Source: Calothrix membranacea FACHB-236 (GTDB lineage: Bacteria > Cyanobacteriota > Cyanobacteriia > Cyanobacteriales > Nostocaceae). From it: a stretch of 64,000 nt of DNA. Below the pieces are notes generated by a model. The model was not told where the DNA came from. It ran no database searches and was given only the letters and a program-made list of their open reading frames with translations. The stretch spans positions 1-64,000 of the forward strand of contig NZ_JACJPX010000041.1 in NCBI RefSeq assembly GCF_014696315.1, given 5' to 3'. Positions 1-64,000 of this stretch are shown one piece after another. Position 1 is the stretch's first letter, and each line of letters starts with the position of its first letter. A program made the position numbers and the translations under genes.

Positions 1-67
1 ATTTGCTTCGATGTGATCCAGTACGGAACTCATAATTCTGGTGTAAAAAAACATCTATTATATTCTT

Positions 68-733
68 TTAGCACATAACATTACTATTTCGGAGATGTCT
101 ATTAGCAAAATGTAATTTAGGTAAACCTAAAATTGCTGGAATTGTAGATTCAAACTCGATGTTATATGCCAAAGCATCATGATATTTACCGATAAATAAT
201 GGTGCAGATGCCATCATGTCAACTTGCTGAAATATTTTAAGTGCTATTTCATAATCTAAATAGTATTTTTCTGCCTCTTGATCACCCTGCACCACTACAA
301 TATCAAAAGCAGAGTATTCTATTTTTGGTGAGTAATAAACACCAGTTTGCACAGCCTGCACATGGCTGATAGCAGGGACATCAGGATGGGGATACTCACC
401 ACCAAATAATTCTCCATAAATATATATTTTTTGCAACTGAGTATCAGATTGCAAAATTCTAAAAATTTCCTGCGCTTGGGACATTAATTTAGGTTGTAAA
501 GATTGATAACCAAAAAAATCTTCCCCTGGCTGCAAGAACTCCTTTCTTTTGGCAAAGCGTACCTCAAAACCATCAGTACATATCCCAAAGTTCGCACCAT
601 GAATTTTCTCCGTTACCACCCAATCTGTTTTGTTAAACAGGCGATAGTCGGATTCTGTCAAACCCAATTTATTGAAGTTTTCGGGAATTTTCTCATAACT
701 GAGATAAGTCCAGTCTGTGATGTTGCTATCCAC
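68..733 (-). pseudogene. Rnl2/REL-type RNA ligase, C-terminally truncated
   Basis: This encodes the N-terminal part of a nucleotidyltransferase RNA ligase of the T4 Rnl2 / kinetoplastid editing-ligase type. The motif I signature EKIHGANF, with the adenylated lysine, lies about 40 residues from the proposed start, and a YGELFGGEY segment fits motif III or IIIa. The usual later motifs (an EGxVxK-type motif IV and a KxK motif V) are missing: the reading diverges after ILGLPKL and stops about 16 residues later. Family members I know of are clearly longer (over 300 residues), so this is probably a decayed or truncated gene. The open frame extends up to 859, but that part overlaps a dispersed repeat at 806-881 and looks unlike the family, so I chose the GTG at 733. 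No clear Shine-Dalgarno sequence is seen. Confidence 0.65.
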
Positions 734-805
734 TGTATTAATAAATAGTAAAACTACGCTTATAATTTGTAATATAATTGTAGTACAAAAGTAGCACAAC
801 AAGCA

Positions 806-881
806 GGTAGGGGCACAGCGGTGCTGTGCCCTCATGGATAATTCATGTTGCGCCAACATTATTTAAATTGGTCTGAAATGC
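806..881. repeat. dispersed palindromic repeat, family 1, copy A
   Basis: It contains a GGGGCACAGC/GCTGTGCCC inverted core followed by CCAACATTATTTAAATTGG. Related copies lie at 7892-7990 (inverted), 26261-26340 and 35221-35352. The copy sits at the 5' edge of the RNA ligase frame. Confidence 0.6.
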
Positions 882-951
882 TGGAATTATGCAGGCTATC
901 AAGATAAATCAGAAATACAATGATACCCTTTGGGGTATCAAATACTGCAAT

Positions 952-2010
952 TTAAACAGCGGCTTTTTTCACACAGCGCGTATCTTTTCCGCCTTCTTTG
1001 CAAGCTTCAAAGATAATTTTTTGAGCCACAATATTTTGCTTTGCACTCAAAGCTTTTTGCTGAACTGCTGACGGTACTGCTCCAAATTTTCCTAAAAATA
1101 ATATATCTGCTCTTTCTAGACCAATTGTATATATTTGTCCTTTTAATTGTTTTTGTTGTGCTAATTCTGCTATATAAGCTATTGCTAAATCTAAGCGTTT
1201 GACGGCGCTAGTTAAAACGGCTTTTGGTGCAACATCTAATTGATCATTTGTATTCCCAAAAGCGTATATTCCTTTTTCACTAGCTGTTTGTAACACTGCG
1301 GCTGAGGCATTATCTAACCATTGATATATCACATCAGTACCGGAAGAAATTAAAGCTAAAGTCGCTTCTTTCGCTTTAGCAACATCATTCCAATCGCCTG
1401 TAAAAGTAGAAGTAATTTGGATATTTGGTTTCACGGATTTTGCACCTAATTCAAATCCCCTCAGTTCGCCTTCGGTAGCGGGAAACTTTTCGCCGGCGAT
1501 GTAAGCTAATTTATTAGATTTAGTTACCGAAGCGCCAATAATGCCACATAAATAGCTAGCTTGCAGATGATCTATTCGCAAAGAAGCAATGTTATCTCCC
1601 TTGAGATTACCATTCACACCCACAAAAAACGTCTTGGGAAATTGTGAGGCGACTTGTTCTATTGCAGCATCAAATTGTCCGCCGTGGGCAAAAATGAGAT
1701 TGTAGCCTTTACGGGCAAAATCAGTTAGGACTTCTGTTTGATCAGCTTGTGCTACTTTTTCTACATAAGCTGTTTCTGCACTCAGTTTTTGTTTTGCGAG
1801 GTTAACTCCCTCATAGCCAGATTGATTCCAAGCTTTATCGGTAATAATTCCTGGGAGTGCGATCGCTATTTTAAAACCTTCTGTACCGCCTGTAGTCGCA
1901 ATTGTGGGTGTGGTAGTTTGGTTATTACTACAAGCTTTGAGAAAGAAGCTAGTAGTCAGCGCTGCTGAACCAAAAAAGATAAATTCACGCCGACTAAAAT
2001 TTGTTGTCAT
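952..2010 (-). CDS. BMP-family ABC transporter substrate-binding lipoprotein
   Basis: This is a periplasmic binding protein of the BMP (basic membrane protein / PnrA-like) family, whose known members bind purine nucleosides or related ligands. The N-terminus combines a twin-arginine-like SRREF stretch, a hydrophobic segment and a lipobox-like LKAC, so it is probably an exported lipoprotein. The mature part has the typical type 1 periplasmic-binding-protein pattern (KIAIALPGIITDKAWNQSGYEG near its start, and YQWLDNASAAVLQTA late). I chose the ATG at 2010, which begins MTTNFSRREF; the frame is open 12 codons further, but those precede the signal peptide. The matching ATPase is probably the gene at 11222, nine kilobases away. 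No permease gene of this system is in view. The ligand cannot be told from sequence. Confidence 0.88.
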   Translation of the reverse strand: MTTNFSRREFIFFGSAALTTSFFLKACSNNQTTTPTIATTGGTEGFKIAIALPGIITDKAWNQSGYEGVNLAKQKLSAETAYVEKVAQADQTEVLTDFARKGYNLIFAHGGQFDAAIEQVASQFPKTFFVGVNGNLKGDNIASLRIDHLQASYLCGIIGASVTKSNKLAYIAGEKFPATEGELRGFELGAKSVKPNIQITSTFTGDWNDVAKAKEATLALISSGTDVIYQWLDNASAAVLQTASEKGIYAFGNTNDQLDVAPKAVLTSAVKRLDLAIAYIAELAQQKQLKGQIYTIGLERADILFLGKFGAVPSAVQQKALSAKQNIVAQKIIFEACKEGGKDTRCVKKAAV

Positions 2011-2020
2011 ATACGGTATT

Positions 2021-2100
2021 GAAAATGGGTATAGGGCATGGTGCATGGGTCATGGGGCATGGGAAAGATAGATTTTCATGTTTTGTTGTGGCATTTTCCC
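2021..2100. repeat. dispersed repeat, family 3 (GAAAGAyAGATTTTCAT), copy 1
   Basis: A GGGCATGG heptamer-type array is followed by GGGAAAGATAGATTTTCAT. The same order recurs at 42421-42530 and 43090-43165. Confidence 0.5.
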
Positions 2101-2373
2101 ATGAGGGGCGGTATTGAGAATAGGGGCTAAATTTGAATTTTGATTTATATTTTTGTTTTCAATACTTTATCTTAAGTTTTGTTGGATGCTCAAGTACTCT
2201 GACAACAGAGCATAAATAAAGCTACCATTTTTAATCCATCAAAACCTATCTCATCTACCTCTGCCTTTCATACTTGAGCCTTTATACTTCATCTTTGTTG
2301 TTAGCGAACATCTAGATAATGGGAATACTTATTGGAGAAAGTAATACCAGCTTGTGCTACAAGGTAGGTTGAG
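2101..2373. other. intergenic region upstream of the giant kinase
   Basis: Together with the preceding repeat this is the 0.33-kb divergent gap between the BMP lipoprotein and the kinase. It should carry both promoters, but I see no well-formed operator, terminator or RNA structure in it. Confidence 0.4.
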
Positions 2374-5300
2374 ATGACTAATGAAAATTACACCCCGATT
2401 ATTCCTGGATATCAAATTGTTTCTCAACTGTATGCAGGTGCTAGAACGAATGTATATCGAGCTATTCGGGAATCAGATTCACTTTCAGTCATCATTAAAA
2501 TGTTGGCCGCTGAATATCCCAGTTTCCACGAATTATTGCAATTTCGTAACCAATATACAATTAGCAAATACCTCAACATTCCTGGTATTATTCAGCCACT
2601 ATCACTAGATACATATGGCAATGGTTATATTCTAGTGATGTCATATACAGGAGATATTTCTTTACAAGAATACATTAAAAATACTAATCTTTGTTTATTA
2701 GAATTTTTGCATATTGCAATTCAATTAATTACTATTCTTCACGAACTCCATCACAACCGTATCATTCATAAAGATATTAAGCCAGCAAATATTCTGATTA
2801 ATCCCCAGACAAAACAAGTTCAACTGATTGATTTTAGTATCGCCTCTCTTTTACCGAAAGAAAGCCCAGAAATTAAAAACCCCAATGTTTTAGAAGGGAC
2901 ACTTGCTTATATTGCACCCGAACAAACCGGGAGGATGAACCGAGGTATAGATTACCGTAGTGATTATTATGCGCTGGGTGTGACATTTTATGAATTATTG
3001 AGTGGGGAATTACCATTTGTTTGTGATGAGCCGATGGAGTTAGTGCATTGTCATTTGGCGAAAATTCCTAAGAGATTAGAGAACAGTCAAGAGATACCAA
3101 AAGTAATTTCTGATATTGTGATGAAATTGCTGGCAAAAAATGCTGAGGATAGATATCAAAGTGCTTTGGGATTAAAGCATGATTTAGAAAATTGTTTATA
3201 TCAATTAAAAAATCATGGTATTATTACAGATTTTGAAATTGGCAAACGGGATGTGTGCGATCGCTTCCTAATTCCAGAGAAATTATATGGGCGTGAAGCA
3301 GAAGTTAGCACTTTGCTGCAAGCCTTTGAGCGCATCGCCAATGGTAATTCAGAAATGATGCTGGTGGCGGGATTTTCGGGGATTGGCAAAACAGCCGTTG
3401 TGAATGAAGTTCATAAGCCGATTACCCGACAACAAGGCTATTTTATTAAAGGCAAATTTGATCAATTCAATCGTAATATTCCCTTTTCTGCTTTTGTGCA
3501 AGTCTTTCGCGATTTGATGGGGCAATTACTGGCGGAATCTGATACTCAATTGCAAATTTGGAAAACTAAAATTCTGGCAGCCCTGGGAGATAATGCCCAA
3601 GTAATTATTGAGGTAATTCCGGAATTAGAACGGATTATTGGCGTACAACCACCTGCACCAGAATTATCAGGTATATCTGCCCAAAATCGGTTTAACTTAT
3701 TGTTTGAAAAATTCATTCAAGTTTTTACCACCCCAGAACATCCTTTAGTAATATTCTTGGATGATTTGCAATGGGCGGATTCTGCATCGCTAAAGTTGAT
3801 GGAATTACTGATGGGTGAATCATCCACAGGGCATTTATTATTAATTGGTGCTTACCGAGATAATGAAGTGTTTGCGGCGCATCCTTTGATGTTGACTTTA
3901 GATGCGATCGCCAAAGCCCAAGCTAAGGTAAATACTATTACCTTAAAGCCCTTATCACAGCCAAGTTTGAATCAGTTAGTAGCTGATACTTTGCATTGTG
4001 CCGCGATATTGGCGCAACCATTAACGGAATTGATCTATCAAAAAACTCAAGGGAATCCTTTTTTTGCTACCCAATTTTTGAAAGGATTACATCAAGATGG
4101 ATTAATTACATTTGATTCCCAAACTAGATATTGGCAATGTGATATTACTCAGGTAAGCGCTGCGGCATTAACAGATGATGTAGTCCAGTTTATGGCGCAG
4201 CAATTGCAAAAACTGCCAGTTGAGACACAAGAAGTATTAAAACTAGCGGCTTGTATTGGTAATCAGTTTGATTTGGGGACATTAGCAATTGTCTGCGAAC
4301 AATCAGAAACTACAGCCGCTACTGCCTTATGGAAGGCTTTACAGTTAGGGTTAATTTTGCCCCAAAGCGAAGTTTATAAATTTTATTTGAGTGGCGATCG
4401 CGCAGATGTAGATACTACAAATAATGAAAAAGCCACCTATAAATTTTTACATGATCGCGTTCAACAAGCGGCTTATTCGCTAATTCCTACTAACCAAAAA
4501 CAAACTACTCATCTCACAATTGGACAACTGTTACTTAAACATACTTCTACAACAGAAATTAATGAAAAAATCTTTGATATAGTTAATCAATTTAAATTAG
4601 GTATTGATTTAATTACTGATTGCCAAGAGCAAAGAAAATTAGCTGAATTGGCGTTAATTGCTGGGCGCAGAGCTAAACACGCCACAGCTTATGCTGCCGC
4701 AGTAGATTATTACTGCACAGCGAGAACATTGTTAGCAAATCATAATTGGCAAGAATTTTATGAATTAATGCTAGCAGTATATACAGAAGCAGTGGAAGCA
4801 GCTTATCTCAATACTGATTTTGAGCAGATGGAACAATTAGCAGAAATTGTTCTTAAATACATCACCAATATTTTAGATAGCATACCTATTTATGAAACCA
4901 AAATTTTAGCTTGTGTTGCCAAGAATCAACTGCGGTTAGGATTAGATATAGCTTTGGTTGTGCTTCATGATTTGAGTATAGATATTCCTGCCTACCCCAC
5001 ACCAGAAGATATCAGTAAATCCCTAGGGGAAACTCATCAGATATTAGCAGGAAAAGAACCATTAGAATTAATCGATTTACCTTTAATGACAGATGCGCGC
5101 GCCAAAGCAGCAATTCGCATTTTGTCGAGTATGTTTGGTTCTGCTTATAATGGTTGTCCCGAAATGTTACCCCTAATTATCGGTAAGCAGGTTAACTTAT
5201 CAATTGAATATGGCAATAGCAGCTTATCTGCTTTTGCTTATGCCAGTTATGGTTTAATTCTTTGTGCTTTTGTTGGTGATGTAAAAACAAGCTATCAATT

Positions 5301-7821
5301 TGGGCAACTGGCGTTAAATTTAATGGAAAAATTCTCTGCGGAAGAACTACACGCCAAAATTGCCGCCGTCTTCAATAATTGCATCAGACATTGGCAAGAT
5401 CCTCTTCAAAAAACCCTAGAATCTTTACTCGCAGGTTATCAAAGCGGATTGACAACAGGGGATTTAGAATGGGCGGTTTGGTGTATATTTGGCTATAGTT
5501 TCCATTCTTACTGTGTTGGTAAAGAATTAACAGAATTAGAAGCAGAATTAGCCACCTATGGGATAGCGATCGCAGAACTCAAACAAACCACAGCCTTGAA
5601 TTATCACAAAGCTTATCACCAAGCGGTTTTAAATTTACTAGGTTGTAGTGAAGTTCCTTATCGTTTGGTGGGTAATGTCTACAACGAAGATGTAATGTTA
5701 CCGCAACACCAAGAAGTTAACGATCGCCCGGCTGTTTATCACGTACAAATTAACAAAGTAATTCTCTGCTATTTGTTTGGCGAATACGAACAAGCGATTG
5801 CCCAAGCCACTCTTGCCGAACAATATTTAGATGGTGTACCAGGATTATATGTCAGCGTTTTGCTGCCTTTTTATGATGCTTTAGCGCAGTTAGCAATCTT
5901 AAAATCTGTGACTCTTGATGAATCATCTTATAGTTGGCAGCGCGTTCAAAATCATCAAGCCAAACTTAAGCAATATGCAAATTATGCCCCTAATAATCAT
6001 TTGCATAAATTGCACTTAGTTGAAGCTGAATGCTGTCGCGTGTCGGGTAATTTTTACACAGCAATGGAACTCTATGATTGCGCCATTACGGGAGCAAAAG
6101 AAAACGGCTACCTGCAAGAAGAAGCTTTAGCTAATGAACTTGCTGCTAAATTTTACCTTGATTGGGGTAAAGAAAAAGTAGCTGCTGGTTATATGCAGTC
6201 AGCTTATTATTGCTATTCCCGTTGGGGTGCAAAAGCTAAAACCGATGATTTAGCAAATCGCTACCCCGATTTACTGCGTCCAATTTTACAGCCAGCTAGC
6301 CAAAGCTGGAATCCTATAGAAACCCTGGCAACTCTTGCTACTTCCCGTAACTCAGTTCATGCTTCTACAGGCACCCAGGCTGCTAGTACGAGTCTCAACA
6401 TAGCTCTAGATTTTGCTGCTGTGCTTAAAGCTTCTCAAAGTCTTTCGAGTACAATTCATTTTGACGAACTACTGCGCCAACTAACTCAAATTATTCTGCA
6501 AAACTCTGGTGGCGATCGCTGTGCTTTAATCTTACCCAATAGTGATGGTAATTGGTATCTACAAGCTATTGCAACACCAGAAACTACAGAACTTTGCTCG
6601 CAACCGCTAGAGGGAAACCGTAATATACCAGTCAAGCTAATTCAATATGTCAAAAATACCCAAGAAGTTGTAGTAATTGAGCAGCAGAAAACAGATTTAC
6701 CTGTCATTGATGAATATTTAACTCAACAGCAACCTCAAAATATCTTGTGCTTGCCAATTCTCCATCAAGGAAATTTGATTGGAATTTTATATTTGCACAA
6801 TTGTGCTACCAGTGGTGTATTTACGAGCGATCGCATTCTGATTTTAGATTTTCTTTGCACCCAAGCTGCCATTTCCTTAGAAAATGCTCGACTGTATCAA
6901 CAAATCGCCAATTATTCTCAAAACCTGGAAACAGAAGTAGAGCAAAAAACCCAGGCACTGAATCAAAAAGCCCAAGATTTAGAAGATACATTACAACATT
7001 TACAAAAAACCCATGCTCAATTGATTCATTCCGAAAAAATGTCATCTTTGGGGCAATTAGTAGCAGGAATTGCTCACGAAATTAACAATCCTATCAGTTT
7101 TATTAAGTGCAATATCGACCATTTAGAAACTTATTTGGCTGATTTGATGAGTTTAATCACACTTTATCAGCAAGAATATACTCAACCTTCTGCGAAAATT
7201 CAAGCTAAACACGATGAAATAGATATTGATTTTATTTATAAAGATGTAATTGATATTCTACAATCAATGGAATCAGGCAGCGATCGCATCAGTCAGATTG
7301 TCTTAAGTTTACGTAACTTTTCTCGCTTAGATGAATCACCAATTAAAGCCGTGGATTTACATAGTGGCATAGAAAGTACAATATTAATTTTGCAAAATCG
7401 CCTGCAAGCTTATAAACACCAACCTGAGATCCAACTCATTAAAGAATATAGTAATCTTCCCCCCGTCACCTGCTATCCCGGACAGTTGAATCAAGTATTT
7501 TTGCATATACTCAACAATGCCATTGATGCGGTTCGCGAAGCAGGAAAAAATATTGAACAGCCGCAAATTCGGATTCGTACAGAAGTAGTTGAAAATGAGC
7601 AAATCAAAATTGCGATCGCCAATACCAGCAGCTTTATTCCTTTGCATATCCAACAACGGATATTTGAACCTTTTTTCACTACTAAACCTATAGGTAGGGG
7701 TACAGGTTTAGGATTATTTGTTAGCTATTCCATTATCAAAAAACATGGTGGTAATATCACCGTCAATTCTCTACCTCAACAAGAAACAGAATTTGTAATT
7801 TCCATTCCGATAGCACCTTAG
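2374..7821 (+). CDS. giant Ser/Thr kinase – AAA ATPase – GAF – histidine kinase
   Basis: This is a cyanobacterial-type multidomain signalling kinase. Residues about 12-275 form a Hanks-type kinase: K42 in VIIKM, HKDIKPAN at 132-139, DFS at 153-155 in place of DFG, then APEQTGRMN. An AAA/predictive-ATPase module follows, with Walker A GFSGIGKT at 333-340 and Walker B FLDDLQWAD near 461. A long helical, TPR-like middle (about 600-1320) leads to a GAF domain (about 1340-1507), a coiled coil (about 1510-1555), a HisKA domain with HEINNP (H1568), and a HATPase domain with the N box near 1714 and GRGTGLGLF near 1775. The protein has no membrane segment and should be cytoplasmic. Architecturally similar kinases in Anabaena are linked to heterocyst and stress responses, but the input here is unknown. 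No separate response regulator is adjacent. Confidence 0.93.
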   Translation: MTNENYTPIIPGYQIVSQLYAGARTNVYRAIRESDSLSVIIKMLAAEYPSFHELLQFRNQYTISKYLNIPGIIQPLSLDTYGNGYILVMSYTGDISLQEYIKNTNLCLLEFLHIAIQLITILHELHHNRIIHKDIKPANILINPQTKQVQLIDFSIASLLPKESPEIKNPNVLEGTLAYIAPEQTGRMNRGIDYRSDYYALGVTFYELLSGELPFVCDEPMELVHCHLAKIPKRLENSQEIPKVISDIVMKLLAKNAEDRYQSALGLKHDLENCLYQLKNHGIITDFEIGKRDVCDRFLIPEKLYGREAEVSTLLQAFERIANGNSEMMLVAGFSGIGKTAVVNEVHKPITRQQGYFIKGKFDQFNRNIPFSAFVQVFRDLMGQLLAESDTQLQIWKTKILAALGDNAQVIIEVIPELERIIGVQPPAPELSGISAQNRFNLLFEKFIQVFTTPEHPLVIFLDDLQWADSASLKLMELLMGESSTGHLLLIGAYRDNEVFAAHPLMLTLDAIAKAQAKVNTITLKPLSQPSLNQLVADTLHCAAILAQPLTELIYQKTQGNPFFATQFLKGLHQDGLITFDSQTRYWQCDITQVSAAALTDDVVQFMAQQLQKLPVETQEVLKLAACIGNQFDLGTLAIVCEQSETTAATALWKALQLGLILPQSEVYKFYLSGDRADVDTTNNEKATYKFLHDRVQQAAYSLIPTNQKQTTHLTIGQLLLKHTSTTEINEKIFDIVNQFKLGIDLITDCQEQRKLAELALIAGRRAKHATAYAAAVDYYCTARTLLANHNWQEFYELMLAVYTEAVEAAYLNTDFEQMEQLAEIVLKYITNILDSIPIYETKILACVAKNQLRLGLDIALVVLHDLSIDIPAYPTPEDISKSLGETHQILAGKEPLELIDLPLMTDARAKAAIRILSSMFGSAYNGCPEMLPLIIGKQVNLSIEYGNSSLSAFAYASYGLILCAFVGDVKTSYQFGQLALNLMEKFSAEELHAKIAAVFNNCIRHWQDPLQKTLESLLAGYQSGLTTGDLEWAVWCIFGYSFHSYCVGKELTELEAELATYGIAIAELKQTTALNYHKAYHQAVLNLLGCSEVPYRLVGNVYNEDVMLPQHQEVNDRPAVYHVQINKVILCYLFGEYEQAIAQATLAEQYLDGVPGLYVSVLLPFYDALAQLAILKSVTLDESSYSWQRVQNHQAKLKQYANYAPNNHLHKLHLVEAECCRVSGNFYTAMELYDCAITGAKENGYLQEEALANELAAKFYLDWGKEKVAAGYMQSAYYCYSRWGAKAKTDDLANRYPDLLRPILQPASQSWNPIETLATLATSRNSVHASTGTQAASTSLNIALDFAAVLKASQSLSSTIHFDELLRQLTQIILQNSGGDRCALILPNSDGNWYLQAIATPETTELCSQPLEGNRNIPVKLIQYVKNTQEVVVIEQQKTDLPVIDEYLTQQQPQNILCLPILHQGNLIGILYLHNCATSGVFTSDRILILDFLCTQAAISLENARLYQQIANYSQNLETEVEQKTQALNQKAQDLEDTLQHLQKTHAQLIHSEKMSSLGQLVAGIAHEINNPISFIKCNIDHLETYLADLMSLITLYQQEYTQPSAKIQAKHDEIDIDFIYKDVIDILQSMESGSDRISQIVLSLRNFSRLDESPIKAVDLHSGIESTILILQNRLQAYKHQPEIQLIKEYSNLPPVTCYPGQLNQVFLHILNNAIDAVREAGKNIEQPQIRIRTEVVENEQIKIAIANTSSFIPLHIQQRIFEPFFTTKPIGRGTGLGLFVSYSIIKKHGGNITVNSLPQQETEFVISIPIAP

Positions 7822-7841
7822 TTTTACCTTTAATATTTCAT

Positions 7842-7872
7842 GTAGGATGCGTTAGCGATAGCGTAACGCATC
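7842..7872. repeat. palindromic repeat, family 2 (GATGCGTTA…TAACGCATC)
   Basis: A perfect 9-bp stem, GATGCGTTA/TAACGCATC, surrounds GCGATAGCG. It lies 20 bp after the kinase stop codon and may work as a 3'-end hairpin, but no T-tract follows. A near-identical unit lies at 9818-9848 and a variant at 35101-35130. Confidence 0.6.
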
Positions 7873-7891
7873 AGCGTCAAATTGATAAATA

Positions 7892-7990
7892 ATACCAATT
7901 CAAATAATGTTTACGACACATCAATATATTCTAGAGGGCAAGGCAATGCCTTGCCCCTACAATCTGTCGCGTTCTTTTTTCATAATGGTC
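7892..7990. repeat. dispersed palindromic repeat, family 1, copy B (inverted)
   Basis: In reverse complement it reads AAAAAAGAACGCGACAGAT, then AGGGGCAAGGCATTGCC, then an AACATTATTTGAATTGGTAT end. This matches copy D at 35221-35352 and, in part, copies A and C. Confidence 0.65.
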
Positions 7991-8080
7991 TAACCTCTTA
8001 TTCTCACTGTGGGCTGAAGACAAAATTACATTAATCCTCAAAACTGAAGACAAGTGAGTAATTGAGATTAGGTAACTCAA

Positions 8081-8524
8081 ATGTACAAAAATAAAGAACT
8101 TTGGCGCGTTATCCTAGCAGTAGCAATCATTATCGTAGGAGTGACACACTTTTTAGTGCCACAACCATACGTTAAAATTATGCCTCCGCAACTGCCATAT
8201 CCTTTAGAATTAGTTTATCTCAGTGGCTTTTATGAAATTTTAGGTGGGATAGGTTTATTGGTTCCGCCTGTGAGTCAAGCCGCAGCTTGGGGATTAATTT
8301 TATTATTTATTGCGGTTTTCCCTGCGAATATCAATATGGCAGTTAATCATATTAAGATTGAAACCATACCATATTCAGATTCGCCTTGGTTACAAGCAAT
8401 CCGGCTTCCTTTCCAAGCAGTTTTTATTGCTTGGGCTTGGTGGTATACCAAACCTTCAGATAAAGAAAAACAAGCGTCAATAATTCCTAAGTCACTTATT
8501 CCCAAAGAACTTGAATGGGAATAA
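8081..8524 (+). CDS. DoxX-like small membrane protein
   Basis: This is a 147-residue protein with four predicted membrane helices (about 9-27, 44-62, 66-84 and 103-121) and a short, charged, Lys/Ser-rich cytoplasmic tail. The pattern fits the DoxX/DoxD-like superfamily (an early VTHFLVP, then LSGFYEILGGIGLLVP). These proteins sit in the inner membrane; a few take part in quinone-linked or thiol redox chemistry, but most have no known role. The gene ends 30 bp before the AllA-like gene, so the two may be co-transcribed. Upstream are two direct CTGAAGACAA boxes 30 bp apart. Confidence 0.75.
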   Translation: MYKNKELWRVILAVAIIIVGVTHFLVPQPYVKIMPPQLPYPLELVYLSGFYEILGGIGLLVPPVSQAAAWGLILLFIAVFPANINMAVNHIKIETIPYSDSPWLQAIRLPFQAVFIAWAWWYTKPSDKEKQASIIPKSLIPKELEWE

Positions 8525-8554
8525 TTTAAATTTTAAATCTTGATAGGTTTTTAT

Positions 8555-9049
8555 ATGAGTACATCACAGACAGTCCAACAATTACAAGCTCAATTGGTAA
8601 CACCAGAAAATTTTCGGCGTTATGGACAGGTGATTTTTGCAAGTGCAGATGGTAAAGCTTTTGATACAGAAGATGCACAATTAAATCTGCAAAATGGCAC
8701 TCCCCGCTTTTATATTATGCGCTTGCATCGTAAAGGGCACAGGTTTCATAAAATTACCCGTCATGTGCAATGTACTCAATGTTTAGGTTCCTTGGAAGGT
8801 AAGGATTGGTTAATTGCGGTTTGTCCTCCTAAGAATCATGTAAATGAACCAGCTTTAGAAGAAATAGCCGCTTTTCGCATTCCAGGGAATTGTTTTATTA
8901 AATTAGAGGTAGGAACTTGGCACGCGGGGCCATATTTTGACCATGATTTTGTGGATTTTTATAATTTAGAATTGAGTGATACCAATGTAGTGGATCATTT
9001 CACTCATGATTTTATCAAGAGTCATCAATTAGAGTTTGAAATGGTATAA
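8555..9049 (+). CDS. ureidoglycolate lyase (AllA)-like protein
   Basis: This is a 164-residue cupin-fold protein like ureidoglycolate lyase (AllA family), which in purine catabolism splits ureidoglycolate into glyoxylate and urea. Supporting features are a LVTPENFRRYGQVI start, a central HRFHKITRHVQCTQCLGSLEG stretch and a GTWHAGPYF motif with a probable metal-binding histidine. I chose the ATG at 8555, with a weak GATAGG 8 bp upstream, over the TTG at 8540. No other allantoin-pathway gene is adjacent, so the real substrate may differ; many cyanobacterial AllA-like proteins are annotated only by family. The start lies 30 bp after the DoxX-like gene, suggesting a two-gene unit. Confidence 0.75.
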   Translation: MSTSQTVQQLQAQLVTPENFRRYGQVIFASADGKAFDTEDAQLNLQNGTPRFYIMRLHRKGHRFHKITRHVQCTQCLGSLEGKDWLIAVCPPKNHVNEPALEEIAAFRIPGNCFIKLEVGTWHAGPYFDHDFVDFYNLELSDTNVVDHFTHDFIKSHQLEFEMV

Positions 9050-9192
9050 GATGGCAGAGAAAATAAGCATAAAAGCTGTTTAATTACAGTCCGGTGCAAC
9101 TTTATGAGTTACAGATTATTGTAAAGGCGTAACATTGTTGTGTTACCACCTGTATACTTCATCTACTTGGCACACTGTAATTATTGCTAACT

Positions 9193-9804
9193 ATGACTAG
9201 TGACTTTATAAGTAACAAAAAGCAAATTTTTGACATTTGGGCACCCAGCTACGACTGGCTTTTACCGTCTGTATTCTATCAAACTATTCACAAACGGTTA
9301 CTAGAATTTGTCGATTTACCATCTCATTCAAATGTCTTAGATTTAGGTTGTGGTACTGGACGACTTTTAGAACGCCTTGCTGCGAAGTTTCCCGATTTGC
9401 GCGGAACTGGATTAGATTTATCTAGTGAGATGGTGCGCGTAGCCAGACGAAATAATCACCATCGTCCAAGGTTAATTTATGTTGAAGGTAAAGCTGAGTC
9501 TCTTCCCTTTGCTGAAGGACAATTTAATGCAGTTTTCAACACGATAAGTTTTTTACACTATTTAGAACCACAACAAATTTTGAGCGAAGTGGCGCGAGTG
9601 CTTTCACCAGGCGGACGCTTTTATTTAGTTGACACAACATTAAAAAGTAAAGCTGAAGTGCAAGTAACACTAGGTTCTCTGGGGAAAGTGAGATTTTATA
9701 GTCCTCAGCAACGGGAAGTTATGGGCGCTGCTGTTGGTTTAGATTGTGTTGGACACTATTATTTATTAGGGCCTGTTTTATTGACGGTTTTTGCTAAGAA
9801 ATAA
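9193..9804 (+). CDS. class I SAM-dependent methyltransferase
   Basis: This 203-residue protein is a Rossmann-fold methyltransferase of the UbiE/Methyltransf_11 type. The SAM-binding motif I is VLDLGCGTGRLLERLA (about 47-62), followed by the acidic GLDLSSEMV (motif II) and the post-motif VLSPGGRFYLVDTT. The substrate is not evident. I chose the ATG at 9193; the frame is open three codons further to a TTG. It stands alone, 140 bp after the AllA-like gene and convergent with the GNAT gene. A GATGCGTTA palindrome lies 13 bp after its stop codon. Confidence 0.85.
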   Translation: MTSDFISNKKQIFDIWAPSYDWLLPSVFYQTIHKRLLEFVDLPSHSNVLDLGCGTGRLLERLAAKFPDLRGTGLDLSSEMVRVARRNNHHRPRLIYVEGKAESLPFAEGQFNAVFNTISFLHYLEPQQILSEVARVLSPGGRFYLVDTTLKSKAEVQVTLGSLGKVRFYSPQQREVMGAAVGLDCVGHYYLLGPVLLTVFAKK

Positions 9805-9817
9805 TAGCTTTAGTGCT

Positions 9818-9848
9818 GATGCGTTACGCTAGCGCTAACGCATCCTAC
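9818..9848. repeat. palindromic repeat, family 2, between convergent genes
   Basis: A GATGCGTTA/TAACGCATC stem flanks CGCTAGCGC, itself self-complementary, making a near-perfect long palindrome. It fills the 56-bp gap between the convergent methyltransferase and GNAT genes and could act as a two-way 3'-end hairpin. Confidence 0.65.
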
Positions 9849-9860
9849 TACAATTACTCA

Positions 9861-10325
9861 TCACCGATTCTGATATTGCATAAACACTACAGGAACCCGA
9901 ATTAGCTTTTTTCCTAATTGCGACAAGCCGAATTTAGATTTTAGCGATCGCGGTAATTCTTCAAAGGCGATCGCAACAAAGCCAAAACGACTGTAAAATT
10001 CTGCTAGACGCTGTCCTAGGCATTCTAGATATAACGGTTGCGTGGCTGTAGCGATGAGATGCTGTGTGAGTAAACTCCCCAAACCGCTATTACGCCAAGC
10101 TGGTGTAACCACCAAACTACCAAGTTCTTGAGTATCACCAAAGTTGCGTAGCTGTCCGCAAGCTGCTAATTTTCCATTACACTCAATTACCCAAAATTGT
10201 TGCCAACGTAATTGAGTCGGATCGAGTTTAGCAGATAACACCAACAACCGAATTGGCCAATTATCTTGAGATGTTGCTTTGCGGATAATACAGCCAGATG
10301 GTAATTCTAAATTGCTTTGGTTCAT
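9861..10325 (-). CDS. GNAT-family N-acetyltransferase
   Basis: This is a 154-residue GNAT acetyltransferase. The acetyl-CoA-binding region is visible as LGSLVVTPAWRNSGLGSLLTQHLI (about 67-90, a variant of the RxxGxG/A motif with R-N-S-G-L-G). It is followed by LYLECLGQRLAEFYSRFGF, the usual end of the fold. The substrate is unknown; the family acylates small amines, amino acids or protein N-termini. It is divergent from the gap that precedes the 66-residue protein gene and is probably monocistronic. Confidence 0.82.
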   Translation of the reverse strand: MNQSNLELPSGCIIRKATSQDNWPIRLLVLSAKLDPTQLRWQQFWVIECNGKLAACGQLRNFGDTQELGSLVVTPAWRNSGLGSLLTQHLIATATQPLYLECLGQRLAEFYSRFGFVAIAFEELPRSLKSKFGLSQLGKKLIRVPVVFMQYQNR

Positions 10326-10682
10326 TAATTATTCTTATATGATTTATCTTACAGAAATTTGAATTTTACGGTTATTCAATTTACTCAGAATCTACTGCTA
10401 AATCATAGAAGTCATATTTGATTTTGCCAATTAATTACACATCTATATATTTTCTCATCTATTTCCTCTTAAGCATTTAAAATTTTAAATCCTTACCAAT
10501 GACAGATGACTAATGACGAATGACCGCTGACAAGATTTATTTTTAATTGCGCCGACTACTTAACAACTTAAACATAACCTCCGATAGAGGGATGAAGCAT
10601 CCTTAACCATATTCTAGATAGATTAAATTCTCGTTCAGATATTCATAAAATAAGGCATAAATTAAATCACAGGAGCTTCATT
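10326..10682. other. intergenic region
   Basis: This is 0.36 kb between divergent genes. It holds a short TGAC(A/T)AATGACxAATGACC-type heptamer stretch near 10500-10531 and is otherwise AT-rich. I see no gene or clear regulatory structure apart from the ribosome-binding site of the next gene. Confidence 0.4.
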
Positions 10683-10883
10683 ATGTCTGAACAAAAAAAG
10701 CAACCATCTAATAGTGAAGGTACTACCCCTACAGCCTCTGGTGGTTATCAAACCCCCTTGGAGGATAGCATCCGCAAAACTGGTGATGCAGAAAAAAGCG
10801 ATGCTAAAGAAACTGCTAAACCTGAAGCACCAGGTGAAGATAATGTTGCAGGTAGCCCCAATCAAGGCACTGAATCTCGCTAA
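10683..10883 (+). CDS. small hydrophilic protein of unknown function
   Basis: This 66-residue protein is very polar and likely disordered, rich in Ser, Thr, Glu, Lys, Gly and Pro, with no Cys, Trp or membrane segment. A good Shine-Dalgarno AGGAG lies 7 bp before the ATG, which supports a real gene. A terminator-like hairpin follows at 10952-10996. I do not recognise the family; the composition resembles stress-related hydrophilic proteins, but that is only an impression. It is isolated from its neighbours and probably has its own promoter. Confidence 0.6.
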   Translation: MSEQKKQPSNSEGTTPTASGGYQTPLEDSIRKTGDAEKSDAKETAKPEAPGEDNVAGSPNQGTESR

Positions 10884-10951
10884 TTAATCCCAAATCTGGA
10901 AAATTGACATCTGAGCAGGGTCTTTTTGTTTGGCACCAATTCAGCAATTAT

Positions 10952-10996
10952 TGAGTGGAGAATTGTACTCTCATAGACAATTTCCACTCATTTTTA
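10952..10996 (+). terminator. Rho-independent terminator of the 66-residue gene
   Basis: A stem TGAGTGGA(g)AATTGT / ACAATTtCCACTCA around a 10-nt loop is followed directly by TTTTTATT. It lies 70 bp after the stop codon. Confidence 0.7.
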
Positions 10997-11053
10997 TTGG
11001 TTATATAACAATATATCAGAATCCGATTTGATTTCTGAAAAAATCTTGGTGTA

Positions 11054-11108
11054 GTGTGGGTTAGGCGTAAGCCGTAACGCACGATAAGCCTTCAAAAATG
11101 TGCGTTAC
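11054..11108. repeat. palindromic repeat with GTAACGCAC/GTGCGTTAC arms
   Basis: Arms GTAACGCAC (about 11074-11082) and GTGCGTTAC (11100-11108) can pair. This is a diverged relative of the family 2 GCGTTA palindromes, in the 0.34-kb gap before the ABC ATPase gene. Nothing else stands out in that gap. Confidence 0.5.
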
Positions 11109-11221
11109 TATTTCAAAAATTAAATATCAGTACTATAGTAGTTCTAAATCAAATTTAAATTGTAATCATTAGGGCAAGCTTTAATTATTTCTTGTTCCTG
11201 AAAGTATAAATTCTGATTAAC

Positions 11222-12697
11222 ATGAACTATTTACGGCTGCAAAATATTTCTAAACGCTTTGGGTCTTTTGTGGCTAACGATAATATTAGCCTGAGTGTGA
11301 CATCGGGGACAATTCATGCAATTTTAGGTGAAAATGGTGCTGGTAAGAGTACTTTAATGAATATTATTAGTGGACTCTATCAGCCTGATACAGGTGAAAT
11401 TTATCTACAAGAAACACTAATAAAAATTACTTCACCTCATGCAGCAATTAAATTGGGAATTGGCATGATTCATCAACATTTCATGCTTGTACCCCAGTTG
11501 ACTGTGACAGAAAATATTATTTTAGGAACAGAGAAAAGCTGGCGGCTAAATTTACGTCAAAAACAACAGGAAATTGCCGCATTATCTCAAGCTTACGGCT
11601 TAGAAATTGACCCTACTGCTAAAGTGGAAAATTTACCTATTGGGGCACAACAAAGAGTAGAAATTCTTAAGGTTCTCTACCGCAAAGCTAAGTTATTGAT
11701 TCTCGATGAACCTACAGCCGTATTAACGCCAAAAGAAGTAGAATCACTAATTGCAATTTTGCGCCAACTCGCAGCTGCGGGTAACACAATTATTTTTATC
11801 AGCCACAAGTTAGAAGAAGTGATACATCTCTGCGATACTGTCACAGTTTTGCGACAGGGAAAGGTTGTAGCCACAACCACAACCAAAGCAGCCACACCCC
11901 AGCAGTTAGCAGATTTAATGGTAGGGCGTGAGGTAGCTTTACAGTTAAATAAAAGCCCGAAATCAACGGGGGAAACTGTGCTATCAGTGCAAAATTTACA
12001 GGTTGCGGATGATAGGGGTATTTATACTGTCCGCAATGTATCTTTTGAATTACGGGCTGGGGAAATTTTAGGTGTGGCTGGTGTTGATGGCAATGGACAG
12101 CGAGAATTAGCAGATGCGATCGCAGGTTTACGCACTATTGCCCAAGGTAAAATCGAGTTTAGCCACAATCCTTGCGTAGTGGGCTACATCCCAGAGGATA
12201 GGCAAACAATGGGCTTGGTGATGCAATTTAGTATTGCCCAAAATTTAATTTTGAAGGCTTTTAAACAATTACCATTTTGTCGCCATTTTTTGTTACAACA
12301 AGAAGCGATCGCCAATCATGCCCAAGCTGCAATCCAAGAATTTGATATTCGCGCCACAGGTAAAGATATCAAGGTAAGCCAGCTTTCCGGCGGAAATCAG
12401 CAAAAGGTGGTGCTAGCGCGAGAAATAGCCCGCCAACCAACTTTAATTGTCGCTATGCAACCCACGAGAGGCTTAGATGTCGGTGCAACCGCAGCCGTCC
12501 ATACAAGATTATTAGCAGAACGCGATCGCGGTGCCGCAATTATGTATATTTCTACTGAGTTAGAAGAAGTCATGGCAATGAGCGATCGCATTGCTGTAAT
12601 CTACAGAGGTGAATTTATCGCCATTTTAGATGCAGAAACGGCGACAGTAGCGGAGATTGGTTTGTTGATGGGTGGGGGAATGGGGATTGGGGGATGA
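11222..12697 (+). CDS. BMP-type (nucleoside) ABC transporter ATPase, double NBD
   Basis: This is a 491-residue ABC ATPase with two fused nucleotide-binding domains, like those of sugar (RbsA/MglA) and BMP/nucleoside (YufO/NupO) importers. NBD1 has Walker A GENGAGKST at 36-44, the Q-loop stretch GMIHQHFMLVPQLTVTENI, and Walker B LLILDEPTAVL. NBD2 has a degenerate Walker A, GVDGNGQREL, a signature LSGGNQQKVVLAREI and VAMQPTRGLDVGA. HQHFMLV and the GVDGNGQ form are typical of BMP-system ATPases, so the partner is probably the lipoprotein at 952-2010. No permease genes follow; the next gene points the other way. The end of the frame is Gly/Met-rich. Confidence 0.88.
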   Translation: MNYLRLQNISKRFGSFVANDNISLSVTSGTIHAILGENGAGKSTLMNIISGLYQPDTGEIYLQETLIKITSPHAAIKLGIGMIHQHFMLVPQLTVTENIILGTEKSWRLNLRQKQQEIAALSQAYGLEIDPTAKVENLPIGAQQRVEILKVLYRKAKLLILDEPTAVLTPKEVESLIAILRQLAAAGNTIIFISHKLEEVIHLCDTVTVLRQGKVVATTTTKAATPQQLADLMVGREVALQLNKSPKSTGETVLSVQNLQVADDRGIYTVRNVSFELRAGEILGVAGVDGNGQRELADAIAGLRTIAQGKIEFSHNPCVVGYIPEDRQTMGLVMQFSIAQNLILKAFKQLPFCRHFLLQQEAIANHAQAAIQEFDIRATGKDIKVSQLSGGNQQKVVLAREIARQPTLIVAMQPTRGLDVGATAAVHTRLLAERDRGAAIMYISTELEEVMAMSDRIAVIYRGEFIAILDAETATVAEIGLLMGGGMGIGG

Positions 12698-12699
12698 GG

Positions 12700-12777
12700 A
12701 AGATGAGGGGGATAAGGGAGAAATTCTTATTACCTATTACCTATTACCATGCCCAATGCCCAATGCCCCATGCCCAA
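12700..12777. repeat. heptamer (STRR) array between convergent ABC genes
   Basis: Successive short arrays TTACCTA and GCCCAAT fill the 80-bp space between the stop codons of the two convergent ABC genes. No conventional terminator is visible. Confidence 0.7.
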
Positions 12778-14514
12778 TTACGCAATACACTTAATTTCCC
12801 ACTTTTCCCCATCACATAAATCTAAAACTTGTTGATGATATTTGAAGAGAGTCGGGCGATGTCCAACACTAATAAAAGTTGTTTTTGTGTTGTACAAATG
12901 CTGATAAAGATTCTCTTCATTTTTAATATCTAAAGCGCTAGTAGCTTCATCCAAAATTACATACTTTGGTTGAGATATTAAAATTCTCGCGAACGCAACG
13001 CGCTGTTGTTCGCCTAAAGATAGTACATCAGACCAATCTTTTTCGACATCAAAACCGCCAAATCTTTCGGCTAAATTTGGTAGATTGACTTTTTGTAAAA
13101 CTTGATGGAGTTCTTGGTCGCTGATTTTAACATCAACTTGGGGATATATTAACTGCTCGCGGAGAGTTCCCAATATCATATAAGGACGCTGAGGTAAAAA
13201 TAGGATTTCCTCAAGGTTGGGACGGTTAATTGTACCAGTACCAGAATTCCACAAACCTGCGATCGCTCGCAATAAAGAACTTTTTCCACAGCCACTAGTA
13301 CCGACAATTAATAGCCCTTGTGCGGGTTGCAAGGTCAGCGAAACGTCGTTAAATAATATTCTTTGATAGTTTGGTGTATACAATGTCAGGTTGTGAATAG
13401 CTAAATGGCTATTTTCGACAGTCTGAATTGTTGAATTCGGAATTATTTCACAGGAAGCACTATTTTTAGGCTGTTTGAGAAAATAATTTAATTCAGCTAA
13501 CCGTTCAATTGCTGCTGCAAAACCTGTTAATTCATTGAATGTTCTGCTAATCACATACAATGCCCAAAAAAGGCTTAAAAATGCTCCTTGGGCTTCACCA
13601 AATTTACCAATGTCTAGTTTTCCAGAGATTACTAATGGCGCAATAATGATTGCAGGTATTAGTTTTGGTACAAATTCATAAATTTTGACAAATACATTTA
13701 AATATAACTCTTGCCATAGCAGCAGGTAATTATAATTTTTAAATACTTGGTTGAATAAAGATTGAAGGTGACCTAATTCTTGTGTTTCTCCTCGATAAAA
13801 AGCCACAGATTCCGCATTTTCTCGCAGTCGGACTAAGCCAAAACGAAAGTCAGCTTCTTTTTTATTCTGGTCAAAATTGATTTTAACTAGCTTTCTCCCA
13901 AAGAAACCTGTAGTTATAAGAGTTCCACTGACAGCATAAATCACCAAAACCAGCATTAAATTTGGTGAAATGAACCACAGGACTGCACTAAAAGCAATCA
14001 TCTGTAAAGTGGCGTGTAACAAATCAAAAAACAAAGAAAGAAACCCGTCAACAAAGCTAAATACATCTTGAGATATCCGTTGATCTGGGTTATCAAGTTC
14101 TCGTTGTGATTGAGTAAGTTGATAATAAGACCGATTTCTAAAATAGTGATTGAGAAAATGCTCTGTTAACCAACGTCGCCAGTAGAGAGTTAACTTTTTT
14201 CTGATATAGTTGTAAGCTGCCCAAATTAGCACTAAAGAAAGATATAGACCCAGCAAATAACTGACTGTTGTCCAGAATGTACTAGAATTTTTCGCCGCCA
14301 GCGCAGATAGTAAATTACCCTGTTGACTGTTAACAATAACATCTATTTGGGTACTACATAAAACAATCATGATGAGAATTGAGAGTAAACCAATTCCCCC
14401 AAGCTTCTCTTCGCTGTACCAGTAAATTTTTCCTACTTGCCAAAATCTTTTTAAAAAACTTGGGTCAATATTTGTGATTTTACTCAGCCTCAATAATATA
14501 TCTTGCTTATTCAT
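12778..14514 (-). CDS. ABC transporter, fused permease/ATPase (ABCD / SbmA-BacA-like)
   Basis: This 578-residue half-transporter has an N-terminal membrane domain of the ABC_membrane_2 (ABCD/PMP70, SbmA/BacA-like) type and a C-terminal NBD. The membrane part has six hydrophobic segments between about 38 and 340, with the family's RKKLTLYWRRWLTEHFLNHYF loop and NPDQRISQD (EAA-like) motif. The NBD has Walker A GTSGCGKSS near 408, signature LSLGEQQRVAFARI near 500 and Walker B YVILDEATSALD. Family members move cobalamin, peptides or acyl-CoA across membranes; the substrate here is unknown. It would act as a homodimer. It is probably transcribed alone. Confidence 0.9.
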   Translation of the reverse strand: MNKQDILLRLSKITNIDPSFLKRFWQVGKIYWYSEEKLGGIGLLSILIMIVLCSTQIDVIVNSQQGNLLSALAAKNSSTFWTTVSYLLGLYLSLVLIWAAYNYIRKKLTLYWRRWLTEHFLNHYFRNRSYYQLTQSQRELDNPDQRISQDVFSFVDGFLSLFFDLLHATLQMIAFSAVLWFISPNLMLVLVIYAVSGTLITTGFFGRKLVKINFDQNKKEADFRFGLVRLRENAESVAFYRGETQELGHLQSLFNQVFKNYNYLLLWQELYLNVFVKIYEFVPKLIPAIIIAPLVISGKLDIGKFGEAQGAFLSLFWALYVISRTFNELTGFAAAIERLAELNYFLKQPKNSASCEIIPNSTIQTVENSHLAIHNLTLYTPNYQRILFNDVSLTLQPAQGLLIVGTSGCGKSSLLRAIAGLWNSGTGTINRPNLEEILFLPQRPYMILGTLREQLIYPQVDVKISDQELHQVLQKVNLPNLAERFGGFDVEKDWSDVLSLGEQQRVAFARILISQPKYVILDEATSALDIKNEENLYQHLYNTKTTFISVGHRPTLFKYHQQVLDLCDGEKWEIKCIA

Positions 14515-14882
14515 AGGCGATTTTGCTCGTCCGGAGGCGAGTTATTAAATAATTATTAAAACTAAAAATATCACTATAAATAGACAGATAAATATAAAGT
14601 TTTAATTGAAAAATGCAATATTTAAGCTAGAAATACATAAAATTTAATTATGCTTAAGCGCGCTAAGTATTTGATGATGTCAATCTAGTTGCTGTTCATG
14701 TTGATAGAGAATAATCTATAAATATGATTGTTACTGGCTTTGGCTAGTGATTAGTTGAAATGAAAAATAGTAATGCGATCGCATTATTTAATTTCCTATC
14801 CTAATTTGAGGGAAATTAGATTTTTTTTTGTTCATTTAGTGATAAAAAACAGTAAATTGTAATACTAATTGAGGAGATATTC
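14515..14882. other. divergent promoter region
   Basis: This is 0.37 kb of AT-rich sequence between the divergent ABC and SMP-30 genes. It contains one HIP1-type GCGATCGC. A GAGGAG Shine-Dalgarno sits just before the ATG at 14883. No other structure is evident. Confidence 0.4.
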
Positions 14883-15818
14883 GTGAAAAAGATTAGTTTA
14901 CAAATAACTGCGTGTAGTTTATTCCTTAGCTTGTTGACTTTACAACAAAGCAATGGCAATACAGCCAACAGTATCCAAACATTGATGGATAGTAACGCCA
15001 AAGTCGAAAAGTTAGCCGAGGGTTTGAAATTTACAGAAGGGCCTGTCTGGCATCCAGATGGCTTTTTACTCTTCAGCGATATTCCTGGCGACACTATTTA
15101 TAAATGGACAACTGACGGTAAACTTGCTGTATTTCGTCATCCAGCTGGTAACCCCAACGGCAACACTTTTGATCGACAAGGAAGGTTAATTACAGCCCAA
15201 CATAATCGCCGCCTTGTCCGCACAGAAAAAAACGGTAAAATCACAGTCTTGGCTGAACGCTATCAAGGCAAACGCCTGAATAGTCCCAACGATGTTGTAG
15301 TCAAATCCGATGGCAGCATTTATTTTACAGATCCACCTTACGGCCTCAAACAGGAAGAAAAAGAAGAACTCGGATTTTATGGTATCTATCGTTGGCGACC
15401 AAATGTCAGGCTGACTTTACTCAATAAAGAGATGGTGCGCCCAAATGGAATAGCGTTTTCACCAGATGAGAAAAAACTGTATGTGAGTGATTCGGAAAAA
15501 TTACACATCAAAGTTTTTAATGTGAAGCCAAATGGTACTTTAAGCCCAGGAAAGGTCTTTGCAGAGTTACCAGGCCCCAACGAAAAAGGTATACCAGATG
15601 GCCTGAAGGTGGATAGCAAAGGCAATATCTACTGTAGCGGCCCAGAAGGCATTTGGATTTTCTCGCCTACAGCTCAACTGTTGGGTAAAATTATCGTCCC
15701 CGAAGTAGTCACAAATTTGGCTTGGGGCAATAAAGATTACAAAACCCTTTACATCACAGCAGGTAAGGGGCTGTATCGTATTCCGTTGAAGATAGCTGGC
15801 GAAGTACCGGGGAGATGA
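14883..15818 (+). CDS. SMP-30/gluconolactonase-like exported protein
   Basis: This is a 311-residue six-bladed beta-propeller of the SMP-30/gluconolactonase/LRE family, which includes Ca-dependent lactonases. It has a signal peptide (residues 1 to about 26, with QSNGNTANS after the hydrophobic core). Motifs seen are LKFTEGPVWHPDG near the start of the propeller (metal-binding Glu), the NSPNDVVVKSDGSIYFTDPPYG block with the metal-ligand Asn, and a YVSDSE segment. The gene has a clear GAGGAG ribosome-binding site. The DUF4380 gene follows after 92 bp in the same direction, so a two-gene unit handling periplasmic sugars or lactones is plausible but inferred. Confidence 0.88.
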   Translation: MKKISLQITACSLFLSLLTLQQSNGNTANSIQTLMDSNAKVEKLAEGLKFTEGPVWHPDGFLLFSDIPGDTIYKWTTDGKLAVFRHPAGNPNGNTFDRQGRLITAQHNRRLVRTEKNGKITVLAERYQGKRLNSPNDVVVKSDGSIYFTDPPYGLKQEEKEELGFYGIYRWRPNVRLTLLNKEMVRPNGIAFSPDEKKLYVSDSEKLHIKVFNVKPNGTLSPGKVFAELPGPNEKGIPDGLKVDSKGNIYCSGPEGIWIFSPTAQLLGKIIVPEVVTNLAWGNKDYKTLYITAGKGLYRIPLKIAGEVPGR

Positions 15819-15909
15819 GGGGATTGGGGACTGGGGGGATGAGGGGACAAGGGGACAAGGGGATGAGGGGACAAGGTGAAAAATTCTGATTACCAATTAC
15901 CAATTACCC
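15806..15909. repeat. heptamer arrays (GGGGATG/GGGGACA, then TTACCAA)
   Basis: Two STRR arrays lie between the SMP-30 and DUF4380 genes. The second ends one base before the ATG at 15911, leaving no room for a conventional Shine-Dalgarno sequence. Confidence 0.75.
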
Positions 15910-15910
15910 T

Positions 15911-16933
15911 ATGAAAAATAAACTTTTACACCTATTTTGTGCTGGGTTGTTGGCTGTTGTGATTGTAGGTGGAAAGCCTTCACCAGCAAATGTTTCTCAG
16001 CAAAAAGCCCCATTAGAAAATGCAAAACTTACAGTTACGAAAACCAATTACCAAGGCTGGAAAGATTCTTGGGTGTTGAGTAATGGTGAAGTAGAGGCTG
16101 TGATAGTCCCAGCTATAGGCCGAGTTATGCAGTTTCGGTTTAAGGGGGAAGAAAATACATTTTGGGAAAATGCCAAAATTGCTGGTAAAGCGCCTAACCC
16201 AAAAGCGCAAAAATGGGAGAATTTCGGCGGCGATAAAACTTGGCCTGCACCTCAGTCAGATTGGGAAAAAATCACCGGTAGAGGTTGGCCGCCGCCACTA
16301 GGATTTGATTCTTTTGATTCTGGTTCAATTCAGTCCCAGGTTAAGGGCAATGAGGTAACGTTAATTTATCCTGTAGACCCGTTTTATGGTATTCGGACTT
16401 ACCGTCGAATTAAACTTGATGCCAAAAAAGCGGTGATGACCATTTCTACAACTTTTGAAAAAGTCAAAGGTGAACCCAAAGATGTTTCTGTTTGGGTGAT
16501 TACGCAGTTGCGCGAACCAGTAGCGGTATATGCGGCTTTACCGCAACCTTCCATATTTCCTGAAGGTTATAACAAGCAATCTGAGGAATTACCAGCAAAT
16601 TTGAAGGTAGAAAACGGTATAATCTCCCTGACACGCGACCCAAAAAAATCGCACAAAATTGGCTGTGATGCTAGTAGCTTGTTATGGGTTGGGGAAAAGG
16701 TTGCAGTCCGCATGGATTCGCCCAGAATAGCTGGGGTGAGTTATCCCGACCAAGAAAGTAGTGCGGAAATTTTTACCAGCGCTGACCCAGATGCTTTTAT
16801 AGAACTAGAATTTCTCAGTCCTCTGAAAAACCTGAAAGTTGGGCAGAAAATGGATCTGACAACGACTTATACTTTAATCCGGCGTAAAAGTGCGATCGCA
16901 GACCAAGAAGCCAGAATGATTTTCGGTAGATAA
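15911..16933 (+). CDS. exported DUF4380-domain protein
   Basis: This 340-residue protein has a signal peptide (MKNKLLHLFCAGLLAVVIVGG) and one large beta-rich domain. The block NFGGDKTWPAPQSDW (about 104-118) with the preceding VPAIGRVMQFRFKG is characteristic of DUF4380, a galactose-mutarotase-like fold. No enzymatic role is established for the family. Its closeness to a lactonase-type propeller suggests a role in periplasmic carbohydrate handling (inference). The start has no Shine-Dalgarno and abuts an STRR array. Confidence 0.78.
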   Translation: MKNKLLHLFCAGLLAVVIVGGKPSPANVSQQKAPLENAKLTVTKTNYQGWKDSWVLSNGEVEAVIVPAIGRVMQFRFKGEENTFWENAKIAGKAPNPKAQKWENFGGDKTWPAPQSDWEKITGRGWPPPLGFDSFDSGSIQSQVKGNEVTLIYPVDPFYGIRTYRRIKLDAKKAVMTISTTFEKVKGEPKDVSVWVITQLREPVAVYAALPQPSIFPEGYNKQSEELPANLKVENGIISLTRDPKKSHKIGCDASSLLWVGEKVAVRMDSPRIAGVSYPDQESSAEIFTSADPDAFIELEFLSPLKNLKVGQKMDLTTTYTLIRRKSAIADQEARMIFGR

Positions 16934-17606
16934 TGTCATAACTGTTGACTGTTGACTGTTGACTGTTGACTGGTGACTGTTAACGGTCAACGGCACCATG
17001 AAGAAATTATGGGGCAGCAGAGTCAGAAGAATCCATTTTTCATCCCTAGAATTTCCCTGTTCCCTTATTTTTTGAAACATAGCCAGAAACAATGGCTTGG
17101 TATACTTTAAAAAAAATAAACAGTCTAAAAATCTTGGCACTAAACAAGATAAAGTGAGACGCAGTATTAGTAAGTGAGCCTGATTAAACTAAAGTATGTA
17201 AAGTTTTGTATGGGCAAAGGCAAAAGCTTAAAAGTTAAGGCTTTTCTCTGTTCTCCAGCATCTACTGCCATATAGTTTCGTTTATTGATCAGCATTTACT
17301 GAACTGCACATTTAAGCATATAAGCTTCCAAATACCGCTTTTAGGCGCAAGCAACAAATACTAGACACACCTGGTTCTCTGTCTCTCCTGTTATCTTGCA
17401 TCTTCAAAGCAACCCCACAGGCGACGCACTACCTGCTATGAATAGAACAAACACAAGCCCCTAGACCCTAAACCCTGGTTTCTTAGGAGCAACTAAGAAG
17501 AAAGTTAATAGAGATGTATAATTAGCGCGTCTCCTCCTTTTATAAATAAAAGCATAAAGTTAAAGGCTGGCCGGATTTCTGTTTTCTGTACCCTGATAAG
17601 GAGCAT
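16934..17606. other. long leader region before the 1455-residue gene
   Basis: This 0.67-kb gap opens with a TGTTGAC heptamer array (16941-16980). It continues with a CCGCTTTTAGGCGCAAGCAAC segment at about 17335-17354 and a TTTCTTAG/CTAAGAAG hairpin near 17480-17500. The first motif and a CGTTTATTGAT motif (17279-17289) recur at 28595-28670, in the leader of the cyclase gene. A long structured 5' leader is possible. AAGGAG lies 5 bp before the ATG at 17607. Confidence 0.4.
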
Positions 17607-20600
17607 ATGCGGCAACAAGAAAAAAAAGATAGTGCAATAGTCCGACTGGCATTACTGCTGGCCATAGGAACTACGCCTATGACAGCAACACTCTTAGTGC
17701 CAACACCGATACAGGCACAATCTGCAACTGATGCTCCCGCTTTTCCTCTGCCAAAAACATTGGAGAATGGGACTACAGTGCGGATTGATGGTTCAAGTAG
17801 CTTGAGTGTAATTAATCAAAACCTGAAGCAAAGTTTTGAGAAGCAGTACTCTGGAACAAAAGTAGAAGTCGCGGCTAATGGTACTGATGCAGCACTGAAA
17901 GCTGTGCTAGATGGCAAAATTGATATAGCAGCCCTAGGACGTGGCTTGACACCACAGGAACAAGCACAAGGTTTAGAGCAAGTCCGTTTGTACCGCGAAA
18001 AAATTGCCATTATTGTCGGTGCGGAGAATCCTTTTAAAGGTAGCTTGACTGGTAGGGAATTCGCCAGAATTTTCCGAGGACGCAGCATTACAGATTGGTC
18101 GCAGGTGGGAGGGCCAAAGGGTAAAATTCGCGTCATCGATCGCCCCGCCACTAGCGACACCAGAGAAAATTTGCGTAGTTATCCAGTATTTAAGGCTGCT
18201 AACTTTACTACAGGTACAAATGCAATTCAAGTACCGGAAGATAACACCGCAGAAATCGCTAAACAATTGGGTAAAGATGGTATTAGTTATGCTTTAGCCA
18301 ATCAAGTATCGCAACTTTCTGGGGTGCGATCGCTCAAGGTACATCAAACCTCTCCTACCGATCCCAAATATCCCTTTTCGCAGCCATTGGTTTACGTCTA
18401 CAAGAAAAACCCCAGTGCTGCAACAGCCGGATTTCTCGGCTTTGCGATCGCACCTCCAGGTAAGCAAGCTATAGAACAAGCCAGAACAGCCGAAGCCGCT
18501 GCGATCGCTAAAGGTGGTATACAAGCTTTGGTAGCAACTACTACTACTTCCCCAGCAGTTGCAGCGGTAACAAATAATACTATTTCTCCCACAATTGCTG
18601 CCGCCACAACTGAGGCGACAACAGCGGCAACTACTGCCCCCGCAACCGAAGGCATAACTAATACTGCAGACCCTAGTGTAACTACTGCCCCAGCAGCCAC
18701 CGAGGGAACTGCTACTGATAACAGTGCCAGCGTGCAGCGAGAAGCACCATTTTGGTTATTATTGCCTTTGTTGGCGATCGCACTTTTAGGCGGATTGTCT
18801 TATTGGTGGTTCCTGAAAAGGCGCTCATCGGCAGAAGACACAACAGATAAAGATTTACAATCTACTCCCACAGCAGCGCCTTTACCAGCAAACCCTAATG
18901 AACCAACATCAGGAGTAACTAACCCCACTTTAGCAGCAGGTACAGGAGCATCTCTATCTTCTGAAGAGATGAAAAATAACGGCGAATTTGCCTGGGATAC
19001 AGAAGCACCCGCGGCAGTGGTGAATACTTCTTATCCCAACCTAGCAGATGCCTCGAAAGTTACATCTCCCCAAGAATTGCCTCAAGAGCAAGTATTATCT
19101 GCTACTTCTGAATCTGGGAGCGTCAATGGCATAGAACAACCACAGTCAGAATCAAATATTGGTGAAAATATCTCTACAGCAGGCGCTACAGCCTTAGCTG
19201 GTGGTGCAGCTTTAGCCGCTGGTGCTGCTGCTTGGTCTGTGGTTGATGGTAAAGGACAAGATAAAGATGATACTACAACTAGCATCCCAGGCAGTGATTA
19301 TGGTATATGGGATAACCCTGCAAATGATGAAGTAGTATCTGAGATAGAACAGCCAAGTCTGGAAACTACAGAGGCAATTCCAGATTCACCAATTGTTTCT
19401 GAACCAACATCAGATGTGATCTCAACAGTTGAAATTGCACCAACAGATAGTGATTCGCTAGAAGTAGGCGAACCAACATCGGATGTAGAATTACCAATCA
19501 TTGAAACCGCAGCCGCACTTCCCGATTTACCAGAAGTGGGGGAAGCAACATCGGATGTAGAATTACCAATCATTGAAACCGCAGCCGCACTTCCCGATTT
19601 ACCAGAAGTGGGAGAACCAACATCGGATGTAGAATTACCAATCATTGAAACCGCCGCCGCATTTCCCGATTTACCAGAAGTGGACGAATCCACATCGGAG
19701 TTAGAACTGCCAGAAGTTGGTGAACCAACATCGGATGTAGAATTACCAATCATTGAAACCGCAGCTACACTTCCCGATTTACTAGAAGTGGACGAATCCA
19801 CATCCGATGTATCACTGCCCATCATTGAAACCGCAGCCGCACTTCCCGATTTGCCAGAGGTGGACGAATCCACATCAGATGTCTCACTGCCAGATTTGGG
19901 GGAACCAACATCGGATGTAGAACTGCCAAATATAGAAACAGCAGCTACACTCCCAGATTTGCCAGAAGTGGGCGAACCAACATCAGAAACAGTCGCCACA
20001 CTTGTGGATTTACCAGATGTTCCAGAAGTCGACTTAAATGCCATAGCAGACGAAGCCGAAGCAACTGGCGAAGGTACAGAAGAAGAGATCGTGGAAATTG
20101 TCTCGAATCTGCCAGAACAAACCAATGAACTAACAGCAAGCTTACCCGCTGAGGATTCTCTACCTAACTTAGGGGCAGTAGCTGCTGGTGCAGTAGCTGC
20201 TGGTGCAGGAATTGCTGCTTGGTCTAAAGTTTATGGTAGTGAAGAATCTACAGAATCAAACACGCCAACTCCGGCAAATGATAGCGACGCAGCAGGGGGA
20301 GAAGAAGACAACTTTGAGAACAGAGTAACCCTCAGATCCCACACACCCAAATGGGCTTATGCGGCGTGGCAAATTTCTGATGCCAACCAGCAAACATTGG
20401 CAGATTCCGGTTCCCCATTAGTACTGCGGCTATATGATGTCACAGGAATCGACCTGAGTTATCAAACTCCGCAACTGGTACAACAGTATGAATGCGATCC
20501 CATATCATACGATCGCTTTGTGGCAATTCCCGCTAGCGATCGCAACTACATCGCAGAAATCGGTTATGTTGCCGCAGATAACTGGGTATTAATCGACCGT

Positions 20601-21974
20601 TCTGAGGTGGTGCGTGTCTTTAGCAGTCCCTACACAACAGACGAAGAACCAGACACCCTAGTGGCAGATAAGGTAACCATTTCCCCCCAAAGTTCACACT
20701 CAGCCATTATTTCCTGGCAATTTTCCGACACAACCCAGCAGCAATTGCAGGATTCTGGTTCTCATTTGACCTTACGCTTGTATGATGTCACGGGAATTGA
20801 CCTGAGTTACCAAACTCCCCGGTTGATTCAGCAATATGAATGCCCAGCCAGCACAAATGAAATTGTCGTGACAATTCCCGCTAGCGATCGCAACTATATT
20901 GCAGAAATCGGTTATGTTGCAGCAGATAACTGGGTATTAATCGACCGTTCTGAAATGGTGCGTGTCTTTGGCAGCTACTCCATAGTAGAAGACGAAACAG
21001 ACACCAAAGTTCAAGACAGGGTAACTTTTACACCCCTAAATTCAGAATTAGCTCATATTTTATGGGATATTACCCAGGTAACCCAGGAAATACTGCAAAA
21101 TTACGGCTATCAACTAACGATACGCTTGTACGATGTTACAGGAATTGACCTGAGTTATCAAACTCCTCAGTTGCTTCAGGAGATAGAATGTCCAGACGGC
21201 ACAAATGAAACTGTGATGGCAATTCCTAGAAGCGATCGCAATTACATCGCAGAAGTCGGTTATCTGACAGCAGGCGGCTGGGTATTAATCGACCGTTCCG
21301 AAATAGTACGTGTCTTTAGCCCCTACAGGCCAGAAACTCCCACACCGGAACCAGCAGATATGCATGAGTCAACTCCTGTAGCCGCAACCCCCACACCAGA
21401 ACCAGCTGCAAATCATGAAAGCAGCATTACTCTCTCACCCCGCACTCCCAAATGGGCTTACGTCGCTTGGCAAATTTCTGATGATGACAAGCAACAATTA
21501 CATAATGCTGGGATTTCCCAATTCATTATTCGGCTGTATGATGTCACCGATATCGACTTAAGTTATCAAACTCCCCATCTAGTACAGCAATATGAATGTG
21601 AGGAATTAGTCAACGATCGCTTTGTTGCCATACCCACTAGCGATCGCGACTACATAACCGAAATTGGCTATATTACAGAAGGCGATCGCTGGCAATCAAT
21701 CACTCGTTCTGCCACTATTCGCGTCTTCAGCCGTCCTCACCCAGATTTCTGGTTTGTCGCGGATGCTGAGTTAATTATCCACGGCGCAACTGAGCCAAAT
21801 GCAACCGTCACCATTGCTGGCCATAACATTAAACTAAAGCCAGATGGTACTTTCCATTTGCGTATCCCCTTCTCAGACAGCTTAATCGACTATCTCATGA
21901 CGGCAAATTCTGCTAATGGAGAACAAACTCAAACCATTCATAAAAAATTCTCCCAGGAAACTCCAGAAGCATAG
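17607..21974 (+). CDS. PstS-like domain / transmembrane / acidic repeat / 4×DUF4912 envelope protein
   Basis: This 1455-residue protein joins unlike parts. After a signal segment (1 to about 38), residues about 50-295 form a phosphate-binding-protein-like domain (RIDGSSSLSVINQNL, then VEVAANGTDAALKAVLDGKID and ALGRGLTPQE). A Thr/Ala linker leads to a membrane helix (about 382-402) ending in FLKRR. Two Ala/Gly-rich hydrophobic stretches (about 525-545 and 855-875) bracket an acidic region of ELPIIETAAALPDLPEV-type repeats (about 612-800). Four DUF4912 units follow (about 902-1008, 1020-1123, 1135-1241, 1271-1378), each with LRLYDVTxIDLSYQTP and a SDRxYIxEIGY motif. A C-terminal Ig-like segment (NATVTIAGHNIKLKPDGTF) closes it. 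The function is unknown; a link from the periplasm to the cytoplasm or cell wall is inferred. Confidence 0.85.
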   Translation: MRQQEKKDSAIVRLALLLAIGTTPMTATLLVPTPIQAQSATDAPAFPLPKTLENGTTVRIDGSSSLSVINQNLKQSFEKQYSGTKVEVAANGTDAALKAVLDGKIDIAALGRGLTPQEQAQGLEQVRLYREKIAIIVGAENPFKGSLTGREFARIFRGRSITDWSQVGGPKGKIRVIDRPATSDTRENLRSYPVFKAANFTTGTNAIQVPEDNTAEIAKQLGKDGISYALANQVSQLSGVRSLKVHQTSPTDPKYPFSQPLVYVYKKNPSAATAGFLGFAIAPPGKQAIEQARTAEAAAIAKGGIQALVATTTTSPAVAAVTNNTISPTIAAATTEATTAATTAPATEGITNTADPSVTTAPAATEGTATDNSASVQREAPFWLLLPLLAIALLGGLSYWWFLKRRSSAEDTTDKDLQSTPTAAPLPANPNEPTSGVTNPTLAAGTGASLSSEEMKNNGEFAWDTEAPAAVVNTSYPNLADASKVTSPQELPQEQVLSATSESGSVNGIEQPQSESNIGENISTAGATALAGGAALAAGAAAWSVVDGKGQDKDDTTTSIPGSDYGIWDNPANDEVVSEIEQPSLETTEAIPDSPIVSEPTSDVISTVEIAPTDSDSLEVGEPTSDVELPIIETAAALPDLPEVGEATSDVELPIIETAAALPDLPEVGEPTSDVELPIIETAAAFPDLPEVDESTSELELPEVGEPTSDVELPIIETAATLPDLLEVDESTSDVSLPIIETAAALPDLPEVDESTSDVSLPDLGEPTSDVELPNIETAATLPDLPEVGEPTSETVATLVDLPDVPEVDLNAIADEAEATGEGTEEEIVEIVSNLPEQTNELTASLPAEDSLPNLGAVAAGAVAAGAGIAAWSKVYGSEESTESNTPTPANDSDAAGGEEDNFENRVTLRSHTPKWAYAAWQISDANQQTLADSGSPLVLRLYDVTGIDLSYQTPQLVQQYECDPISYDRFVAIPASDRNYIAEIGYVAADNWVLIDRSEVVRVFSSPYTTDEEPDTLVADKVTISPQSSHSAIISWQFSDTTQQQLQDSGSHLTLRLYDVTGIDLSYQTPRLIQQYECPASTNEIVVTIPASDRNYIAEIGYVAADNWVLIDRSEMVRVFGSYSIVEDETDTKVQDRVTFTPLNSELAHILWDITQVTQEILQNYGYQLTIRLYDVTGIDLSYQTPQLLQEIECPDGTNETVMAIPRSDRNYIAEVGYLTAGGWVLIDRSEIVRVFSPYRPETPTPEPADMHESTPVAATPTPEPAANHESSITLSPRTPKWAYVAWQISDDDKQQLHNAGISQFIIRLYDVTDIDLSYQTPHLVQQYECEELVNDRFVAIPTSDRDYITEIGYITEGDRWQSITRSATIRVFSRPHPDFWFVADAELIIHGATEPNATVTIAGHNIKLKPDGTFHLRIPFSDSLIDYLMTANSANGEQTQTIHKKFSQETPEA
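19440..20010 (+). repeat. in-frame acidic repeats in the DUF4912 protein
   Basis: About eight imperfect units of 12-24 codons, (V)ELPIIETAAALPDLPEV + GEPTSD or DESTSD. Near-identical DNA between units (GAATTACCAATCATTGAAAC occurs repeatedly) points to recent duplication. Confidence 0.85.
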
Positions 21975-22022
21975 AAGCCACTGCTGAGAAGCCAAAAGAA
22001 TTTTATTTTAAAGATAAAATCT

Positions 22023-22069
22023 AGATTCCCGTTTTCCTATCTTTTAAGAAAACGGGAATCTATTTTTTC
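22023..22069 (+). terminator. strong Rho-independent terminator
   Basis: A perfect 14-bp stem, AGATTCCCGTTTTC / GAAAACGGGAATCT, with an 11-nt loop is followed by ATTTTTTC. It lies 48 bp after the stop codon of the 1455-residue gene. Confidence 0.92.
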
Positions 22070-22139
22070 ATAGCAGTGATAAATAATCTGTACAAAACAT
22101 ACTATATTTATAAATCTTCTTCCCTGTTCCCCTTATAAG

Positions 22140-22453
22140 CAAATACAGTTCATTTAAGAAAATGAATTGATAACAAAACCAAAAAAATAGTACAGCGCGG
22201 CGTAAATACAGCTATCCTTTCAAATAGTCAAAAGCCTTGATATATTAACCTTTTGACTTTTGACTTTTGACTTTTGACTTCCGCGCAGCGGTACTAGTTA
22301 CTTAACAAAAAAACAGAAAAATAATTTTGGAGGGGGTTTGGGGGACGCAACCGTCACCCAATCGGGGGTTTGGGGGAGAATCCCCCAATTGATCTGGCTT
22401 CTTTATATAAGTGACAAATCAATCACTAATGAGCTTAACCCAAGCGTATTGCT
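22140..22453 (-). mobile_element. MITE-like element, copy 1, with nested insertions
   Basis: It begins TACAGTTCATTTAAGA and ends GTATTGC. It matches the reverse complement of 53441-53610 over CAATTGATAACAAAACCAAAAAA, CTAGTTACT, AACAGAAAAAT, TTTTGGAGGGGGTTTGGGGG and AAATCAATCACTAAT. Relative to that copy it carries an extra segment of roughly 100 bp with a TTTTGAC array (about 22189-22300) and about 30 bp near 22345. TTATAAG flanks both sides (22133-22139 and 22454-22460), consistent with a target-site duplication. It has no transposase and no ORF. Confidence 0.75.
22251..22280. repeat. TTTTGAC heptamer (STRR) array nested in the MITE
   Basis: Four copies of TTTTGAC lie inside the insertion that separates this MITE copy from the one at 53 kb. 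A GCGCGG…CCGCGC pair brackets the insertion. Confidence 0.8.
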
Positions 22454-22460
22454 TTATAAG

Positions 22461-23042
22461 CCAATAATTTCTACAAATTAGATTTAATTTGTATATAACT
22501 CAACTGACAAAAATATAAAAATAGTTTTCGCTGATTTAATCATGAGAAAATATCTCTTCTCTAGACCATAGTTTCTAGTCTATAGTCCCTATTTTAAATA
22601 TAGATGTACAATAAAAATAACTGCTGATAGCTCACTACAGCCTGTTCCTTAATAGGAATCTGTACGCATTGACTCCTGATTGTTTTGTGCAAAGCCAACA
22701 TTCAGTAGATTTGGGTAAATAGTGGGCTATTTATAAATATTGGGGATATCTTGTTAAATCTGTTTTGATACCAGCTGAGATTCTCAGCTTTACACTTTGA
22801 CATCTGCACAATCAACAGCCGTAATCATGATTCGCGGCTATTAACTGCATATCATTGACTGTGCCCGTTTTAAATTTTAGATTGCCGATTTTAGATTTTT
22901 TTGGTGCGCCTCTTGTTCAATTAGGGCGTAACAAATCCAAAATCTAAAATCGATTAACCGTGATGCTGTGAAATCAGCACAGGGTTAGTACTGCCAATTT
23001 GTCCAGCACTTTTTGACATGGATAATCCAGAGGAATAGACCA
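22461..23042. other. intergenic region with a stem-loop
   Basis: This is the rest of the 1.07-kb gap before the NYN gene. A nested hairpin lies at 22807-22864 (outer arms GCACAATCAA/TTGACTGTGC, inner AGCCG/CGGCT). Heptamer-like TTTTAGATT stretches follow at 22870-22955. No ORF is convincing. Confidence 0.4.
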
Positions 23043-23753
23043 ATGAATCCTAGTAATTTTACCCAAGAGAAAGAAAAAGATAAACACCTTAAACAGGGAT
23101 TGCATTGGCAAGAAAAGCAAATAATTAATAATAGTAAAGAACCTGAAGACGACAACAAACAAGCCTCTGCAACATCAAGTTTACTTTTTCAAGGCGTTCA
23201 TCGTGGTAGAGTTGCTATTTTTATTGATGGATTAAACCTATTGCAGGCAGCATTGCAACTCGGTCTAGAAATTGACTATCTCAAATTACTTTGTCGCTTA
23301 ACAGAAAACTCACGATTACTGCGTGCTTTCTTTTATACTGGCATAGACAACTCTCGCACACCTGCTATGCGTCTCCGTTCTCATGAAAAGCAACAGGGCT
23401 TTTTATTTTGGATGCGTCGAAATGGCTATCGTGTGGTGACGAAAGAATTCCAAATTTCTGAGAATTCTAAAAAACCTAATTTAAATGTAGAAATTGCTGT
23501 AGATATGATCAATCTAGCTCCTTACTATGATACTGCTGTCTTAGTAAGTGGAGATGGAGATTTAGCTTATGCTGTGAATGCAGTTAGTAGCACAGGAGTT
23601 CGGGTAGAAGTTGTCAGTTTACGCGCTCTGACCAGTGATATCTTAATTGATGTAGCTGACTACTTTGTTGACCTAGATAGCATTAAAAAATACATCCAAA
23701 AGGATTCCAAGTTTGGCTATAATTATCGCCATCTATCAACCTCTGGTCTTTAA
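23043..23753 (+). CDS. NYN-domain (LabA-like) protein
   Basis: This 236-residue protein has a polar N-terminal extension (about 1-50) and a NYN/PIN-like nuclease-fold domain. The acidic active-site candidates are the Asp of AIFIDGLNLL, the Glu/Asp of NVEIAVDMI and the Asp pair of LVSGDGDLAYAV. The LabA-like group of cyanobacteria includes LabA, which affects circadian output in Synechococcus, so RNA or regulatory roles are possible. I chose the ATG at 23043, with AGAGGA upstream, over a TTG at 23013. It precedes the two-component pair by 180 bp, which may be chance. Confidence 0.85.
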   Translation: MNPSNFTQEKEKDKHLKQGLHWQEKQIINNSKEPEDDNKQASATSSLLFQGVHRGRVAIFIDGLNLLQAALQLGLEIDYLKLLCRLTENSRLLRAFFYTGIDNSRTPAMRLRSHEKQQGFLFWMRRNGYRVVTKEFQISENSKKPNLNVEIAVDMINLAPYYDTAVLVSGDGDLAYAVNAVSSTGVRVEVVSLRALTSDILIDVADYFVDLDSIKKYIQKDSKFGYNYRHLSTSGL

Positions 23754-23932
23754 ATTTCACCAAATCAAAACCTGAAAATGTCACAAACTAGTAAATGACC
23801 GCAACCGTAAAAATTGCGCCGCCCAAATACAAATAATTTATGGTGGCCGCAATTTTATTTTGAATTGTGAATCGTAAATTTTGAATTGCCCCTTGGGATT
23901 GACTCTGCGTATTATACCTACATCTAATCGAG

Positions 23933-24643
23933 ATGGATATTTTAATTGTTGAAGATGAAGTAGAAATTGCCCAATTAATCCAACTTTCTTTAGAAAAAGA
24001 AGGATTTATCTGCCGTATTAGCCGTGATGGTATAAATGCCTTGCGGATGTTTCAGGAACAACCACCAGATTTAATTATTTTAGATTTAATGCTTCCTGGT
24101 TTAGATGGGCTAGAAGTATGTGCCAGAATTCGCCAAAAACCAGGTGTAAAAGACCCTTATATTTTAATGCTCACCGCTAAAGGCGAGGAAATCGATCGCG
24201 TTATTGGCTTATCTACTGGTGCTGATGATTACATGGTAAAACCCTTCAGCCCCAGAGAATTAGTGGCGAGAGTGCGCGCATTGTTAAGGCGTAGCCTTCG
24301 TCAAGGAGGGCAAAATCAAGTTAATCGTAGCCAACACTTTATTGTAGATATAGACCAGCGTACTGCTAGCCGTCAGCTAGATGATAACGCACCAGAAATT
24401 TTAGACTTAACTACCTTAGAATTTAACTTGTTAAGCACCTTTGTCAGCAATCCTGGCCGAGTTTGGAACCGTACCCAACTAATTGATAAGCTTTGGGGCG
24501 ATAATTTTTTTGGTGATGAGCGAGTAGTCGATACTCACATAGCTCGATTACGCAAAAAAATTGAGCTTGATCCCGCTAATCCCATTTTTATTAAAACTGT
24601 GGTGGGAGTAGGTTATAAATTTGATGACTCAACTACAACCTAA
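23933..24643 (+). CDS. OmpR-family response regulator
   Basis: This 236-residue regulator has an N-terminal receiver domain (acidic pair in VEDE, phospho-acceptor D51 in ILDLMLPG, T in MLTAKG, K in YMVKPFSP). A C-terminal winged-helix DNA-binding domain (about 130-232) has LTTLEFNLLSTFVSNPGRVWNR and DTHIARLRKKIE. The histidine kinase starts 152 bp downstream and is the likely partner. Target genes are unknown. Confidence 0.95.
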   Translation: MDILIVEDEVEIAQLIQLSLEKEGFICRISRDGINALRMFQEQPPDLIILDLMLPGLDGLEVCARIRQKPGVKDPYILMLTAKGEEIDRVIGLSTGADDYMVKPFSPRELVARVRALLRRSLRQGGQNQVNRSQHFIVDIDQRTASRQLDDNAPEILDLTTLEFNLLSTFVSNPGRVWNRTQLIDKLWGDNFFGDERVVDTHIARLRKKIELDPANPIFIKTVVGVGYKFDDSTTT

Positions 24644-24704
24644 TAAAATTTTAGATTTTGGATTTTGGATTTTAAAACGAAACAGTCCATAATTTGAAAT
24701 TCTT

Positions 24705-24747
24705 TTTCTCCCTCATCCCCCTCATCTCCCTCATCCCCCTTACCCTG
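24705..24747. repeat. CTCATCC/CTCCCTC heptamer array
   Basis: An STRR array in the space between the response regulator and its kinase, inside what is otherwise a two-gene operon. Confidence 0.7.
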
Positions 24748-24795
24748 CTGCTTGCCAAATTCATCAAAACTTTTAGTAAAACGATATAACAGCTT

Positions 24796-25908
24796 ATGAA
24801 AAAGGACAGGCGTTGGACAAAGCCCTTACCTTTGGCATCGCGGCTATTGTTCTCCCACTTGGTAGTGATGGTAGTGGGAGTATTTAGCCTAGTAATCATT
24901 AGTAAAATTTCTTCTCCTCGCTTCTTTGTTCTCCACCTAGAACGACTAGAAAATGAAGGGTTAAATTTAATTGATATTCGCGCTGAATTAGTACAGGGAT
25001 TTGAAACAGCTTGGCAACGCAGTACTGTTTGGTCGGTAATAGTTGGAACCACAGCCGCAGGCGGATTGAGTTATTGGGTATCTAGACGGATTATGCAGGG
25101 ATTGACCAACATGGAACAAATTACCCGCCAGTTTGCGGCTGGTAATTTTGAAGCACGCCTACCAATGTCTGATATTCCCGAAATTAACCAATTAGGTGCA
25201 AGCTTTAACCGCATGGCAGACAGTTTGGAAGGAGTGGAAGCACGACGGCGGGAGCTGATTGGAGATATGACTCATGAACTGCGAACACCTTTAACAGTTG
25301 TACGCGGTTACTTAGAGCAACTAGCCGATGAGGAAATTGAACCTTCACCTGAAATTTATCGGCGGTTAGCAAAAGAAACTAAGCGTTTAGAGCGTTTGGT
25401 CAACGACTTACAAGAACTTTCTAAGGCTGAAGCAGGTTATCTGGCAATTAACATACAACGTGTAAATTTACGTCCTTTACTAGATTCATTAGTAGAAAAA
25501 TTTACAGACCAGTTATTAGAAGATGGCCCAGTTTTCAGCTTGGACTGTCCATCTCCCATGCCTTTGGTCTTAGCAGATCTGGATCGTACAGAACAAATAC
25601 TGATAAATCTCTTGGGTAATGCTATGCGTTATACATCTAAGGGAGCAATTACTATTCGTGTTTGGATTGAGCCATCTCAACTTTGGATTGCTGTTTTAGA
25701 TACAGGTATTGGCATTGCTCCTGAAGATTTACCCCATGTGTTTGAGCGTTTTTGGCGTGCTGACTCATCCCGCGCTCGTCAATCTGGAGGAACAGGTATT
25801 GGTTTAACAATCTCCCAGCGTTTGGTGGAATTGCAAGGCGGTAAAATGCAAGTAGAAAGCAAACAAGGGTTTGGCAGTACTTTTAAATTTTCTCTGCCTT
25901 TAGCTTAA
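24796..25908 (+). CDS. membrane sensor histidine kinase (BaeS-like)
   Basis: This 370-residue kinase has two membrane helices (about 16-37 and 76-95) flanking a very short periplasmic loop, then a HAMP domain (about 97-150). The HisKA motif is DMTHELRTPLTVV with H160. The HATPase domain has an N box LLGNAMRYT, DTGIGIAPEDLPHVFERF and a GGTGIGL box. The short external loop suggests it senses membrane or envelope state rather than a soluble ligand (inference). It pairs with the OmpR-type regulator just upstream. Confidence 0.93.
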   Translation: MKKDRRWTKPLPLASRLLFSHLVVMVVGVFSLVIISKISSPRFFVLHLERLENEGLNLIDIRAELVQGFETAWQRSTVWSVIVGTTAAGGLSYWVSRRIMQGLTNMEQITRQFAAGNFEARLPMSDIPEINQLGASFNRMADSLEGVEARRRELIGDMTHELRTPLTVVRGYLEQLADEEIEPSPEIYRRLAKETKRLERLVNDLQELSKAEAGYLAINIQRVNLRPLLDSLVEKFTDQLLEDGPVFSLDCPSPMPLVLADLDRTEQILINLLGNAMRYTSKGAITIRVWIEPSQLWIAVLDTGIGIAPEDLPHVFERFWRADSSRARQSGGTGIGLTISQRLVELQGGKMQVESKQGFGSTFKFSLPLA

Positions 25909-26137
25909 ATTAAAAATTGCGCTTTATATATCTACATACAATTTATTGTCACAAGCTGGTCATGACTGCGTAATATGCAATTGCTAGCCTAAAATTTAGC
26001 AAAATATAGTTTTCTATTGATTTCACTTTGGACAATTATTCTGTCATTCTCAGCAGAAAAATAGCTGGGAGTAGAAACTTATACCCATTTCTGCCTTGAC
26101 AGCAAAAAACTATTCTTCTTCTACTCCCTTGATCAAT

Positions 26138-26239
26138 ATGTCTACTTTTATTCTGGCTGGCTTTTTGGTAAGTTTACTCACTGTATCTGGTTGTGCTGCG
26201 ATCGCTTACCTGTTCCCGCAAAAAAATTTTCACGACTAA
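26138..26239 (+). CDS. 33-residue single-helix membrane peptide
   Basis: A short ORF of 33 residues has one hydrophobic helix (about 4-25, MSTFILAGFLVSLLTVSGCA…) and a short polar end, KNFHD. Its size and shape recall small photosystem or cytochrome b6f subunits, but I cannot match it to a named one. No strong Shine-Dalgarno is present and it includes a HIP1-like GCGATCGC. It stands in a 0.45-kb gap between the histidine kinase and the next genes and could be chance. Confidence 0.35.
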   Translation: MSTFILAGFLVSLLTVSGCAAIAYLFPQKNFHD

Positions 26240-26260
26240 TACTTATTTTCCACAATCATA

Positions 26261-26340
26261 CGACAGATGAATAAGGGCACAGCAATGCTATGCCCTGCCA
26301 AATAATTGATGTATAGCCAACATTATTGGAATTGGAATAA
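26261..26340. repeat. dispersed palindromic repeat, family 1, copy C
   Basis: CGACAGATGAATAAGGGCAC, then an AGCAATGCT core and TGCCCT, ending CCAACATTATTGGAATTGG. It matches copies A, B and D. Confidence 0.6.
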
Positions 26341-26358
26341 GTTTATATCCAAAGATTT

Positions 26359-26814
26359 CTATCCTGAATAAGGATCAGAGTTTGGATCTGTTGGTGGTGG
26401 CAATTGTGGTGGTGGTTCAGTAGGAGGTAATGGTTCAGGTGAGGCAGTCTTAATTTGTGATTGCAAAGCTTTGCCAAGAACGTAAGATGTACTGCTAATC
26501 CCCAATAATCCTAAAATTTGATCGGGAATAGAGGCGGGAAAAGATGGCGGTTTGTTACTAGTAATAATCAAGACTAAACTCATGGAAATCACAAAAGTGA
26601 AAATCAAAAGCTGAAACCTAGCCAAACTTGCATCTCCCGTGCTTTCGCTAATCAGCTTATCTAGATTAATTCCTCGTTTTTTATGAGTTTTTGAATTCCA
26701 GGTTCCTTCCCAAATGAATATGAGAATAAATATTTCTAAAACTGCAACAAAAATCGTAATAACACAACCGATAACCAGCGCCAAAATTACAAAAAGATCA
26801 TTAATGCTAGGCAC
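26359..26814 (-). CDS. small membrane protein with Pro-rich tail, paralogue 1
   Basis: This 151-residue protein has three hydrophobic segments (about 7-34, 66-84 and a weaker one near 95-115) and ends in a proline-rich tail (PPTEPPPQLPPPTD). The segment ARFQLLIFTFVIS…IPDQILGLLGISSTSYVLGKA resembles ERLQLLLFTLIFV…MPQIRGEFLYALGGSNFAYLWSK in the preceding gene, so the two look like tandem paralogues. It starts with GTG and overlaps that gene by 8 bp, implying translational coupling. I do not recognise a characterised family. Confidence 0.7.
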   Translation of the reverse strand: MPSINDLFVILALVIGCVITIFVAVLEIFILIFIWEGTWNSKTHKKRGINLDKLISESTGDASLARFQLLIFTFVISMSLVLIITSNKPPSFPASIPDQILGLLGISSTSYVLGKALQSQIKTASPEPLPPTEPPPQLPPPTDPNSDPYSG

Positions 26815-27187
26815 GCTCTGACCTCCGTTCTTTAATAAGTGAAGTCAACTTGCTCCACAGATAGGCAAAGTTGCTCCCTCCCAATGCATACAGAAATTCT
26901 CCTCGGATTTGTGGCATACTACATGGCAAGCTTGAAACTTTGCAAGTATTCAAATTTTGCCTAACATCAAATAGGTAATACCCAACAAATATTAGGGTGA
27001 ATAGCAATAATTGCAATCGCTCTGGACTATAGTTTTGATTATTTGTCTTGTCAAAAAGTAAGCCTCTAAGATTAATTTTCTTTTTGAGGATCAGAAAAAA
27101 TACAGAGGACATTAACCCGACAAGAAATAACCAAATTTCAAACTGAATAAATTTAGATAAGAGATTAAATCCCCATTGCACTTCCAA
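26807..27187 (-). CDS. small membrane protein, paralogue 2
   Basis: This 126-residue protein has two clear membrane helices (about 14-33 and 56-74) and a C-terminal amphipathic segment ending in a basic tail (KERRSERA). It shares the (A/E)R(F/L)QLLxFT…P.I…LG.S…Y…K pattern with the downstream paralogue, which it overlaps by 8 bp. It lacks that protein's proline-rich tail. The function is unknown; the pair could form a membrane heteromer (inference). Confidence 0.65.
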   Translation of the reverse strand: MEVQWGFNLLSKFIQFEIWLFLVGLMSSVFFLILKKKINLRGLLFDKTNNQNYSPERLQLLLFTLIFVGYYLFDVRQNLNTCKVSSLPCSMPQIRGEFLYALGGSNFAYLWSKLTSLIKERRSERA

Positions 27188-27569
27188 AATTTATCCTCCA
27201 CCTCAAATATTTTGTAGATTCAATATCTGCTAAGACAGTCAATATATTAAGGTGTGATTGTTATTTATAGCATAACTGATATAAAAATTATTTTTATATC
27301 AAAAAAGTTAGGGAATTGTAAAAATTATTCACTCAAAAATTTATTTAGAAGTATATTTTGATGTTTGCCAAAAAATCATACCTCTCTAGTTCTCTTCTTC
27401 CCTACATTGAGAGCTATTTCAGGAATTAAATTCAGCTTAACGATCAATAAATCTGGGATTGGCTAATATTCCTTGACGGTACATGAAAAGGGGATGTATC
27501 AGTGGAATGAATAAAAAATCAAAAATTGTCTGATCCCAACTATCAAAGCTATATCAGCAAATAGTAAAC
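27188..27569. other. AT-rich intergenic region
   Basis: This is upstream of the small-membrane-protein pair on the minus strand and should hold its promoter. It is very AT-rich between 27240 and 27360. No other element is visible. Confidence 0.35.
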
Positions 27570-27607
27570 CAAAAAAATATGGATGGGATTTTAATCTCAT
27601 CCATATT
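27570..27607 (-). terminator. Rho-independent terminator of the 62-residue gene
   Basis: A near-perfect palindrome, AATATGGATGGGATT / AATCTCATCCATATT, with seven A's on its left side that give a U-tract on the minus strand. It lies about 95 bp downstream of the minus-strand ORF at 27702-27890. Confidence 0.75.
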
Positions 27608-27701
27608 CTCCCATATACCTGAATATGTAGATTGCAGCCATGTTGTGTTGCACTCCAGATATTCAAGTAGAGGAATTGTTAGGATTGGAGCATTAAATAT
27701 T

Positions 27702-27890
27702 TTATGTAGATTGGGTAGCTTCTTCCGGCTCACTGGGTGGAGTTGTTTCTTCCGGTTCGGCGGTTGGAGGTGTTTCTTCCGTCTCGGTAGTTGTTTTTTG
27801 TGGATCTAGATCAGGTAATAAAGGCTTAGGATTAGGTGGAGTGTAAGTACTTTTAACTGAGGTGCTTGCTCTTTCTAATGTAGAAACCAT
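27702..27890 (-). CDS. small Pro/Thr/Glu-rich protein of unknown function
   Basis: This 62-residue product is almost entirely low-complexity (TTETEETPPTAEPEETTPPS and similar), with a short N-terminal MVSTLERASTSVKSTY head. It is likely disordered. A dedicated terminator downstream (27570-27607) in the right orientation supports a real transcript. Its composition echoes the Pro-rich tail of the membrane protein at 26359-26814, and all three genes point the same way. I do not recognise it. Confidence 0.5.
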   Translation of the reverse strand: MVSTLERASTSVKSTYTPPNPKPLLPDLDPQKTTTETEETPPTAEPEETTPPSEPEEATQST

Positions 27891-28840
27891 GTAAATTTAC
27901 CTTTTGCAAAATAAATAATGAGCAGAGTCAGGTTAGGGACTATCTAAATGACAGTCACTCCTTCGCTTAAGTATCTGTGTATGAGCTGAGTTTTATGCAA
28001 GCGGCTAAATTTGTTACAAAAGTTAAAAAATTGTGGTATCAGTGTTAATTATGCAAGATATGTGGGAACTATAGGATACGCCACTCCCACAGATATTGTC
28101 AGTCCAATAGCCAATGGCTGAAGGGAGTCGGTAAATCTGCGAGCAGTCTCATGCATCTTCCAGTTGGACTTTCAATGGCTACTTTAATTACCTCTGATGT
28201 CCCATTCTGACTAAGTACACCAATCTCATTCTCAGACTGGGTTACGTATGTAGTATAGAGTTTGCCGATGAAGGTCTACAAAATTCTTCTAAATTTATAA
28301 TCTGTTGGGAGAAATTTACTAGATATGTCAAATCCCTCTCTTTACAGTTAGTCTGAATTAGGGTATTCCTTGATTGTCCTTTAATTGTGGAGAAACCAGG
28401 TGGTCAAGAAAATTGGTAGATGGATCGCACAAGGAGTCAAAGCGTGGGAGTAACTTGATTTTTATATTGTATTACTGGCTCTGTTGCAAGTTTGAGAAGG
28501 TGGATACTGCTGAACTTGCGCTCAAACCCTGATTTTTGGCTTGTAAGCAGGATCGCTCCTAGTTTGAGGGAAAATGGTGTAACATATCAGCCACTAGCGC
28601 TTTTAAACGCAAGCAACGAATTATAGAAAAGCCTCTTTGCTTTTTAGCCTGAATCCTTACGTTTATTGATTATTTACATAAGTAGAATGTGAATTTGATA
28701 TTATTAATCTTCCCCAGATTTCCACAGGATGACGCTAGCTTAACAAAAGATTAAACTGTGGATAATGTCGAGCGATTGTTGCTAATGGCAGCAATTAAAT
28801 ACATTCTTAAAATATATTCATCATCTATAAAAAGCTAGTT
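27891..28840. other. long intergenic region before the adenylate cyclase
   Basis: This 0.95-kb stretch has no convincing ORF. At 28595-28625 it carries GCGCTTTTAAACGCAAGCAAC, and near 28660 CGTTTATTGATTATTTAC. Both motifs also occur, in the opposite order, in the 17.2-17.36 kb leader. The region may hold a distal promoter and a long 5' UTR. Only a weak ribosome-binding site precedes the ATG at 28841. Confidence 0.4.
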
Positions 28841-31426
28841 ATGTCATCGCATCAACATAGTTTTGATGAGACTGCCGATTTAATTATTGGTGTTCGCCAT
28901 TCAGAAAATGGTTATGTACAAGAAAATAATGCTCCTGTAGGTGTACTTGCTAAAAGACAGGGAACTATTTCTAGTTTTTTGGCTCCCTTAACCCAGGAAA
29001 CTTTTAAACAAGTTGTTAAAGATGTCGAACAGAAATTGCAGATTGTGCATCAAACTCTCACGAGGTTAGATTCTCATGGGTTTGACACAATTCTCGAAGA
29101 AATGCTGCATTCGATTACTTTAAAAACTGGAGAATTATTAGGAGCAGATAGAACAACTATATTTTTATTAGATGAAGAGAAGCAAGAACTCTGGTCAATA
29201 TTAGCAGAAGGAGAAGGCGATCGCTCTTTAGAAATTCGCATTCCCGCAGATAAAGGAATTGCTGGGGAAGTGGCTACTTTTAAGAAAGTTGTCAATATTC
29301 CCTATGATTTTTATGACGATCCTCGTTCAGTATTTGCTCAAAAGCAAGAACAAATTACTGGCTACCGTACCTATACAATGTTGGCTTTGCCATTGTTAAA
29401 CGAACAAGGGGAATTAGTTGCAGTTGTACAATTACTGAATAAATTAAAATGTCCGCATAATCCTAACGCTCCCATTGCAGAACGCGTTGATACTAAAGGA
29501 TTTACTTATGCTGATGAAGAATTATTCCAAGAATTTGCTCCTTCAATTCGGCTGATTTTAGAATCATCACGCTCGTTTTATGTCGCTACGCAAAAACAAC
29601 GAGCCGCCGCCGCATTAATGAAAGCAATCAAATCGCTTTCGCAAAGTAATCTGGACTTAGAAGATACCCTCAAAAGGGTAATGGATGAAGCCAAGGAATT
29701 AATGAATGCGGATCGCAGTACATTATGGCTGATAGACCACGATCGCGAAGAATTATGGACAAAAATTACTCAAGATAATGGTAAAACTAAAGAATTACGC
29801 GTACCTGTAGGTAAAGGCTTTGCTGGTATAGTAGCTGTATCAGGGAAAAAGCTGAATATTCCTTTTGACTTGTACGATCACCCAGAGTCCGATACAGCTA
29901 AAAAACTTGACCAGCAAAATGGTTACCGAACTTGTAGTTTATTATGTATGCCTGTATTTAATGCCGATCAACAATTGATTGGTGTGACGCAATTAGTAAA
30001 TAAAAGAAAATCAGGGGATTTCCCAGCTTATAATCACGAACATTGGCCCAAAGCTCCCGAATGCTTCCAAGCAAGCTTTGATCATAACGATGAAGAATTT
30101 ATGGAAGCCTTTAATATTCAAGCAGGGGTAGCGCTGCAAAATGCTCAGTTATTTGCCACAGTTAAGCAGCAAGAACAAATGCAGCGAGATATTTTGCGTA
30201 GCCTTTCTAATGGCGTAATTTCCACAGATAAATCTGGTTTAATTATTGCTGCCAATGAAAGTGCCAAACGCCTATTAGATTTAAAAGAACAAGACCGTTT
30301 AGAAGGTCTTTCTATTCAAAATGTTATCAATATTAAAGAAGGTAACTTTAGTAAATGGTGTGAGAATGCTTTAAATGCAGCTAACTACAAACACCGACAA
30401 CAATATTATCCCGATCGCACTTTATTAACTACAGGTACAGAGCAACATAGTATTAATTTATCAATTAACACAATTGCCGATGCTAGCGACCATAAACAAG
30501 TGCGTGGCGCGCTAGTAGTAATGGAAGATATCAGCGATGAGAAACGCCTGAAAAGTACAATGTACCGCTACATGACCCAGGAATTAGCGGAAGAATTACT
30601 CAAATTAGATGATGCTAAATTAGGAGGCGATCGCAAAGAAGTTTCGATTCTATTTTCTGATATTCGCGGCTATACAACTTTAACGGAAAATCTCGAAGCC
30701 GAAGAAGTTGTGAGTATGCTCAATGAATATTTTGAATCAATGGTAGAGGCTGTTTTTAAACATAAAGGCACCCTAGATAAATATATTGGTGATGCCATTA
30801 TGGCTGTGTTTGGTTCGCCTTTACCATTACAAGAACACGCTTGGATGGCAGTACAAACAGCTTTAGAAATGCGCCATCGCTTGCAAGAATTTAATCATCG
30901 CCGTTACTTAGCTAATAAACCCAGAATTAACATTGGTATTGGCATTAATTCTGATACCGTAATTAGTGGCAACATTGGCTCTAGTAAAAGAATGGAATTT
31001 ACAGCCATTGGTGATGGCGTTAACCTGGGTTCCCGCTTAGAAAGCGTCAGCAAACAGTATGGCTGCGACATTATTATTAGCGATAATACTTATAATCCCT
31101 GTCGTGAAAATATTTGGGCTAGAGAACTAGATTATATTCGCGTTAAAGGCAGAAATGAGCCAGTTGCTATTTATGAACTACTAAGTTTGCGTTCCGATCC
31201 CATTAAGAGTGAAAAATTAGAAATAATTGAGTTGTATCACAAAGGGCGTGAATATTATTTAAATCGCCAGTTTGACCTAGCACAAGCTAAGTTCAATCAA
31301 GTTTTAGGGATTGATAGCCATGACAAAGCGGCTTTATTACATCTGCACCGCTGTCAGCACTGGATACAATCACCCCCATCAGATGCAGATTGGGATGAAG
31401 GTGTTTGGACTTTTAAGGAGAAATGA
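28841..31426 (+). CDS. cyaB1: GAF-GAF-PAS class III adenylate cyclase, CyaB1-like
   Basis: This 861-residue cyclase makes cAMP from ATP and matches Anabaena CyaB1 in length and domain order: tandem GAF domains (about 80-235 and 265-430), PAS (about 445-560), class III cyclase domain (about 595-780) and a TPR-like tail. Both GAFs keep the cyclic-nucleotide NKFDE signature (NK…FTYADE and NK…FDHNDE), so cAMP feedback is expected. Catalytic residues seen are metal Asp D607 (FSDIRGYT) and D651 (YIGDAIM), and purine-recognising K647 and T721 (MEFTAIGDG). Thr rather than Asp at the second purine position is, from memory, a known feature of CyaB1. The protein is soluble. Confidence 0.92.
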   Translation: MSSHQHSFDETADLIIGVRHSENGYVQENNAPVGVLAKRQGTISSFLAPLTQETFKQVVKDVEQKLQIVHQTLTRLDSHGFDTILEEMLHSITLKTGELLGADRTTIFLLDEEKQELWSILAEGEGDRSLEIRIPADKGIAGEVATFKKVVNIPYDFYDDPRSVFAQKQEQITGYRTYTMLALPLLNEQGELVAVVQLLNKLKCPHNPNAPIAERVDTKGFTYADEELFQEFAPSIRLILESSRSFYVATQKQRAAAALMKAIKSLSQSNLDLEDTLKRVMDEAKELMNADRSTLWLIDHDREELWTKITQDNGKTKELRVPVGKGFAGIVAVSGKKLNIPFDLYDHPESDTAKKLDQQNGYRTCSLLCMPVFNADQQLIGVTQLVNKRKSGDFPAYNHEHWPKAPECFQASFDHNDEEFMEAFNIQAGVALQNAQLFATVKQQEQMQRDILRSLSNGVISTDKSGLIIAANESAKRLLDLKEQDRLEGLSIQNVINIKEGNFSKWCENALNAANYKHRQQYYPDRTLLTTGTEQHSINLSINTIADASDHKQVRGALVVMEDISDEKRLKSTMYRYMTQELAEELLKLDDAKLGGDRKEVSILFSDIRGYTTLTENLEAEEVVSMLNEYFESMVEAVFKHKGTLDKYIGDAIMAVFGSPLPLQEHAWMAVQTALEMRHRLQEFNHRRYLANKPRINIGIGINSDTVISGNIGSSKRMEFTAIGDGVNLGSRLESVSKQYGCDIIISDNTYNPCRENIWARELDYIRVKGRNEPVAIYELLSLRSDPIKSEKLEIIELYHKGREYYLNRQFDLAQAKFNQVLGIDSHDKAALLHLHRCQHWIQSPPSDADWDEGVWTFKEK

Positions 31427-31431
31427 GGGAG

Positions 31432-31530
31432 GGTCAAAAGGTCAAGGGTCAAGGGTCAAGGGTCAAGGGAAATATTTACTTCTTCCTTATCTCCCTCATC
31501 TCCCTTATCTTCCTCATCTCCCTCATCTCT
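31432..31530. repeat. GGTCAAG and CTCCCTC heptamer arrays
   Basis: Two STRR arrays between the cyclase stop codon and the convergent DUF2808 gene. No classical terminator is seen. Confidence 0.75.
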
Positions 31531-31538
31531 CGTCACAC

Positions 31539-32096
31539 TCACCAGCCGAATCTGTTGCTGTAGAAGGTTAATCGTCCAAAACCGAGAAATTGTCCGTGGG
31601 ATTTTTCGCCAGGGGGAAAGGCTGTTACGCCAAATAAATAAACGCCTGAAACTGAGGGGTTTTGGCGGGGTTTGAGGGCAATTGTGATGCTTCTACCTGG
31701 GGGTACTGGGGGATCAAATACTAGAGTTGTTGTTTGAGTTTTGCGTTCGCTTGTGGCATCTTTTAATCCTAGTTTCTGTCCTTCACTGGAGCGTGTTCCT
31801 TCAAAGGCTGAAGTGTCTTTAAGGTCAAAGCGAACGTAGTCTACTCCCTCACGCTGGTTAATTGTGACTCGTTGCAGCGGTTCTCCAGCATTCTCTGGTA
31901 GGTTGAGAGTAAAGTAATATGTTGCACCCCAAACGTAAACTTCTTTATAGGTAGTAACTGCTTCCACTAAGCGCGGTGGTTGGACAAAATACACCGTACC
32001 ATCTCGCAACTGAACGGCTGGACTTGGCTTTGAGGTATAGCCTTGAATACCAGCTACCATTGCGATCGCCATACCTAATATCACTGCAACGCGCAT
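31539..32096 (-). CDS. exported DUF2808 protein
   Basis: This 185-residue protein has a signal peptide (about 1-25) and the single beta-rich domain of DUF2808, common and nearly confined to cyanobacteria. Landmarks are VQLRDGTVYFVQPPRLVEA near the start, YYFTLNLPENAGEPLQRVTI in the middle and the C-terminal SGVYLFGVTAFPPGE…GFGRLTFY. No function is established. It is convergent with the cyclase and has its own upstream region shared with the divergent LAL regulator. Confidence 0.85.
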   Translation of the reverse strand: MRVAVILGMAIAMVAGIQGYTSKPSPAVQLRDGTVYFVQPPRLVEAVTTYKEVYVWGATYYFTLNLPENAGEPLQRVTINQREGVDYVRFDLKDTSAFEGTRSSEGQKLGLKDATSERKTQTTTLVFDPPVPPGRSITIALKPRQNPSVSGVYLFGVTAFPPGEKSHGQFLGFGRLTFYSNRFGW

Positions 32097-32283
32097 TGCT
32101 CTACCTAGATAACCTAACTAATACTGCTGGGGGAACTCAAAAGTCAAAAAGCTTACTGAATAGACTTTTCGTCTATCTTGAATAGTAGCTTTATTTCCCT
32201 TGTGCTGTACTCATCCTATGGGTAATCCGTAATTTAGAAATTTTTGTCTAAGCTAAAGAAAGGTTCGCAGAAATCTATTTGAT

Positions 32284-34986
32284 ATGGCTAGTCCTCTGCT
32301 AGTGACTAAGTTGCATATTCCCTCGCTGCGATCGCCTTTGGTGCAGCGCGATCGCCTGTGGGATAAATTAAATCAGGGGTTAACTAGCAGACTGATTCTC
32401 ATTTCTGCGGCTGCTGGCTTTGGTAAGTCAACTGTGTTGAGTGAATGGGCGCATCAAACCCCAGTTTCAATAAGTTGGCTTTCTTTAGATGAGCAGGATA
32501 ACGATCCCAGCCGCTTTTGGAAATATATTGTCGCTGCTTTACAGCAGAATATTCCCGAAATTGGCGCAGCTACGCTGGCGATGTTGCAAGCCAGCGAACC
32601 GATGACATTTGAAACTTTGTTAACACCTTTAATCAATGAATTAGCTGAACTGGAAACTGATTTAATTCTCGTTTTAGATGATTATCATCTGATTACCAAT
32701 GCTGCAATTCATCAAGCAGTAACTTTTTTTCTGGAGCATTTACCAACACAGATCCATTTAGCGATCGCTACTCGGGTTGATCCACCCCTACCTTTAGCTA
32801 GATGGCGTGTCCGCAACCAATTAACAGAATTACGGGCAGATGATTTACGTTTCACTGATGCAGAAGCCGCAACATTTTTGCATCAGTTTATGCCAGTGCC
32901 ATTAACAGAGTCACAAATAGCAACCTTGCAAACACAAACTGAAGGATGGATTGCAGGGTTGCAGCTAGCCATGCTTTCATTGCGTGATCATCCTGATACA
33001 GATGTGTTTATTAAATCCTTTGGAGGAGATAAACGCTATATCTTAGATTATCTAGTCGAGGAGGTTTTACAAAAACAATCACCGCCTCTGCAATTGTTTC
33101 TCTTGCGAAGCTCTATTTTAGAGCAGATGTCTGGTTCTCTGTGTGAAGCTGTTGTGGGCGAAGATGGGGTTAATGGAGCCGAGATTTTAGAGGAATTAGA
33201 GCGTCAAAATTTATTTGTCATTGCCCTCGATGGTAATCGTACTTGGTATCGCTATCACCATCTATTTGCGGAATCCCTGCGTCACATTTTACACCGCATC
33301 GAACCAGATTGTGCCGGGAAATATCATCATCGTGCTGCCCAATGGTACGAACAGCAGGGATATATTGCTGATGCCATTCAACAAGCTATCTCAGCAAAGA
33401 GCTTTGAGTATGCAGCAGCTTTAATTGAGCAGGAAATTCAAACCAAAGAAAACCCGCGGGTTGATGCAGTCTTCCTGCGAAATGCTCTGCAAAAATTGCC
33501 TAATGAACTGACTGATAGCCGTCCTTGGTTACTTGTAGCTCAAGCCTGGGCAGCATTTACCTCTTCCCAATTTGCAGATGCGATCGCAGTTATTCAAACC
33601 CTGGAACGATTGCTCAATCAAGGTATTGATGCCACAGAAAATAGCGATCGCCTTTGGGGTTTAGTTGTCGCGCTCAAAGGAATGCAAGCCCGTCAGCAAG
33701 GAAATACGGCGGAATCAGTCGCATTTATGGAAAAAGCCTTGGAATTATTGCCTTCAGACAATTCCTGGTTGCGATCGCTCATCTTGCTAAATCTCGGTGT
33801 CACATATTTTGTGGCTGATAATTATGAGTCTGCAAAGCAATTACTCCCAGAAATTAGCGCCATCGGCAAAGTAAGAGGGACAGCAGATCCGGCGATCGCA
33901 GGGCTTTATTTACAAGCACAGTTTCTCGCCTTGCGGGGACAACTAGATTCAGCAACTTCCCTGTGTCAGCAAGGCTTGGAACTAGCAACAGAACGGCGTT
34001 GGTTAGCCACCTATGCCGGAGTATTGGTAGAGGTAGCATTAGCCGATTTATTAAGAGAACAAAACCAATTAGAAGTAGCCGCACAACATCTCACCCAAAC
34101 CATTGAGCGCGCCATCCAAAATCAGCAGCCGGGATTGATGATGGGGTACATTACATTGGCACGAGTGCGCCTTTCTCAAGGCGACTTTCAAGCAGCATGG
34201 GCAACAATTCATGCAGCCGAACGCTGTCAACCCTGGCTTTGGCCTACAATGCTGTCAGTTGCAGCCTGTAAAGCGAGATTGCATTTGGCAGAAGGAAATT
34301 TAGATAGTGCGATCGCTTGGGCTGAGAAAAGTAATTTGAGTGTAGAAGGTGAGCTTTACTATAGCCCAACTGAACAATGTCCGCGATGTTCGGAACTCGA
34401 TTATTTAACTTATGCCAGAGTGCTACTAGCTTACGGTAAACAGAAACTATCGCCATCTCATCTACAAGATGCCTTGCGATTGCTCAAGCGATTATATAAA
34501 TTTGCTCAAACAGGCGGAAGAACTATCCGCGTTATGGAAACGTTGCTATTACAGGCGTTAGTTTTCCAGGCGCAAGGAGATAAAGCACAATCTCTCAATT
34601 CCTTGCAACAAGCCCTGAATATTCCTCGCCAAGGCAATTACATACGTTTGTTTTTGGATGAAGGAAAGCCAATGACAGAGTTATTGCAAGCGGCTGTTTC
34701 TCAAAACATTCATTCTCGGGAAGTGAATAGTTTGCTAGCTGCATTTGGTTCCGTTGAGTCGAAAAAATCAGCTGCGGTTCCAGCGTTGATTGAGCCATTA
34801 ACTGAGCGGGAATTGGAAGTTTTACATTATCTCGCAACTGGGATGTCAAATCAGGCGATCGCCGATCAATTATTTGTTAGCCTCGCAGCTGTAAAATGGC
34901 ACGCTCGCAATCTTTACGGCAAGCTGGAAGTGAACAATCGCACTCAAGCGGTAGCAAAAGCTAGAGAATTGAGGCTTTTATCTTAA
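32284..34986 (+). CDS. MalT/LAL-type LuxR-family regulator
   Basis: This 900-residue protein fits the large ATP-binding LuxR (MalT-like) family of STAND ATPases. The N-terminal ATPase has Walker A AAGFGKST (about 43-50), Walker B-like LILVLDDYHLI and the HHLFAESLRH hallmark near 325. A TPR-like helical region spans about 360-830. A C-terminal LuxR HTH (about 835-898) reads LTERELEVLHYLATGMSNQAIADQL then AVKWHARNLYGKL. Family members turn on transcription after binding an inducer and ATP. No clear target operon adjoins it; the DJ-1-like gene is 540 bp downstream. Confidence 0.92.
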   Translation: MASPLLVTKLHIPSLRSPLVQRDRLWDKLNQGLTSRLILISAAAGFGKSTVLSEWAHQTPVSISWLSLDEQDNDPSRFWKYIVAALQQNIPEIGAATLAMLQASEPMTFETLLTPLINELAELETDLILVLDDYHLITNAAIHQAVTFFLEHLPTQIHLAIATRVDPPLPLARWRVRNQLTELRADDLRFTDAEAATFLHQFMPVPLTESQIATLQTQTEGWIAGLQLAMLSLRDHPDTDVFIKSFGGDKRYILDYLVEEVLQKQSPPLQLFLLRSSILEQMSGSLCEAVVGEDGVNGAEILEELERQNLFVIALDGNRTWYRYHHLFAESLRHILHRIEPDCAGKYHHRAAQWYEQQGYIADAIQQAISAKSFEYAAALIEQEIQTKENPRVDAVFLRNALQKLPNELTDSRPWLLVAQAWAAFTSSQFADAIAVIQTLERLLNQGIDATENSDRLWGLVVALKGMQARQQGNTAESVAFMEKALELLPSDNSWLRSLILLNLGVTYFVADNYESAKQLLPEISAIGKVRGTADPAIAGLYLQAQFLALRGQLDSATSLCQQGLELATERRWLATYAGVLVEVALADLLREQNQLEVAAQHLTQTIERAIQNQQPGLMMGYITLARVRLSQGDFQAAWATIHAAERCQPWLWPTMLSVAACKARLHLAEGNLDSAIAWAEKSNLSVEGELYYSPTEQCPRCSELDYLTYARVLLAYGKQKLSPSHLQDALRLLKRLYKFAQTGGRTIRVMETLLLQALVFQAQGDKAQSLNSLQQALNIPRQGNYIRLFLDEGKPMTELLQAAVSQNIHSREVNSLLAAFGSVESKKSAAVPALIEPLTERELEVLHYLATGMSNQAIADQLFVSLAAVKWHARNLYGKLEVNNRTQAVAKARELRLLS

Positions 34987-35001
34987 TAACTTAACCTTTT
35001 G

Positions 35002-35034
35002 GGTAATAGGTAATAGGTAATAGGTAATTGGTAA
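35002..35034. repeat. GGTAATA heptamer array
   Basis: An STRR array directly after the LAL regulator gene. Confidence 0.75.
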
Positions 35035-35064
35035 GTAGCTGGTGGGAATTAAATATAAGATGGA

Positions 35065-35184
35065 CGTAGGTTGGGTTGAGGAACGAAACCCAACACCCGC
35101 ATGGGTTACGCTATCGCTAACCCATCCTACAAATAATTATGCCTCCCTACTTAATTGGTAATTGGTAATTGGTAATTGGTAATT
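35065..35184. repeat. two hairpin repeats and a GGTAATT array
   Basis: A GTTGGGTT/AACCCAAC hairpin (35065-35094) is followed by an ATGGGTTA/TAACCCAT palindrome (35101-35130, family 2 relative) and a TTGGTAA heptamer array (35152-35184). Confidence 0.6.
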
Positions 35185-35220
35185 GAAAACACTGAAATTG
35201 CTTAGTAAAAACAGGAGTTA

Positions 35221-35352
35221 TACCATTTTGAAAAAAGAACGCGACAGATGGGTAGGGGCACGGCATCCACAATCTTTTGGTATATCAAATATCTTACTTG
35301 TGCCGTGCCCGTACAAAGAATTTATCTGTCTCTAACTCCAATATTAATTTGA
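35221..35352. repeat. dispersed palindromic repeat, family 1, copy D
   Basis: TTTTGAAAAAAGAACGCGAC, an AGGGGCACGGCA…TGCCGTGCCC inverted core, and TTTATCTGTC near the far end. It is the longest copy of this family. It fills most of the gap before the DJ-1-like gene; nothing else is recognisable there. Confidence 0.65.
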
Positions 35353-35527
35353 AAAATGATTGTGACAGATAAATGACCTAAAAGCTCAATTAATCTTTCA
35401 CAATCCCAAATCCAAAATGCTATAAAACCTATCCTTTCGGCTAGTGAAAGAAGCACAACACGCTTGTTAAGCTGAGGGATCTGGGGAAGTTGGCGAATAA
35501 CATAACTTGATTCGACCTTTGCAGTTT

Positions 35528-36145
35528 ATGGATAAGCAAATCGTTCATCTGTTCGTTTTTAATACCCTTGCTGATTGGGAAACTGGTTTTGCCGTTGCAG
35601 GAATCAACAACCCGTCATCTCAAAAACATCCTGGACGCTATCGCATTCAAACCGTTGGCGTAAATGCTGAACCTGTTACAACGATTGGAGGTGTGACAAT
35701 TCTCCCCGATATCACTCTCGATGAATTGAACTCAAGCGCCATGCTGATTCTGCCAGGAGGTGAAGCATGGGATACAGGCGAGAATACCGAAATATTGGAG
35801 CCTGCGAAAGAGTTTTTGGCCGCAGGTATTCCAATTGCGGCGATTTGTGGCGCAACCGCAGGGTTAGCACGTGCTGGCATTTTGGATGACAAATTACACA
35901 CCAGCAATGCTGCAGAGTATTTGCAAGCAACAAACTATCAGGGAGCAGCTTTTTATCAAAATCAACCAGTGGTGACAGATGGTAATGTGATTACTGCCAA
36001 CTCAACCGCTCCACTTGAATTTGCTTATCACATCTTTAAAAGACTTGACCTTTATGATGAGCCAATTCTTGATGCCTGGTACGGACTTTTTAAGACAGGT
36101 GATGCTTCTTATTATTCCACCTTAGAAAAACTGACAAGCTCATAA
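35528..36145 (+). CDS. DJ-1/PfpI-family (class I glutamine amidotransferase-like) protein
   Basis: This 205-residue protein has the DJ-1/PfpI fold. The nucleophile-elbow cysteine is in IAAICGATAGLARAGIL, and LILPGGEAWDTGE gives the conserved Glu/Gly region. Related proteins include YajL/YoaZ-like proteins with chaperone, deglycase or hydrolase activities; the exact activity here is unknown. I chose the ATG at 35528 (MDKQIVHLFVF), where the fold starts, instead of the frame opening at 35507. The DUF3703 gene follows after 135 bp. Confidence 0.85.
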   Translation: MDKQIVHLFVFNTLADWETGFAVAGINNPSSQKHPGRYRIQTVGVNAEPVTTIGGVTILPDITLDELNSSAMLILPGGEAWDTGENTEILEPAKEFLAAGIPIAAICGATAGLARAGILDDKLHTSNAAEYLQATNYQGAAFYQNQPVVTDGNVITANSTAPLEFAYHIFKRLDLYDEPILDAWYGLFKTGDASYYSTLEKLTSS

Positions 36146-36280
36146 ACTGGTGTGCATTCAAGTGGTAGATTCTCTGTTTGAGACTGTCATTTGTCATTTG
36201 TAAATATAAATGACGAAGGGATACCTTTAATGGTAGTTATGTAATTTAGATGTGTTTTAGCTTAACAGGAGGCGAGTCAG

Positions 36281-36625
36281 ATGAAAGCAATTGTATCTGA
36301 ACATTTCCAATCAGAACTTCATAGAGCAAAAATAGCCATTGCAGAGCAAGACTTTGAAACCGCATGGATAGCCCTACAACGCGCTCATATTCTTGGGCAA
36401 CAAGATGCGATCGCTCATACGATTGCCCATTGGAATATGCTGAAACTTGCCTGGAGACAGAGAGACTTTCAGGAAATTATTGGACAATTAATATCAACAC
36501 TTTCGGCATTTCCTTTAACACTTTTGTATGGCAAAAATAGATACCTCAGAGGTGGTAAAGCCAATGTTAATGACTCAGAAAAAATGTCTATCCCAGAAGA
36601 TATTCAACAAATCTTGAATCAGTAA
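36281..36625 (+). CDS. DUF3703 family protein
   Basis: This 114-residue helical protein has an AGGAGG Shine-Dalgarno 9 bp before the ATG. The pattern AWIALQRAHILGQ…AIAHTIAHWNMLKLAW, with three conserved His residues, fits DUF3703, a small family without known function often found near metal- or redox-related genes. The C-terminal part (LYGKNRYLRGGKANVND) is also typical. It is the second gene in a run of four same-strand genes. Confidence 0.75.
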   Translation: MKAIVSEHFQSELHRAKIAIAEQDFETAWIALQRAHILGQQDAIAHTIAHWNMLKLAWRQRDFQEIIGQLISTLSAFPLTLLYGKNRYLRGGKANVNDSEKMSIPEDIQQILNQ

Positions 36626-36667
36626 TTACAAATTACAAATAAGACTTACGCAACTGGCACACCTATC

Positions 36668-36745
36668 TTCTGCTATAAGAGTCAAAGGTCAAGGGTCAAA
36701 AGTCAAAAATCAAGCAAGGTTTTTGGACTTTTGACTTTTGACAGC
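36668..36745. repeat. GGTCAAA/TTTTGAC heptamer arrays
   Basis: Short STRR arrays of opposite sense (AAAGTCA… and …TTTTGAC) that could pair as a long imperfect hairpin in the gap before the methyltransferase gene. Confidence 0.6.
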
Positions 36746-36879
36746 CCCCACGCAAAAAATATGACACGCAGCTTTATCCTTAACGAAAAACTATCCTTTC
36801 AACTATCCATTCGGTGAGGGTTGAATTTGAACTTCCAAGCGACTGTGAAAGAACAGTCATGCATCAAGGAGGTTTCACA

Positions 36880-37563
36880 ATGGAATGGACGATTGGATGG
36901 TGGCAAATCTCAGTTCAACGAGTTTATCCCAGCAAAGAACAACTATCTCAAACCTATAATCAGGCTGCTTCTTGGTGGCATCAACATCTTCAGATTTTGG
37001 GTTACAGCCACGCTTATAGAGAATTATGGCGATCGCTCAAAAACGCTAATATTCTGCCTCACAGTCAAGATAAATTAAGCATTTGTGATTGCGGTATTGG
37101 CACAGCAGCCTTCAGTCTGGCATTTGCTCAAATCATTAATCCCAAAGCCCATGTTATTGGAGTAGATATTTCATCCGAGATGCTGAACAAAGCGCATCAA
37201 AAATTATCTCAGGCAAATGTTAATCATCGAATTTGTCAAAGTGATTTAAATGCTCTGCCATTTGCAGATTATAGTTTTGATGCTGTTATTTGTGCCCACA
37301 CGTTTGAACACTTACCAAATCCAGAACAAGGATTACGAGAAATAGTCAGAGTCCTGCGTCCCGGCGCACCATTGATTTTGGTTGTGACTCAGTCTGGACT
37401 ATTAGGTTGGTTAATTCAGTCGCATTGGGGAAATAGATGTTTCAACCAGGAAGAACTATCAAAACTTATACATGAAGTCGGGTTAACTCAGCTGCAATTT
37501 GTACCTTTTCCCCTTGGGCTGGCTCGCTTCACCAGCATTGCTTGTATTAGCCTTAAGAGGTAA
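36880..37563 (+). CDS. class I SAM-dependent methyltransferase
   Basis: This 227-residue methyltransferase has SAM motif I ICDCGIGTAAFSLAFA, the acidic GVDISSEMLNKA, a CAHTFEHLPNPEQGLREI block and post-motif VLRPGAPLILVV, as in the Methyltransf_11/UbiE group. The start is the ATG at 36880, with AGGAGG 9 bp upstream; the open frame continues 22 codons further but without a good signal. The DUF1772-like gene begins 3 bp after the stop codon, so the two are surely co-transcribed. The substrate is unknown; coupling to a DUF1772 membrane protein hints at a lipophilic or aromatic compound (inference). Confidence 0.85.
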   Translation: MEWTIGWWQISVQRVYPSKEQLSQTYNQAASWWHQHLQILGYSHAYRELWRSLKNANILPHSQDKLSICDCGIGTAAFSLAFAQIINPKAHVIGVDISSEMLNKAHQKLSQANVNHRICQSDLNALPFADYSFDAVICAHTFEHLPNPEQGLREIVRVLRPGAPLILVVTQSGLLGWLIQSHWGNRCFNQEELSKLIHEVGLTQLQFVPFPLGLARFTSIACISLKR

Positions 37564-37565
37564 CA

Positions 37566-38051
37566 ATGTTTCTCAAAATTTGGCGTTTAATTACACTCAT
37601 GATCGTCGCACTATTTATGGGTTTAGAATTTGCCCATGCTTTAGAACTGCCTCCCAAAATGCAGTACGATGGAGCGCTGTATGTGACGATTCAAAATAGC
37701 CTGTACCGTTATTTTGGCGCGCCAGGGCCAGGGGCCTTCATTACAGTGGGTGCAGTGCTGTGTGCGATCGCACTTACAATTCTGGTACGAAAACACCGCG
37801 TTGCTTTTTGGTGGACATTAGCAGGTACGCTTTGTTTAGCGATCGCCTTTCCCCTCATCTATTTTCTCCGAATTGAGCCTGTGAATGTTGTGATTGAACA
37901 GGCTAATGCAAATTCACTACCAACCAATTGGCAACAGCTAAGAAATCAATGGGAATATGCCCACGCTACAAACTTTATTTGCAGTTTAGCTGGCTTTAGT
38001 GCATTGCTGATTTCTGTACTAGTTGATGTTCCTCAAAGGACTTCTAAATAA
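37566..38051 (+). CDS. DUF1772-like membrane protein
   Basis: This 161-residue protein has four membrane helices (about 8-28, 56-75, 82-102 and 137-155) and a conserved-looking NWQQLRNQWEYAHATNFI stretch before the last helix, typical of DUF1772. Some family members are anthrone oxygenases in polyketide pathways; most are unassigned. Its start follows the methyltransferase stop codon by 2 bp, indicating translational coupling. Confidence 0.75.
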   Translation: MFLKIWRLITLMIVALFMGLEFAHALELPPKMQYDGALYVTIQNSLYRYFGAPGPGAFITVGAVLCAIALTILVRKHRVAFWWTLAGTLCLAIAFPLIYFLRIEPVNVVIEQANANSLPTNWQQLRNQWEYAHATNFICSLAGFSALLISVLVDVPQRTSK

Positions 38052-38225
38052 AAAAATATTCTATCGCTGTGTAGCAGAGGGAGATGAGGGAGATGAGGGG
38101 GATAAGGAAGATGAGGGAGCAGAGGAGAAATATTATTCCCCATTACCCCATTCCCAATTTCCTCGTTCCGCTAGCTCCTTCTAATGCTAAAAATTGGTAA
38201 GGAGCATGAAAGGGGTAAACGAACT

Positions 38226-39425
38226 ATGAATGCACAGGGGTCGCAAGCAGAAAAAATGCATCCGCGTGATTGGTCATGGCCGTTTTGGTTGACTGTACCT
38301 CTTTACCCATACAGCAAACGGCGGACGGTCTGCACTGAAGTAGTTAAAGATACTATCTGGACATTCGACCAACTGCACGGCATTCTCTACACTATCGTGC
38401 CGATTCGGATGACTGTGGTGAAATTAGAGGCTGGCGGTCTATTGGTTTATGCACCAGTTGCCCCCACAACTGAATGTATCCGTTTAATTAATGAATTAGT
38501 AGCAAGATATGGTGATGTTAAATACATTATTCTGCCTACAAGTTCAGGTTTAGAACATAAGGTTTTTGTTGGCCCCTTCGCTCGCCGCTTTCCTAAAGCG
38601 CAAGTGTTTGTAGCACCACACCAGTGGAGTTTTCCCTTAAACTTGCCTTTGAGTTGGCTAGGTTTTCCCCAAAGTCGCACCCAAGAACTACCCGCAGACA
38701 AGAGTCAAGTACCCTTTGCGGATGAGTTTGACTATGCGGTGTTAGACATTAACTTAGGGCGGGGCTCGTTTGGAGAAGTTGCAGTATTTCACAAGCGATC
38801 GCATACTTTATTGCTGACTGATACCATACTCTCGGTACCAGAAGAACCACCTGCGATCGCCCAAATCGATCCGTATCCCTTATTATTTCATGCCAGAGAC
38901 AATGCCCAAGAAGCGATCGTAGATACTCCAGCTAATCGCCGCAAAGGATGGCAACGCATTTCATTATTTGCCATATACTTCCGTCCCGGCGCGCTAGAAG
39001 TTGCAGGTATGGGTGAGATGTTCCGCGATGCTTTCAAAGCAGCAGAAAAGTCAAAAAAAGCTTATTTTGGTTTCTTTCCTTTCCGTTGGCGAGAAAACTG
39101 GCAACAGTCATTTGCAGCCCTGCGAGGTAACGGACGGCCATTTGTTGCCCCAATTCTGCAAACCCTGATTCTTCCCCAAGGGCCAAAACAAGTCCTCGAT
39201 TGGGCAGATAAAGTTGCTAGCTGGGATTTTCATCAAATTATTAGTTGTCATTTTGACTCCCCCATCAACACAACTCCCTATCAATTTCGGCAAGCATTCG
39301 CCTTTTTAGAAAAGAATCCGTCTTTTAGCCACTCTCTACCCCAAGAAGATTTGCAATTCATCACCGGACTGGAAGCAGATTTGCTCAAACGCGGTATCGC
39401 TACCCCAGCGAAGGAGAGGGTGTGA
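38226..39425 (+). CDS. DUF4336 (metallo-beta-lactamase-like fold) protein
   Basis: This 399-residue protein fits DUF4336, a family frequent in cyanobacteria and plants with a metallo-beta-lactamase-like fold. It starts with an aromatic region (WSWPFWLTVPLYPYSKRRTVC), continues with LEAGGLLVYAPVAPT and YIILPTSSGLEHK (the position of the first metal-binding motif, here without the full HxHxDH), then LLLTDTILSVPEEPP and IISCHFDSP near the end. The incomplete metal motif suggests an unusual or absent hydrolase activity. I chose the ATG at 38226; the open frame starts 14 codons earlier in low-complexity DNA. Confidence 0.82.
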   Translation: MNAQGSQAEKMHPRDWSWPFWLTVPLYPYSKRRTVCTEVVKDTIWTFDQLHGILYTIVPIRMTVVKLEAGGLLVYAPVAPTTECIRLINELVARYGDVKYIILPTSSGLEHKVFVGPFARRFPKAQVFVAPHQWSFPLNLPLSWLGFPQSRTQELPADKSQVPFADEFDYAVLDINLGRGSFGEVAVFHKRSHTLLLTDTILSVPEEPPAIAQIDPYPLLFHARDNAQEAIVDTPANRRKGWQRISLFAIYFRPGALEVAGMGEMFRDAFKAAEKSKKAYFGFFPFRWRENWQQSFAALRGNGRPFVAPILQTLILPQGPKQVLDWADKVASWDFHQIISCHFDSPINTTPYQFRQAFAFLEKNPSFSHSLPQEDLQFITGLEADLLKRGIATPAKERV

Positions 39426-39429
39426 GGGG

Positions 39430-39530
39430 ATTGGCAAAAGGCAGGGGGGCAGGGAGCAGGGGGGAGGGAGCAGGGAGCAGGGAGCAGGGAGCAGGGAGCA
39501 GGGAGCAGGGGAAAGATTTTCTAGTACTCG
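39430..39530. repeat. GGGAGCA heptamer array
   Basis: An STRR array of about ten GGGAGCA units after the DUF4336 gene. Part of the 0.31-kb gap to the convergent haemagglutinin-domain gene; the rest holds a second short array and an ACAGACGCGATTAATCGCGTCTGT palindrome noted next. Confidence 0.8.
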
Positions 39531-39699
39531 GCAATTGGGTTGAGAGCCGCTAAATGTATTGATGCTCAAAGCAATAATTTTCCTTCACCTGGTTGTTACG
39601 CCAGAAATCTTGCTCCAAAACCGCACAATCCAATACGCCTTTATGCAATTCTCTCCCTTGCTCCCTGCCCCCTGCCCCTTTTCCTCTTATTTGACTCTT

Positions 39700-39727
39700 G
39701 TACAGACGCGATTAATCGCGTCTGTAC
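39700..39727. terminator. palindrome at the 3' end of the TpsA-like gene
   Basis: The palindrome is GTACAGACGCGAT-TA-ATCGCGTCTGTAC, with a perfect 13-bp stem. It lies about 11 bp downstream of the minus-strand stop codon at 39738. No U-tract is obvious on the minus strand, so termination is an inference from position and strength. Confidence 0.55.
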
Positions 39728-39737
39728 AACTCAGCAC

Positions 39738-42182
39738 TTAATGAACACAGTTAGTTTGCTTCTGCCAAGAACTATGGGGCATAACATTGGCTGTATTAAC
39801 TGTAAGAACTACCTCACCTTTGGGATTAATTGCCCAGCCTGTAGCTTCGACAATTTTTGTAGGTGCAGATTTAGCAGAAGTTGGAATCACAGTCCCGCCA
39901 GAAGCGGTTTCACCAACTTTATCAACAGCAATCCAATCTGCTAACACAGCATCACTATTAAGGGTTTCTGTGGGGCTGGAAGGGATACCACCACGGCCAG
40001 TAACAGTAAAGCTGCTTTGATTATTGTCTGCAATTACTCGACAAGTTTGATCGAGTGTGAGTTCTACTGGTTGGGTGGGCAAGTTGACTAACCCATTATT
40101 GGGGTCAACATCCGGTGTGTCTATATTTACTATGCCGCTTAAATTGGGGTTGCTCTGGGAAATGGCTGTGATGTCGTTACTTAGTAGCAGTTGGGGGTTA
40201 AGTTTTGTTGGGTCGTTGGTATTGAGTAATCTCACTAAGTCCTCTCGACTCAGCTGTTCTATCCCAAAAATGCCAAAAGCGTTGATTTGGACTTTACCAC
40301 CAGAGCCAGTAAAGGCATTGGCTGTGATATCACTATTTTCTTCAGGAACACCAACAATAAAGCCATTAGGGGTATTAACGGTGATATTGCCACCATTACC
40401 ACCACCACCAGTTGTCCCTGCTGTAGTAGAAATTTGACTATTATTGCGTAATAACAGTAAGTTCTGGACTTGCAGAATCAAGTCTCCACCATTACCGGAT
40501 ACTGTTTCAGCAACTATTTTGCCTTGTCTATCCAAACGAACTTCACGGGCATTAACTTCTAATTGTCCGGCATTACCGGAGCCTAAGGCTTCTACGGTAG
40601 CTCTCGCCCGATCCTGTACAATCAACCTGTCTGTAGTTACAAACAACGAACCAGCCTCTCCACTACCGCGGCTACGCGCAAATAAGCCGCTGGGGTCTTT
40701 ATCAACTGGCGTTGTACCACTCAGTTCTATTAACTCAGAAGCGCGTACTGTCAAATTGCCACCATTACCCTGGCTATTGAGGTTAGTACCAGATGTTACT
40801 ACTCCCCCACCTCGAGTAATTAATTGCCTAGTATCAATGATTAAAGCACCTGCGTTTCCTACATCGAGCGTTTGAGTAAATAAGCCACTAGGGAAATCTA
40901 AAAAAGATGCGCCTTTAACTTCAATCGAATCAGCAGTTACTTTTAAGGTTCCGCCATTACCTCTACTACCTCGCCTAGCACTAGTTGCTATATTTGCGCC
41001 ACCGTCAACAATTAATTTTCCGGTTTCTATTGTCAAGGGGCCAGCTACACCATCTCCAAAAGTTTGAGTAAATAAACCACTAGGAAAACCTTGAAAAGGC
41101 TTACCTTGGGCAATAGTGCCACTGACTTGCACAAATTCGGTGGCTTTGATTGTCAGACTTCCACCTGCGCCTGTGGAACCTGGAGTAGTAGCAGCTTTGA
41201 TTTGCGAACCATCCTGCAGAATTAACTGTTCTGCTTGAACAGATATACCTCTACCATTTTCGCTACCTGTTGTTTCTGCTTGGATGATAGTACCATCGCT
41301 AACTTTAATTTGCTTACCCTGCAACTGGATATAACCACTGCCTGGCCCATCCGCTAAGACAACAGCGAGATTATTAAAGGAGATATCTGCGGGGGTGACA
41401 TTAGTAGGAAAGTTTAAAGGCTGGATGTTGCTATCCAGGTCAATTCCTACTGTTCCGCTTCCTAATATTCCGCCGACAGCAATTTGTCCGCTAAGGGCTT
41501 GCAGTGTTCTACGAGTTTCTACTAATGTGCCGTTACCACTGAGGTTAATATTGCCACCCACCAACGCTAAAGTTTTACCTGCGGGAACTTCTAGCGCGCC
41601 GAATTGATTGATATCTTTCCCCGGTTGATCGAATTGCAAACCAATGGGTGTACTAATTGTCAGTAAAGGTTTTGTTTGGGGATCTGTAGCACTAAAAACA
41701 CTACCATCGGCAAAGTTGATTCTGTCGGCTGTACTCGCCACAAATGAACCACCTACATTTAGGGTGGCATTTGCGCCAAAAAAGATGCCATTGGGATTAA
41801 TTAAAAATAAGTTGGCGTTAGAACCAGCAGTAGTTAGCCTACCTAAAATTTCTGAGCGATTATTACCTGTAACGCGCACTAAAATATTCTGTAGATTAGC
41901 GCTAGGACTTAAAAAAACTGCTGAACGCCCTTCGCTAATGTTAAATTCTAAAAAACTGTGAAATAGATTATTACCACGAGTCGCTCCACCTGCGATCGCT
42001 TCCGTAGGATTACCTTGGTAGTTTTGTATAACTTGAGAACTTTCATTGCCGAGTTGGCTATCAGGAACAATCGCACTCTGGGCGAATACAGCATTTGTCA
42101 TCGCCAAGCTAATGCCAAAGGTGAATCCGCCAACCCCTGCTAAACCCAATTGCCAAAAACAATTTTTGCTACTTTGAGCCAT
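39738..42182 (-). CDS. TpsA-like protein with filamentous haemagglutinin N-terminal domain
   Basis: This 814-residue exported protein has a signal peptide (about 1-35) and then the two-partner-secretion domain (about 40-170: NLFHSFLEFNISEGRSAVF, then NLFLINPNGIFFGANATLNVGGSFVAST, with NPNGI). The rest is a right-handed beta-helix of short repeats (GNGGTLKVTADSIEVKG, NAGQLEVNAREVRLD and similar) and a C-terminal DQTCRV segment seen in cyanobacterial members. Such proteins cross the outer membrane through a TpsB/Omp85-type pore and act in adhesion or as exoproteins. No TpsB gene is present in this window. It is modest in length for its kind. Confidence 0.9.
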   Translation of the reverse strand: MAQSSKNCFWQLGLAGVGGFTFGISLAMTNAVFAQSAIVPDSQLGNESSQVIQNYQGNPTEAIAGGATRGNNLFHSFLEFNISEGRSAVFLSPSANLQNILVRVTGNNRSEILGRLTTAGSNANLFLINPNGIFFGANATLNVGGSFVASTADRINFADGSVFSATDPQTKPLLTISTPIGLQFDQPGKDINQFGALEVPAGKTLALVGGNINLSGNGTLVETRRTLQALSGQIAVGGILGSGTVGIDLDSNIQPLNFPTNVTPADISFNNLAVVLADGPGSGYIQLQGKQIKVSDGTIIQAETTGSENGRGISVQAEQLILQDGSQIKAATTPGSTGAGGSLTIKATEFVQVSGTIAQGKPFQGFPSGLFTQTFGDGVAGPLTIETGKLIVDGGANIATSARRGSRGNGGTLKVTADSIEVKGASFLDFPSGLFTQTLDVGNAGALIIDTRQLITRGGGVVTSGTNLNSQGNGGNLTVRASELIELSGTTPVDKDPSGLFARSRGSGEAGSLFVTTDRLIVQDRARATVEALGSGNAGQLEVNAREVRLDRQGKIVAETVSGNGGDLILQVQNLLLLRNNSQISTTAGTTGGGGNGGNITVNTPNGFIVGVPEENSDITANAFTGSGGKVQINAFGIFGIEQLSREDLVRLLNTNDPTKLNPQLLLSNDITAISQSNPNLSGIVNIDTPDVDPNNGLVNLPTQPVELTLDQTCRVIADNNQSSFTVTGRGGIPSSPTETLNSDAVLADWIAVDKVGETASGGTVIPTSAKSAPTKIVEATGWAINPKGEVVLTVNTANVMPHSSWQKQTNCVH

Positions 42183-42420
42183 CTCAAGATTTGCCTCTGC
42201 TCTATAACTACCAATTCAAAACGCCATCAATAGCGTTTGGTATGGTGATTGTGTATCAATTTATCTCTTAAAAGAGACAAGAAATTTTGTAGAGGTGCTA
42301 TTACTAACATCTCTACCCATGAAATAAAGATAATCAATGGCAGATTGGCATTATACCAATTAACGTTTAATGAGAATTAAGTCTTGAAACCCTGATAATT
42401 TCGTACCTAGCTACAAAACT

Positions 42421-42530
42421 AGCTTGAAAATGGGCATGGGGCATAGGGCATAGGGCATGAGGCATGGGAAAGACAGATTTTCATCCTTGGTTGTGCCAAA
42501 ACCTGGTGTGAATAGCTAGCTTGAAAAAGC
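42421..42530. repeat. dispersed repeat, family 3, copy 2
   Basis: AGCTTGAAAATGGGCAT, a GGGCATA array, GGAAAGACAGATTTTCATCC, TTGGTTGTGCC and a terminal AGCTAGCTTGAAAA. It matches 43090-43165 closely and 2021-2100 in part. This occupies much of the 0.55-kb gap upstream of the TpsA-like gene. Confidence 0.65.
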
Positions 42531-42659
42531 AGGGAGCAGGGAGCAGCAAGCAAGGGGGATTAATGAATTTTTCATGTGTTCTGGTGTACGCAGTTCATGA
42601 TGGCTACGTTATATGACCCTTGATTGAATCCAGATCTCAAACACAAAACTTGACAAAAA

Positions 42660-42698
42660 ATGAGTATTGCTCATATTATAAAAATGAGCATTGCTCAT
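42660..42698. promoter_or_regulatory. paired 15-bp palindromes, operator-like
   Basis: ATGAGTATTGCTCAT (42660-42674) and ATGAGCATTGCTCAT (42684-42698, perfect palindrome) lie 24 bp apart centre to centre, 35 bp before the ATG at 42733. The form resembles operators of TetR-type dimers. No matching regulator gene is adjacent. Confidence 0.6.
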
Positions 42699-42732
42699 GT
42701 ATTTAGCTTAAGAATTCACAAACAAACTTGCC

Positions 42733-43002
42733 ATGATTCAGGATTTACTGCGCTTGGCTAGCCGGAAAATCCGCTCTGTCTGTGCAGATATGAGTTCTCA
42801 CAGCCTTTATAAATGGGGCTACATTAGGTTGCGTATCTTCAAATCCAAGTGTTCTCCTTGGTTGACTTTGGCGATCGCACCCTTTAAGTTACTCTGTTCA
42901 TCTGGTAATCAGCGTACCTATGAATATATTCGCTATCTGAGCGCCCTCAGCAAGATTGATTTTGTTGGTTTGTATGGAGTGCTGAATGATTTGCTTTGGT
43001 AA
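42733..43002 (+). CDS. small basic protein of unknown function
   Basis: This 89-residue ORF is rich in Leu, Ser, Arg and aromatic residues, with one moderately hydrophobic stretch (PWLTLAIAPFKLL, about 42-54). I recognise no family. It lies just after two operator-like palindromes, which is the main reason to take it as possibly real. Codon use includes a HIP1-type GCGATCGC as in genuine genes, but that octamer also occurs in gaps. Confidence 0.4.
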   Translation: MIQDLLRLASRKIRSVCADMSSHSLYKWGYIRLRIFKSKCSPWLTLAIAPFKLLCSSGNQRTYEYIRYLSALSKIDFVGLYGVLNDLLW

Positions 43003-43089
43003 ATAGGGCGATGCAATTACAGATAAAAGCCCAGTTGTCATTTTTCCTTTGTTACAAAGCAATGGGACATTTTTGAGTTGAAAGTTCTT

Positions 43090-43165
43090 AGCTTGAAAAT
43101 GGGGGGCATAGAAAAGACAGATTTTCATCCTTGGTTTTGCCAACAACTGGCGTAAATGGCTGATT
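43090..43165. repeat. dispersed repeat, family 3, copy 3
   Basis: GCTTGAAAATGGGGGGCATA, then GAAAAGACAGATTTTCATCC, TTGGTTTTGCCAACAACTGGCG. It lies between the 89-residue ORF and the Coq4-like gene. Confidence 0.6.
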
Positions 43166-43233
43166 TGTAGCAATTCAACTTAATTAACAAAACTTTCCTT
43201 TCTTGGTAATTTTTTTGTTCTCAAGAGGTATTT

Positions 43234-43935
43234 ATGATGCAACTCATAGATTTATTTAAGACTCATCAACCCTCGGACTACGAAATTCAACAGCAAATAC
43301 ATTACCAAATGCTAATTATTTTCAAATCATTCTTTTCTATGTTGGCGGGTGACACTAGCCTAGAATTGGTGGGCGAAATGGCAGAGGCTTTGGTAGAGAC
43401 TCCTGCATTTGATTTAGCAGCGCAATATTTAAAACGTCATCCAGCTTGTGCAGCACTAATTGGCGATCGCTATATTCCTTCTAACTATGACCTCGACAAA
43501 CTACTCACCTATCCTCAAAAATCTTTAGGCTACATCTATGCTGCAACCATTAAGGAAAAAGGCTTCGACCCTAACCTCCATACAGGGATGACAGCAGAAT
43601 CCGATGCCCAGTATGTAGAACTGCGGTTGAGTCAGACTCACGATCTCTGGCATATCGTGACGGGATTTGACACTTCACCCATTGGTGAAATTGGTTTACA
43701 GGCGTTTCATCTGACACAATTCCCTTATCCCTTAGCAACAATGTTAGTGGCCAATAGTTTGATGTCTAGTACATTGTTAGCACCGGAAGAACTACCCCAA
43801 TTATTAAGTGCGATCGCTCAAGGGTTACAAATGGGCAAAAGCGCCAAACCATTATTTGCTCAGAAGTGGGAAGAGGGTTGGGAAAAGCCTCTAACCCAAT
43901 GGCAACAAGAGTTGAATCTGCAGCCCATTCAATAA
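43234..43935 (+). CDS. Coq4-like protein
   Basis: This 233-residue protein belongs to the Coq4 family; the zinc-binding type motif is HDLWHIVTGFDTSPIGEIGLQAF (HDxxH plus a downstream Glu). In yeast and animals Coq4 is needed for ubiquinone synthesis, in ring modification. Cyanobacteria make plastoquinone instead, so the role here is open; a quinone- or isoprenoid-related job is an inference. The gene starts ATGATG; the second ATG is equally possible. It is not in an obvious operon. Confidence 0.85.
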   Translation: MMQLIDLFKTHQPSDYEIQQQIHYQMLIIFKSFFSMLAGDTSLELVGEMAEALVETPAFDLAAQYLKRHPACAALIGDRYIPSNYDLDKLLTYPQKSLGYIYAATIKEKGFDPNLHTGMTAESDAQYVELRLSQTHDLWHIVTGFDTSPIGEIGLQAFHLTQFPYPLATMLVANSLMSSTLLAPEELPQLLSAIAQGLQMGKSAKPLFAQKWEEGWEKPLTQWQQELNLQPIQ

Positions 43936-44080
43936 ATGGATTGATGAAGATGAATGTCTTCATTTTCAGAATCTGATTTTCTTCCCAAATCCATACTCTT
44001 TCCTATTTCCCAACCCGATCATAATATTTCTGTTGTAGCTAGTGGCGTGGAAACTCTCTGGGTTCCCGTCACTGCTTCAC

Positions 44081-44440
44081 CTATTGCCTTTGGCTAATCT
44101 GTTCCAAAAAATGGATATTCAAAGCTAGCTTATTTCCTAACCATAAAGAATTGTCTGTATGATCTGCAACATCATCACCAGTTGAAGGGTGAACTAAAAT
44201 ATCTAATCCTTCACGATTGAGCATCAACCAAGGTACAACTTTGCCAAACTGCTCTGGAGAAAATGCAACTTGATACATGGATTTGGGATGTGGGCCGATA
44301 GGCTTGTCATGCCAACGTCCGAGTTGTACATCAAAATTAGCGCCTAATCCTTCCCGTACACGAGAAGCCACCTCACGAGTGGCAATATCGAAGTAAACAT
44401 GAGCGTGAAACCCAGTAATAGCAACAATATTTTCTGTCAT
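44081..44440 (-). CDS. DOPA 4,5-dioxygenase-like protein
   Basis: This 119-residue protein fits the small DOPA 4,5-dioxygenase family (fungal Amanita type). Landmarks are GFHAHVYFD with two histidines near residues 12-14, GRWHDKPIGPHPKSMYQVAF, and ILVHPSTGDDVADHTDN, supplying probable iron ligands. Known members cleave catechols such as L-DOPA extradiolically; the physiological substrate in cyanobacteria is mostly unknown. The gene is convergent with the Coq4-like gene; both could concern aromatic compounds, but nothing links them directly. Confidence 0.85.
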   Translation of the reverse strand: MTENIVAITGFHAHVYFDIATREVASRVREGLGANFDVQLGRWHDKPIGPHPKSMYQVAFSPEQFGKVVPWLMLNREGLDILVHPSTGDDVADHTDNSLWLGNKLALNIHFLEQISQRQ

Positions 44441-45100
44441 TACCTAAACTCCACTTAGGTAGGGGCTACCAAAATTATGCCCTCAATGAGGGAGGAGTCT
44501 TGATCAAATAAGTTTCACTGCCAAGCATATATAAATGAGACTCAATACTACTCGGTTAAGAGTTTTGAATTCAAAAATGCTTTTGGGGAAAAGGCTAAAG
44601 GTTAAGGGTTAAAGGTTTTTTCTTTACCTTTTCCCATTCCCCTTTTTCCCCTTAACCGACAAGTATTGAAATGAGACTGGGATTTTTACTCAGAACTCAC
44701 GGGAATTGCTAATCCCCCAGGATCATAAAACTTAACTTCTTGCAAAAACTGAATTTTTCTACGCTCTGTAGGTTTTGGTAACAGAACTTAGCGAGTAAAA
44801 ATACATAGAATAAAAATAAATATTACATTCGCCAGAAGAAAAGACGAAAAAAAGATATTGTCTTTAATGGTTAATAATCAGGTTATAAAGCAGCTTGCAG
44901 TTTGGAAAAAATTACCCAAAAACCTTCTCAGCATTACTCTAGTCACTCTAGGGTTTTGCGGAAAAGATATATAAATTTTGTAACAATCTTTTTAAAATGT
45001 CATGGGCATTTTTCTATACAAATGCCCTAGTTTAACTAGCTACTAGTACTTATGTAGATGAAAACGTCTAGGCATCTGCTGATTCATTCACCAACTTCTT
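44441..45100. other. intergenic region upstream of the injection-system locus
   Basis: This 0.66-kb gap should hold the main promoter of the locus. It contains inverted heptamer-type tracts, AAAGGTTAAGGGTTAAAGG against CCTTTTCCCATTCCCCTTTT…CCCCTTAACC (about 44590-44657). The rest is AT-rich. A 35-codon ORF at 44867-44974 is not convincing. Confidence 0.4.
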
Positions 45101-45679
45101 ATGATATTTGATGCAATGAGGTTGATACAGGTTGCTTTGCAACGCTACATCTTGGAGATGGAGCCAGAACTTGGAGCCGGGCCGATTGTGCTTATAGATA
45201 ACATTGCTATGGCTGAAGAACTAGGCGGGCCAAATAATCAATTGAATGGCCATGTAGTCATGAGTTTAGTAAATCTCCAAGAGGAGACTACCCTCAAAAA
45301 TTCTCCTTACTATCGGTTGGAGAACAATCGCACAGTTTACCAAAACCCACCGATTAACCTCAACCTGTTTATTCTCTTTTCTGCACTACACAATAAGTAC
45401 GATACAGCCCTCAGGCTCTTGTCGCGAGTGGTGGAGTTTTTTCAATCGCAAACCGAAATCTCGTTTAATGCTACGCCTGGAACTGGCATTGGTTCAAGGG
45501 ATATCAGGATAGTACCAGACCTTTATTCCCTCTCTTTTGAACAACTTAACCATCTGTGGGGAGCTTTAGGTGGCAAACAGGTGCCTTTCGTTCTCTATCG
45601 GGCCCGTTTAGTAGCCGTAGAAGCGCAAAAACGCCAAGCGGAAAGCGAAGTCATCTCTGGAATCTCTATCAATGAGTGA
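45101..45679 (+). CDS. DUF4255 (Pvc16_N) injection-system tail terminator protein
   Basis: This 192-residue protein is the DUF4255 family member that marks extracellular contractile injection systems. In PVC/Afp particles it caps or terminates the tube and sheath at the distal end. Motifs fit the family: the N-terminal DAMRLIQVALQRYI, NGHVVMSLVNLQEE, LNLFILFSALHNKYDTALRLLSRVVEFFQ, and the C-terminal LNHLWGALGGKQVPFVLYRARLV. It is the first gene of the locus; the next gene starts 9-15 bp after its stop codon. Confidence 0.92.
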   Translation: MIFDAMRLIQVALQRYILEMEPELGAGPIVLIDNIAMAEELGGPNNQLNGHVVMSLVNLQEETTLKNSPYYRLENNRTVYQNPPINLNLFILFSALHNKYDTALRLLSRVVEFFQSQTEISFNATPGTGIGSRDIRIVPDLYSLSFEQLNHLWGALGGKQVPFVLYRARLVAVEAQKRQAESEVISGISINE

Positions 45680-45693
45680 GGGGATAAGTGGCG

Positions 45694-46887
45694 ATGAATT
45701 TATACAAAAGACTCCTCAATTTAGAACTCTGGCATGACTATTATTTAGGTCAACCCGACCCGCCAGAGACACTACCGAGCAATTATGACATCTCTAGTAC
45801 GTTGAGTTTAGTTCCCACGTCGGATTGTCTGCGATCGCTTCGCAATCTGCGTTGGGTTTTTCGTCCCCAGCCTCGCGGTGCAAGCATCTTTGCTCAGGTA
45901 GTGGAGGTGTCGCCTAATGTATTTAAGACGGTGCTGAAAATTGAGCGCCCATTAAGGCTGACATTTTGGTTAGTAGTGCGCGATCGCTATTTTGCCAATT
46001 TCACAAATTTACCTCTGACGACAACTCGCAAGCAGATTTATTATTTCTCCAATACTTCCGGCAATCAAGGACAAGCTTTATTTCTGACGCAACCTTTATC
46101 GGCTTATACTGCCAATAGTGAATATCGTCTAGGGCAATTGGTGAGCCACGCAGGTAAAACCCTGGAAGCCTTGCGTTACCAAGCTGCGGCTAATACTATT
46201 CCTAATGATAGTGATTGGGACACTTTACCTAATAGTCAGTATGTTTCCGAACTAGACCTGCTACCTCGTCAGGGACTATATCGCACATATAACATTACCA
46301 ATGCCAATCCAGGCGATCGCTTTCGCTTGACGTTGGTAGATGTGAATCAACAAGAAACTTACGCCTTGGAAGCCACGATTCCAGATCAGCATACTTCTGG
46401 TAATGACTTTGCCGTTAACTTAAATTTTGCGGGGCAAATTCCTGGACGCTATCGGCTGTTACTCAATGGTTCAGAAGTTGATGATTTTGTACTATTTGAC
46501 CCTTTGGCTGGAAAAGATGCATTTGCCTTAGTTGAAATCGCTGTCAATTCCAATGCCGTATCTACAGCTTTTAGCCTCTTGCAAACCAACACAGGCAATA
46601 CCCTAATTCAACCAAAAACCTACGTCATTCGCTATAAAAATCGGTCAACTCGCTGGCGCTATCGCTACGAGAAACCGCATGGCTTTACTGCCGACAAACT
46701 ACCTGATTTTGAATTAATAGATGTTAAAACTTATGCGACCAAACGACCATTGGGCTTACGTTTACGACCCGATAGTTTGCTTACAGACGGTAAAGATAAT
46801 CCACTACCAGCACCAGGAGTAGCTTTAATCAAACCCGAAATTAAGCAACCATCCGATATGACCATTTATTCTGACATTCATTTGTAG
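45694..46887 (+). CDS. injection-system-associated protein, unrecognised family
   Basis: This protein of about 397 residues lies between the DUF4255 and sheath genes, closely spaced with both (15 and 27 bp). It is soluble and beta-rich, without signal peptide or membrane helix. Visible features are an N-terminal YKRLLNLELWHDYYLGQPDP, FRPQPRGASIFAQV, a LGQLVSHAGKTLEALRY segment and beta-strand-rich stretches such as PGDRFRLTLVDVNQQETYALEATI. The WHDYYLG start is shared, to my recollection, by uncharacterised proteins of similar clusters. A structural or cap role is inferred from position only. GAGGGG precedes either the GTG at 45688 or the ATG at 45694. Confidence 0.7.
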   Translation: MNLYKRLLNLELWHDYYLGQPDPPETLPSNYDISSTLSLVPTSDCLRSLRNLRWVFRPQPRGASIFAQVVEVSPNVFKTVLKIERPLRLTFWLVVRDRYFANFTNLPLTTTRKQIYYFSNTSGNQGQALFLTQPLSAYTANSEYRLGQLVSHAGKTLEALRYQAAANTIPNDSDWDTLPNSQYVSELDLLPRQGLYRTYNITNANPGDRFRLTLVDVNQQETYALEATIPDQHTSGNDFAVNLNFAGQIPGRYRLLLNGSEVDDFVLFDPLAGKDAFALVEIAVNSNAVSTAFSLLQTNTGNTLIQPKTYVIRYKNRSTRWRYRYEKPHGFTADKLPDFELIDVKTYATKRPLGLRLRPDSLLTDGKDNPLPAPGVALIKPEIKQPSDMTIYSDIHL

Positions 46888-46914
46888 AGTACAACTTATT
46901 ACCTAATTAAAACT

Positions 46915-48393
46915 ATGCCAAGCACCTACAAAACTCCAGGGGTTTACATTGAGGAAATCTCGAAGTTACCGCCCTCTATAGCTGAGGTAGCAACTGCGAT
47001 TCCCGCTTTTGTGGGATATACCCAAAAAGCCGTCATCGATGGTCGTGACTTACACGCCGCCTCTGCGATCGAACCAAAACGCATTACTTCGCTGTTAGAG
47101 TACGAACAATACTTTGGTACGACTGAAGCAGAAACCGGAATTACAGTCACCATTGAAGAACAAGTTGATGACCAAACTCCACCCAATGTTATTGATCGCA
47201 AAGTCACCGGTAGCATCAGCAAACCTTCGCCGCACAATATGTACTATGCTCTCCAGGCATTCTTTAAAAATGGTGGCGGGCCTTGCTATATCGTCTCTGT
47301 AGGTAGTGTAAAGACAGCTAGCGGTGTAATTTCAGATACGGCTTTGCAGGCGGGTATTGCTGAAGTAGCTAAAGAAGACGAAGTTACTTTGTTTGTCTTC
47401 CCAGAATCTCAAGCCCTCTATACTACTGCTCTAGACAATAGAGTCGGTGTTTTTGGTGATGCCCTCAATCAATGTGGCTTACTGCAAGACCGATTTGTAA
47501 TTATGGATCTGCAAGTACCCGACTCTGGACAGACCATCGAAGCAGCAGCAGATAAGTTTCGCGAACTGAGTTTATCTTTGGATAACCTCAAGTATGGGGC
47601 TGTGTATGCACCTAATATTGAGACTATTTTCAATTATGTTTATGATCCGAGTTCTGTTAGCATCAACCATCAACAGATAGCCCCTAATGGGACTCAGAGT
47701 GCTGGCCCCTTTAACGCTCAAAAGATGTCTAATTTGGCAACAAGTCAAACAGATGCGACTGTAGGCAATGCCATTTTGTTTAACTTAGTCAAAGCTGCAG
47801 TAGAAGCTATTCCTTTAGTGCTTCCTCCTAGTCCCCTCGTAGCGGGTCAATATGCCACAGTCGATAATACTCGCGGTGTGTTCAAGGCTCCGGCTAATGT
47901 AGCTCTGAGTTCAGTAATTAAGCCGACTATCAAAATTACCAGCGCGCAACAAGAGAATCTCAACGTTCATCCGACTGGCAAATCCATTAATGCGATTCGA
48001 GCTTTTACAGGTAAAGGAACCTTGATATGGGGTGCAAGAACTCTAGCAGGAAATGATAACGAATGGCGTTATGTGCCAGTACGCCGCTTCTTTAACATGG
48101 CTGAAGAATCGATTAAAAAAGCCACTGAAGGATTTGTGTTTGAGCCAAACGATGCCAACACTTGGGTGAAAGTGCAGGCCATGATTGAAAACTTTTTGAT
48201 TCTGCAATGGCGCGCTGGAGCACTAGCTGGAGCTAAACCAGAGCAAGCCTTCTTTGTAAAAGTAGGACTCAATCAAACCATGACCGCACTCGATATTCTA
48301 GAAGGTCGGATGATTATTGAGATTGGTATGGCCGTAGTACGTCCTGCGGAATTCATCATCTTGAAGTTCTCCCACAAGATGCAAGAGAGTTAA
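46915..48393 (+). CDS. contractile tail sheath protein
   Basis: This 492-residue protein is the phage-tail-sheath-like subunit whose contraction drives the inner tube. The N-terminus KTPGVYIEEISKLPPSIAEVATAIPAFVGYT is diagnostic. The C-terminal domain has GTLIWGARTLAGNDNEWRYVPVRRFFNMAEESIKKAT and the terminal part MTALDILEGRMIIEIGMAVVRPAEFIILKFSHKM. No Shine-Dalgarno is evident before the ATG. One sheath gene is visible; many other clusters have two or more. Confidence 0.96.
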   Translation: MPSTYKTPGVYIEEISKLPPSIAEVATAIPAFVGYTQKAVIDGRDLHAASAIEPKRITSLLEYEQYFGTTEAETGITVTIEEQVDDQTPPNVIDRKVTGSISKPSPHNMYYALQAFFKNGGGPCYIVSVGSVKTASGVISDTALQAGIAEVAKEDEVTLFVFPESQALYTTALDNRVGVFGDALNQCGLLQDRFVIMDLQVPDSGQTIEAAADKFRELSLSLDNLKYGAVYAPNIETIFNYVYDPSSVSINHQQIAPNGTQSAGPFNAQKMSNLATSQTDATVGNAILFNLVKAAVEAIPLVLPPSPLVAGQYATVDNTRGVFKAPANVALSSVIKPTIKITSAQQENLNVHPTGKSINAIRAFTGKGTLIWGARTLAGNDNEWRYVPVRRFFNMAEESIKKATEGFVFEPNDANTWVKVQAMIENFLILQWRAGALAGAKPEQAFFVKVGLNQTMTALDILEGRMIIEIGMAVVRPAEFIILKFSHKMQES

Positions 48394-48556
48394 GTAGCTT
48401 GGTGTTAAAAATTATCGCTATGGCAAGGCAGGAGGGAACAGAATTATAGCTTTGTTTACCTTCCTTAACTTAGTTTTGTTTTTTCTCACCAACTTACTTA
48501 ATATCTGCGAGCGCTAATTCCTTAATCATCAAATTAACCCATCAATCTCAACAGTT

Positions 48557-48994
48557 ATGACTGATAATGCTTATCCTTTACCCAAATTTCATTTCCAAGT
48601 AGAGTGGGGTGGCTCTCGCTTAGGATTCACCGAAGTTTCTGGCTTGAACGTAGAAACGGACATGATCGAATACCGCGAAGGTAATATGCCCGAATATCAC
48701 AAACTCAATATGCCAGGAATGCAGAAATTGAGCAAAATCACCATGAAGAGAGGCACCTTCAAGAACGACAACGATTTCTATAATTGGTGGAATACAGTAG
48801 CCCTCAACACCATCGAACGCCGCGATTTAACTATCAGCTTGCTCAATGAAAAGCATGAGCCAGTCGTCGTCTGGAAAGTTAAACACGCCTGGCCTACCAA
48901 AGTTCAATCTAGCGATTTGAAAGGCGATAGTAACGAAGTCGCAATTGAAACTATTGAAATTGCCCACGAGGGTTTAACAATTCAAAATGGATAA
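48557..48994 (+). CDS. inner tube protein 1 (T4 gp19-like)
   Basis: This 145-residue protein is a tail-tube subunit (phage T4-like gp19 / Afp1 type). The family pattern is clear: PLPKFHFQVEWGGSRLGFTEVSGLNVETDMIEYREG, then KITMKRGTF and a C-terminal VWKVKHAWPTKVQSSDLKGDSNEVAIETIEIAHEGL. It probably forms the main hexameric tube under the sheath. It follows the sheath gene after 163 bp. Confidence 0.95.
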   Translation: MTDNAYPLPKFHFQVEWGGSRLGFTEVSGLNVETDMIEYREGNMPEYHKLNMPGMQKLSKITMKRGTFKNDNDFYNWWNTVALNTIERRDLTISLLNEKHEPVVVWKVKHAWPTKVQSSDLKGDSNEVAIETIEIAHEGLTIQNG

Positions 48995-49002
48995 TCTATG
49001 GG

Positions 49003-49036
49003 GTTGACGGTTGACTGTTGACTGTTGACTGTCAAC
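49003..49036. repeat. TGTTGAC heptamer array
   Basis: An STRR array starting GTTGAC and ending GTCAAC, between the two tube genes. Confidence 0.75.
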
Positions 49037-49101
49037 AACCTATGCCGTGAATATCAGCAACAAATCCAAACACCAAAACCTAGATCATGTAGAAGTTTCT
49101 T

Positions 49102-49133
49102 AATTTTGAATTTTGAATTTTGAATTTTGAATT
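49102..49133. repeat. TTTTGAA heptamer array abutting a start codon
   Basis: Four TTTTGAA units end 3 bp before the ATGATG of the second tube gene and take the place of a Shine-Dalgarno sequence. Confidence 0.8.
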
Positions 49134-49136
49134 GTT

Positions 49137-49616
49137 ATGATGTCTGCTTATCCCCCAGTCGGTTTCTTTTTTGATGTGGTTTTCCAGGGTGAAAACTTGG
49201 ATAAAGACGTAGTGGAAACTCGCTTTCAGAGTGTGACTGGTCTGAGTGTAGATATGCAGACTGAAACTCTCAAAGAAGGCGGTGAAAATCGCTTTGAGCA
49301 TATCCTACCAGTGCGTACTAAATATAGTCCCCTGGTACTCAAACGTGGTTTAGTTAAAGATTCAAAGATGGTGAAGTGGTGTATGGATGCTATTCTCAAC
49401 TTTGAAATCCGCCCGATGAATTTGTTGGTAAGGTTGCTACATATAAAGCGTTCTAGTCCTAGCCAACCTGCGGCAGTGATTGAACCCTTGATGACTTGGA
49501 AAGTCATTAATGCTTGGCCTAAAAAGTGGTCAATTTCAGAATTTAACGCCGAGCAAAACTCAATTGCAATTGAATCTTTGGAGTTAAATTATAGCTATTT
49601 TGAAACATTGAGTTAG
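49137..49616 (+). CDS. tube-type protein 2 (Afp5-like tail protein)
   Basis: This 159-residue protein has the same fold pattern as tube proteins but is clearly different from the first: VGFFFDVVFQG…FQSVTGLSVDMQTETLKEGGENRFEHILPVRTKYSPLVLKRGL, then LMTWKVINAWPKKWSISEFNAEQNSIAIESLELNYSYF. In Afp/PVC particles a variant tube protein joins the tube to the baseplate, and this is the likely role here. It may start at the first or second ATG of ATGATG. Confidence 0.92.
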   Translation: MMSAYPPVGFFFDVVFQGENLDKDVVETRFQSVTGLSVDMQTETLKEGGENRFEHILPVRTKYSPLVLKRGLVKDSKMVKWCMDAILNFEIRPMNLLVRLLHIKRSSPSQPAAVIEPLMTWKVINAWPKKWSISEFNAEQNSIAIESLELNYSYFETLS

Positions 49617-49776
49617 GGCATGGGGGATTGGGCAGATCATGGAGTCTTGTCTTTTGCATAAATATTTTTTGTCTCACGCATTCGACAAAGTCGTTCTCGC
49701 AGAGTAGACGCAAAGGGAAAGGCGAAAATCAAGACTTTTATATGAAGTCTAGGTAACAAATTTTGAGGATAAATGG

Positions 49777-49941
49777 ATGCCGATAGAAATTAGAGAACTT
49801 GTGATCAAAACCTCAATCAATGATGGTCAAAACAACAGTTCAGGAGGGACAGGGAGCAGTGATGCTAATGACCAAGATGCCATTATTGCTGCCTGTGTAG
49901 AACAGGTACTAGCCATTCTCAAAGAAAAGTCAGAGCGTTAA
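49777..49941 (+). CDS. small DUF5908-like injection-system protein
   Basis: A 54-residue ORF, not large enough to be caught by usual length cut-offs, begins MPIEIRELVIKTSIND, has a Gly/Ser/Asn linker and ends in a helix, DAIIAACVEQVLAILKEKSE. This is the pattern of DUF5908, a small family found in contractile injection clusters next to tube and LysM genes. Its role is not established. GAGGAT lies 7-10 bp upstream of the ATG. Confidence 0.8.
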   Translation: MPIEIRELVIKTSINDGQNNSSGGTGSSDANDQDAIIAACVEQVLAILKEKSER

Positions 49942-50047
49942 TTCATGACCCAAGGAAACTAGGATACAAGCCCCTAAATTGATTTATGAAGAGTAAAAAA
50001 GTGAAACAAGATTAATTCAAGCCTCCGGATTTATCCTGGTAGTGCTT

Positions 50048-50080
50048 TAATTTTGAATTTTGAATTTTGAATTTTGAATT
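50048..50080. repeat. TTTTGAA heptamer array before the LysM gene
   Basis: Four to five TTTTGAA units reach the GGAG that serves the GTG start at 50095. Confidence 0.8.
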
Positions 50081-50094
50081 CGGAGCAAAGCGAC

Positions 50095-50802
50095 GTGACA
50101 GGTGAACTCACAAAAATTAAAATCCTAGCTTACAAGGACAAGCGATTTGAGAAAAAAGTCGGAGAATTTGACCTACCTATAAATCCGGAGCAGTTTTCTC
50201 AAGCTTTTAAAGTGGAATATGATTTAGCCCAGGCTCAAGGTTCCCAAGGAAACGATCCACAATTTAAATTTACGCGTCCTGAAGAAATGAAGCTGGATTT
50301 TACATTTGATGGTACAAATGTTGTGCCAATCAAAGGTAAACCTAACCAGTTTCATCAAAATGTAGCGCAACAAGTCCAGGATTTTCTAAATGTGGTTTAC
50401 ACAATGGATGGTAGAACCCACAAACCTAATTTTCTGCGCTTGTTGTGGGGTAACTTTTCTTTTGGGAATAAAAACGGCTTTGATTGTATTCTCAAAGATT
50501 TACAAATTAACTATACGCTGTTTTCCCCAGATGGACAGCCATTGCGGGCTAGGCTTGGTGCTAATTTTGTTAACTACATCGAGCAAGAACGCCGGGTAAG
50601 AGAAGAAGGGAAAAAATCACCTGATGTTACCCATCAACGCAAAGTCACTGCTGGCGATACCTTACCTTTAATGACCTATGACATTTACGGCGATCCAACT
50701 TATTATCTCCAAATTGCCAAAGTCAACGGTCTGATTAATTTTCGTCGGTTAGCGACTAATACTGATTTGAGATTTCCACCCCTTGAGAAAACCGAATCAT
50801 GA
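50095..50802 (+). CDS. LysM-domain tube-baseplate adaptor (Afp7/gp53-like)
   Basis: This 235-residue protein has an N-terminal CIS-tube domain (LTKIKILAYKD, then FDLPINPEQFSQAFKVEYD and KPNFLRLLWGNFSFGNKNGFDCILKDLQINYTLFSPDGQPLRARL). A C-terminal LysM-like domain reads VTAGDTLPLMTYDIYGDPTYYLQIAKVNGLINFRRL. It should sit between the tube end and the baseplate hub. I chose the GTG at 50095, with GGAG 10 bp upstream, over a TTG that lies in the heptamer array. Its stop codon overlaps the start of the next gene (ATGA), so translation is coupled. Confidence 0.92.
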   Translation: MTGELTKIKILAYKDKRFEKKVGEFDLPINPEQFSQAFKVEYDLAQAQGSQGNDPQFKFTRPEEMKLDFTFDGTNVVPIKGKPNQFHQNVAQQVQDFLNVVYTMDGRTHKPNFLRLLWGNFSFGNKNGFDCILKDLQINYTLFSPDGQPLRARLGANFVNYIEQERRVREEGKKSPDVTHQRKVTAGDTLPLMTYDIYGDPTYYLQIAKVNGLINFRRLATNTDLRFPPLEKTES

Positions 50803-52571
50803 GCGATCTGATTATCCCTAATAATGCGCTTTATAACGTTGCTAGTTACGAGTTGCTTGCCAATGGTAAGGACATCACAAACACTTATGCGGTGTTGTCC
50901 ATAACAATTAACTCGGTGGTGAATCGAGTCCCAACAGCGCGGCTAGTGCTGCGAGATGGTGATGTTGCGGAGGAAACTTTTGCTAGCAGTGAAGGGCCTG
51001 ACCTAGTTCCGGGTAACAAACTGGAAATTTCTCTGGGTTACGATGGCATCAATCGTTCCGTATTCAAAGGATTGATTGTCAAACAAGCCCTGAAAGTAGG
51101 TGCAAATGGTAGCTCAATCCTCATCCTTGATTGTAAAGCTGCTGCTACTAGATTGACCGTTGGTCGCCATAGTCGCTATTTCAGGGACATTAAAGATAGT
51201 GATGCGATCGCACAAATTCTCGGTAACTACAGTATAGGAGGAGTAGAAATTACCGACAGCAAATTTCAGCATCCACAAATCGTCCAATACTACGCTACTG
51301 ATTGGGACTTTATTTTGTCTCGCGCTGAAATGAACGGACAAATTGTTGTGGTGGAAAAAGATAAGTTCAAGGTGAAACCGCCAAACACTAGTGGTAGTCC
51401 AATCATTACCCTCACCTATGGCACCAACATACTGGAGTTTGAAACCGAAATGGACGCGCGATCGCAATATCCAGAGGTAAAGGCGCAAGCTTGGAGTTAT
51501 GGCGATCAGGCGTTACTTGAGGTGCAGGGGATTGAGCCTATTGTCAATAAACAGGGTAACCTCTCAGGCAAAGATTTAGGTAATGCGATCGCTTTGGAAG
51601 CATTCCAACTAAGTCATAGTGGTCACTTACAAACCCAAGAACTCCAAGCATGGGCAGATGCTCAATTGCTCAAAAGCCGATTAGCGAAAATTCAGGGGCG
51701 GGTGAAAACCAAAGGCTACCCTGATGCTCAAATTGATGCCCTGATTGAGTTAAAAGGGATTGGTAGGCGTTTTAACGGAATAGCCTATGTGTCTGGTATT
51801 CGTCACGAAGTTATCGGTGGAGCCTGGTTTACTCATATACAGCTTGGTATGAGTTCTCAGTGGTTTTACCAAGAAGCTGACATCGTGGATAAACCAGCAT
51901 CAGGAATGCTCCCTGGTGTTAACGGCTTACAAATTGGTGTGGTAGTGCAGTTACAGGATGATCCTAATGGTGAAGACAGGATTTTAGTCAAAGTGCCTAC
52001 CCTCGATTCTAAGTCTCAGGGAATTTGGACTCGCATCGCCACTTTGGATGCTGGTAACAATCGCGGTTCGTTTTTTCGCCCGGAAATTGGTGACGAAGTA
52101 GTATTAGGCTTTCTCAACGATGATCCACGCGATGCGATTGTATTAGGAATGCTCAACAGCAAGGCTAAACCAGCGCCTCTAAAAGCTTCCGATAACAATC
52201 ACCAGAAAGGATTTTTTACGCGATCGCAAATTAAAGTGACCTTCGACGATGAAAAGAAATTCATCACCCTGGAAACTCCAGGTGGTAACAAAATTACCAT
52301 TTCTGATGAGGATAAAGGGATTGCGTTGAAAGACCAAAACGATAATACGCTGATTATGAACGGTAGCGGTATCGTCATGAAAAGCCCCAAAGATATCACC
52401 ATCGAAGCCACTGGTAATTTAACACTCAAAGCTATCAAAGATAACAACATTGAGGGATTAAACGTCAATGTTAAAGCCAATGCTCAGTTTAAAGCTCAGG
52501 GTAATGGTGGTGCGGAAGTTTCTACAAGTGCGATCGCAGTTCTCAAGGGTTCTTTAGTTCAGATTAATTAA
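50799..52571 (+). CDS. VgrG/gp5-like spike protein
   Basis: This 590-residue protein is the central spike. Residues about 15-340 are a phage late control D/gp27-like hub (VPTARLVLRDGDVAEETFASS, then GNKLEISLGYDG). Residues about 371-452 form an OB-fold gp5-like domain (GLQIGVVVQLQDDPNGEDRILVKVP, GIWTRIATLDAGNNRGSFFRPEIGDEVVLGFLNDDPRDAIVLGML). The C-terminus is a beta-prism needle of short repeats (KFITLETPGGNKITISDE…). There is no extra effector domain. The ATGA overlap with the LysM gene and the PAAR gene downstream fit a spike complex. Confidence 0.96.
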   Translation: MSDLIIPNNALYNVASYELLANGKDITNTYAVLSITINSVVNRVPTARLVLRDGDVAEETFASSEGPDLVPGNKLEISLGYDGINRSVFKGLIVKQALKVGANGSSILILDCKAAATRLTVGRHSRYFRDIKDSDAIAQILGNYSIGGVEITDSKFQHPQIVQYYATDWDFILSRAEMNGQIVVVEKDKFKVKPPNTSGSPIITLTYGTNILEFETEMDARSQYPEVKAQAWSYGDQALLEVQGIEPIVNKQGNLSGKDLGNAIALEAFQLSHSGHLQTQELQAWADAQLLKSRLAKIQGRVKTKGYPDAQIDALIELKGIGRRFNGIAYVSGIRHEVIGGAWFTHIQLGMSSQWFYQEADIVDKPASGMLPGVNGLQIGVVVQLQDDPNGEDRILVKVPTLDSKSQGIWTRIATLDAGNNRGSFFRPEIGDEVVLGFLNDDPRDAIVLGMLNSKAKPAPLKASDNNHQKGFFTRSQIKVTFDDEKKFITLETPGGNKITISDEDKGIALKDQNDNTLIMNGSGIVMKSPKDITIEATGNLTLKAIKDNNIEGLNVNVKANAQFKAQGNGGAEVSTSAIAVLKGSLVQIN

Positions 52572-52660
52572 TTTTAGATTTTAAGAATAATTAACCGCAG
52601 ATAAACGCCGATAAATAAAAGATTTTTGATCGCGAATTAGTAACGAAAAGGAAAGTAAAT

Positions 52661-52963
52661 ATGGGAAAACCAGCGGCGCGAATTAATGATATGCACGTTT
52701 GTCCAATGCAGACTCCAGCAGTACCCCCGATTCCTCATGTTGGTGGCCCTGTAATTGGCCCTGGACAACCGAATGTCTTAATCGGCGGATTACCTGCTGC
52801 TGTATTGGGTGATAGCTGTGTCTGCACTGGGCCACCAGACGCTATTGTTATGGGTTCAGCAACTGTGTTTATTGGGGGAAAACCTGCGGCGCGCTTGGGT
52901 GATACAACAGCGCATGGCGGCTCGATTGTTTTGGGAGATTTCACTGTATTAATCGGAGGTTGA
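52661..52963 (+). CDS. PAAR-domain spike tip
   Basis: This 100-residue protein is a PAAR-type cone that sharpens the spike. It shows repeated GGxPAA(V/R)LGD motifs (LIGGLPAAVLGDSC and FIGGKPAARLGDTTAHGG) and histidines/cysteines suited to bind the tip metal (MHVCPMQTP, CVC). AAGGAAAG lies before the ATG. The gp25-like gene begins 1 bp after its stop codon. Confidence 0.96.
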   Translation: MGKPAARINDMHVCPMQTPAVPPIPHVGGPVIGPGQPNVLIGGLPAAVLGDSCVCTGPPDAIVMGSATVFIGGKPAARLGDTTAHGGSIVLGDFTVLIGG

Positions 52964-52964
52964 G

Positions 52965-53390
52965 ATGGATGAAAACGATAATGCTTTTCTAGGGACAGGT
53001 TGGGGATTTCCGCCGCAATTTAATAAAATGTCTCGCAGTGTCAGGCTGGTTAGCGCTGAGGAAGATATTAACGAAAGTCTCAAAATTCTCCTGACAACTA
53101 GCTTGGGTGAACGGGTGATGCAACCTACCTATGGCTGTAACTTAGAAAATTTGCTGTTTGAGCCTCTGAGTCCAACTGTAGCTAGCAGTATTAAAGAACT
53201 TGTAAGGATTGCCATTGTTTATCATGAGCCTCGTATCCGCTTGGAACGCTTGGATCTCAACCTTGATGAACAGTTGAAAGGAGTCATCAATATCACAGTG
53301 GATTACACCGTGATTACTACTAATTCTCGCTTTAATTTCGTTTATCCTTTCTATTTGCAAGAAGGTGTTGGTTCGTTAGCAATTACTTAA
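52965..53390 (+). CDS. gp25-like baseplate wedge protein
   Basis: This 141-residue protein matches the GPW/gp25 family of baseplate components. The key stretch is EEDINESLKILLTTSLGERVMQPTYGCNLENLLFEPLSPTVASSIKELVRIAIVYHEPRI, with the conserved G-E-R in the first helix-turn and P-x-Y-G-x-x-L. It initiates sheath polymerisation at the baseplate. It starts with an ATG next to the PAAR stop codon, with GGAGG upstream inside the PAAR gene. Confidence 0.95.
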   Translation: MDENDNAFLGTGWGFPPQFNKMSRSVRLVSAEEDINESLKILLTTSLGERVMQPTYGCNLENLLFEPLSPTVASSIKELVRIAIVYHEPRIRLERLDLNLDEQLKGVINITVDYTVITTNSRFNFVYPFYLQEGVGSLAIT

Positions 53391-53440
53391 TTGGTGGAGG
53401 TAATAGGAAAATCATATAAAAATTTTAACTGTCTTAAAAA

Positions 53441-53610
53441 GCAATACAGTTCAGATAAGATTATTAGTGATTGATTTATCATTTGTGGAAACAGTTAGCT
53501 CAATTGGGGGATTCTCCCCCAAACCCCCTCCAAAATGATTGTTCTGTTTTTTATTGAGTAACTAGTTTTTTGGTTTTGTTATCAATTAATTTTCTTAATT
53601 GAACTGTAGG
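53441..53610 (+). mobile_element. MITE-like element, copy 2, in the injection-system locus
   Basis: The element of about 170 bp has terminal inverted repeats TACAGTTCAGATAAGA (53445-53460) and TCTTAATTGAACTGTA (53593-53608). Flanking direct repeats GTCTTAAAAA occur at 53431-53440 and 53611-53620. Inside is a GGGGGATTCTCCCCC palindrome. It is an inverted relative of 22140-22453. It has no ORF and splits the gp25-like gene from the baseplate-J-like gene. Confidence 0.82.
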
Positions 53611-53631
53611 GTCTTAAAAAAGGGAATTTAA

Positions 53632-53720
53632 GTCGATACATTAGCAATGTCAACCGATACATTAACAATGCGAATCATTGCATTAACAACGTCAGTTGAT
53701 ACATTAACAATGCTGATGAA
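53632..53720. repeat. 21-bp tandem repeat, four units
   Basis: Four imperfect 21-bp units with core GATACATTAACAATG and a variable 6-bp spacer. On the minus strand one frame reads a heptad-like hydrophobic pattern (IVNVSTD, VVNAMIR, IVNVSVD, IANVST) and then a stop. The surrounding 0.46-kb gap contains no other gene. Confidence 0.75.
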
Positions 53721-53820
53721 GCGATTTGAGTGTACACCATAGCTTTTTCCAGGGAGTTGGGAGGATAAATAAGTGCAAAGATACAGCCAATCACTTTTGA
53801 AACAACTTCTAAAATCTAAA

Positions 53821-53853
53821 TAATTAATTACGAATTACGAACTACGAATTATC
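53821..53853. repeat. TTACGAA heptamer array abutting a start codon
   Basis: ATTACGA/ACTACGA units reach the ATG at 53854 directly, with no Shine-Dalgarno. Confidence 0.7.
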
Positions 53854-56800
53854 ATGAAAATCCGCCCCGAGAAACTTAAAAATCCACTAATTCGCGATGG
53901 TGTGAGCCAGCGTCAGCGCCAGGTTCCGGCTTTATCACCTGATTTTGTGAAGGTGGATGAAAATGAGTTAGGCGATTTTCTGGTATTTGCCTATCGCCTG
54001 AGTGAGCAGATTATTTATTACAACGATAAAAACGACGCTGAGGGGAATTGGCAAGCATTCTTTAATGGCAATACTCCCATACAAATTGCGCTGATTAGTA
54101 AAACTCGCCCGCAAAAAATCAAAGACCAATATAGCCAGCATTTGCGAGAGTTTCTTTCTGAGTTATCTAGTGAAAGCGGGCAATCAAATCAGAAATTTGA
54201 GAAGTTTGCTGATTTATTAGCTACGTGGATTGAAATCCTTCAGCAAATATATAAATGGTATACAAGTTTAGAATCTTATACACCTCTGCAAGCTGTAATT
54301 AGAGGATTGGTGAAAACTAATCTTCGTGAGCCTATATTGCGAATTTGGGCTTTTGAACAAGCTTATGTGGCTGCTAGTAAAAAGGTCTTCAACTCAGCAG
54401 ATATTTATACGAAATTTAATAAAGAATTTGGGTTAAATCTCACTCCTCCAGCGGCCGATCGCACTCCTTTTAATGCAAATCCTGTACAAGTGCGAGATGA
54501 ATTAGACGCTGTATTTCAAATTTTATTTCAAAACTATTACCAAATTATTCAACAAGCACCACAGTATTTAGAAAAAAGTCTGCAAGCTAGACAGGATCAT
54601 CAACCTTATTTAGCCCTTTATTTGGCTTTTTTGGAAGTGATGAAACCTGCAAGAGATGACCTGAATTTAATGACCCAGCGACATCTCGACTTCTTTTATC
54701 GTCAAGTACTGCGTTTGCGCGATCGCCCAGCCCAACCAGACCACGCCCACCTCATTTTTGAACTGATTAAGTCTCAAACTGAATTTGCGCTACCGGCTGC
54801 TACTCGTTTCAAAGCTGGTAAAGATGCTACTGGCAAGGATTTATTCTACAGCCTTGATGCAGATATCGTTATTCACAAAGCTCAGATTACCAGTCTCAAA
54901 GGTTTATTTTTAGACTTACAAGCAGTCAAACCTGGCGAAAAACCTCCGCGAAATCCTGGTTTGTACTCCTCTTCAGTAGCGAACTCGTTTGACGGTCAGG
55001 GGGGAGATTTTCCTAAGGAACAAACTATCAAAACCTGGCTTCCCTTTGGGAATGACAAACGCCAACCCACACAATTAGGTTTGGCGATCGCATCTGATGT
55101 TTTATTGTTGCAGGAAAGTGAACGGGTGATTCAGTTCACCTTTTCCCTCAGTGGTTTGGGGACAGTACTTCCGGCGGATAAACTGCATGAAGTCTTTGAA
55201 GTTTATCTCAGTGGTGAAAAAGACTGGATCAAAGCCGACATTTTAAAATCAGGTGCGCCTGTAGCTGGAGGTGGTAAAGAAAAAACTGGGTGGAATAATT
55301 CGGAACTTTCTTTAGTAGTCGTACTAGCTGCTGAGATTGACCCCGTTTTACCTTATCTCCCAGACAAACCGATTCCCTACAATCCTGATATTCCTAACTT
55401 TCCTCTCACACTCCCGCAAGCCACACCAGTAGCGCGCATAGAATTAAAAACTCAGGTTTTAGTCGATAACTTGCCAGCATACCATTATTTCCGTAATGTC
55501 AAGCTGGATAAGGTATCAATCAGTGTGCGGGTGAAAGAAGTTCGCAATTTAGTTGTGCAGAACGATTTGGGTGTATTGGATGCTACTAAACCTTTTCAGC
55601 CTTTTGGCCCCAGACCAGCAGTAGGCTCAAAATTTTATGTTGGTAGCCAAGAAATTTTTCTCAAAAATCTCTCGGATTTGCAAATCAATATTACATGGGA
55701 AAAATTACCTGCTTCCCTGAAAGACTATTACCGCGGCTACTATGTTGACGGTGAAAATCCACAACCGGATTTTGAGAATTTTTCTGCACAATTAGCGCGA
55801 TTGACTAAACGCACTTGGTCGGAAGCAGGTTTGAGCAATCCTTACGAACTTTTTCTATCAGGCGATCGCACTCTTGTTAACGCTTCCACAACGCCGCTAC
55901 AGGGTGAGGAAATTGATAATTTCACCAGCTTGAACAATCAAACATCTGGTGGTTTTTTGCGCTTCAGCCTCAATCAAGACTTTTTGCATGAAGAGTTTGC
56001 GACGAAATATGCAACCCAGACATTAGCTGCGGCTAAAGATTTTGCTGATGAGAAATATGTTAACGAAGCTGTCTATGAGTTAAAAGACAAGAGCCTGCAG
56101 CGATGGCGACCAGGTGTGATATTTACTAAAGGAGAGGTAGCACCAATTACCCTCAATCAACCTTACACACCGACGATTCAATCGCTTTATCTTAAATACA
56201 CCGCAGTTGCAACAACCCAGGATTGTACAATTTTCCATCTTTACCCATTTGGCGGGTTTGAGCATTTGGAGGCTGAAAAACCAGACTTTTTACCACAGTT
56301 TACCAATGAGGGGGAATTACTAATTGGATTAGAGAACCTCGATCCGCCGACAGCATTACCTTTACTCTTCCAAGTAGCAGAAGCTAGCGCTGATACAGCG
56401 TTAAAAAAAGCTGATGTTAACTGGTTTTATTTAAAAGATAATACTTGGGAATCTTTGAGCGATCGCATTGTCAGCGACAATACCAATGGTTTAATTGCCT
56501 CTGGTATCATCCATGTGGGGATTCCAGCAGATATCAGTAAAGCCAAAACCACAATTCTCGATCCCAACTTGCATTGGCTGAAGGTGACTGTACCAGCGCG
56601 CAGTGGTGCTATCTGTCAAATCTTCGGTGTCCACACCCAAGCTGCAAGGGTGAGTTTCACAGATGAAAGTAACGATCCCAACCATTTAGCCAATCCCCTA
56701 GCTGCTGGTACTATTGCCAAACAGGTTAACCCCAACCCAGAAGTCAAAACCATAGAGCAGCTCTATGATTCCTTTGGTGGGAAGATTAAAGAACAGCCAG

Positions 56801-57546
56801 CCGATTTTTATATTCGCATTAGCGAACATCTGCGTCATAAAGGCCGGGCTGTTACCATCTTTGACTATGAAAGGCTTGTACTAGAAAAGTTTCCCGAAAT
56901 TTACAAAGTTCGCTGTATCAACCACGGACAAGTTGATCAACAAAACGACAAGTTGCAGGAATTGACACCTGGATCGGTGACTTTAGCTGTCATTCCCAAC
57001 TTAGCATTGATGGGAATTACTAATGAATTAGAACCCAAAGTTAACATTAACCTGCTACAGCAAATCGAGAAATATTTGGCTAGTATCAGTTCTCCTTGGG
57101 CTGCAATACAAGTAGTAAATCCTGCATACGAACATATTCAGGTGGAATTTCAGGTGAAATTTAAATCTCCCTATTCTGCCAACTTTGGATACTATAGCCG
57201 CCAATTAGAACAAGCAATCACTTATTTTCTTGCCCCTTGGACAATGGATAGGCAAGCGGAAATTCAGTTTGGCGGTAAACTCTACCGTTCGGCAATTGTC
57301 AACTTTATCGAAAAGCAGGAATACATTGACTATGTTGTGGATTTTAAAATGCACCAAGACACCCAACGAGATATCCGAGAAGCGATCGCTTCTACTGCGC
57401 GATCGGTTCTAACTTCAGTTTCGTTAAATACTAGCGATCAAGGTCACATTATTCAAGAATTTCAAGAAAAAACAGTTGTGCCTAATCAAAAAATTGAGTC
57501 TGGTATTTTAGGTTATGAATCTTTAGAAGATTTGGAATTGTTGTAA
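53854..57546 (+). CDS. large baseplate J-like protein (Afp11-like)
   Basis: This 1230-residue protein is the main baseplate wedge component of the locus. It has a long helical N-terminal half (about 1-320, with LAPLYLAFLEVMKPARDDLNLMTQRHLDFFYRQVL-like sequence) and beta-rich middle regions. A C-terminal baseplate-J-type domain (about 980-1190: DFYIRISEHLRHKGRAVTIFDYERLVLEKFPEIYKVRCINHG, then SITLAVIPN-like strands and YRSAIVNFIEKQEYIDYV) fits gp6/gpJ. The length fits eCIS members, which are much longer than phage gpJ. It follows the MITE insertion and 463-bp gap, so it may need a promoter of its own or read-through. Confidence 0.9.
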   Translation: MKIRPEKLKNPLIRDGVSQRQRQVPALSPDFVKVDENELGDFLVFAYRLSEQIIYYNDKNDAEGNWQAFFNGNTPIQIALISKTRPQKIKDQYSQHLREFLSELSSESGQSNQKFEKFADLLATWIEILQQIYKWYTSLESYTPLQAVIRGLVKTNLREPILRIWAFEQAYVAASKKVFNSADIYTKFNKEFGLNLTPPAADRTPFNANPVQVRDELDAVFQILFQNYYQIIQQAPQYLEKSLQARQDHQPYLALYLAFLEVMKPARDDLNLMTQRHLDFFYRQVLRLRDRPAQPDHAHLIFELIKSQTEFALPAATRFKAGKDATGKDLFYSLDADIVIHKAQITSLKGLFLDLQAVKPGEKPPRNPGLYSSSVANSFDGQGGDFPKEQTIKTWLPFGNDKRQPTQLGLAIASDVLLLQESERVIQFTFSLSGLGTVLPADKLHEVFEVYLSGEKDWIKADILKSGAPVAGGGKEKTGWNNSELSLVVVLAAEIDPVLPYLPDKPIPYNPDIPNFPLTLPQATPVARIELKTQVLVDNLPAYHYFRNVKLDKVSISVRVKEVRNLVVQNDLGVLDATKPFQPFGPRPAVGSKFYVGSQEIFLKNLSDLQINITWEKLPASLKDYYRGYYVDGENPQPDFENFSAQLARLTKRTWSEAGLSNPYELFLSGDRTLVNASTTPLQGEEIDNFTSLNNQTSGGFLRFSLNQDFLHEEFATKYATQTLAAAKDFADEKYVNEAVYELKDKSLQRWRPGVIFTKGEVAPITLNQPYTPTIQSLYLKYTAVATTQDCTIFHLYPFGGFEHLEAEKPDFLPQFTNEGELLIGLENLDPPTALPLLFQVAEASADTALKKADVNWFYLKDNTWESLSDRIVSDNTNGLIASGIIHVGIPADISKAKTTILDPNLHWLKVTVPARSGAICQIFGVHTQAARVSFTDESNDPNHLANPLAAGTIAKQVNPNPEVKTIEQLYDSFGGKIKEQPADFYIRISEHLRHKGRAVTIFDYERLVLEKFPEIYKVRCINHGQVDQQNDKLQELTPGSVTLAVIPNLALMGITNELEPKVNINLLQQIEKYLASISSPWAAIQVVNPAYEHIQVEFQVKFKSPYSANFGYYSRQLEQAITYFLAPWTMDRQAEIQFGGKLYRSAIVNFIEKQEYIDYVVDFKMHQDTQRDIREAIASTARSVLTSVSLNTSDQGHIIQEFQEKTVVPNQKIESGILGYESLEDLELL

Positions 57547-57706
57547 GTGAACGGGAATAGGAAACAAAGATTTACAAAGTTACTTTTTGTCACAAATTAG
57601 GGCTTATAGATGTTAATTTTTTATGAAAATATTCATTTATGTATGATTTTGTATAAATCTTAAATAGCACAGTGCTATGTTCCGTTAATTTTGAGGATGA
57701 AAAAAT

Positions 57707-57890
57707 GAACCGCAAAGGCACGAAGAACGCGAAGGAAGAGAAAATAAGAAAGAGTTGACCGTGATTGTACTCCAAATAATTAATACGGTATATCACTAGT
57801 ATTTCATAGTCTTATTGTTGATGCTTATACTCATTCTTAATTTTCCTTCTTTTCCTTCTCACTTCGTGACCTTCGCTCCTTTGCGGTTCG
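57707..57890. repeat. long imperfect inverted repeat
   Basis: The arm GAACCGCAAAGGCACGAAG (57707-57725, continuing to 57745) pairs with CTTCGCTCCTTTGCGGTTCG (57871-57890, from 57851). This MITE-like palindromic element fills most of the 0.39-kb gap between the baseplate gene and the 162-residue gene. Apart from AT-rich DNA at 57590-57680 I see nothing else there. Confidence 0.65.
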
Positions 57891-57934
57891 TTAATTCCTA
57901 CCAACACCCACAATAAATTGCAGGATTCTCACTT

Positions 57935-58423
57935 ATGTTTACCGTATCGAACGATGCCAATGTCTTAAGAAGCCGCAACGAACTTAAGAGTTTATTCAAA
58001 AATAAAAGTCGCCTTTCAGAAGACCATTTTAAAGACTTGATCAACTCCATGCTCAACAAACATGATGATCAATTTCATGGATTGTGGCAGGAGGGAAAAA
58101 CCTATCGCAAAGGCGATGTCGTCTATTATCAAGGCGCACTTTGGGAAATGCAAGCAGAAACAGAAATTTGCGCCCATGAAGATGAAGCACCAGGCAAAGG
58201 TAAGCAATGGAAATCACTGGTCAAAGAATTAGAAAAAAAAGTCAATCAGCTGCAACATGATTTAACAGAACTGAGTAAAGCATTTGCCGAATATCAAGAG
58301 CAAATGAAAATTCGTTTACACCAATTTCTCAGGTATATTACATTGCTCACCTTGGGATTAGCAATTACCTTTGTTTGGTTATTTATTGGGTCTACCCATC
58401 ATATTGTTACAGGGACGAATTGA
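57935..58423 (+). CDS. carbohydrate-binding-like, coiled-coil, C-terminally membrane-anchored protein
   Basis: This 162-residue protein has an N-terminal helical part (about 1-45) and then the segment GLWQEGKTYRKGDVVYYQGALWEMQAE (about 50-76), which follows the W-x-x-x-x-x-Y-x-x-G-D-x-V-x-Y-x-G-x-x-W pattern of CBM5/12-like chitin-binding modules. Next come a coiled coil (about 90-125) and one strong membrane helix (about 132-152) with a short polar end. There is no signal peptide, so it looks like a tail-anchored protein facing the cytoplasm. In an injection system that docks to a membrane, this is a good candidate for the anchor or for a baseplate extension (inference). Confidence 0.75.
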   Translation: MFTVSNDANVLRSRNELKSLFKNKSRLSEDHFKDLINSMLNKHDDQFHGLWQEGKTYRKGDVVYYQGALWEMQAETEICAHEDEAPGKGKQWKSLVKELEKKVNQLQHDLTELSKAFAEYQEQMKIRLHQFLRYITLLTLGLAITFVWLFIGSTHHIVTGTN

Positions 58424-58593
58424 GCAAAAGTTATCATGCTACTATCAAAATAATCAGAAGTGCTGCTGATGGTTGTTATCTTCCTCAAACACTTAAACAG
58501 AATTAATTAAATCATTGCTTTTCTGTTTCCTATCTACATGAATAAATTTTGAATTGACTTTGTTCTTTTATATTCTAAACACACCTGAATTCC

Positions 58594-61500
58594 ATGCTGG
58601 AATACCCAAGCATATCGAAAAGTCAGCCCCAATTTCCCGCATATTTGAATTTTCAAACCTTACGGGATATCGGGATTCAACACTTACAAAGTTTGTCCGG
58701 TAAACTTTGGACAGATTATAATCTGCACGATCCAGGTGTAACTATCCTAGAGGTACTATGCTATGCCGTTACAGATTTAGGCTATCGCAATAACTTGGAT
58801 ATCCAAGATTTGTTGGCAAAGGCAAATCCTCAGAGTAAAGAGAACAACTTTTTTACGGTTGATGAAATACTCACCTGTAATCCAGTCACAGAACTAGATT
58901 TATGTAAGCGTCTAATTGATATTCCTGGCGTGCGTAATGCCATGCTAGAGAAAGTCACAAGCTATGAACCAGATATCTATGTAGACTTTACTAACAGTAC
59001 TCTGCAATACACTCCTCCAGGCGCACAGACAAAAGACAAAGCTTTTCGTCTGCATCCCCGTGGGCTTTACACTGTTAATATTGACCTCGAACCTGAATAT
59101 AGTAAGAACGCCTGTGGACAACTTTATCGTTCCTGGGCGGATGTGCTAGATAATGTCAACAGCGTTTTATGTAAATATCGCAACCTCTGCGAAGATATTT
59201 ATGATGTGGTGATTTTGAGTGAGGAAGAAATTGCTCTCTGTACAGATATTGAATTGGCGGCGAATGCAGATGCCGAGGATGTACTAGTAGATATTTACGT
59301 ACAAGTACAGTCATTTCTCTCGCCACATTTACGATTTTATACTCTACAAGAATTACTAGATAAAGGCAAAAGTCCCACCGAAATCTTTGCCGGCAGACCT
59401 TCAGTCCTCCACGATCCAACTTACACCAAACCTTACGATAGTCATGGTTTTATCGATACCGATGAATTAGCAGCCCTGACTCCGCCGAAAATTCTCCATA
59501 CTTCAGATTTATATCAAGAAATTCTCAAAGTTCCTGGTGTAGCGGCAATTGGTAAACTGAGTATCATAAGCTACATTAACGGTTTACCGCAATCACAGCA
59601 CCCTTGGTATTTGCAACTCACCGAGAAACACCGTCCGGTGCTGGGGGTGAAATATTCCAAAGTCAGGTTATTCAAAGGTAACCTTCCCATTGAAGTGAAT
59701 ATGGCAGAGGTGCAACGCCGCTACTACGAACAACAAGCGGCACGTATCAAAGCTGTGCGCGACAAAAGTGAACTAGATTTGATTGTACCGCAAGGCAGTT
59801 ATTATGACTTAGCTGATCATTATTCCATCCAGCATGATTTTCCTTTAACCTACGGTATTAGTGAGGATGGCTTACCTGACACAGCTACCACGCTACGGAA
59901 AGCCCAAGCTCGGCAATTAAAAGGATATCTGGTATTTTTCGATCAGATATTGGCAAATTATTTAGTGCAGCTTTCTCATATACGCGACCTCTTTTCTTGG
60001 GAAATAGATGCAGAGGAAGAACAAAAAGGCTATGCTAACCGCACACCAGAGCAGCAGTATACTTATTTCACTCAGAGGTTGCAAAATTTTCCAGGGTGGG
60101 AAGAGATTCTCGGTACGGAAAATTATCTACGTTACATTGGTGAGGATGTAGATAATCCCACGCGTGAAACCTATCGCGATCGCCGTAACCGTTTTCTCGA
60201 TCATTTACTAGGCCGTTTTGCTGAATCCTTTACAGATTATGTGTTGCTGAACTACCGCATATTCGAGACTCACGCGGATAAAGTTAAGCATCAAACCGAG
60301 ATTATGCAGGATAAGGCGCGATTTTTACAAGACTATCCGACCTTAAGCCGCGATCGCTTCCGTGCTTTTAATTATTGCAACTGTCAGGAAGTTTGGGACA
60401 CCAACAATGTATCGGGTTTTAAAAAGCGGGTTTCTCGGCTGTTAGGAATTGCAGATGTGCGTCGGCGTGATTTCAGTCATTATCGCGTCAAGCAAGCGCC
60501 TAAAAGTTATATCTTGGCTGTAAATTATGGTTTAGAAAATCATTCATTAAAAACTCGGAAAAGCTATCCTAGTCAAGCCGCAGCTGAAGCGGCTAAGGAA
60601 GAGTTTTTATCATTTGCTTTACATAATCAATTTTATCAACGCCTTGCTTATAGTTATTTCTATCACTACGGCTGGCAAGTAGTAGATAAAACAGGTAAAA
60701 ACGTTTTAGTTAAATACGATCGCTATTTTCCCTCAGCAGCTGAAAGTCAAACTAATTTGAACATTCTCCTAGGAGAATTAGCTGTACGGCTAGCTGGATT
60801 ACCACTGGAAACTCCTGCAAATACCCAAAGCGCCAACTCGTTTGCAGATTTCATCAGCATCGAATTCGACGGCGAATTATATTACTTTCGCTTAAGTATT
60901 CCACCCATCGCCTCTACACCCGGGGAAACTATTACATTTACTGGGGTGGAACGCTATGTTTCTCGTTCCATAGCCCAAGAAAACGCGATCGCCAGCTTAC
61001 AGCAAATTAGACAGCAACGAAATTACTGTCAAAGTCGCTTGGGTGATGATAATCCCAAAAAATTCACCTACTACAGCTATGCTTTGGTGGATAACACCGG
61101 GAAAGTATTATCGGAACGCAATCAACGGTGGTTGACACCAGAAGAACGAGATTTAGATTTACAAAGCTGGTTCAGTAGCATTCAAGCTAATCAAAATCAA
61201 TTTAAATTGGCAGTAGAACCAGTTGGCAAGAACTATCGTTTTGTACTGCAAAATCTTACTGACAATCAAATTCTGCTGCAAAGTTTAAACACTTATCCCA
61301 CAGCAAATGCAGCTTGGCAAGCTACAGAAGCCTTTGCCGAAAGTCTGCGCTATTTCCGACGTTATGTCAGCCCAGCTAGTCAAAGCTACAGATTAGGGAT
61401 TAAAGATAAAGATGGCAACCTGATAGCTGTAGCCGATACACAACAGACTTCAGGGGAAATCTTTCAACAACTCAACTCCGTAGACTCGATATTGCGAATT

Positions 61501-62643
61501 GAACTACTACCGGAATCGACTTCTGAGTATCGGTGGCAATTGCTACATGGGGGTGAAATATTACTGCAAAGCATTCCCGTATTTGCAGATGAAAAAACAG
61601 CCCGCGATCGCTTTTATTATGATGTGCTAGGTAACCTGTTTGAGCCAGGTGCAATATCCCTCACCACCAGCAAAGAAGGTTTCAGCTTTCGCATCCTGAG
61701 TCAACCAGGCAATCGCAAAACTGAAGTTGCAATTCACCCACATACCTATACCTCAGAACCAGAGCAGGATGCAGCGATTAATCGTCTATTTTTCTTAATC
61801 CGCATTGCCCGTTTAATTTGTATCCCAGAAGAACAACCAGCTGGTTGTACTGGGGTAATTTACGGTGATAATCAGCAAATTATTTTACAGACGGCTCAAC
61901 GTTATAAGACAAAGGCAGATGCTTGGGAACAAGGCAACACTTTAGTAGAACTGGCGCAAGATGAGGAGAATTATCGCTTAATTGACAGTGAGAATGGTGT
62001 TTATGGCTGGGAATTAACCAACGAAGGCAAAGACCAAATTCTTGCTAGTCAATATTACAGCAATAAAGATGAGCGAACGAGAGCGATCGCAATCTTGCAA
62101 GCACGCAACAATGATGAAGGATTCCATGTATTAGAGCATATTTTGTTGCGTCCCCGAACCAAAGCAAATGCTCCAGTTTTAGACGAATTTTTGCAAATTT
62201 TGGTGACTCCAGATGATGCTAAAACACAGGAGGGAGAACAACCTCGTTTAACTTGGCAAGATCCCTACTCGTTTTGGGTGACTATAGTTTTACCTTACTG
62301 GCCACAACGCTTTCGTAATATTAACTTCCGCCGATTTATTGAACAAACCCTGCGGCTAGAAGCACCGGCACACGTCACCCTAAAAATTGCCTGGTTAGAT
62401 GTGCAGCAAATGCGACATTTTGAAGATTTTTATCATCAATGGTTAGAACAATTAGCTTTAGATGCTTGCGATGATGCCGCTTGCGATTTAACTGGCGCAC
62501 TTAATCAACTGGTGGAAATTTTACCCAAACTACGGAGTGTTTATCCCAAGGGAATTTTGCTGGATTCCCAAGAAAGCGGTAATCAAGAGAATCCGATTGT
62601 ACTAAATCAGACTGCATTGGGGATAGCAATTGATAATTCGTAA
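58594..62643 (+). CDS. giant injection-system baseplate/fibre-associated protein
   Basis: This 1349-residue protein starts with a baseplate-type segment, LSGKLWTDYNLHDPGVTILEVLCYAVTDLGYRNNLDIQDLL (about 35-75), as in Afp12-like or related eCIS proteins. A central region (about 636-1180) repeats small units of the form YxxxLxDxxGxxLLxS…Y.t…A…A (for example FVLQNLTDNQILLQSLNTYPTANAAWQA and WQLLHGGEILLQSIPVFADEKTARD), resembling YegP/DUF1508 modules. The end has GFHVLEHILLRPRTKANAPVLDEF and DPYSFWVTIVLPYWPQRFRNINFRRFIEQTLRLEAPAHV, which I recognise from uncharacterised eCIS clusters. The exact role is unknown. Confidence 0.82.
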   Translation: MLEYPSISKSQPQFPAYLNFQTLRDIGIQHLQSLSGKLWTDYNLHDPGVTILEVLCYAVTDLGYRNNLDIQDLLAKANPQSKENNFFTVDEILTCNPVTELDLCKRLIDIPGVRNAMLEKVTSYEPDIYVDFTNSTLQYTPPGAQTKDKAFRLHPRGLYTVNIDLEPEYSKNACGQLYRSWADVLDNVNSVLCKYRNLCEDIYDVVILSEEEIALCTDIELAANADAEDVLVDIYVQVQSFLSPHLRFYTLQELLDKGKSPTEIFAGRPSVLHDPTYTKPYDSHGFIDTDELAALTPPKILHTSDLYQEILKVPGVAAIGKLSIISYINGLPQSQHPWYLQLTEKHRPVLGVKYSKVRLFKGNLPIEVNMAEVQRRYYEQQAARIKAVRDKSELDLIVPQGSYYDLADHYSIQHDFPLTYGISEDGLPDTATTLRKAQARQLKGYLVFFDQILANYLVQLSHIRDLFSWEIDAEEEQKGYANRTPEQQYTYFTQRLQNFPGWEEILGTENYLRYIGEDVDNPTRETYRDRRNRFLDHLLGRFAESFTDYVLLNYRIFETHADKVKHQTEIMQDKARFLQDYPTLSRDRFRAFNYCNCQEVWDTNNVSGFKKRVSRLLGIADVRRRDFSHYRVKQAPKSYILAVNYGLENHSLKTRKSYPSQAAAEAAKEEFLSFALHNQFYQRLAYSYFYHYGWQVVDKTGKNVLVKYDRYFPSAAESQTNLNILLGELAVRLAGLPLETPANTQSANSFADFISIEFDGELYYFRLSIPPIASTPGETITFTGVERYVSRSIAQENAIASLQQIRQQRNYCQSRLGDDNPKKFTYYSYALVDNTGKVLSERNQRWLTPEERDLDLQSWFSSIQANQNQFKLAVEPVGKNYRFVLQNLTDNQILLQSLNTYPTANAAWQATEAFAESLRYFRRYVSPASQSYRLGIKDKDGNLIAVADTQQTSGEIFQQLNSVDSILRIELLPESTSEYRWQLLHGGEILLQSIPVFADEKTARDRFYYDVLGNLFEPGAISLTTSKEGFSFRILSQPGNRKTEVAIHPHTYTSEPEQDAAINRLFFLIRIARLICIPEEQPAGCTGVIYGDNQQIILQTAQRYKTKADAWEQGNTLVELAQDEENYRLIDSENGVYGWELTNEGKDQILASQYYSNKDERTRAIAILQARNNDEGFHVLEHILLRPRTKANAPVLDEFLQILVTPDDAKTQEGEQPRLTWQDPYSFWVTIVLPYWPQRFRNINFRRFIEQTLRLEAPAHVTLKIAWLDVQQMRHFEDFYHQWLEQLALDACDDAACDLTGALNQLVEILPKLRSVYPKGILLDSQESGNQENPIVLNQTALGIAIDNS

Positions 62644-62706
62644 TTCGTAATTCGTAATTGCAAGAGATTATTAACAAATGACAAATGACAAATAACAAAT
62701 AACAAC
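62634..62706. repeat. TAATTCG and AAATGACA/AAATAACA heptamer arrays
   Basis: Two STRR arrays fill the gap between the 1349-residue gene and the next ATG at 62716. Confidence 0.75.
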
Positions 62707-62715
62707 GACTTACTT

Positions 62716-64000
62716 ATGAACACAATTATTAAAAACATTAGCTACCCCATCTTTACGGCTAACCAGGTGTTAACTAAAGATGATTTGAATCTAGTTGTTA
62801 ATTATCTTGATGGGCAGAATCGGCTCACCCGTGCCTATTTGATTGGTACAGGGATTGTTTGGGGCATGGATTTGAGCAGTACATTTGATACTACAAAGGC
62901 TCAGATTCAAATCTCCGCAGGATGTGGCATTACTTCAGAAGGGTATCTGATTTCTGTGCCAGCAACAATACTCACTCATTATAAAAATGACCAACTAGTT
63001 TCTGAGTCTTTATTTGCACCAACTCCCCAAGAGGATCAAGAAGTAACTACTACGCAAATTAAATCTGTTCCAGTCATAGAACTCTTTCAGCAAAGTGCTG
63101 ATAATCTTTTAGCACTCAATCAAGATGATAATGGGACTCCGCGCAATGAAGCAGCTTTCGAGACTTTTTTGAGCAAATACGTACTAGTTGTAGTGTATGA
63201 AATTCAAGACGTAGAAACTGACTACTGTTTACTTGATTTTGATAGATTAAGCAATCAGCGTAATTTTAATCTCCGCTTTTTTCTCCTCCCTCATTCTTTA
63301 AAAGAAAATCCGCCAGATATTATTAGTGCTGATAGCTTAGTGCGAACAGGATATCAGTTCGATAAGTTGCCAGAACCTTGGGCAAATATCGCTAAAAACG
63401 GCACTTCTAAAGTTTTTGAAACTACCAGTCACTTTCTCCAAGAATTTGACTCAGAAATTCAGGCATTTAAAGATTATGCACCCAAAGTTCAGCGCTTTGG
63501 TTATGTGGCAGCAGAACAAAAGGTAGACTTAAGTAAAATTAACAGCTACGCTGGCTTTTGGCAGAACTACTACCTAGTTTGCAAGAATGCGATCGCAGCA
63601 ATTGAAAAAGCATTCCCGAAACTGTTTCAGTTGTTCTCGCCGTTTTTCTCTTCCTTTCAACCTCCTTCTCAAAACGACTTTGGGCAGATTGGACAAAGCT
63701 TGCAAAAACTGCTGAATAGCATCCAAAATCCCACAGTTTCAGCTACCACAGTTGAGGTTCCGGAAGCTCCTTTTACACTGCAATATTTTTATGATTACCT
63801 CAGTCAACTAGTAGCTGCTTATGATGAATTAGCTGAGGCTGCCTTTGATTTAATGGATGACTGTACGCCTGATACTCAAAGGTTTCCTAAGTTTTTACTC
63901 TTAGGGATAATTCCCCCACCCGATCAAGCCGATCCAGTAATTGCACCACTTTCCCCTTATCGTAGCCATTTCACCCAGCCTCCCATCAACAACGCCGAGC
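62716..64000 (+). CDS. injection-system protein, large, incomplete at window end
   Basis: The frame is open from the ATG at 62716 to the end of the window (over 428 codons, no stop seen). It starts MNTIIKNISYPIFTANQVLTKDDLNLVVNYLDGQNRLTRAYLIGTGIVWGMDL. I recall the FTxNQVLT…YLD.Q.RLTR..LIG.GI pattern from uncharacterised large proteins of eCIS and T6SS-like clusters. Later regions look helical with coiled-coil potential. There is no signal peptide. Its function is unknown; a fibre, baseplate or tape-measure-related role can only be decided with the complete gene. Confidence 0.7.
   Translation, partial: MNTIIKNISYPIFTANQVLTKDDLNLVVNYLDGQNRLTRAYLIGTGIVWGMDLSSTFDTTKAQIQISAGCGITSEGYLISVPATILTHYKNDQLVSESLFAPTPQEDQEVTTTQIKSVPVIELFQQSADNLLALNQDDNGTPRNEAAFETFLSKYVLVVVYEIQDVETDYCLLDFDRLSNQRNFNLRFFLLPHSLKENPPDIISADSLVRTGYQFDKLPEPWANIAKNGTSKVFETTSHFLQEFDSEIQAFKDYAPKVQRFGYVAAEQKVDLSKINSYAGFWQNYYLVCKNAIAAIEKAFPKLFQLFSPFFSSFQPPSQNDFGQIGQSLQKLLNSIQNPTVSATTVEVPEAPFTLQYFYDYLSQLVAAYDELAEAAFDLMDDCTPDTQRFPKFLLLGIIPPPDQADPVIAPLSPYRSHFTQPPINNAE

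What the first reader, a model, noticed from the sequence alone, without database searches (positions are those of the whole stretch)
45101..64000. A cyanobacterial contractile injection system locus, possibly of the thylakoid-anchored class
DUF4255, sheath, two tube-type proteins, DUF5908, LysM, VgrG-like spike, PAAR, gp25-like and baseplate-J-like genes are all present on one strand. Together they define an eCIS, not a phage: no capsid, terminase or portal genes are in the window. Such systems in multicellular cyanobacteria were reported to dock on thylakoid membranes. The AAA+ ATPase, tape measure and cargo are not in view and should lie beyond 64 kb.
Basis: partly seen in the sequence, partly recalled or inferred. 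Interest (0 to 1): 0.85.

Follow-up and report, generated by a model that had tools for sequence, protein, structure and literature searches.

The report
Thylakoid-anchored injection machine in Nostoc
This stretch of a filamentous cyanobacterium's genome encodes a complete phage-tail-like syringe of the kind that sits in photosynthetic membranes, followed by its cargo genes, which look like exchangeable toxins carrying a shared N-terminal tag and sometimes paired with a protective gene.

Summary
Contig C101 (78,860 bp; window = bases 1-64000) carries an intact 15-gene thylakoid-type contractile injection system (tCIS), cis16A to cis14, at 45101-70754. Six of its proteins were searched against the PDB; all six hit the Anabaena PCC 7120 tCIS chain first. 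The three published tCIS marks (Cis13 transmembrane helix, Cis12 extension, Cis19 crown) are present. Tape measure and cargo lie beyond 64 kb, as predicted; the expected AAA+ ATPase was not found. The locus is a new member of a known kind. Beyond the published description: (1) tCIS cargo shares an N-terminal three-FF tag, found in 13 of 15 Cis13-bearing and 0 of 202 other family genomes. (2) The main cargo keeps residues 1-1006 and swaps its C-terminus between species, in a minority of loci with a tightly coupled next gene; one relative has a barnase-like tail plus barstar. (3) Anabaena Cis19 and 6 of 16 loci examined end in a tail-anchor-like helix; this Nostoc lacks it and has seven 97-aa crown repeats. 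Targets and localisation in this strain are untested.

The parts
45101..45679 (+). cis16A, cap protein, Pvc16_N (DUF4255), 192 aa
   Evidence: Pfam PF14065 E 4.3e-39
45688..46887 (+). cis16B, second cap protein, 399 aa
   Evidence: PDB best hit All3326 (7b5i) E 1.2e-164
46915..48393 (+). cis2, contractile sheath, 492 aa
   Evidence: PDB best hit All3325 E 6.1e-203
48557..48994 (+). cis1, inner tube, 145 aa
   Evidence: Phage_T4_gp19 E 3e-49
49137..49616 (+). cis5, first tube layer, 159 aa
   Evidence: Phage_T4_gp19 E 3.8e-39
49777..49941 (+). cis6, spike plug, DUF5908, 54 aa
   Evidence: PF19265 E 4e-22
50074..50802 (+). cis7, CIS_tube protein (true start may be a GTG a few codons in)
   Evidence: PF19266 E 2.1e-50
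50799..52571 (+). cis8, VgrG-like spike, 590 aa
   Evidence: PF04717 E 1.4e-19; 74% and 73% identical in G091 and G174
52661..52963 (+). cis10, PAAR tip, 100 aa
   Evidence: PF05488 E 3.4e-28
52965..53390 (+). cis9, gp25-like baseplate, 141 aa
   Evidence: PF04965 E 2.6e-24
53854..57546 (+). cis11, baseplate J-like wedge, 1230 aa
   Evidence: PDB best hit All3317, residues 8-1229 aligned
57935..58423 (+). cis13, tail-fibre-like membrane anchor, 162 aa, C-terminal transmembrane helix
   Evidence: All3316 E 2.5e-59 aligned through the helix; helix at a matching place in 17 of 17 loci
58594..62643 (+). cis12, baseplate wedge with the thylakoid-contacting extension, 1349 aa
   Evidence: All3315, one domain 1-1347 against 1-1335
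62716..64000 (+). cis19, crown protein, 1968 aa; continues past the window to contig base 68622
   Evidence: All3314, 1490 bits; seven 97-aa repeats at residues 1031-1709

Best explanation
A complete, maintained tCIS locus of a Nostoc close to N. linckia and N. carneum. Shown by sequence: 15 structural genes in the Anabaena order (6 of 6 ranks checked), with a sheath-tube-spike machine, a two-protein cap, a Cis13 stalk ending in a membrane helix, the Cis12 extension and a Cis19 crown; no AAA+ ATPase found in or beside the cluster; DUF4157 cargo immediately downstream. Inferred: particles assemble in the cytoplasm, Cis13 and Cis12 seat them in a thylakoid pore as in Anabaena, cargo enters the tube through its N-terminal FF tag, and on stress or lysis the sheath fires the tube. 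The main cargo (C101:71704-75165) behaves as a polymorphic toxin: a conserved N-terminus and long chassis carry an exchangeable C-terminal toxin domain. The HEAT/pentapeptide gene that starts at the base after its stop is its likely immunity gene.
For: Best PDB hits are the Anabaena tCIS chains for 6 of 6 of this locus's proteins searched. The Cis13 helix is in 17 of 17 loci (Kyte-Doolittle 1.95-2.34; 16 of 17 exceed 1.97, the 99th percentile of shuffles) and Cis13 aligns through it to All3316. The same cluster is in N. carneum, N. linckia, Calothrix and others. dN/dS against N. carneum is 0.07-0.26 for cis11, 13, 12, 19 and 14. Cargo: at the search threshold eCIS_core occurs twice in this 8.8-Mb genome, both beside the tCIS. 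The FF tag is in 13 of 15 Cis13-positive and 0 of 202 Cis13-negative family genomes (Fisher 4e-19), and all 19 matches lie within about 17 kb of cis13. C-terminal swap: N. linckia is 91% identical over residues 1-1007 and unalignable after; Calothrix NIES-3974 matches 1-1006; G401 matches 1-1013. The C-terminal domain (E up to 1e-3) and the HEAT gene (E up to 1e-30) occur in the same 2 of 217 genomes.
Against: No experiment on this organism; localisation and targets are inferred. Weiss et al. saw no clear effect of Anabaena tCIS on predators or other target cells tested, though mutant ghost cells tended to keep their cytoplasmic membrane. The AlphaFold model of the toxin domain is poor (pLDDT 54) and no Pfam or NCBIfam family matches it, so 'toxin' rests on architecture and neighbours. 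Only 5 of 15 loci have a tightly coupled gene after the effector (14 loci, N. carneum). The chassis is not specific to tCIS: it occurs in 45 of 217 family genomes. The two genomes sharing the domain and the HEAT gene are close relatives, so co-occurrence may be one event. Fisher's test ignores relatedness.
Confidence: 0.85

Rival explanations
1. An ordinary extracellular CIS: particles float in the cytoplasm, are released on lysis and bind targets by tail fibres.
For: Same general gene set as eCIS, including DUF4157 cargo. [quoted passage not shown]
Against: The tail-fibre slot is filled by a 162-aa Cis13 ending in a membrane helix, and the Cis12 extension is present. In Anabaena, deleting that helix left 9 of 14 particles free-floating, never seen in wild type (PMC8894136).
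Confidence: 0.08
2. A prophage or phage tail remnant.
For: The same genome holds a separate contig, C128, with a sheath gene and a terminase-like gene.
Against: No capsid, portal or terminase family among the proteins scanned in C101:45101-78860; frames intact and under purifying selection; the C128 sheath is only 30% identical over 182 residues.
Confidence: 0.01
3. The cargo C-termini vary because the tail is unconstrained, and the HEAT gene is an unrelated insertion, so there is no toxin-immunity system.
For: The C-terminal domain and HEAT gene were found only in two close relatives; 10 of 15 loci lack a coupled next gene; the model is uninformative.
Against: Break point near residue 1006 in three comparisons. 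In G399 the tail matches barnase-type ribonuclease (PF00545 E 0.0017, below cut-off; 46 of 47 weak PDB hits, E 0.024 to 1, are barnase or guanyl RNases, many of them variants of one protein) and the next gene is barstar over cut-off, E 4e-15. G463 cargo carries YkuD over cut-off. G401 tail is EndoU-like (E 9e-4, below cut-off; no EndoU among PDB hits). dN/dS of the C-terminal domain is 0.26.
Confidence: 0.25

Closest known systems
Anabaena sp. PCC 7120 thylakoidCIS (all3327-all3313; PDB 7b5h, 7b5i; PMC8894136)
   Same: Fifteen structural genes, the same rank for 6 of 6 genes checked; two-protein cap, Cis13 membrane helix, Cis12 extension, Cis19 crown; two DUF4157 cargo genes beside the cluster; the paper's main text does not mention an ATPase.
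   Different: Cargo is collinear after cis14 here (the Anabaena names alr3312/alr3311 suggest the other strand; naming convention recalled); Cis19 is 1968 aa against 1476, with seven 97-aa repeats, and lacks the C-terminal helix that All3314 has.
AlgoCIS of Algoriphagus machipongonensis
   Same: Its sheath, Cis11 and Cis12 homologues are the next-best PDB hits; a distant Cis19-like PKD protein exists (9wt0).
   Different: Described as extracellular (PMC8894135, search listing only); the best-matching stretch of its Cis12 covers residues 17-632 of this one, with a second stretch not shown.
DUF4157-type toxins associated with eCIS (Geller et al. 2021, PMC8213781, passages read)
   Same: N-terminal DUF4157, very long linker, C-terminal toxin domain; some neighbouring immunity genes.
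   Different: The words barnase, barstar and EndoU do not occur in its main text, and the passages seen describe no FF tag.

Membership tests
thylakoidCIS (tCIS) | Contractile sheath, tube, spike, baseplate and cap genes of the CIS type | tested here: met
thylakoidCIS (tCIS) | Cis13 with C-terminal transmembrane helix | tested here: met
   aligned to All3316 through the helix; mean hydropathy 2.08 over 19 residues
thylakoidCIS (tCIS) | Cis12 extension (Anabaena residues 610-1100) | tested here: met
   single alignment 1-1347 to 1-1335 of All3315; the best stretch of each other CIS chain listed ends by residue 632 (some have further stretches not shown)
thylakoidCIS (tCIS) | Cis19 crown protein | tested here: met
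   All3314 1381 bits over residues 6-1328 plus 114 bits over 1805-1953
thylakoidCIS (tCIS) | Particles anchored in thylakoid membrane pores | not testable with these tools
   needs cryo-tomography
thylakoidCIS (tCIS) | C-terminal membrane helix of Cis19, as in All3314 (not a mark used in the paper, so not defining) | tested here: not met
   best window 0.84 here; helix in All3314 and 6 of 16 loci
Prophage | Capsid, portal or terminase genes alongside | tested here: not met
   none among the proteins scanned in C101:45101-78860
eCIS of AFP/PVC type | AAA+ ATPase (Afp15/Pvc15) in the cluster | tested here: not met
   the rest of the genome was not searched for one
Polymorphic toxin with immunity | Conserved N-terminus with exchangeable C-terminal domain | tested here: met
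Polymorphic toxin with immunity | Cognate immunity gene directly downstream | tested here: inconclusive
   HEAT gene adjacent and co-occurring in 2 of 2; barstar in G399; no coupled gene in 10 of 15 loci
Polymorphic toxin with immunity | Toxic activity and rescue | not testable with these tools
   needs expression in laboratory E. coli

The most novel reading that the evidence does not exclude
tCISs are a tagged, toxin-swapping system with two tail-anchored membrane tethers. A three-FF ladder loads cargo without a Pvc15-type ATPase in the cluster; C-termini are exchanged like bacterial weapons, some with partner immunity genes; and in Anabaena-type systems the crown itself carries a membrane helix that may tie the particle's outer face to a second membrane, explaining its outward orientation. 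The Nostoc clade here lacks that tether and has longer, free crown arms.
Probability: 0.3. Interest if true: 0.75.

Novelty: new member of a known kind. Interest (0 to 1): 0.52.

Why it matters
What tCISs inject, and at whom, is open: the published Anabaena assays found no clear target. Swapped toxin tails, with a barnase-like/barstar pair and a YkuD peptidoglycan-type domain in relatives, suggest that some cargo acts on bacteria or on the producer itself, which can be tested directly in E. coli. The FF tag gives a simple handle for finding cargo and testing loading in a system in whose cluster no loading ATPase was found. A Cis19 membrane helix, not described in the main text of the Anabaena paper, offers a concrete candidate cause for outward orientation.

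Tried and rejected
Structure prediction of the cargo C-terminal domain (pLDDT 54) and of the 363-aa gene beside it (pLDDT 36) was too poor to use, so no fold search was run. The 363-aa gene looked YbjN-like to me from memory, but neither Pfam nor NCBIfam supports it; kept only as a lead. Neither the cargo domain nor the HEAT gene matched the plasmid collection. The Cis19 tree was set aside for history because Cis19 is mosaic; '4 changes' of the helix is only a rough count. EndoU in G401 stays tentative. The phylum-wide Cis13 search gave 4 of 386, own genome included; the weakest (G357, 33% over 52 residues of coiled coil) was dropped as chance-like. Cis19 of L024 is cut by the contig end and left out of helix and repeat counts. 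From three ORFs (G400 2001 aa, G413 363 aa, G091 515 aa) were left out of the FF count as not cargo, judged by eye; N. carneum cargo and the first N. linckia cargo were not among the 20 counted. The length of G413 cis14 (254 aa) is cut by the contig end.
Full report
What is there. The window is bases 1-64000 of contig C101 (78,860 bp) in an 8.81-Mb genome of 164 contigs. From 45101 on, one strand carries cis16A, 16B, 2, 1, 5, 6, 7, 8, 10, 9, 11, 13, 12 and 19, then, past the window in the same numbering, the rest of cis19 (to 68622), the tape measure cis14 (68691-70754, CIS_TMP E 9.9e-128), cargo 1 (70803-71588, 261 aa), cargo 2 (71704-75165, 1153 aa), a HEAT/pentapeptide gene (75166-76302), a 363-aa gene (76349-77440), an 84-aa ORF (77528-77782) and a 187-aa kinase-like gene (78191-78754).

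Class. Six proteins of this locus were searched against the PDB and all six had the Anabaena tCIS chain first: Cis13/All3316, Cis12/All3315, Cis19/All3314, Cis16B/All3326, Cis11/All3317, Cis2/All3325. Their ranks in the row equal their ranks in all3327-all3313, the 15-gene cluster of Weiss et al. 2022 (PMC8894136; abstract, the whole Results and discussion section and passages read; supplements not read). That paper reports three features often conserved together: the Cis13 transmembrane domain, the Cis12 extension and the Cis19 crown. All three are met here. The rest of this genome was not searched for a Pvc15-type ATPase.

Distribution. Cis13 of this type is in 15 of 217 genomes of the family and 7 of 8 of the genus, and in 4 of 386 genomes drawn across the phylum, own genome included and one of them a weak coiled-coil match. 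A scan of named genomes with a Cis19 alignment gave eight loci: N. carneum, N. linckia, four Calothrix or Mastigocoleus records, a Leptolyngbyaceae MAG and a Pseudanabaenaceae record. Cis13 keeps its helix in 17 of 17, 16 of them above the 99th percentile of shuffles.

Maintenance. Against N. carneum, dN/dS is 0.10 (cis11), 0.07 (cis13), 0.16 (cis12), 0.26 (cis19), 0.18 (cis14), 0.13 (cargo 2), 0.23 (HEAT gene), 0.18 (363-aa gene) and 0.52 for the 84-aa ORF. The 84-aa ORF matches the N-terminus of a 267-aa eCIS_core protein in G397, so it is probably a remnant.

Cargo tag. Of 20 cargo ORFs examined from 14 tCIS loci, 17 have three or more FF pairs in the first 85 residues, 15 of them at the exact spacing 9 and 11; three have two pairs; shuffles reach three pairs in 0-2.2% of trials. 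Two tagged proteins (G386 603 aa, G460 375 aa) have no HExxH, so the tag does not simply follow DUF4157. A protein search with one tag finds it in 13 of 217 genomes, all among the 15 with Cis13 (missed: G397 and G460, whose spacing differs), and in 0 of 202 without; all 19 matches lie within about 17 kb of cis13 (Fisher 4e-19, ignoring relatedness). As a small control, four chassis-bearing proteins from genomes without Cis13 whose starts lie in held loci have no FF pair in their first 110 residues; five of five from tCIS loci have the three. PVC loads effectors through N-terminal signals with the ATPase Pvc15 (PMC11495950, search listing with start of abstract only). That the FF tag loads cargo is inference.

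Cargo swapping. Cargo 2 shares residues 1-1007 at 91% with N. linckia, then nothing; Calothrix NIES-3974 matches 1-1006 at 49%; G401 matches 1-1013 at 89%; N. carneum matches all 1153 at 96%. The C-terminal domain occurs in 2 of 217 family genomes and the HEAT gene in the same two, with no match in the plasmid collection. Other loci: G401 EndoU-like tail with a 153-aa gene starting 6 bases on; G397 with a 192-aa gene 7 bases on; G399 barnase-like tail with barstar (PF01337 E 4e-15) 10 bases on; G463 eCIS_core plus YkuD. Against this reading: in 10 of 15 loci no tightly coupled gene follows (14 loci, N. carneum); the barnase and EndoU matches are below cut-off; the chassis is found in 45 of 217 family genomes, so it is not tCIS-specific; and immunity to a universal toxin does not show who the target is. 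Geller et al. 2021 (PMC8213781, passages) call the lack of immunity genes beside most eCIS toxins a mystery, so these pairs are useful test cases. A paper search for eCIS, barstar and immunity together found 0 papers in the held library. Passages of PMC11297309 and PMC12210884 were also seen and describe no such pair for tCIS.

Crown. Cis19 here has seven 97-aa repeats, 51-66% identical, at residues 1031-1709. Against Anabaena, residues 1329-1804 face only 17 residues of All3314. Ten other loci have an 87- or 89-aa period and one a 94/102-aa period, in varying number. Variable Ig/PKD copy number in this family is already in print (PMC12923769, passages). The end of All3314 (1433-1466) aligns, weakly on its own (9.9 bits), with a hydrophobic helix ending in GWTY that also closes Cis19 in 6 of 16 loci, 18-20 residues from the end; 10 of 16, including this one, lack it, and no GWTY-like motif follows their stop within 330 bases. 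The All3314 window scores 1.69; 1-6% of shuffled tails of four loci reach 1.6, so hydropathy alone is modest, and the conserved place and motif carry the argument. The passages on Cis19 and on transmembrane domains shown from PMC8894136 describe no membrane helix in Cis19, and its methods list only Cis12 and Cis13 as analysed for membrane helices; 'transmembrane' does not occur in the main text of PMC12923769. A second tether is my inference.

Mosaic crown gene. G463 and G174 share 98% of Cis13 and 93% of Cis12, yet 27-76% of Cis19 per 60-column window over the first ~440 residues, where G463 resembles G091 at 68-96%; beyond that G463 and G174 are mostly 79-100% identical, with one dip to 52%. 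This looks like exchange of a crown segment between lineages.

Noticed in passing
G000:C128 (L004, L005): A separate 45.5-kb contig carries a terminase-like gene (PF03237) and a contractile sheath (30% identical to cis2 over 182 residues) among phage-like genes: a probable contractile-tailed phage or prophage in the same genome.
   Followed up: partly
Cis19 genes in L087, L016 and L013: The first ~440 residues of Cis19 appear exchanged between Calothrix-like lineages, against the relationships shown by Cis12 and Cis13.
   Followed up: partly
window:49100-49140 and 50040-50080: Short tandem heptamers (ATTTTGA type) sit in two gaps between tube genes.
   Followed up: no
contig C101:76349-77440: A 363-aa gene of unknown family follows the cargo here and in N. 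carneum, N. linckia and Calothrix NIES-3974 (a divergent copy in G397, split in G401, partial in G463); possibly a cargo helper.
   Followed up: partly
cis14 of the tCIS loci, such as G386, G399, G460: Tape-measure ORFs range from 681 to 1181 aa (first-start ORFs, one cut by a contig end left out), so particle length may differ between species.
   Followed up: no
L087:14019-15065: Two fragments of the cargo 2 chassis in uncultured Calothrix look like a decayed second cargo gene.
   Followed up: no
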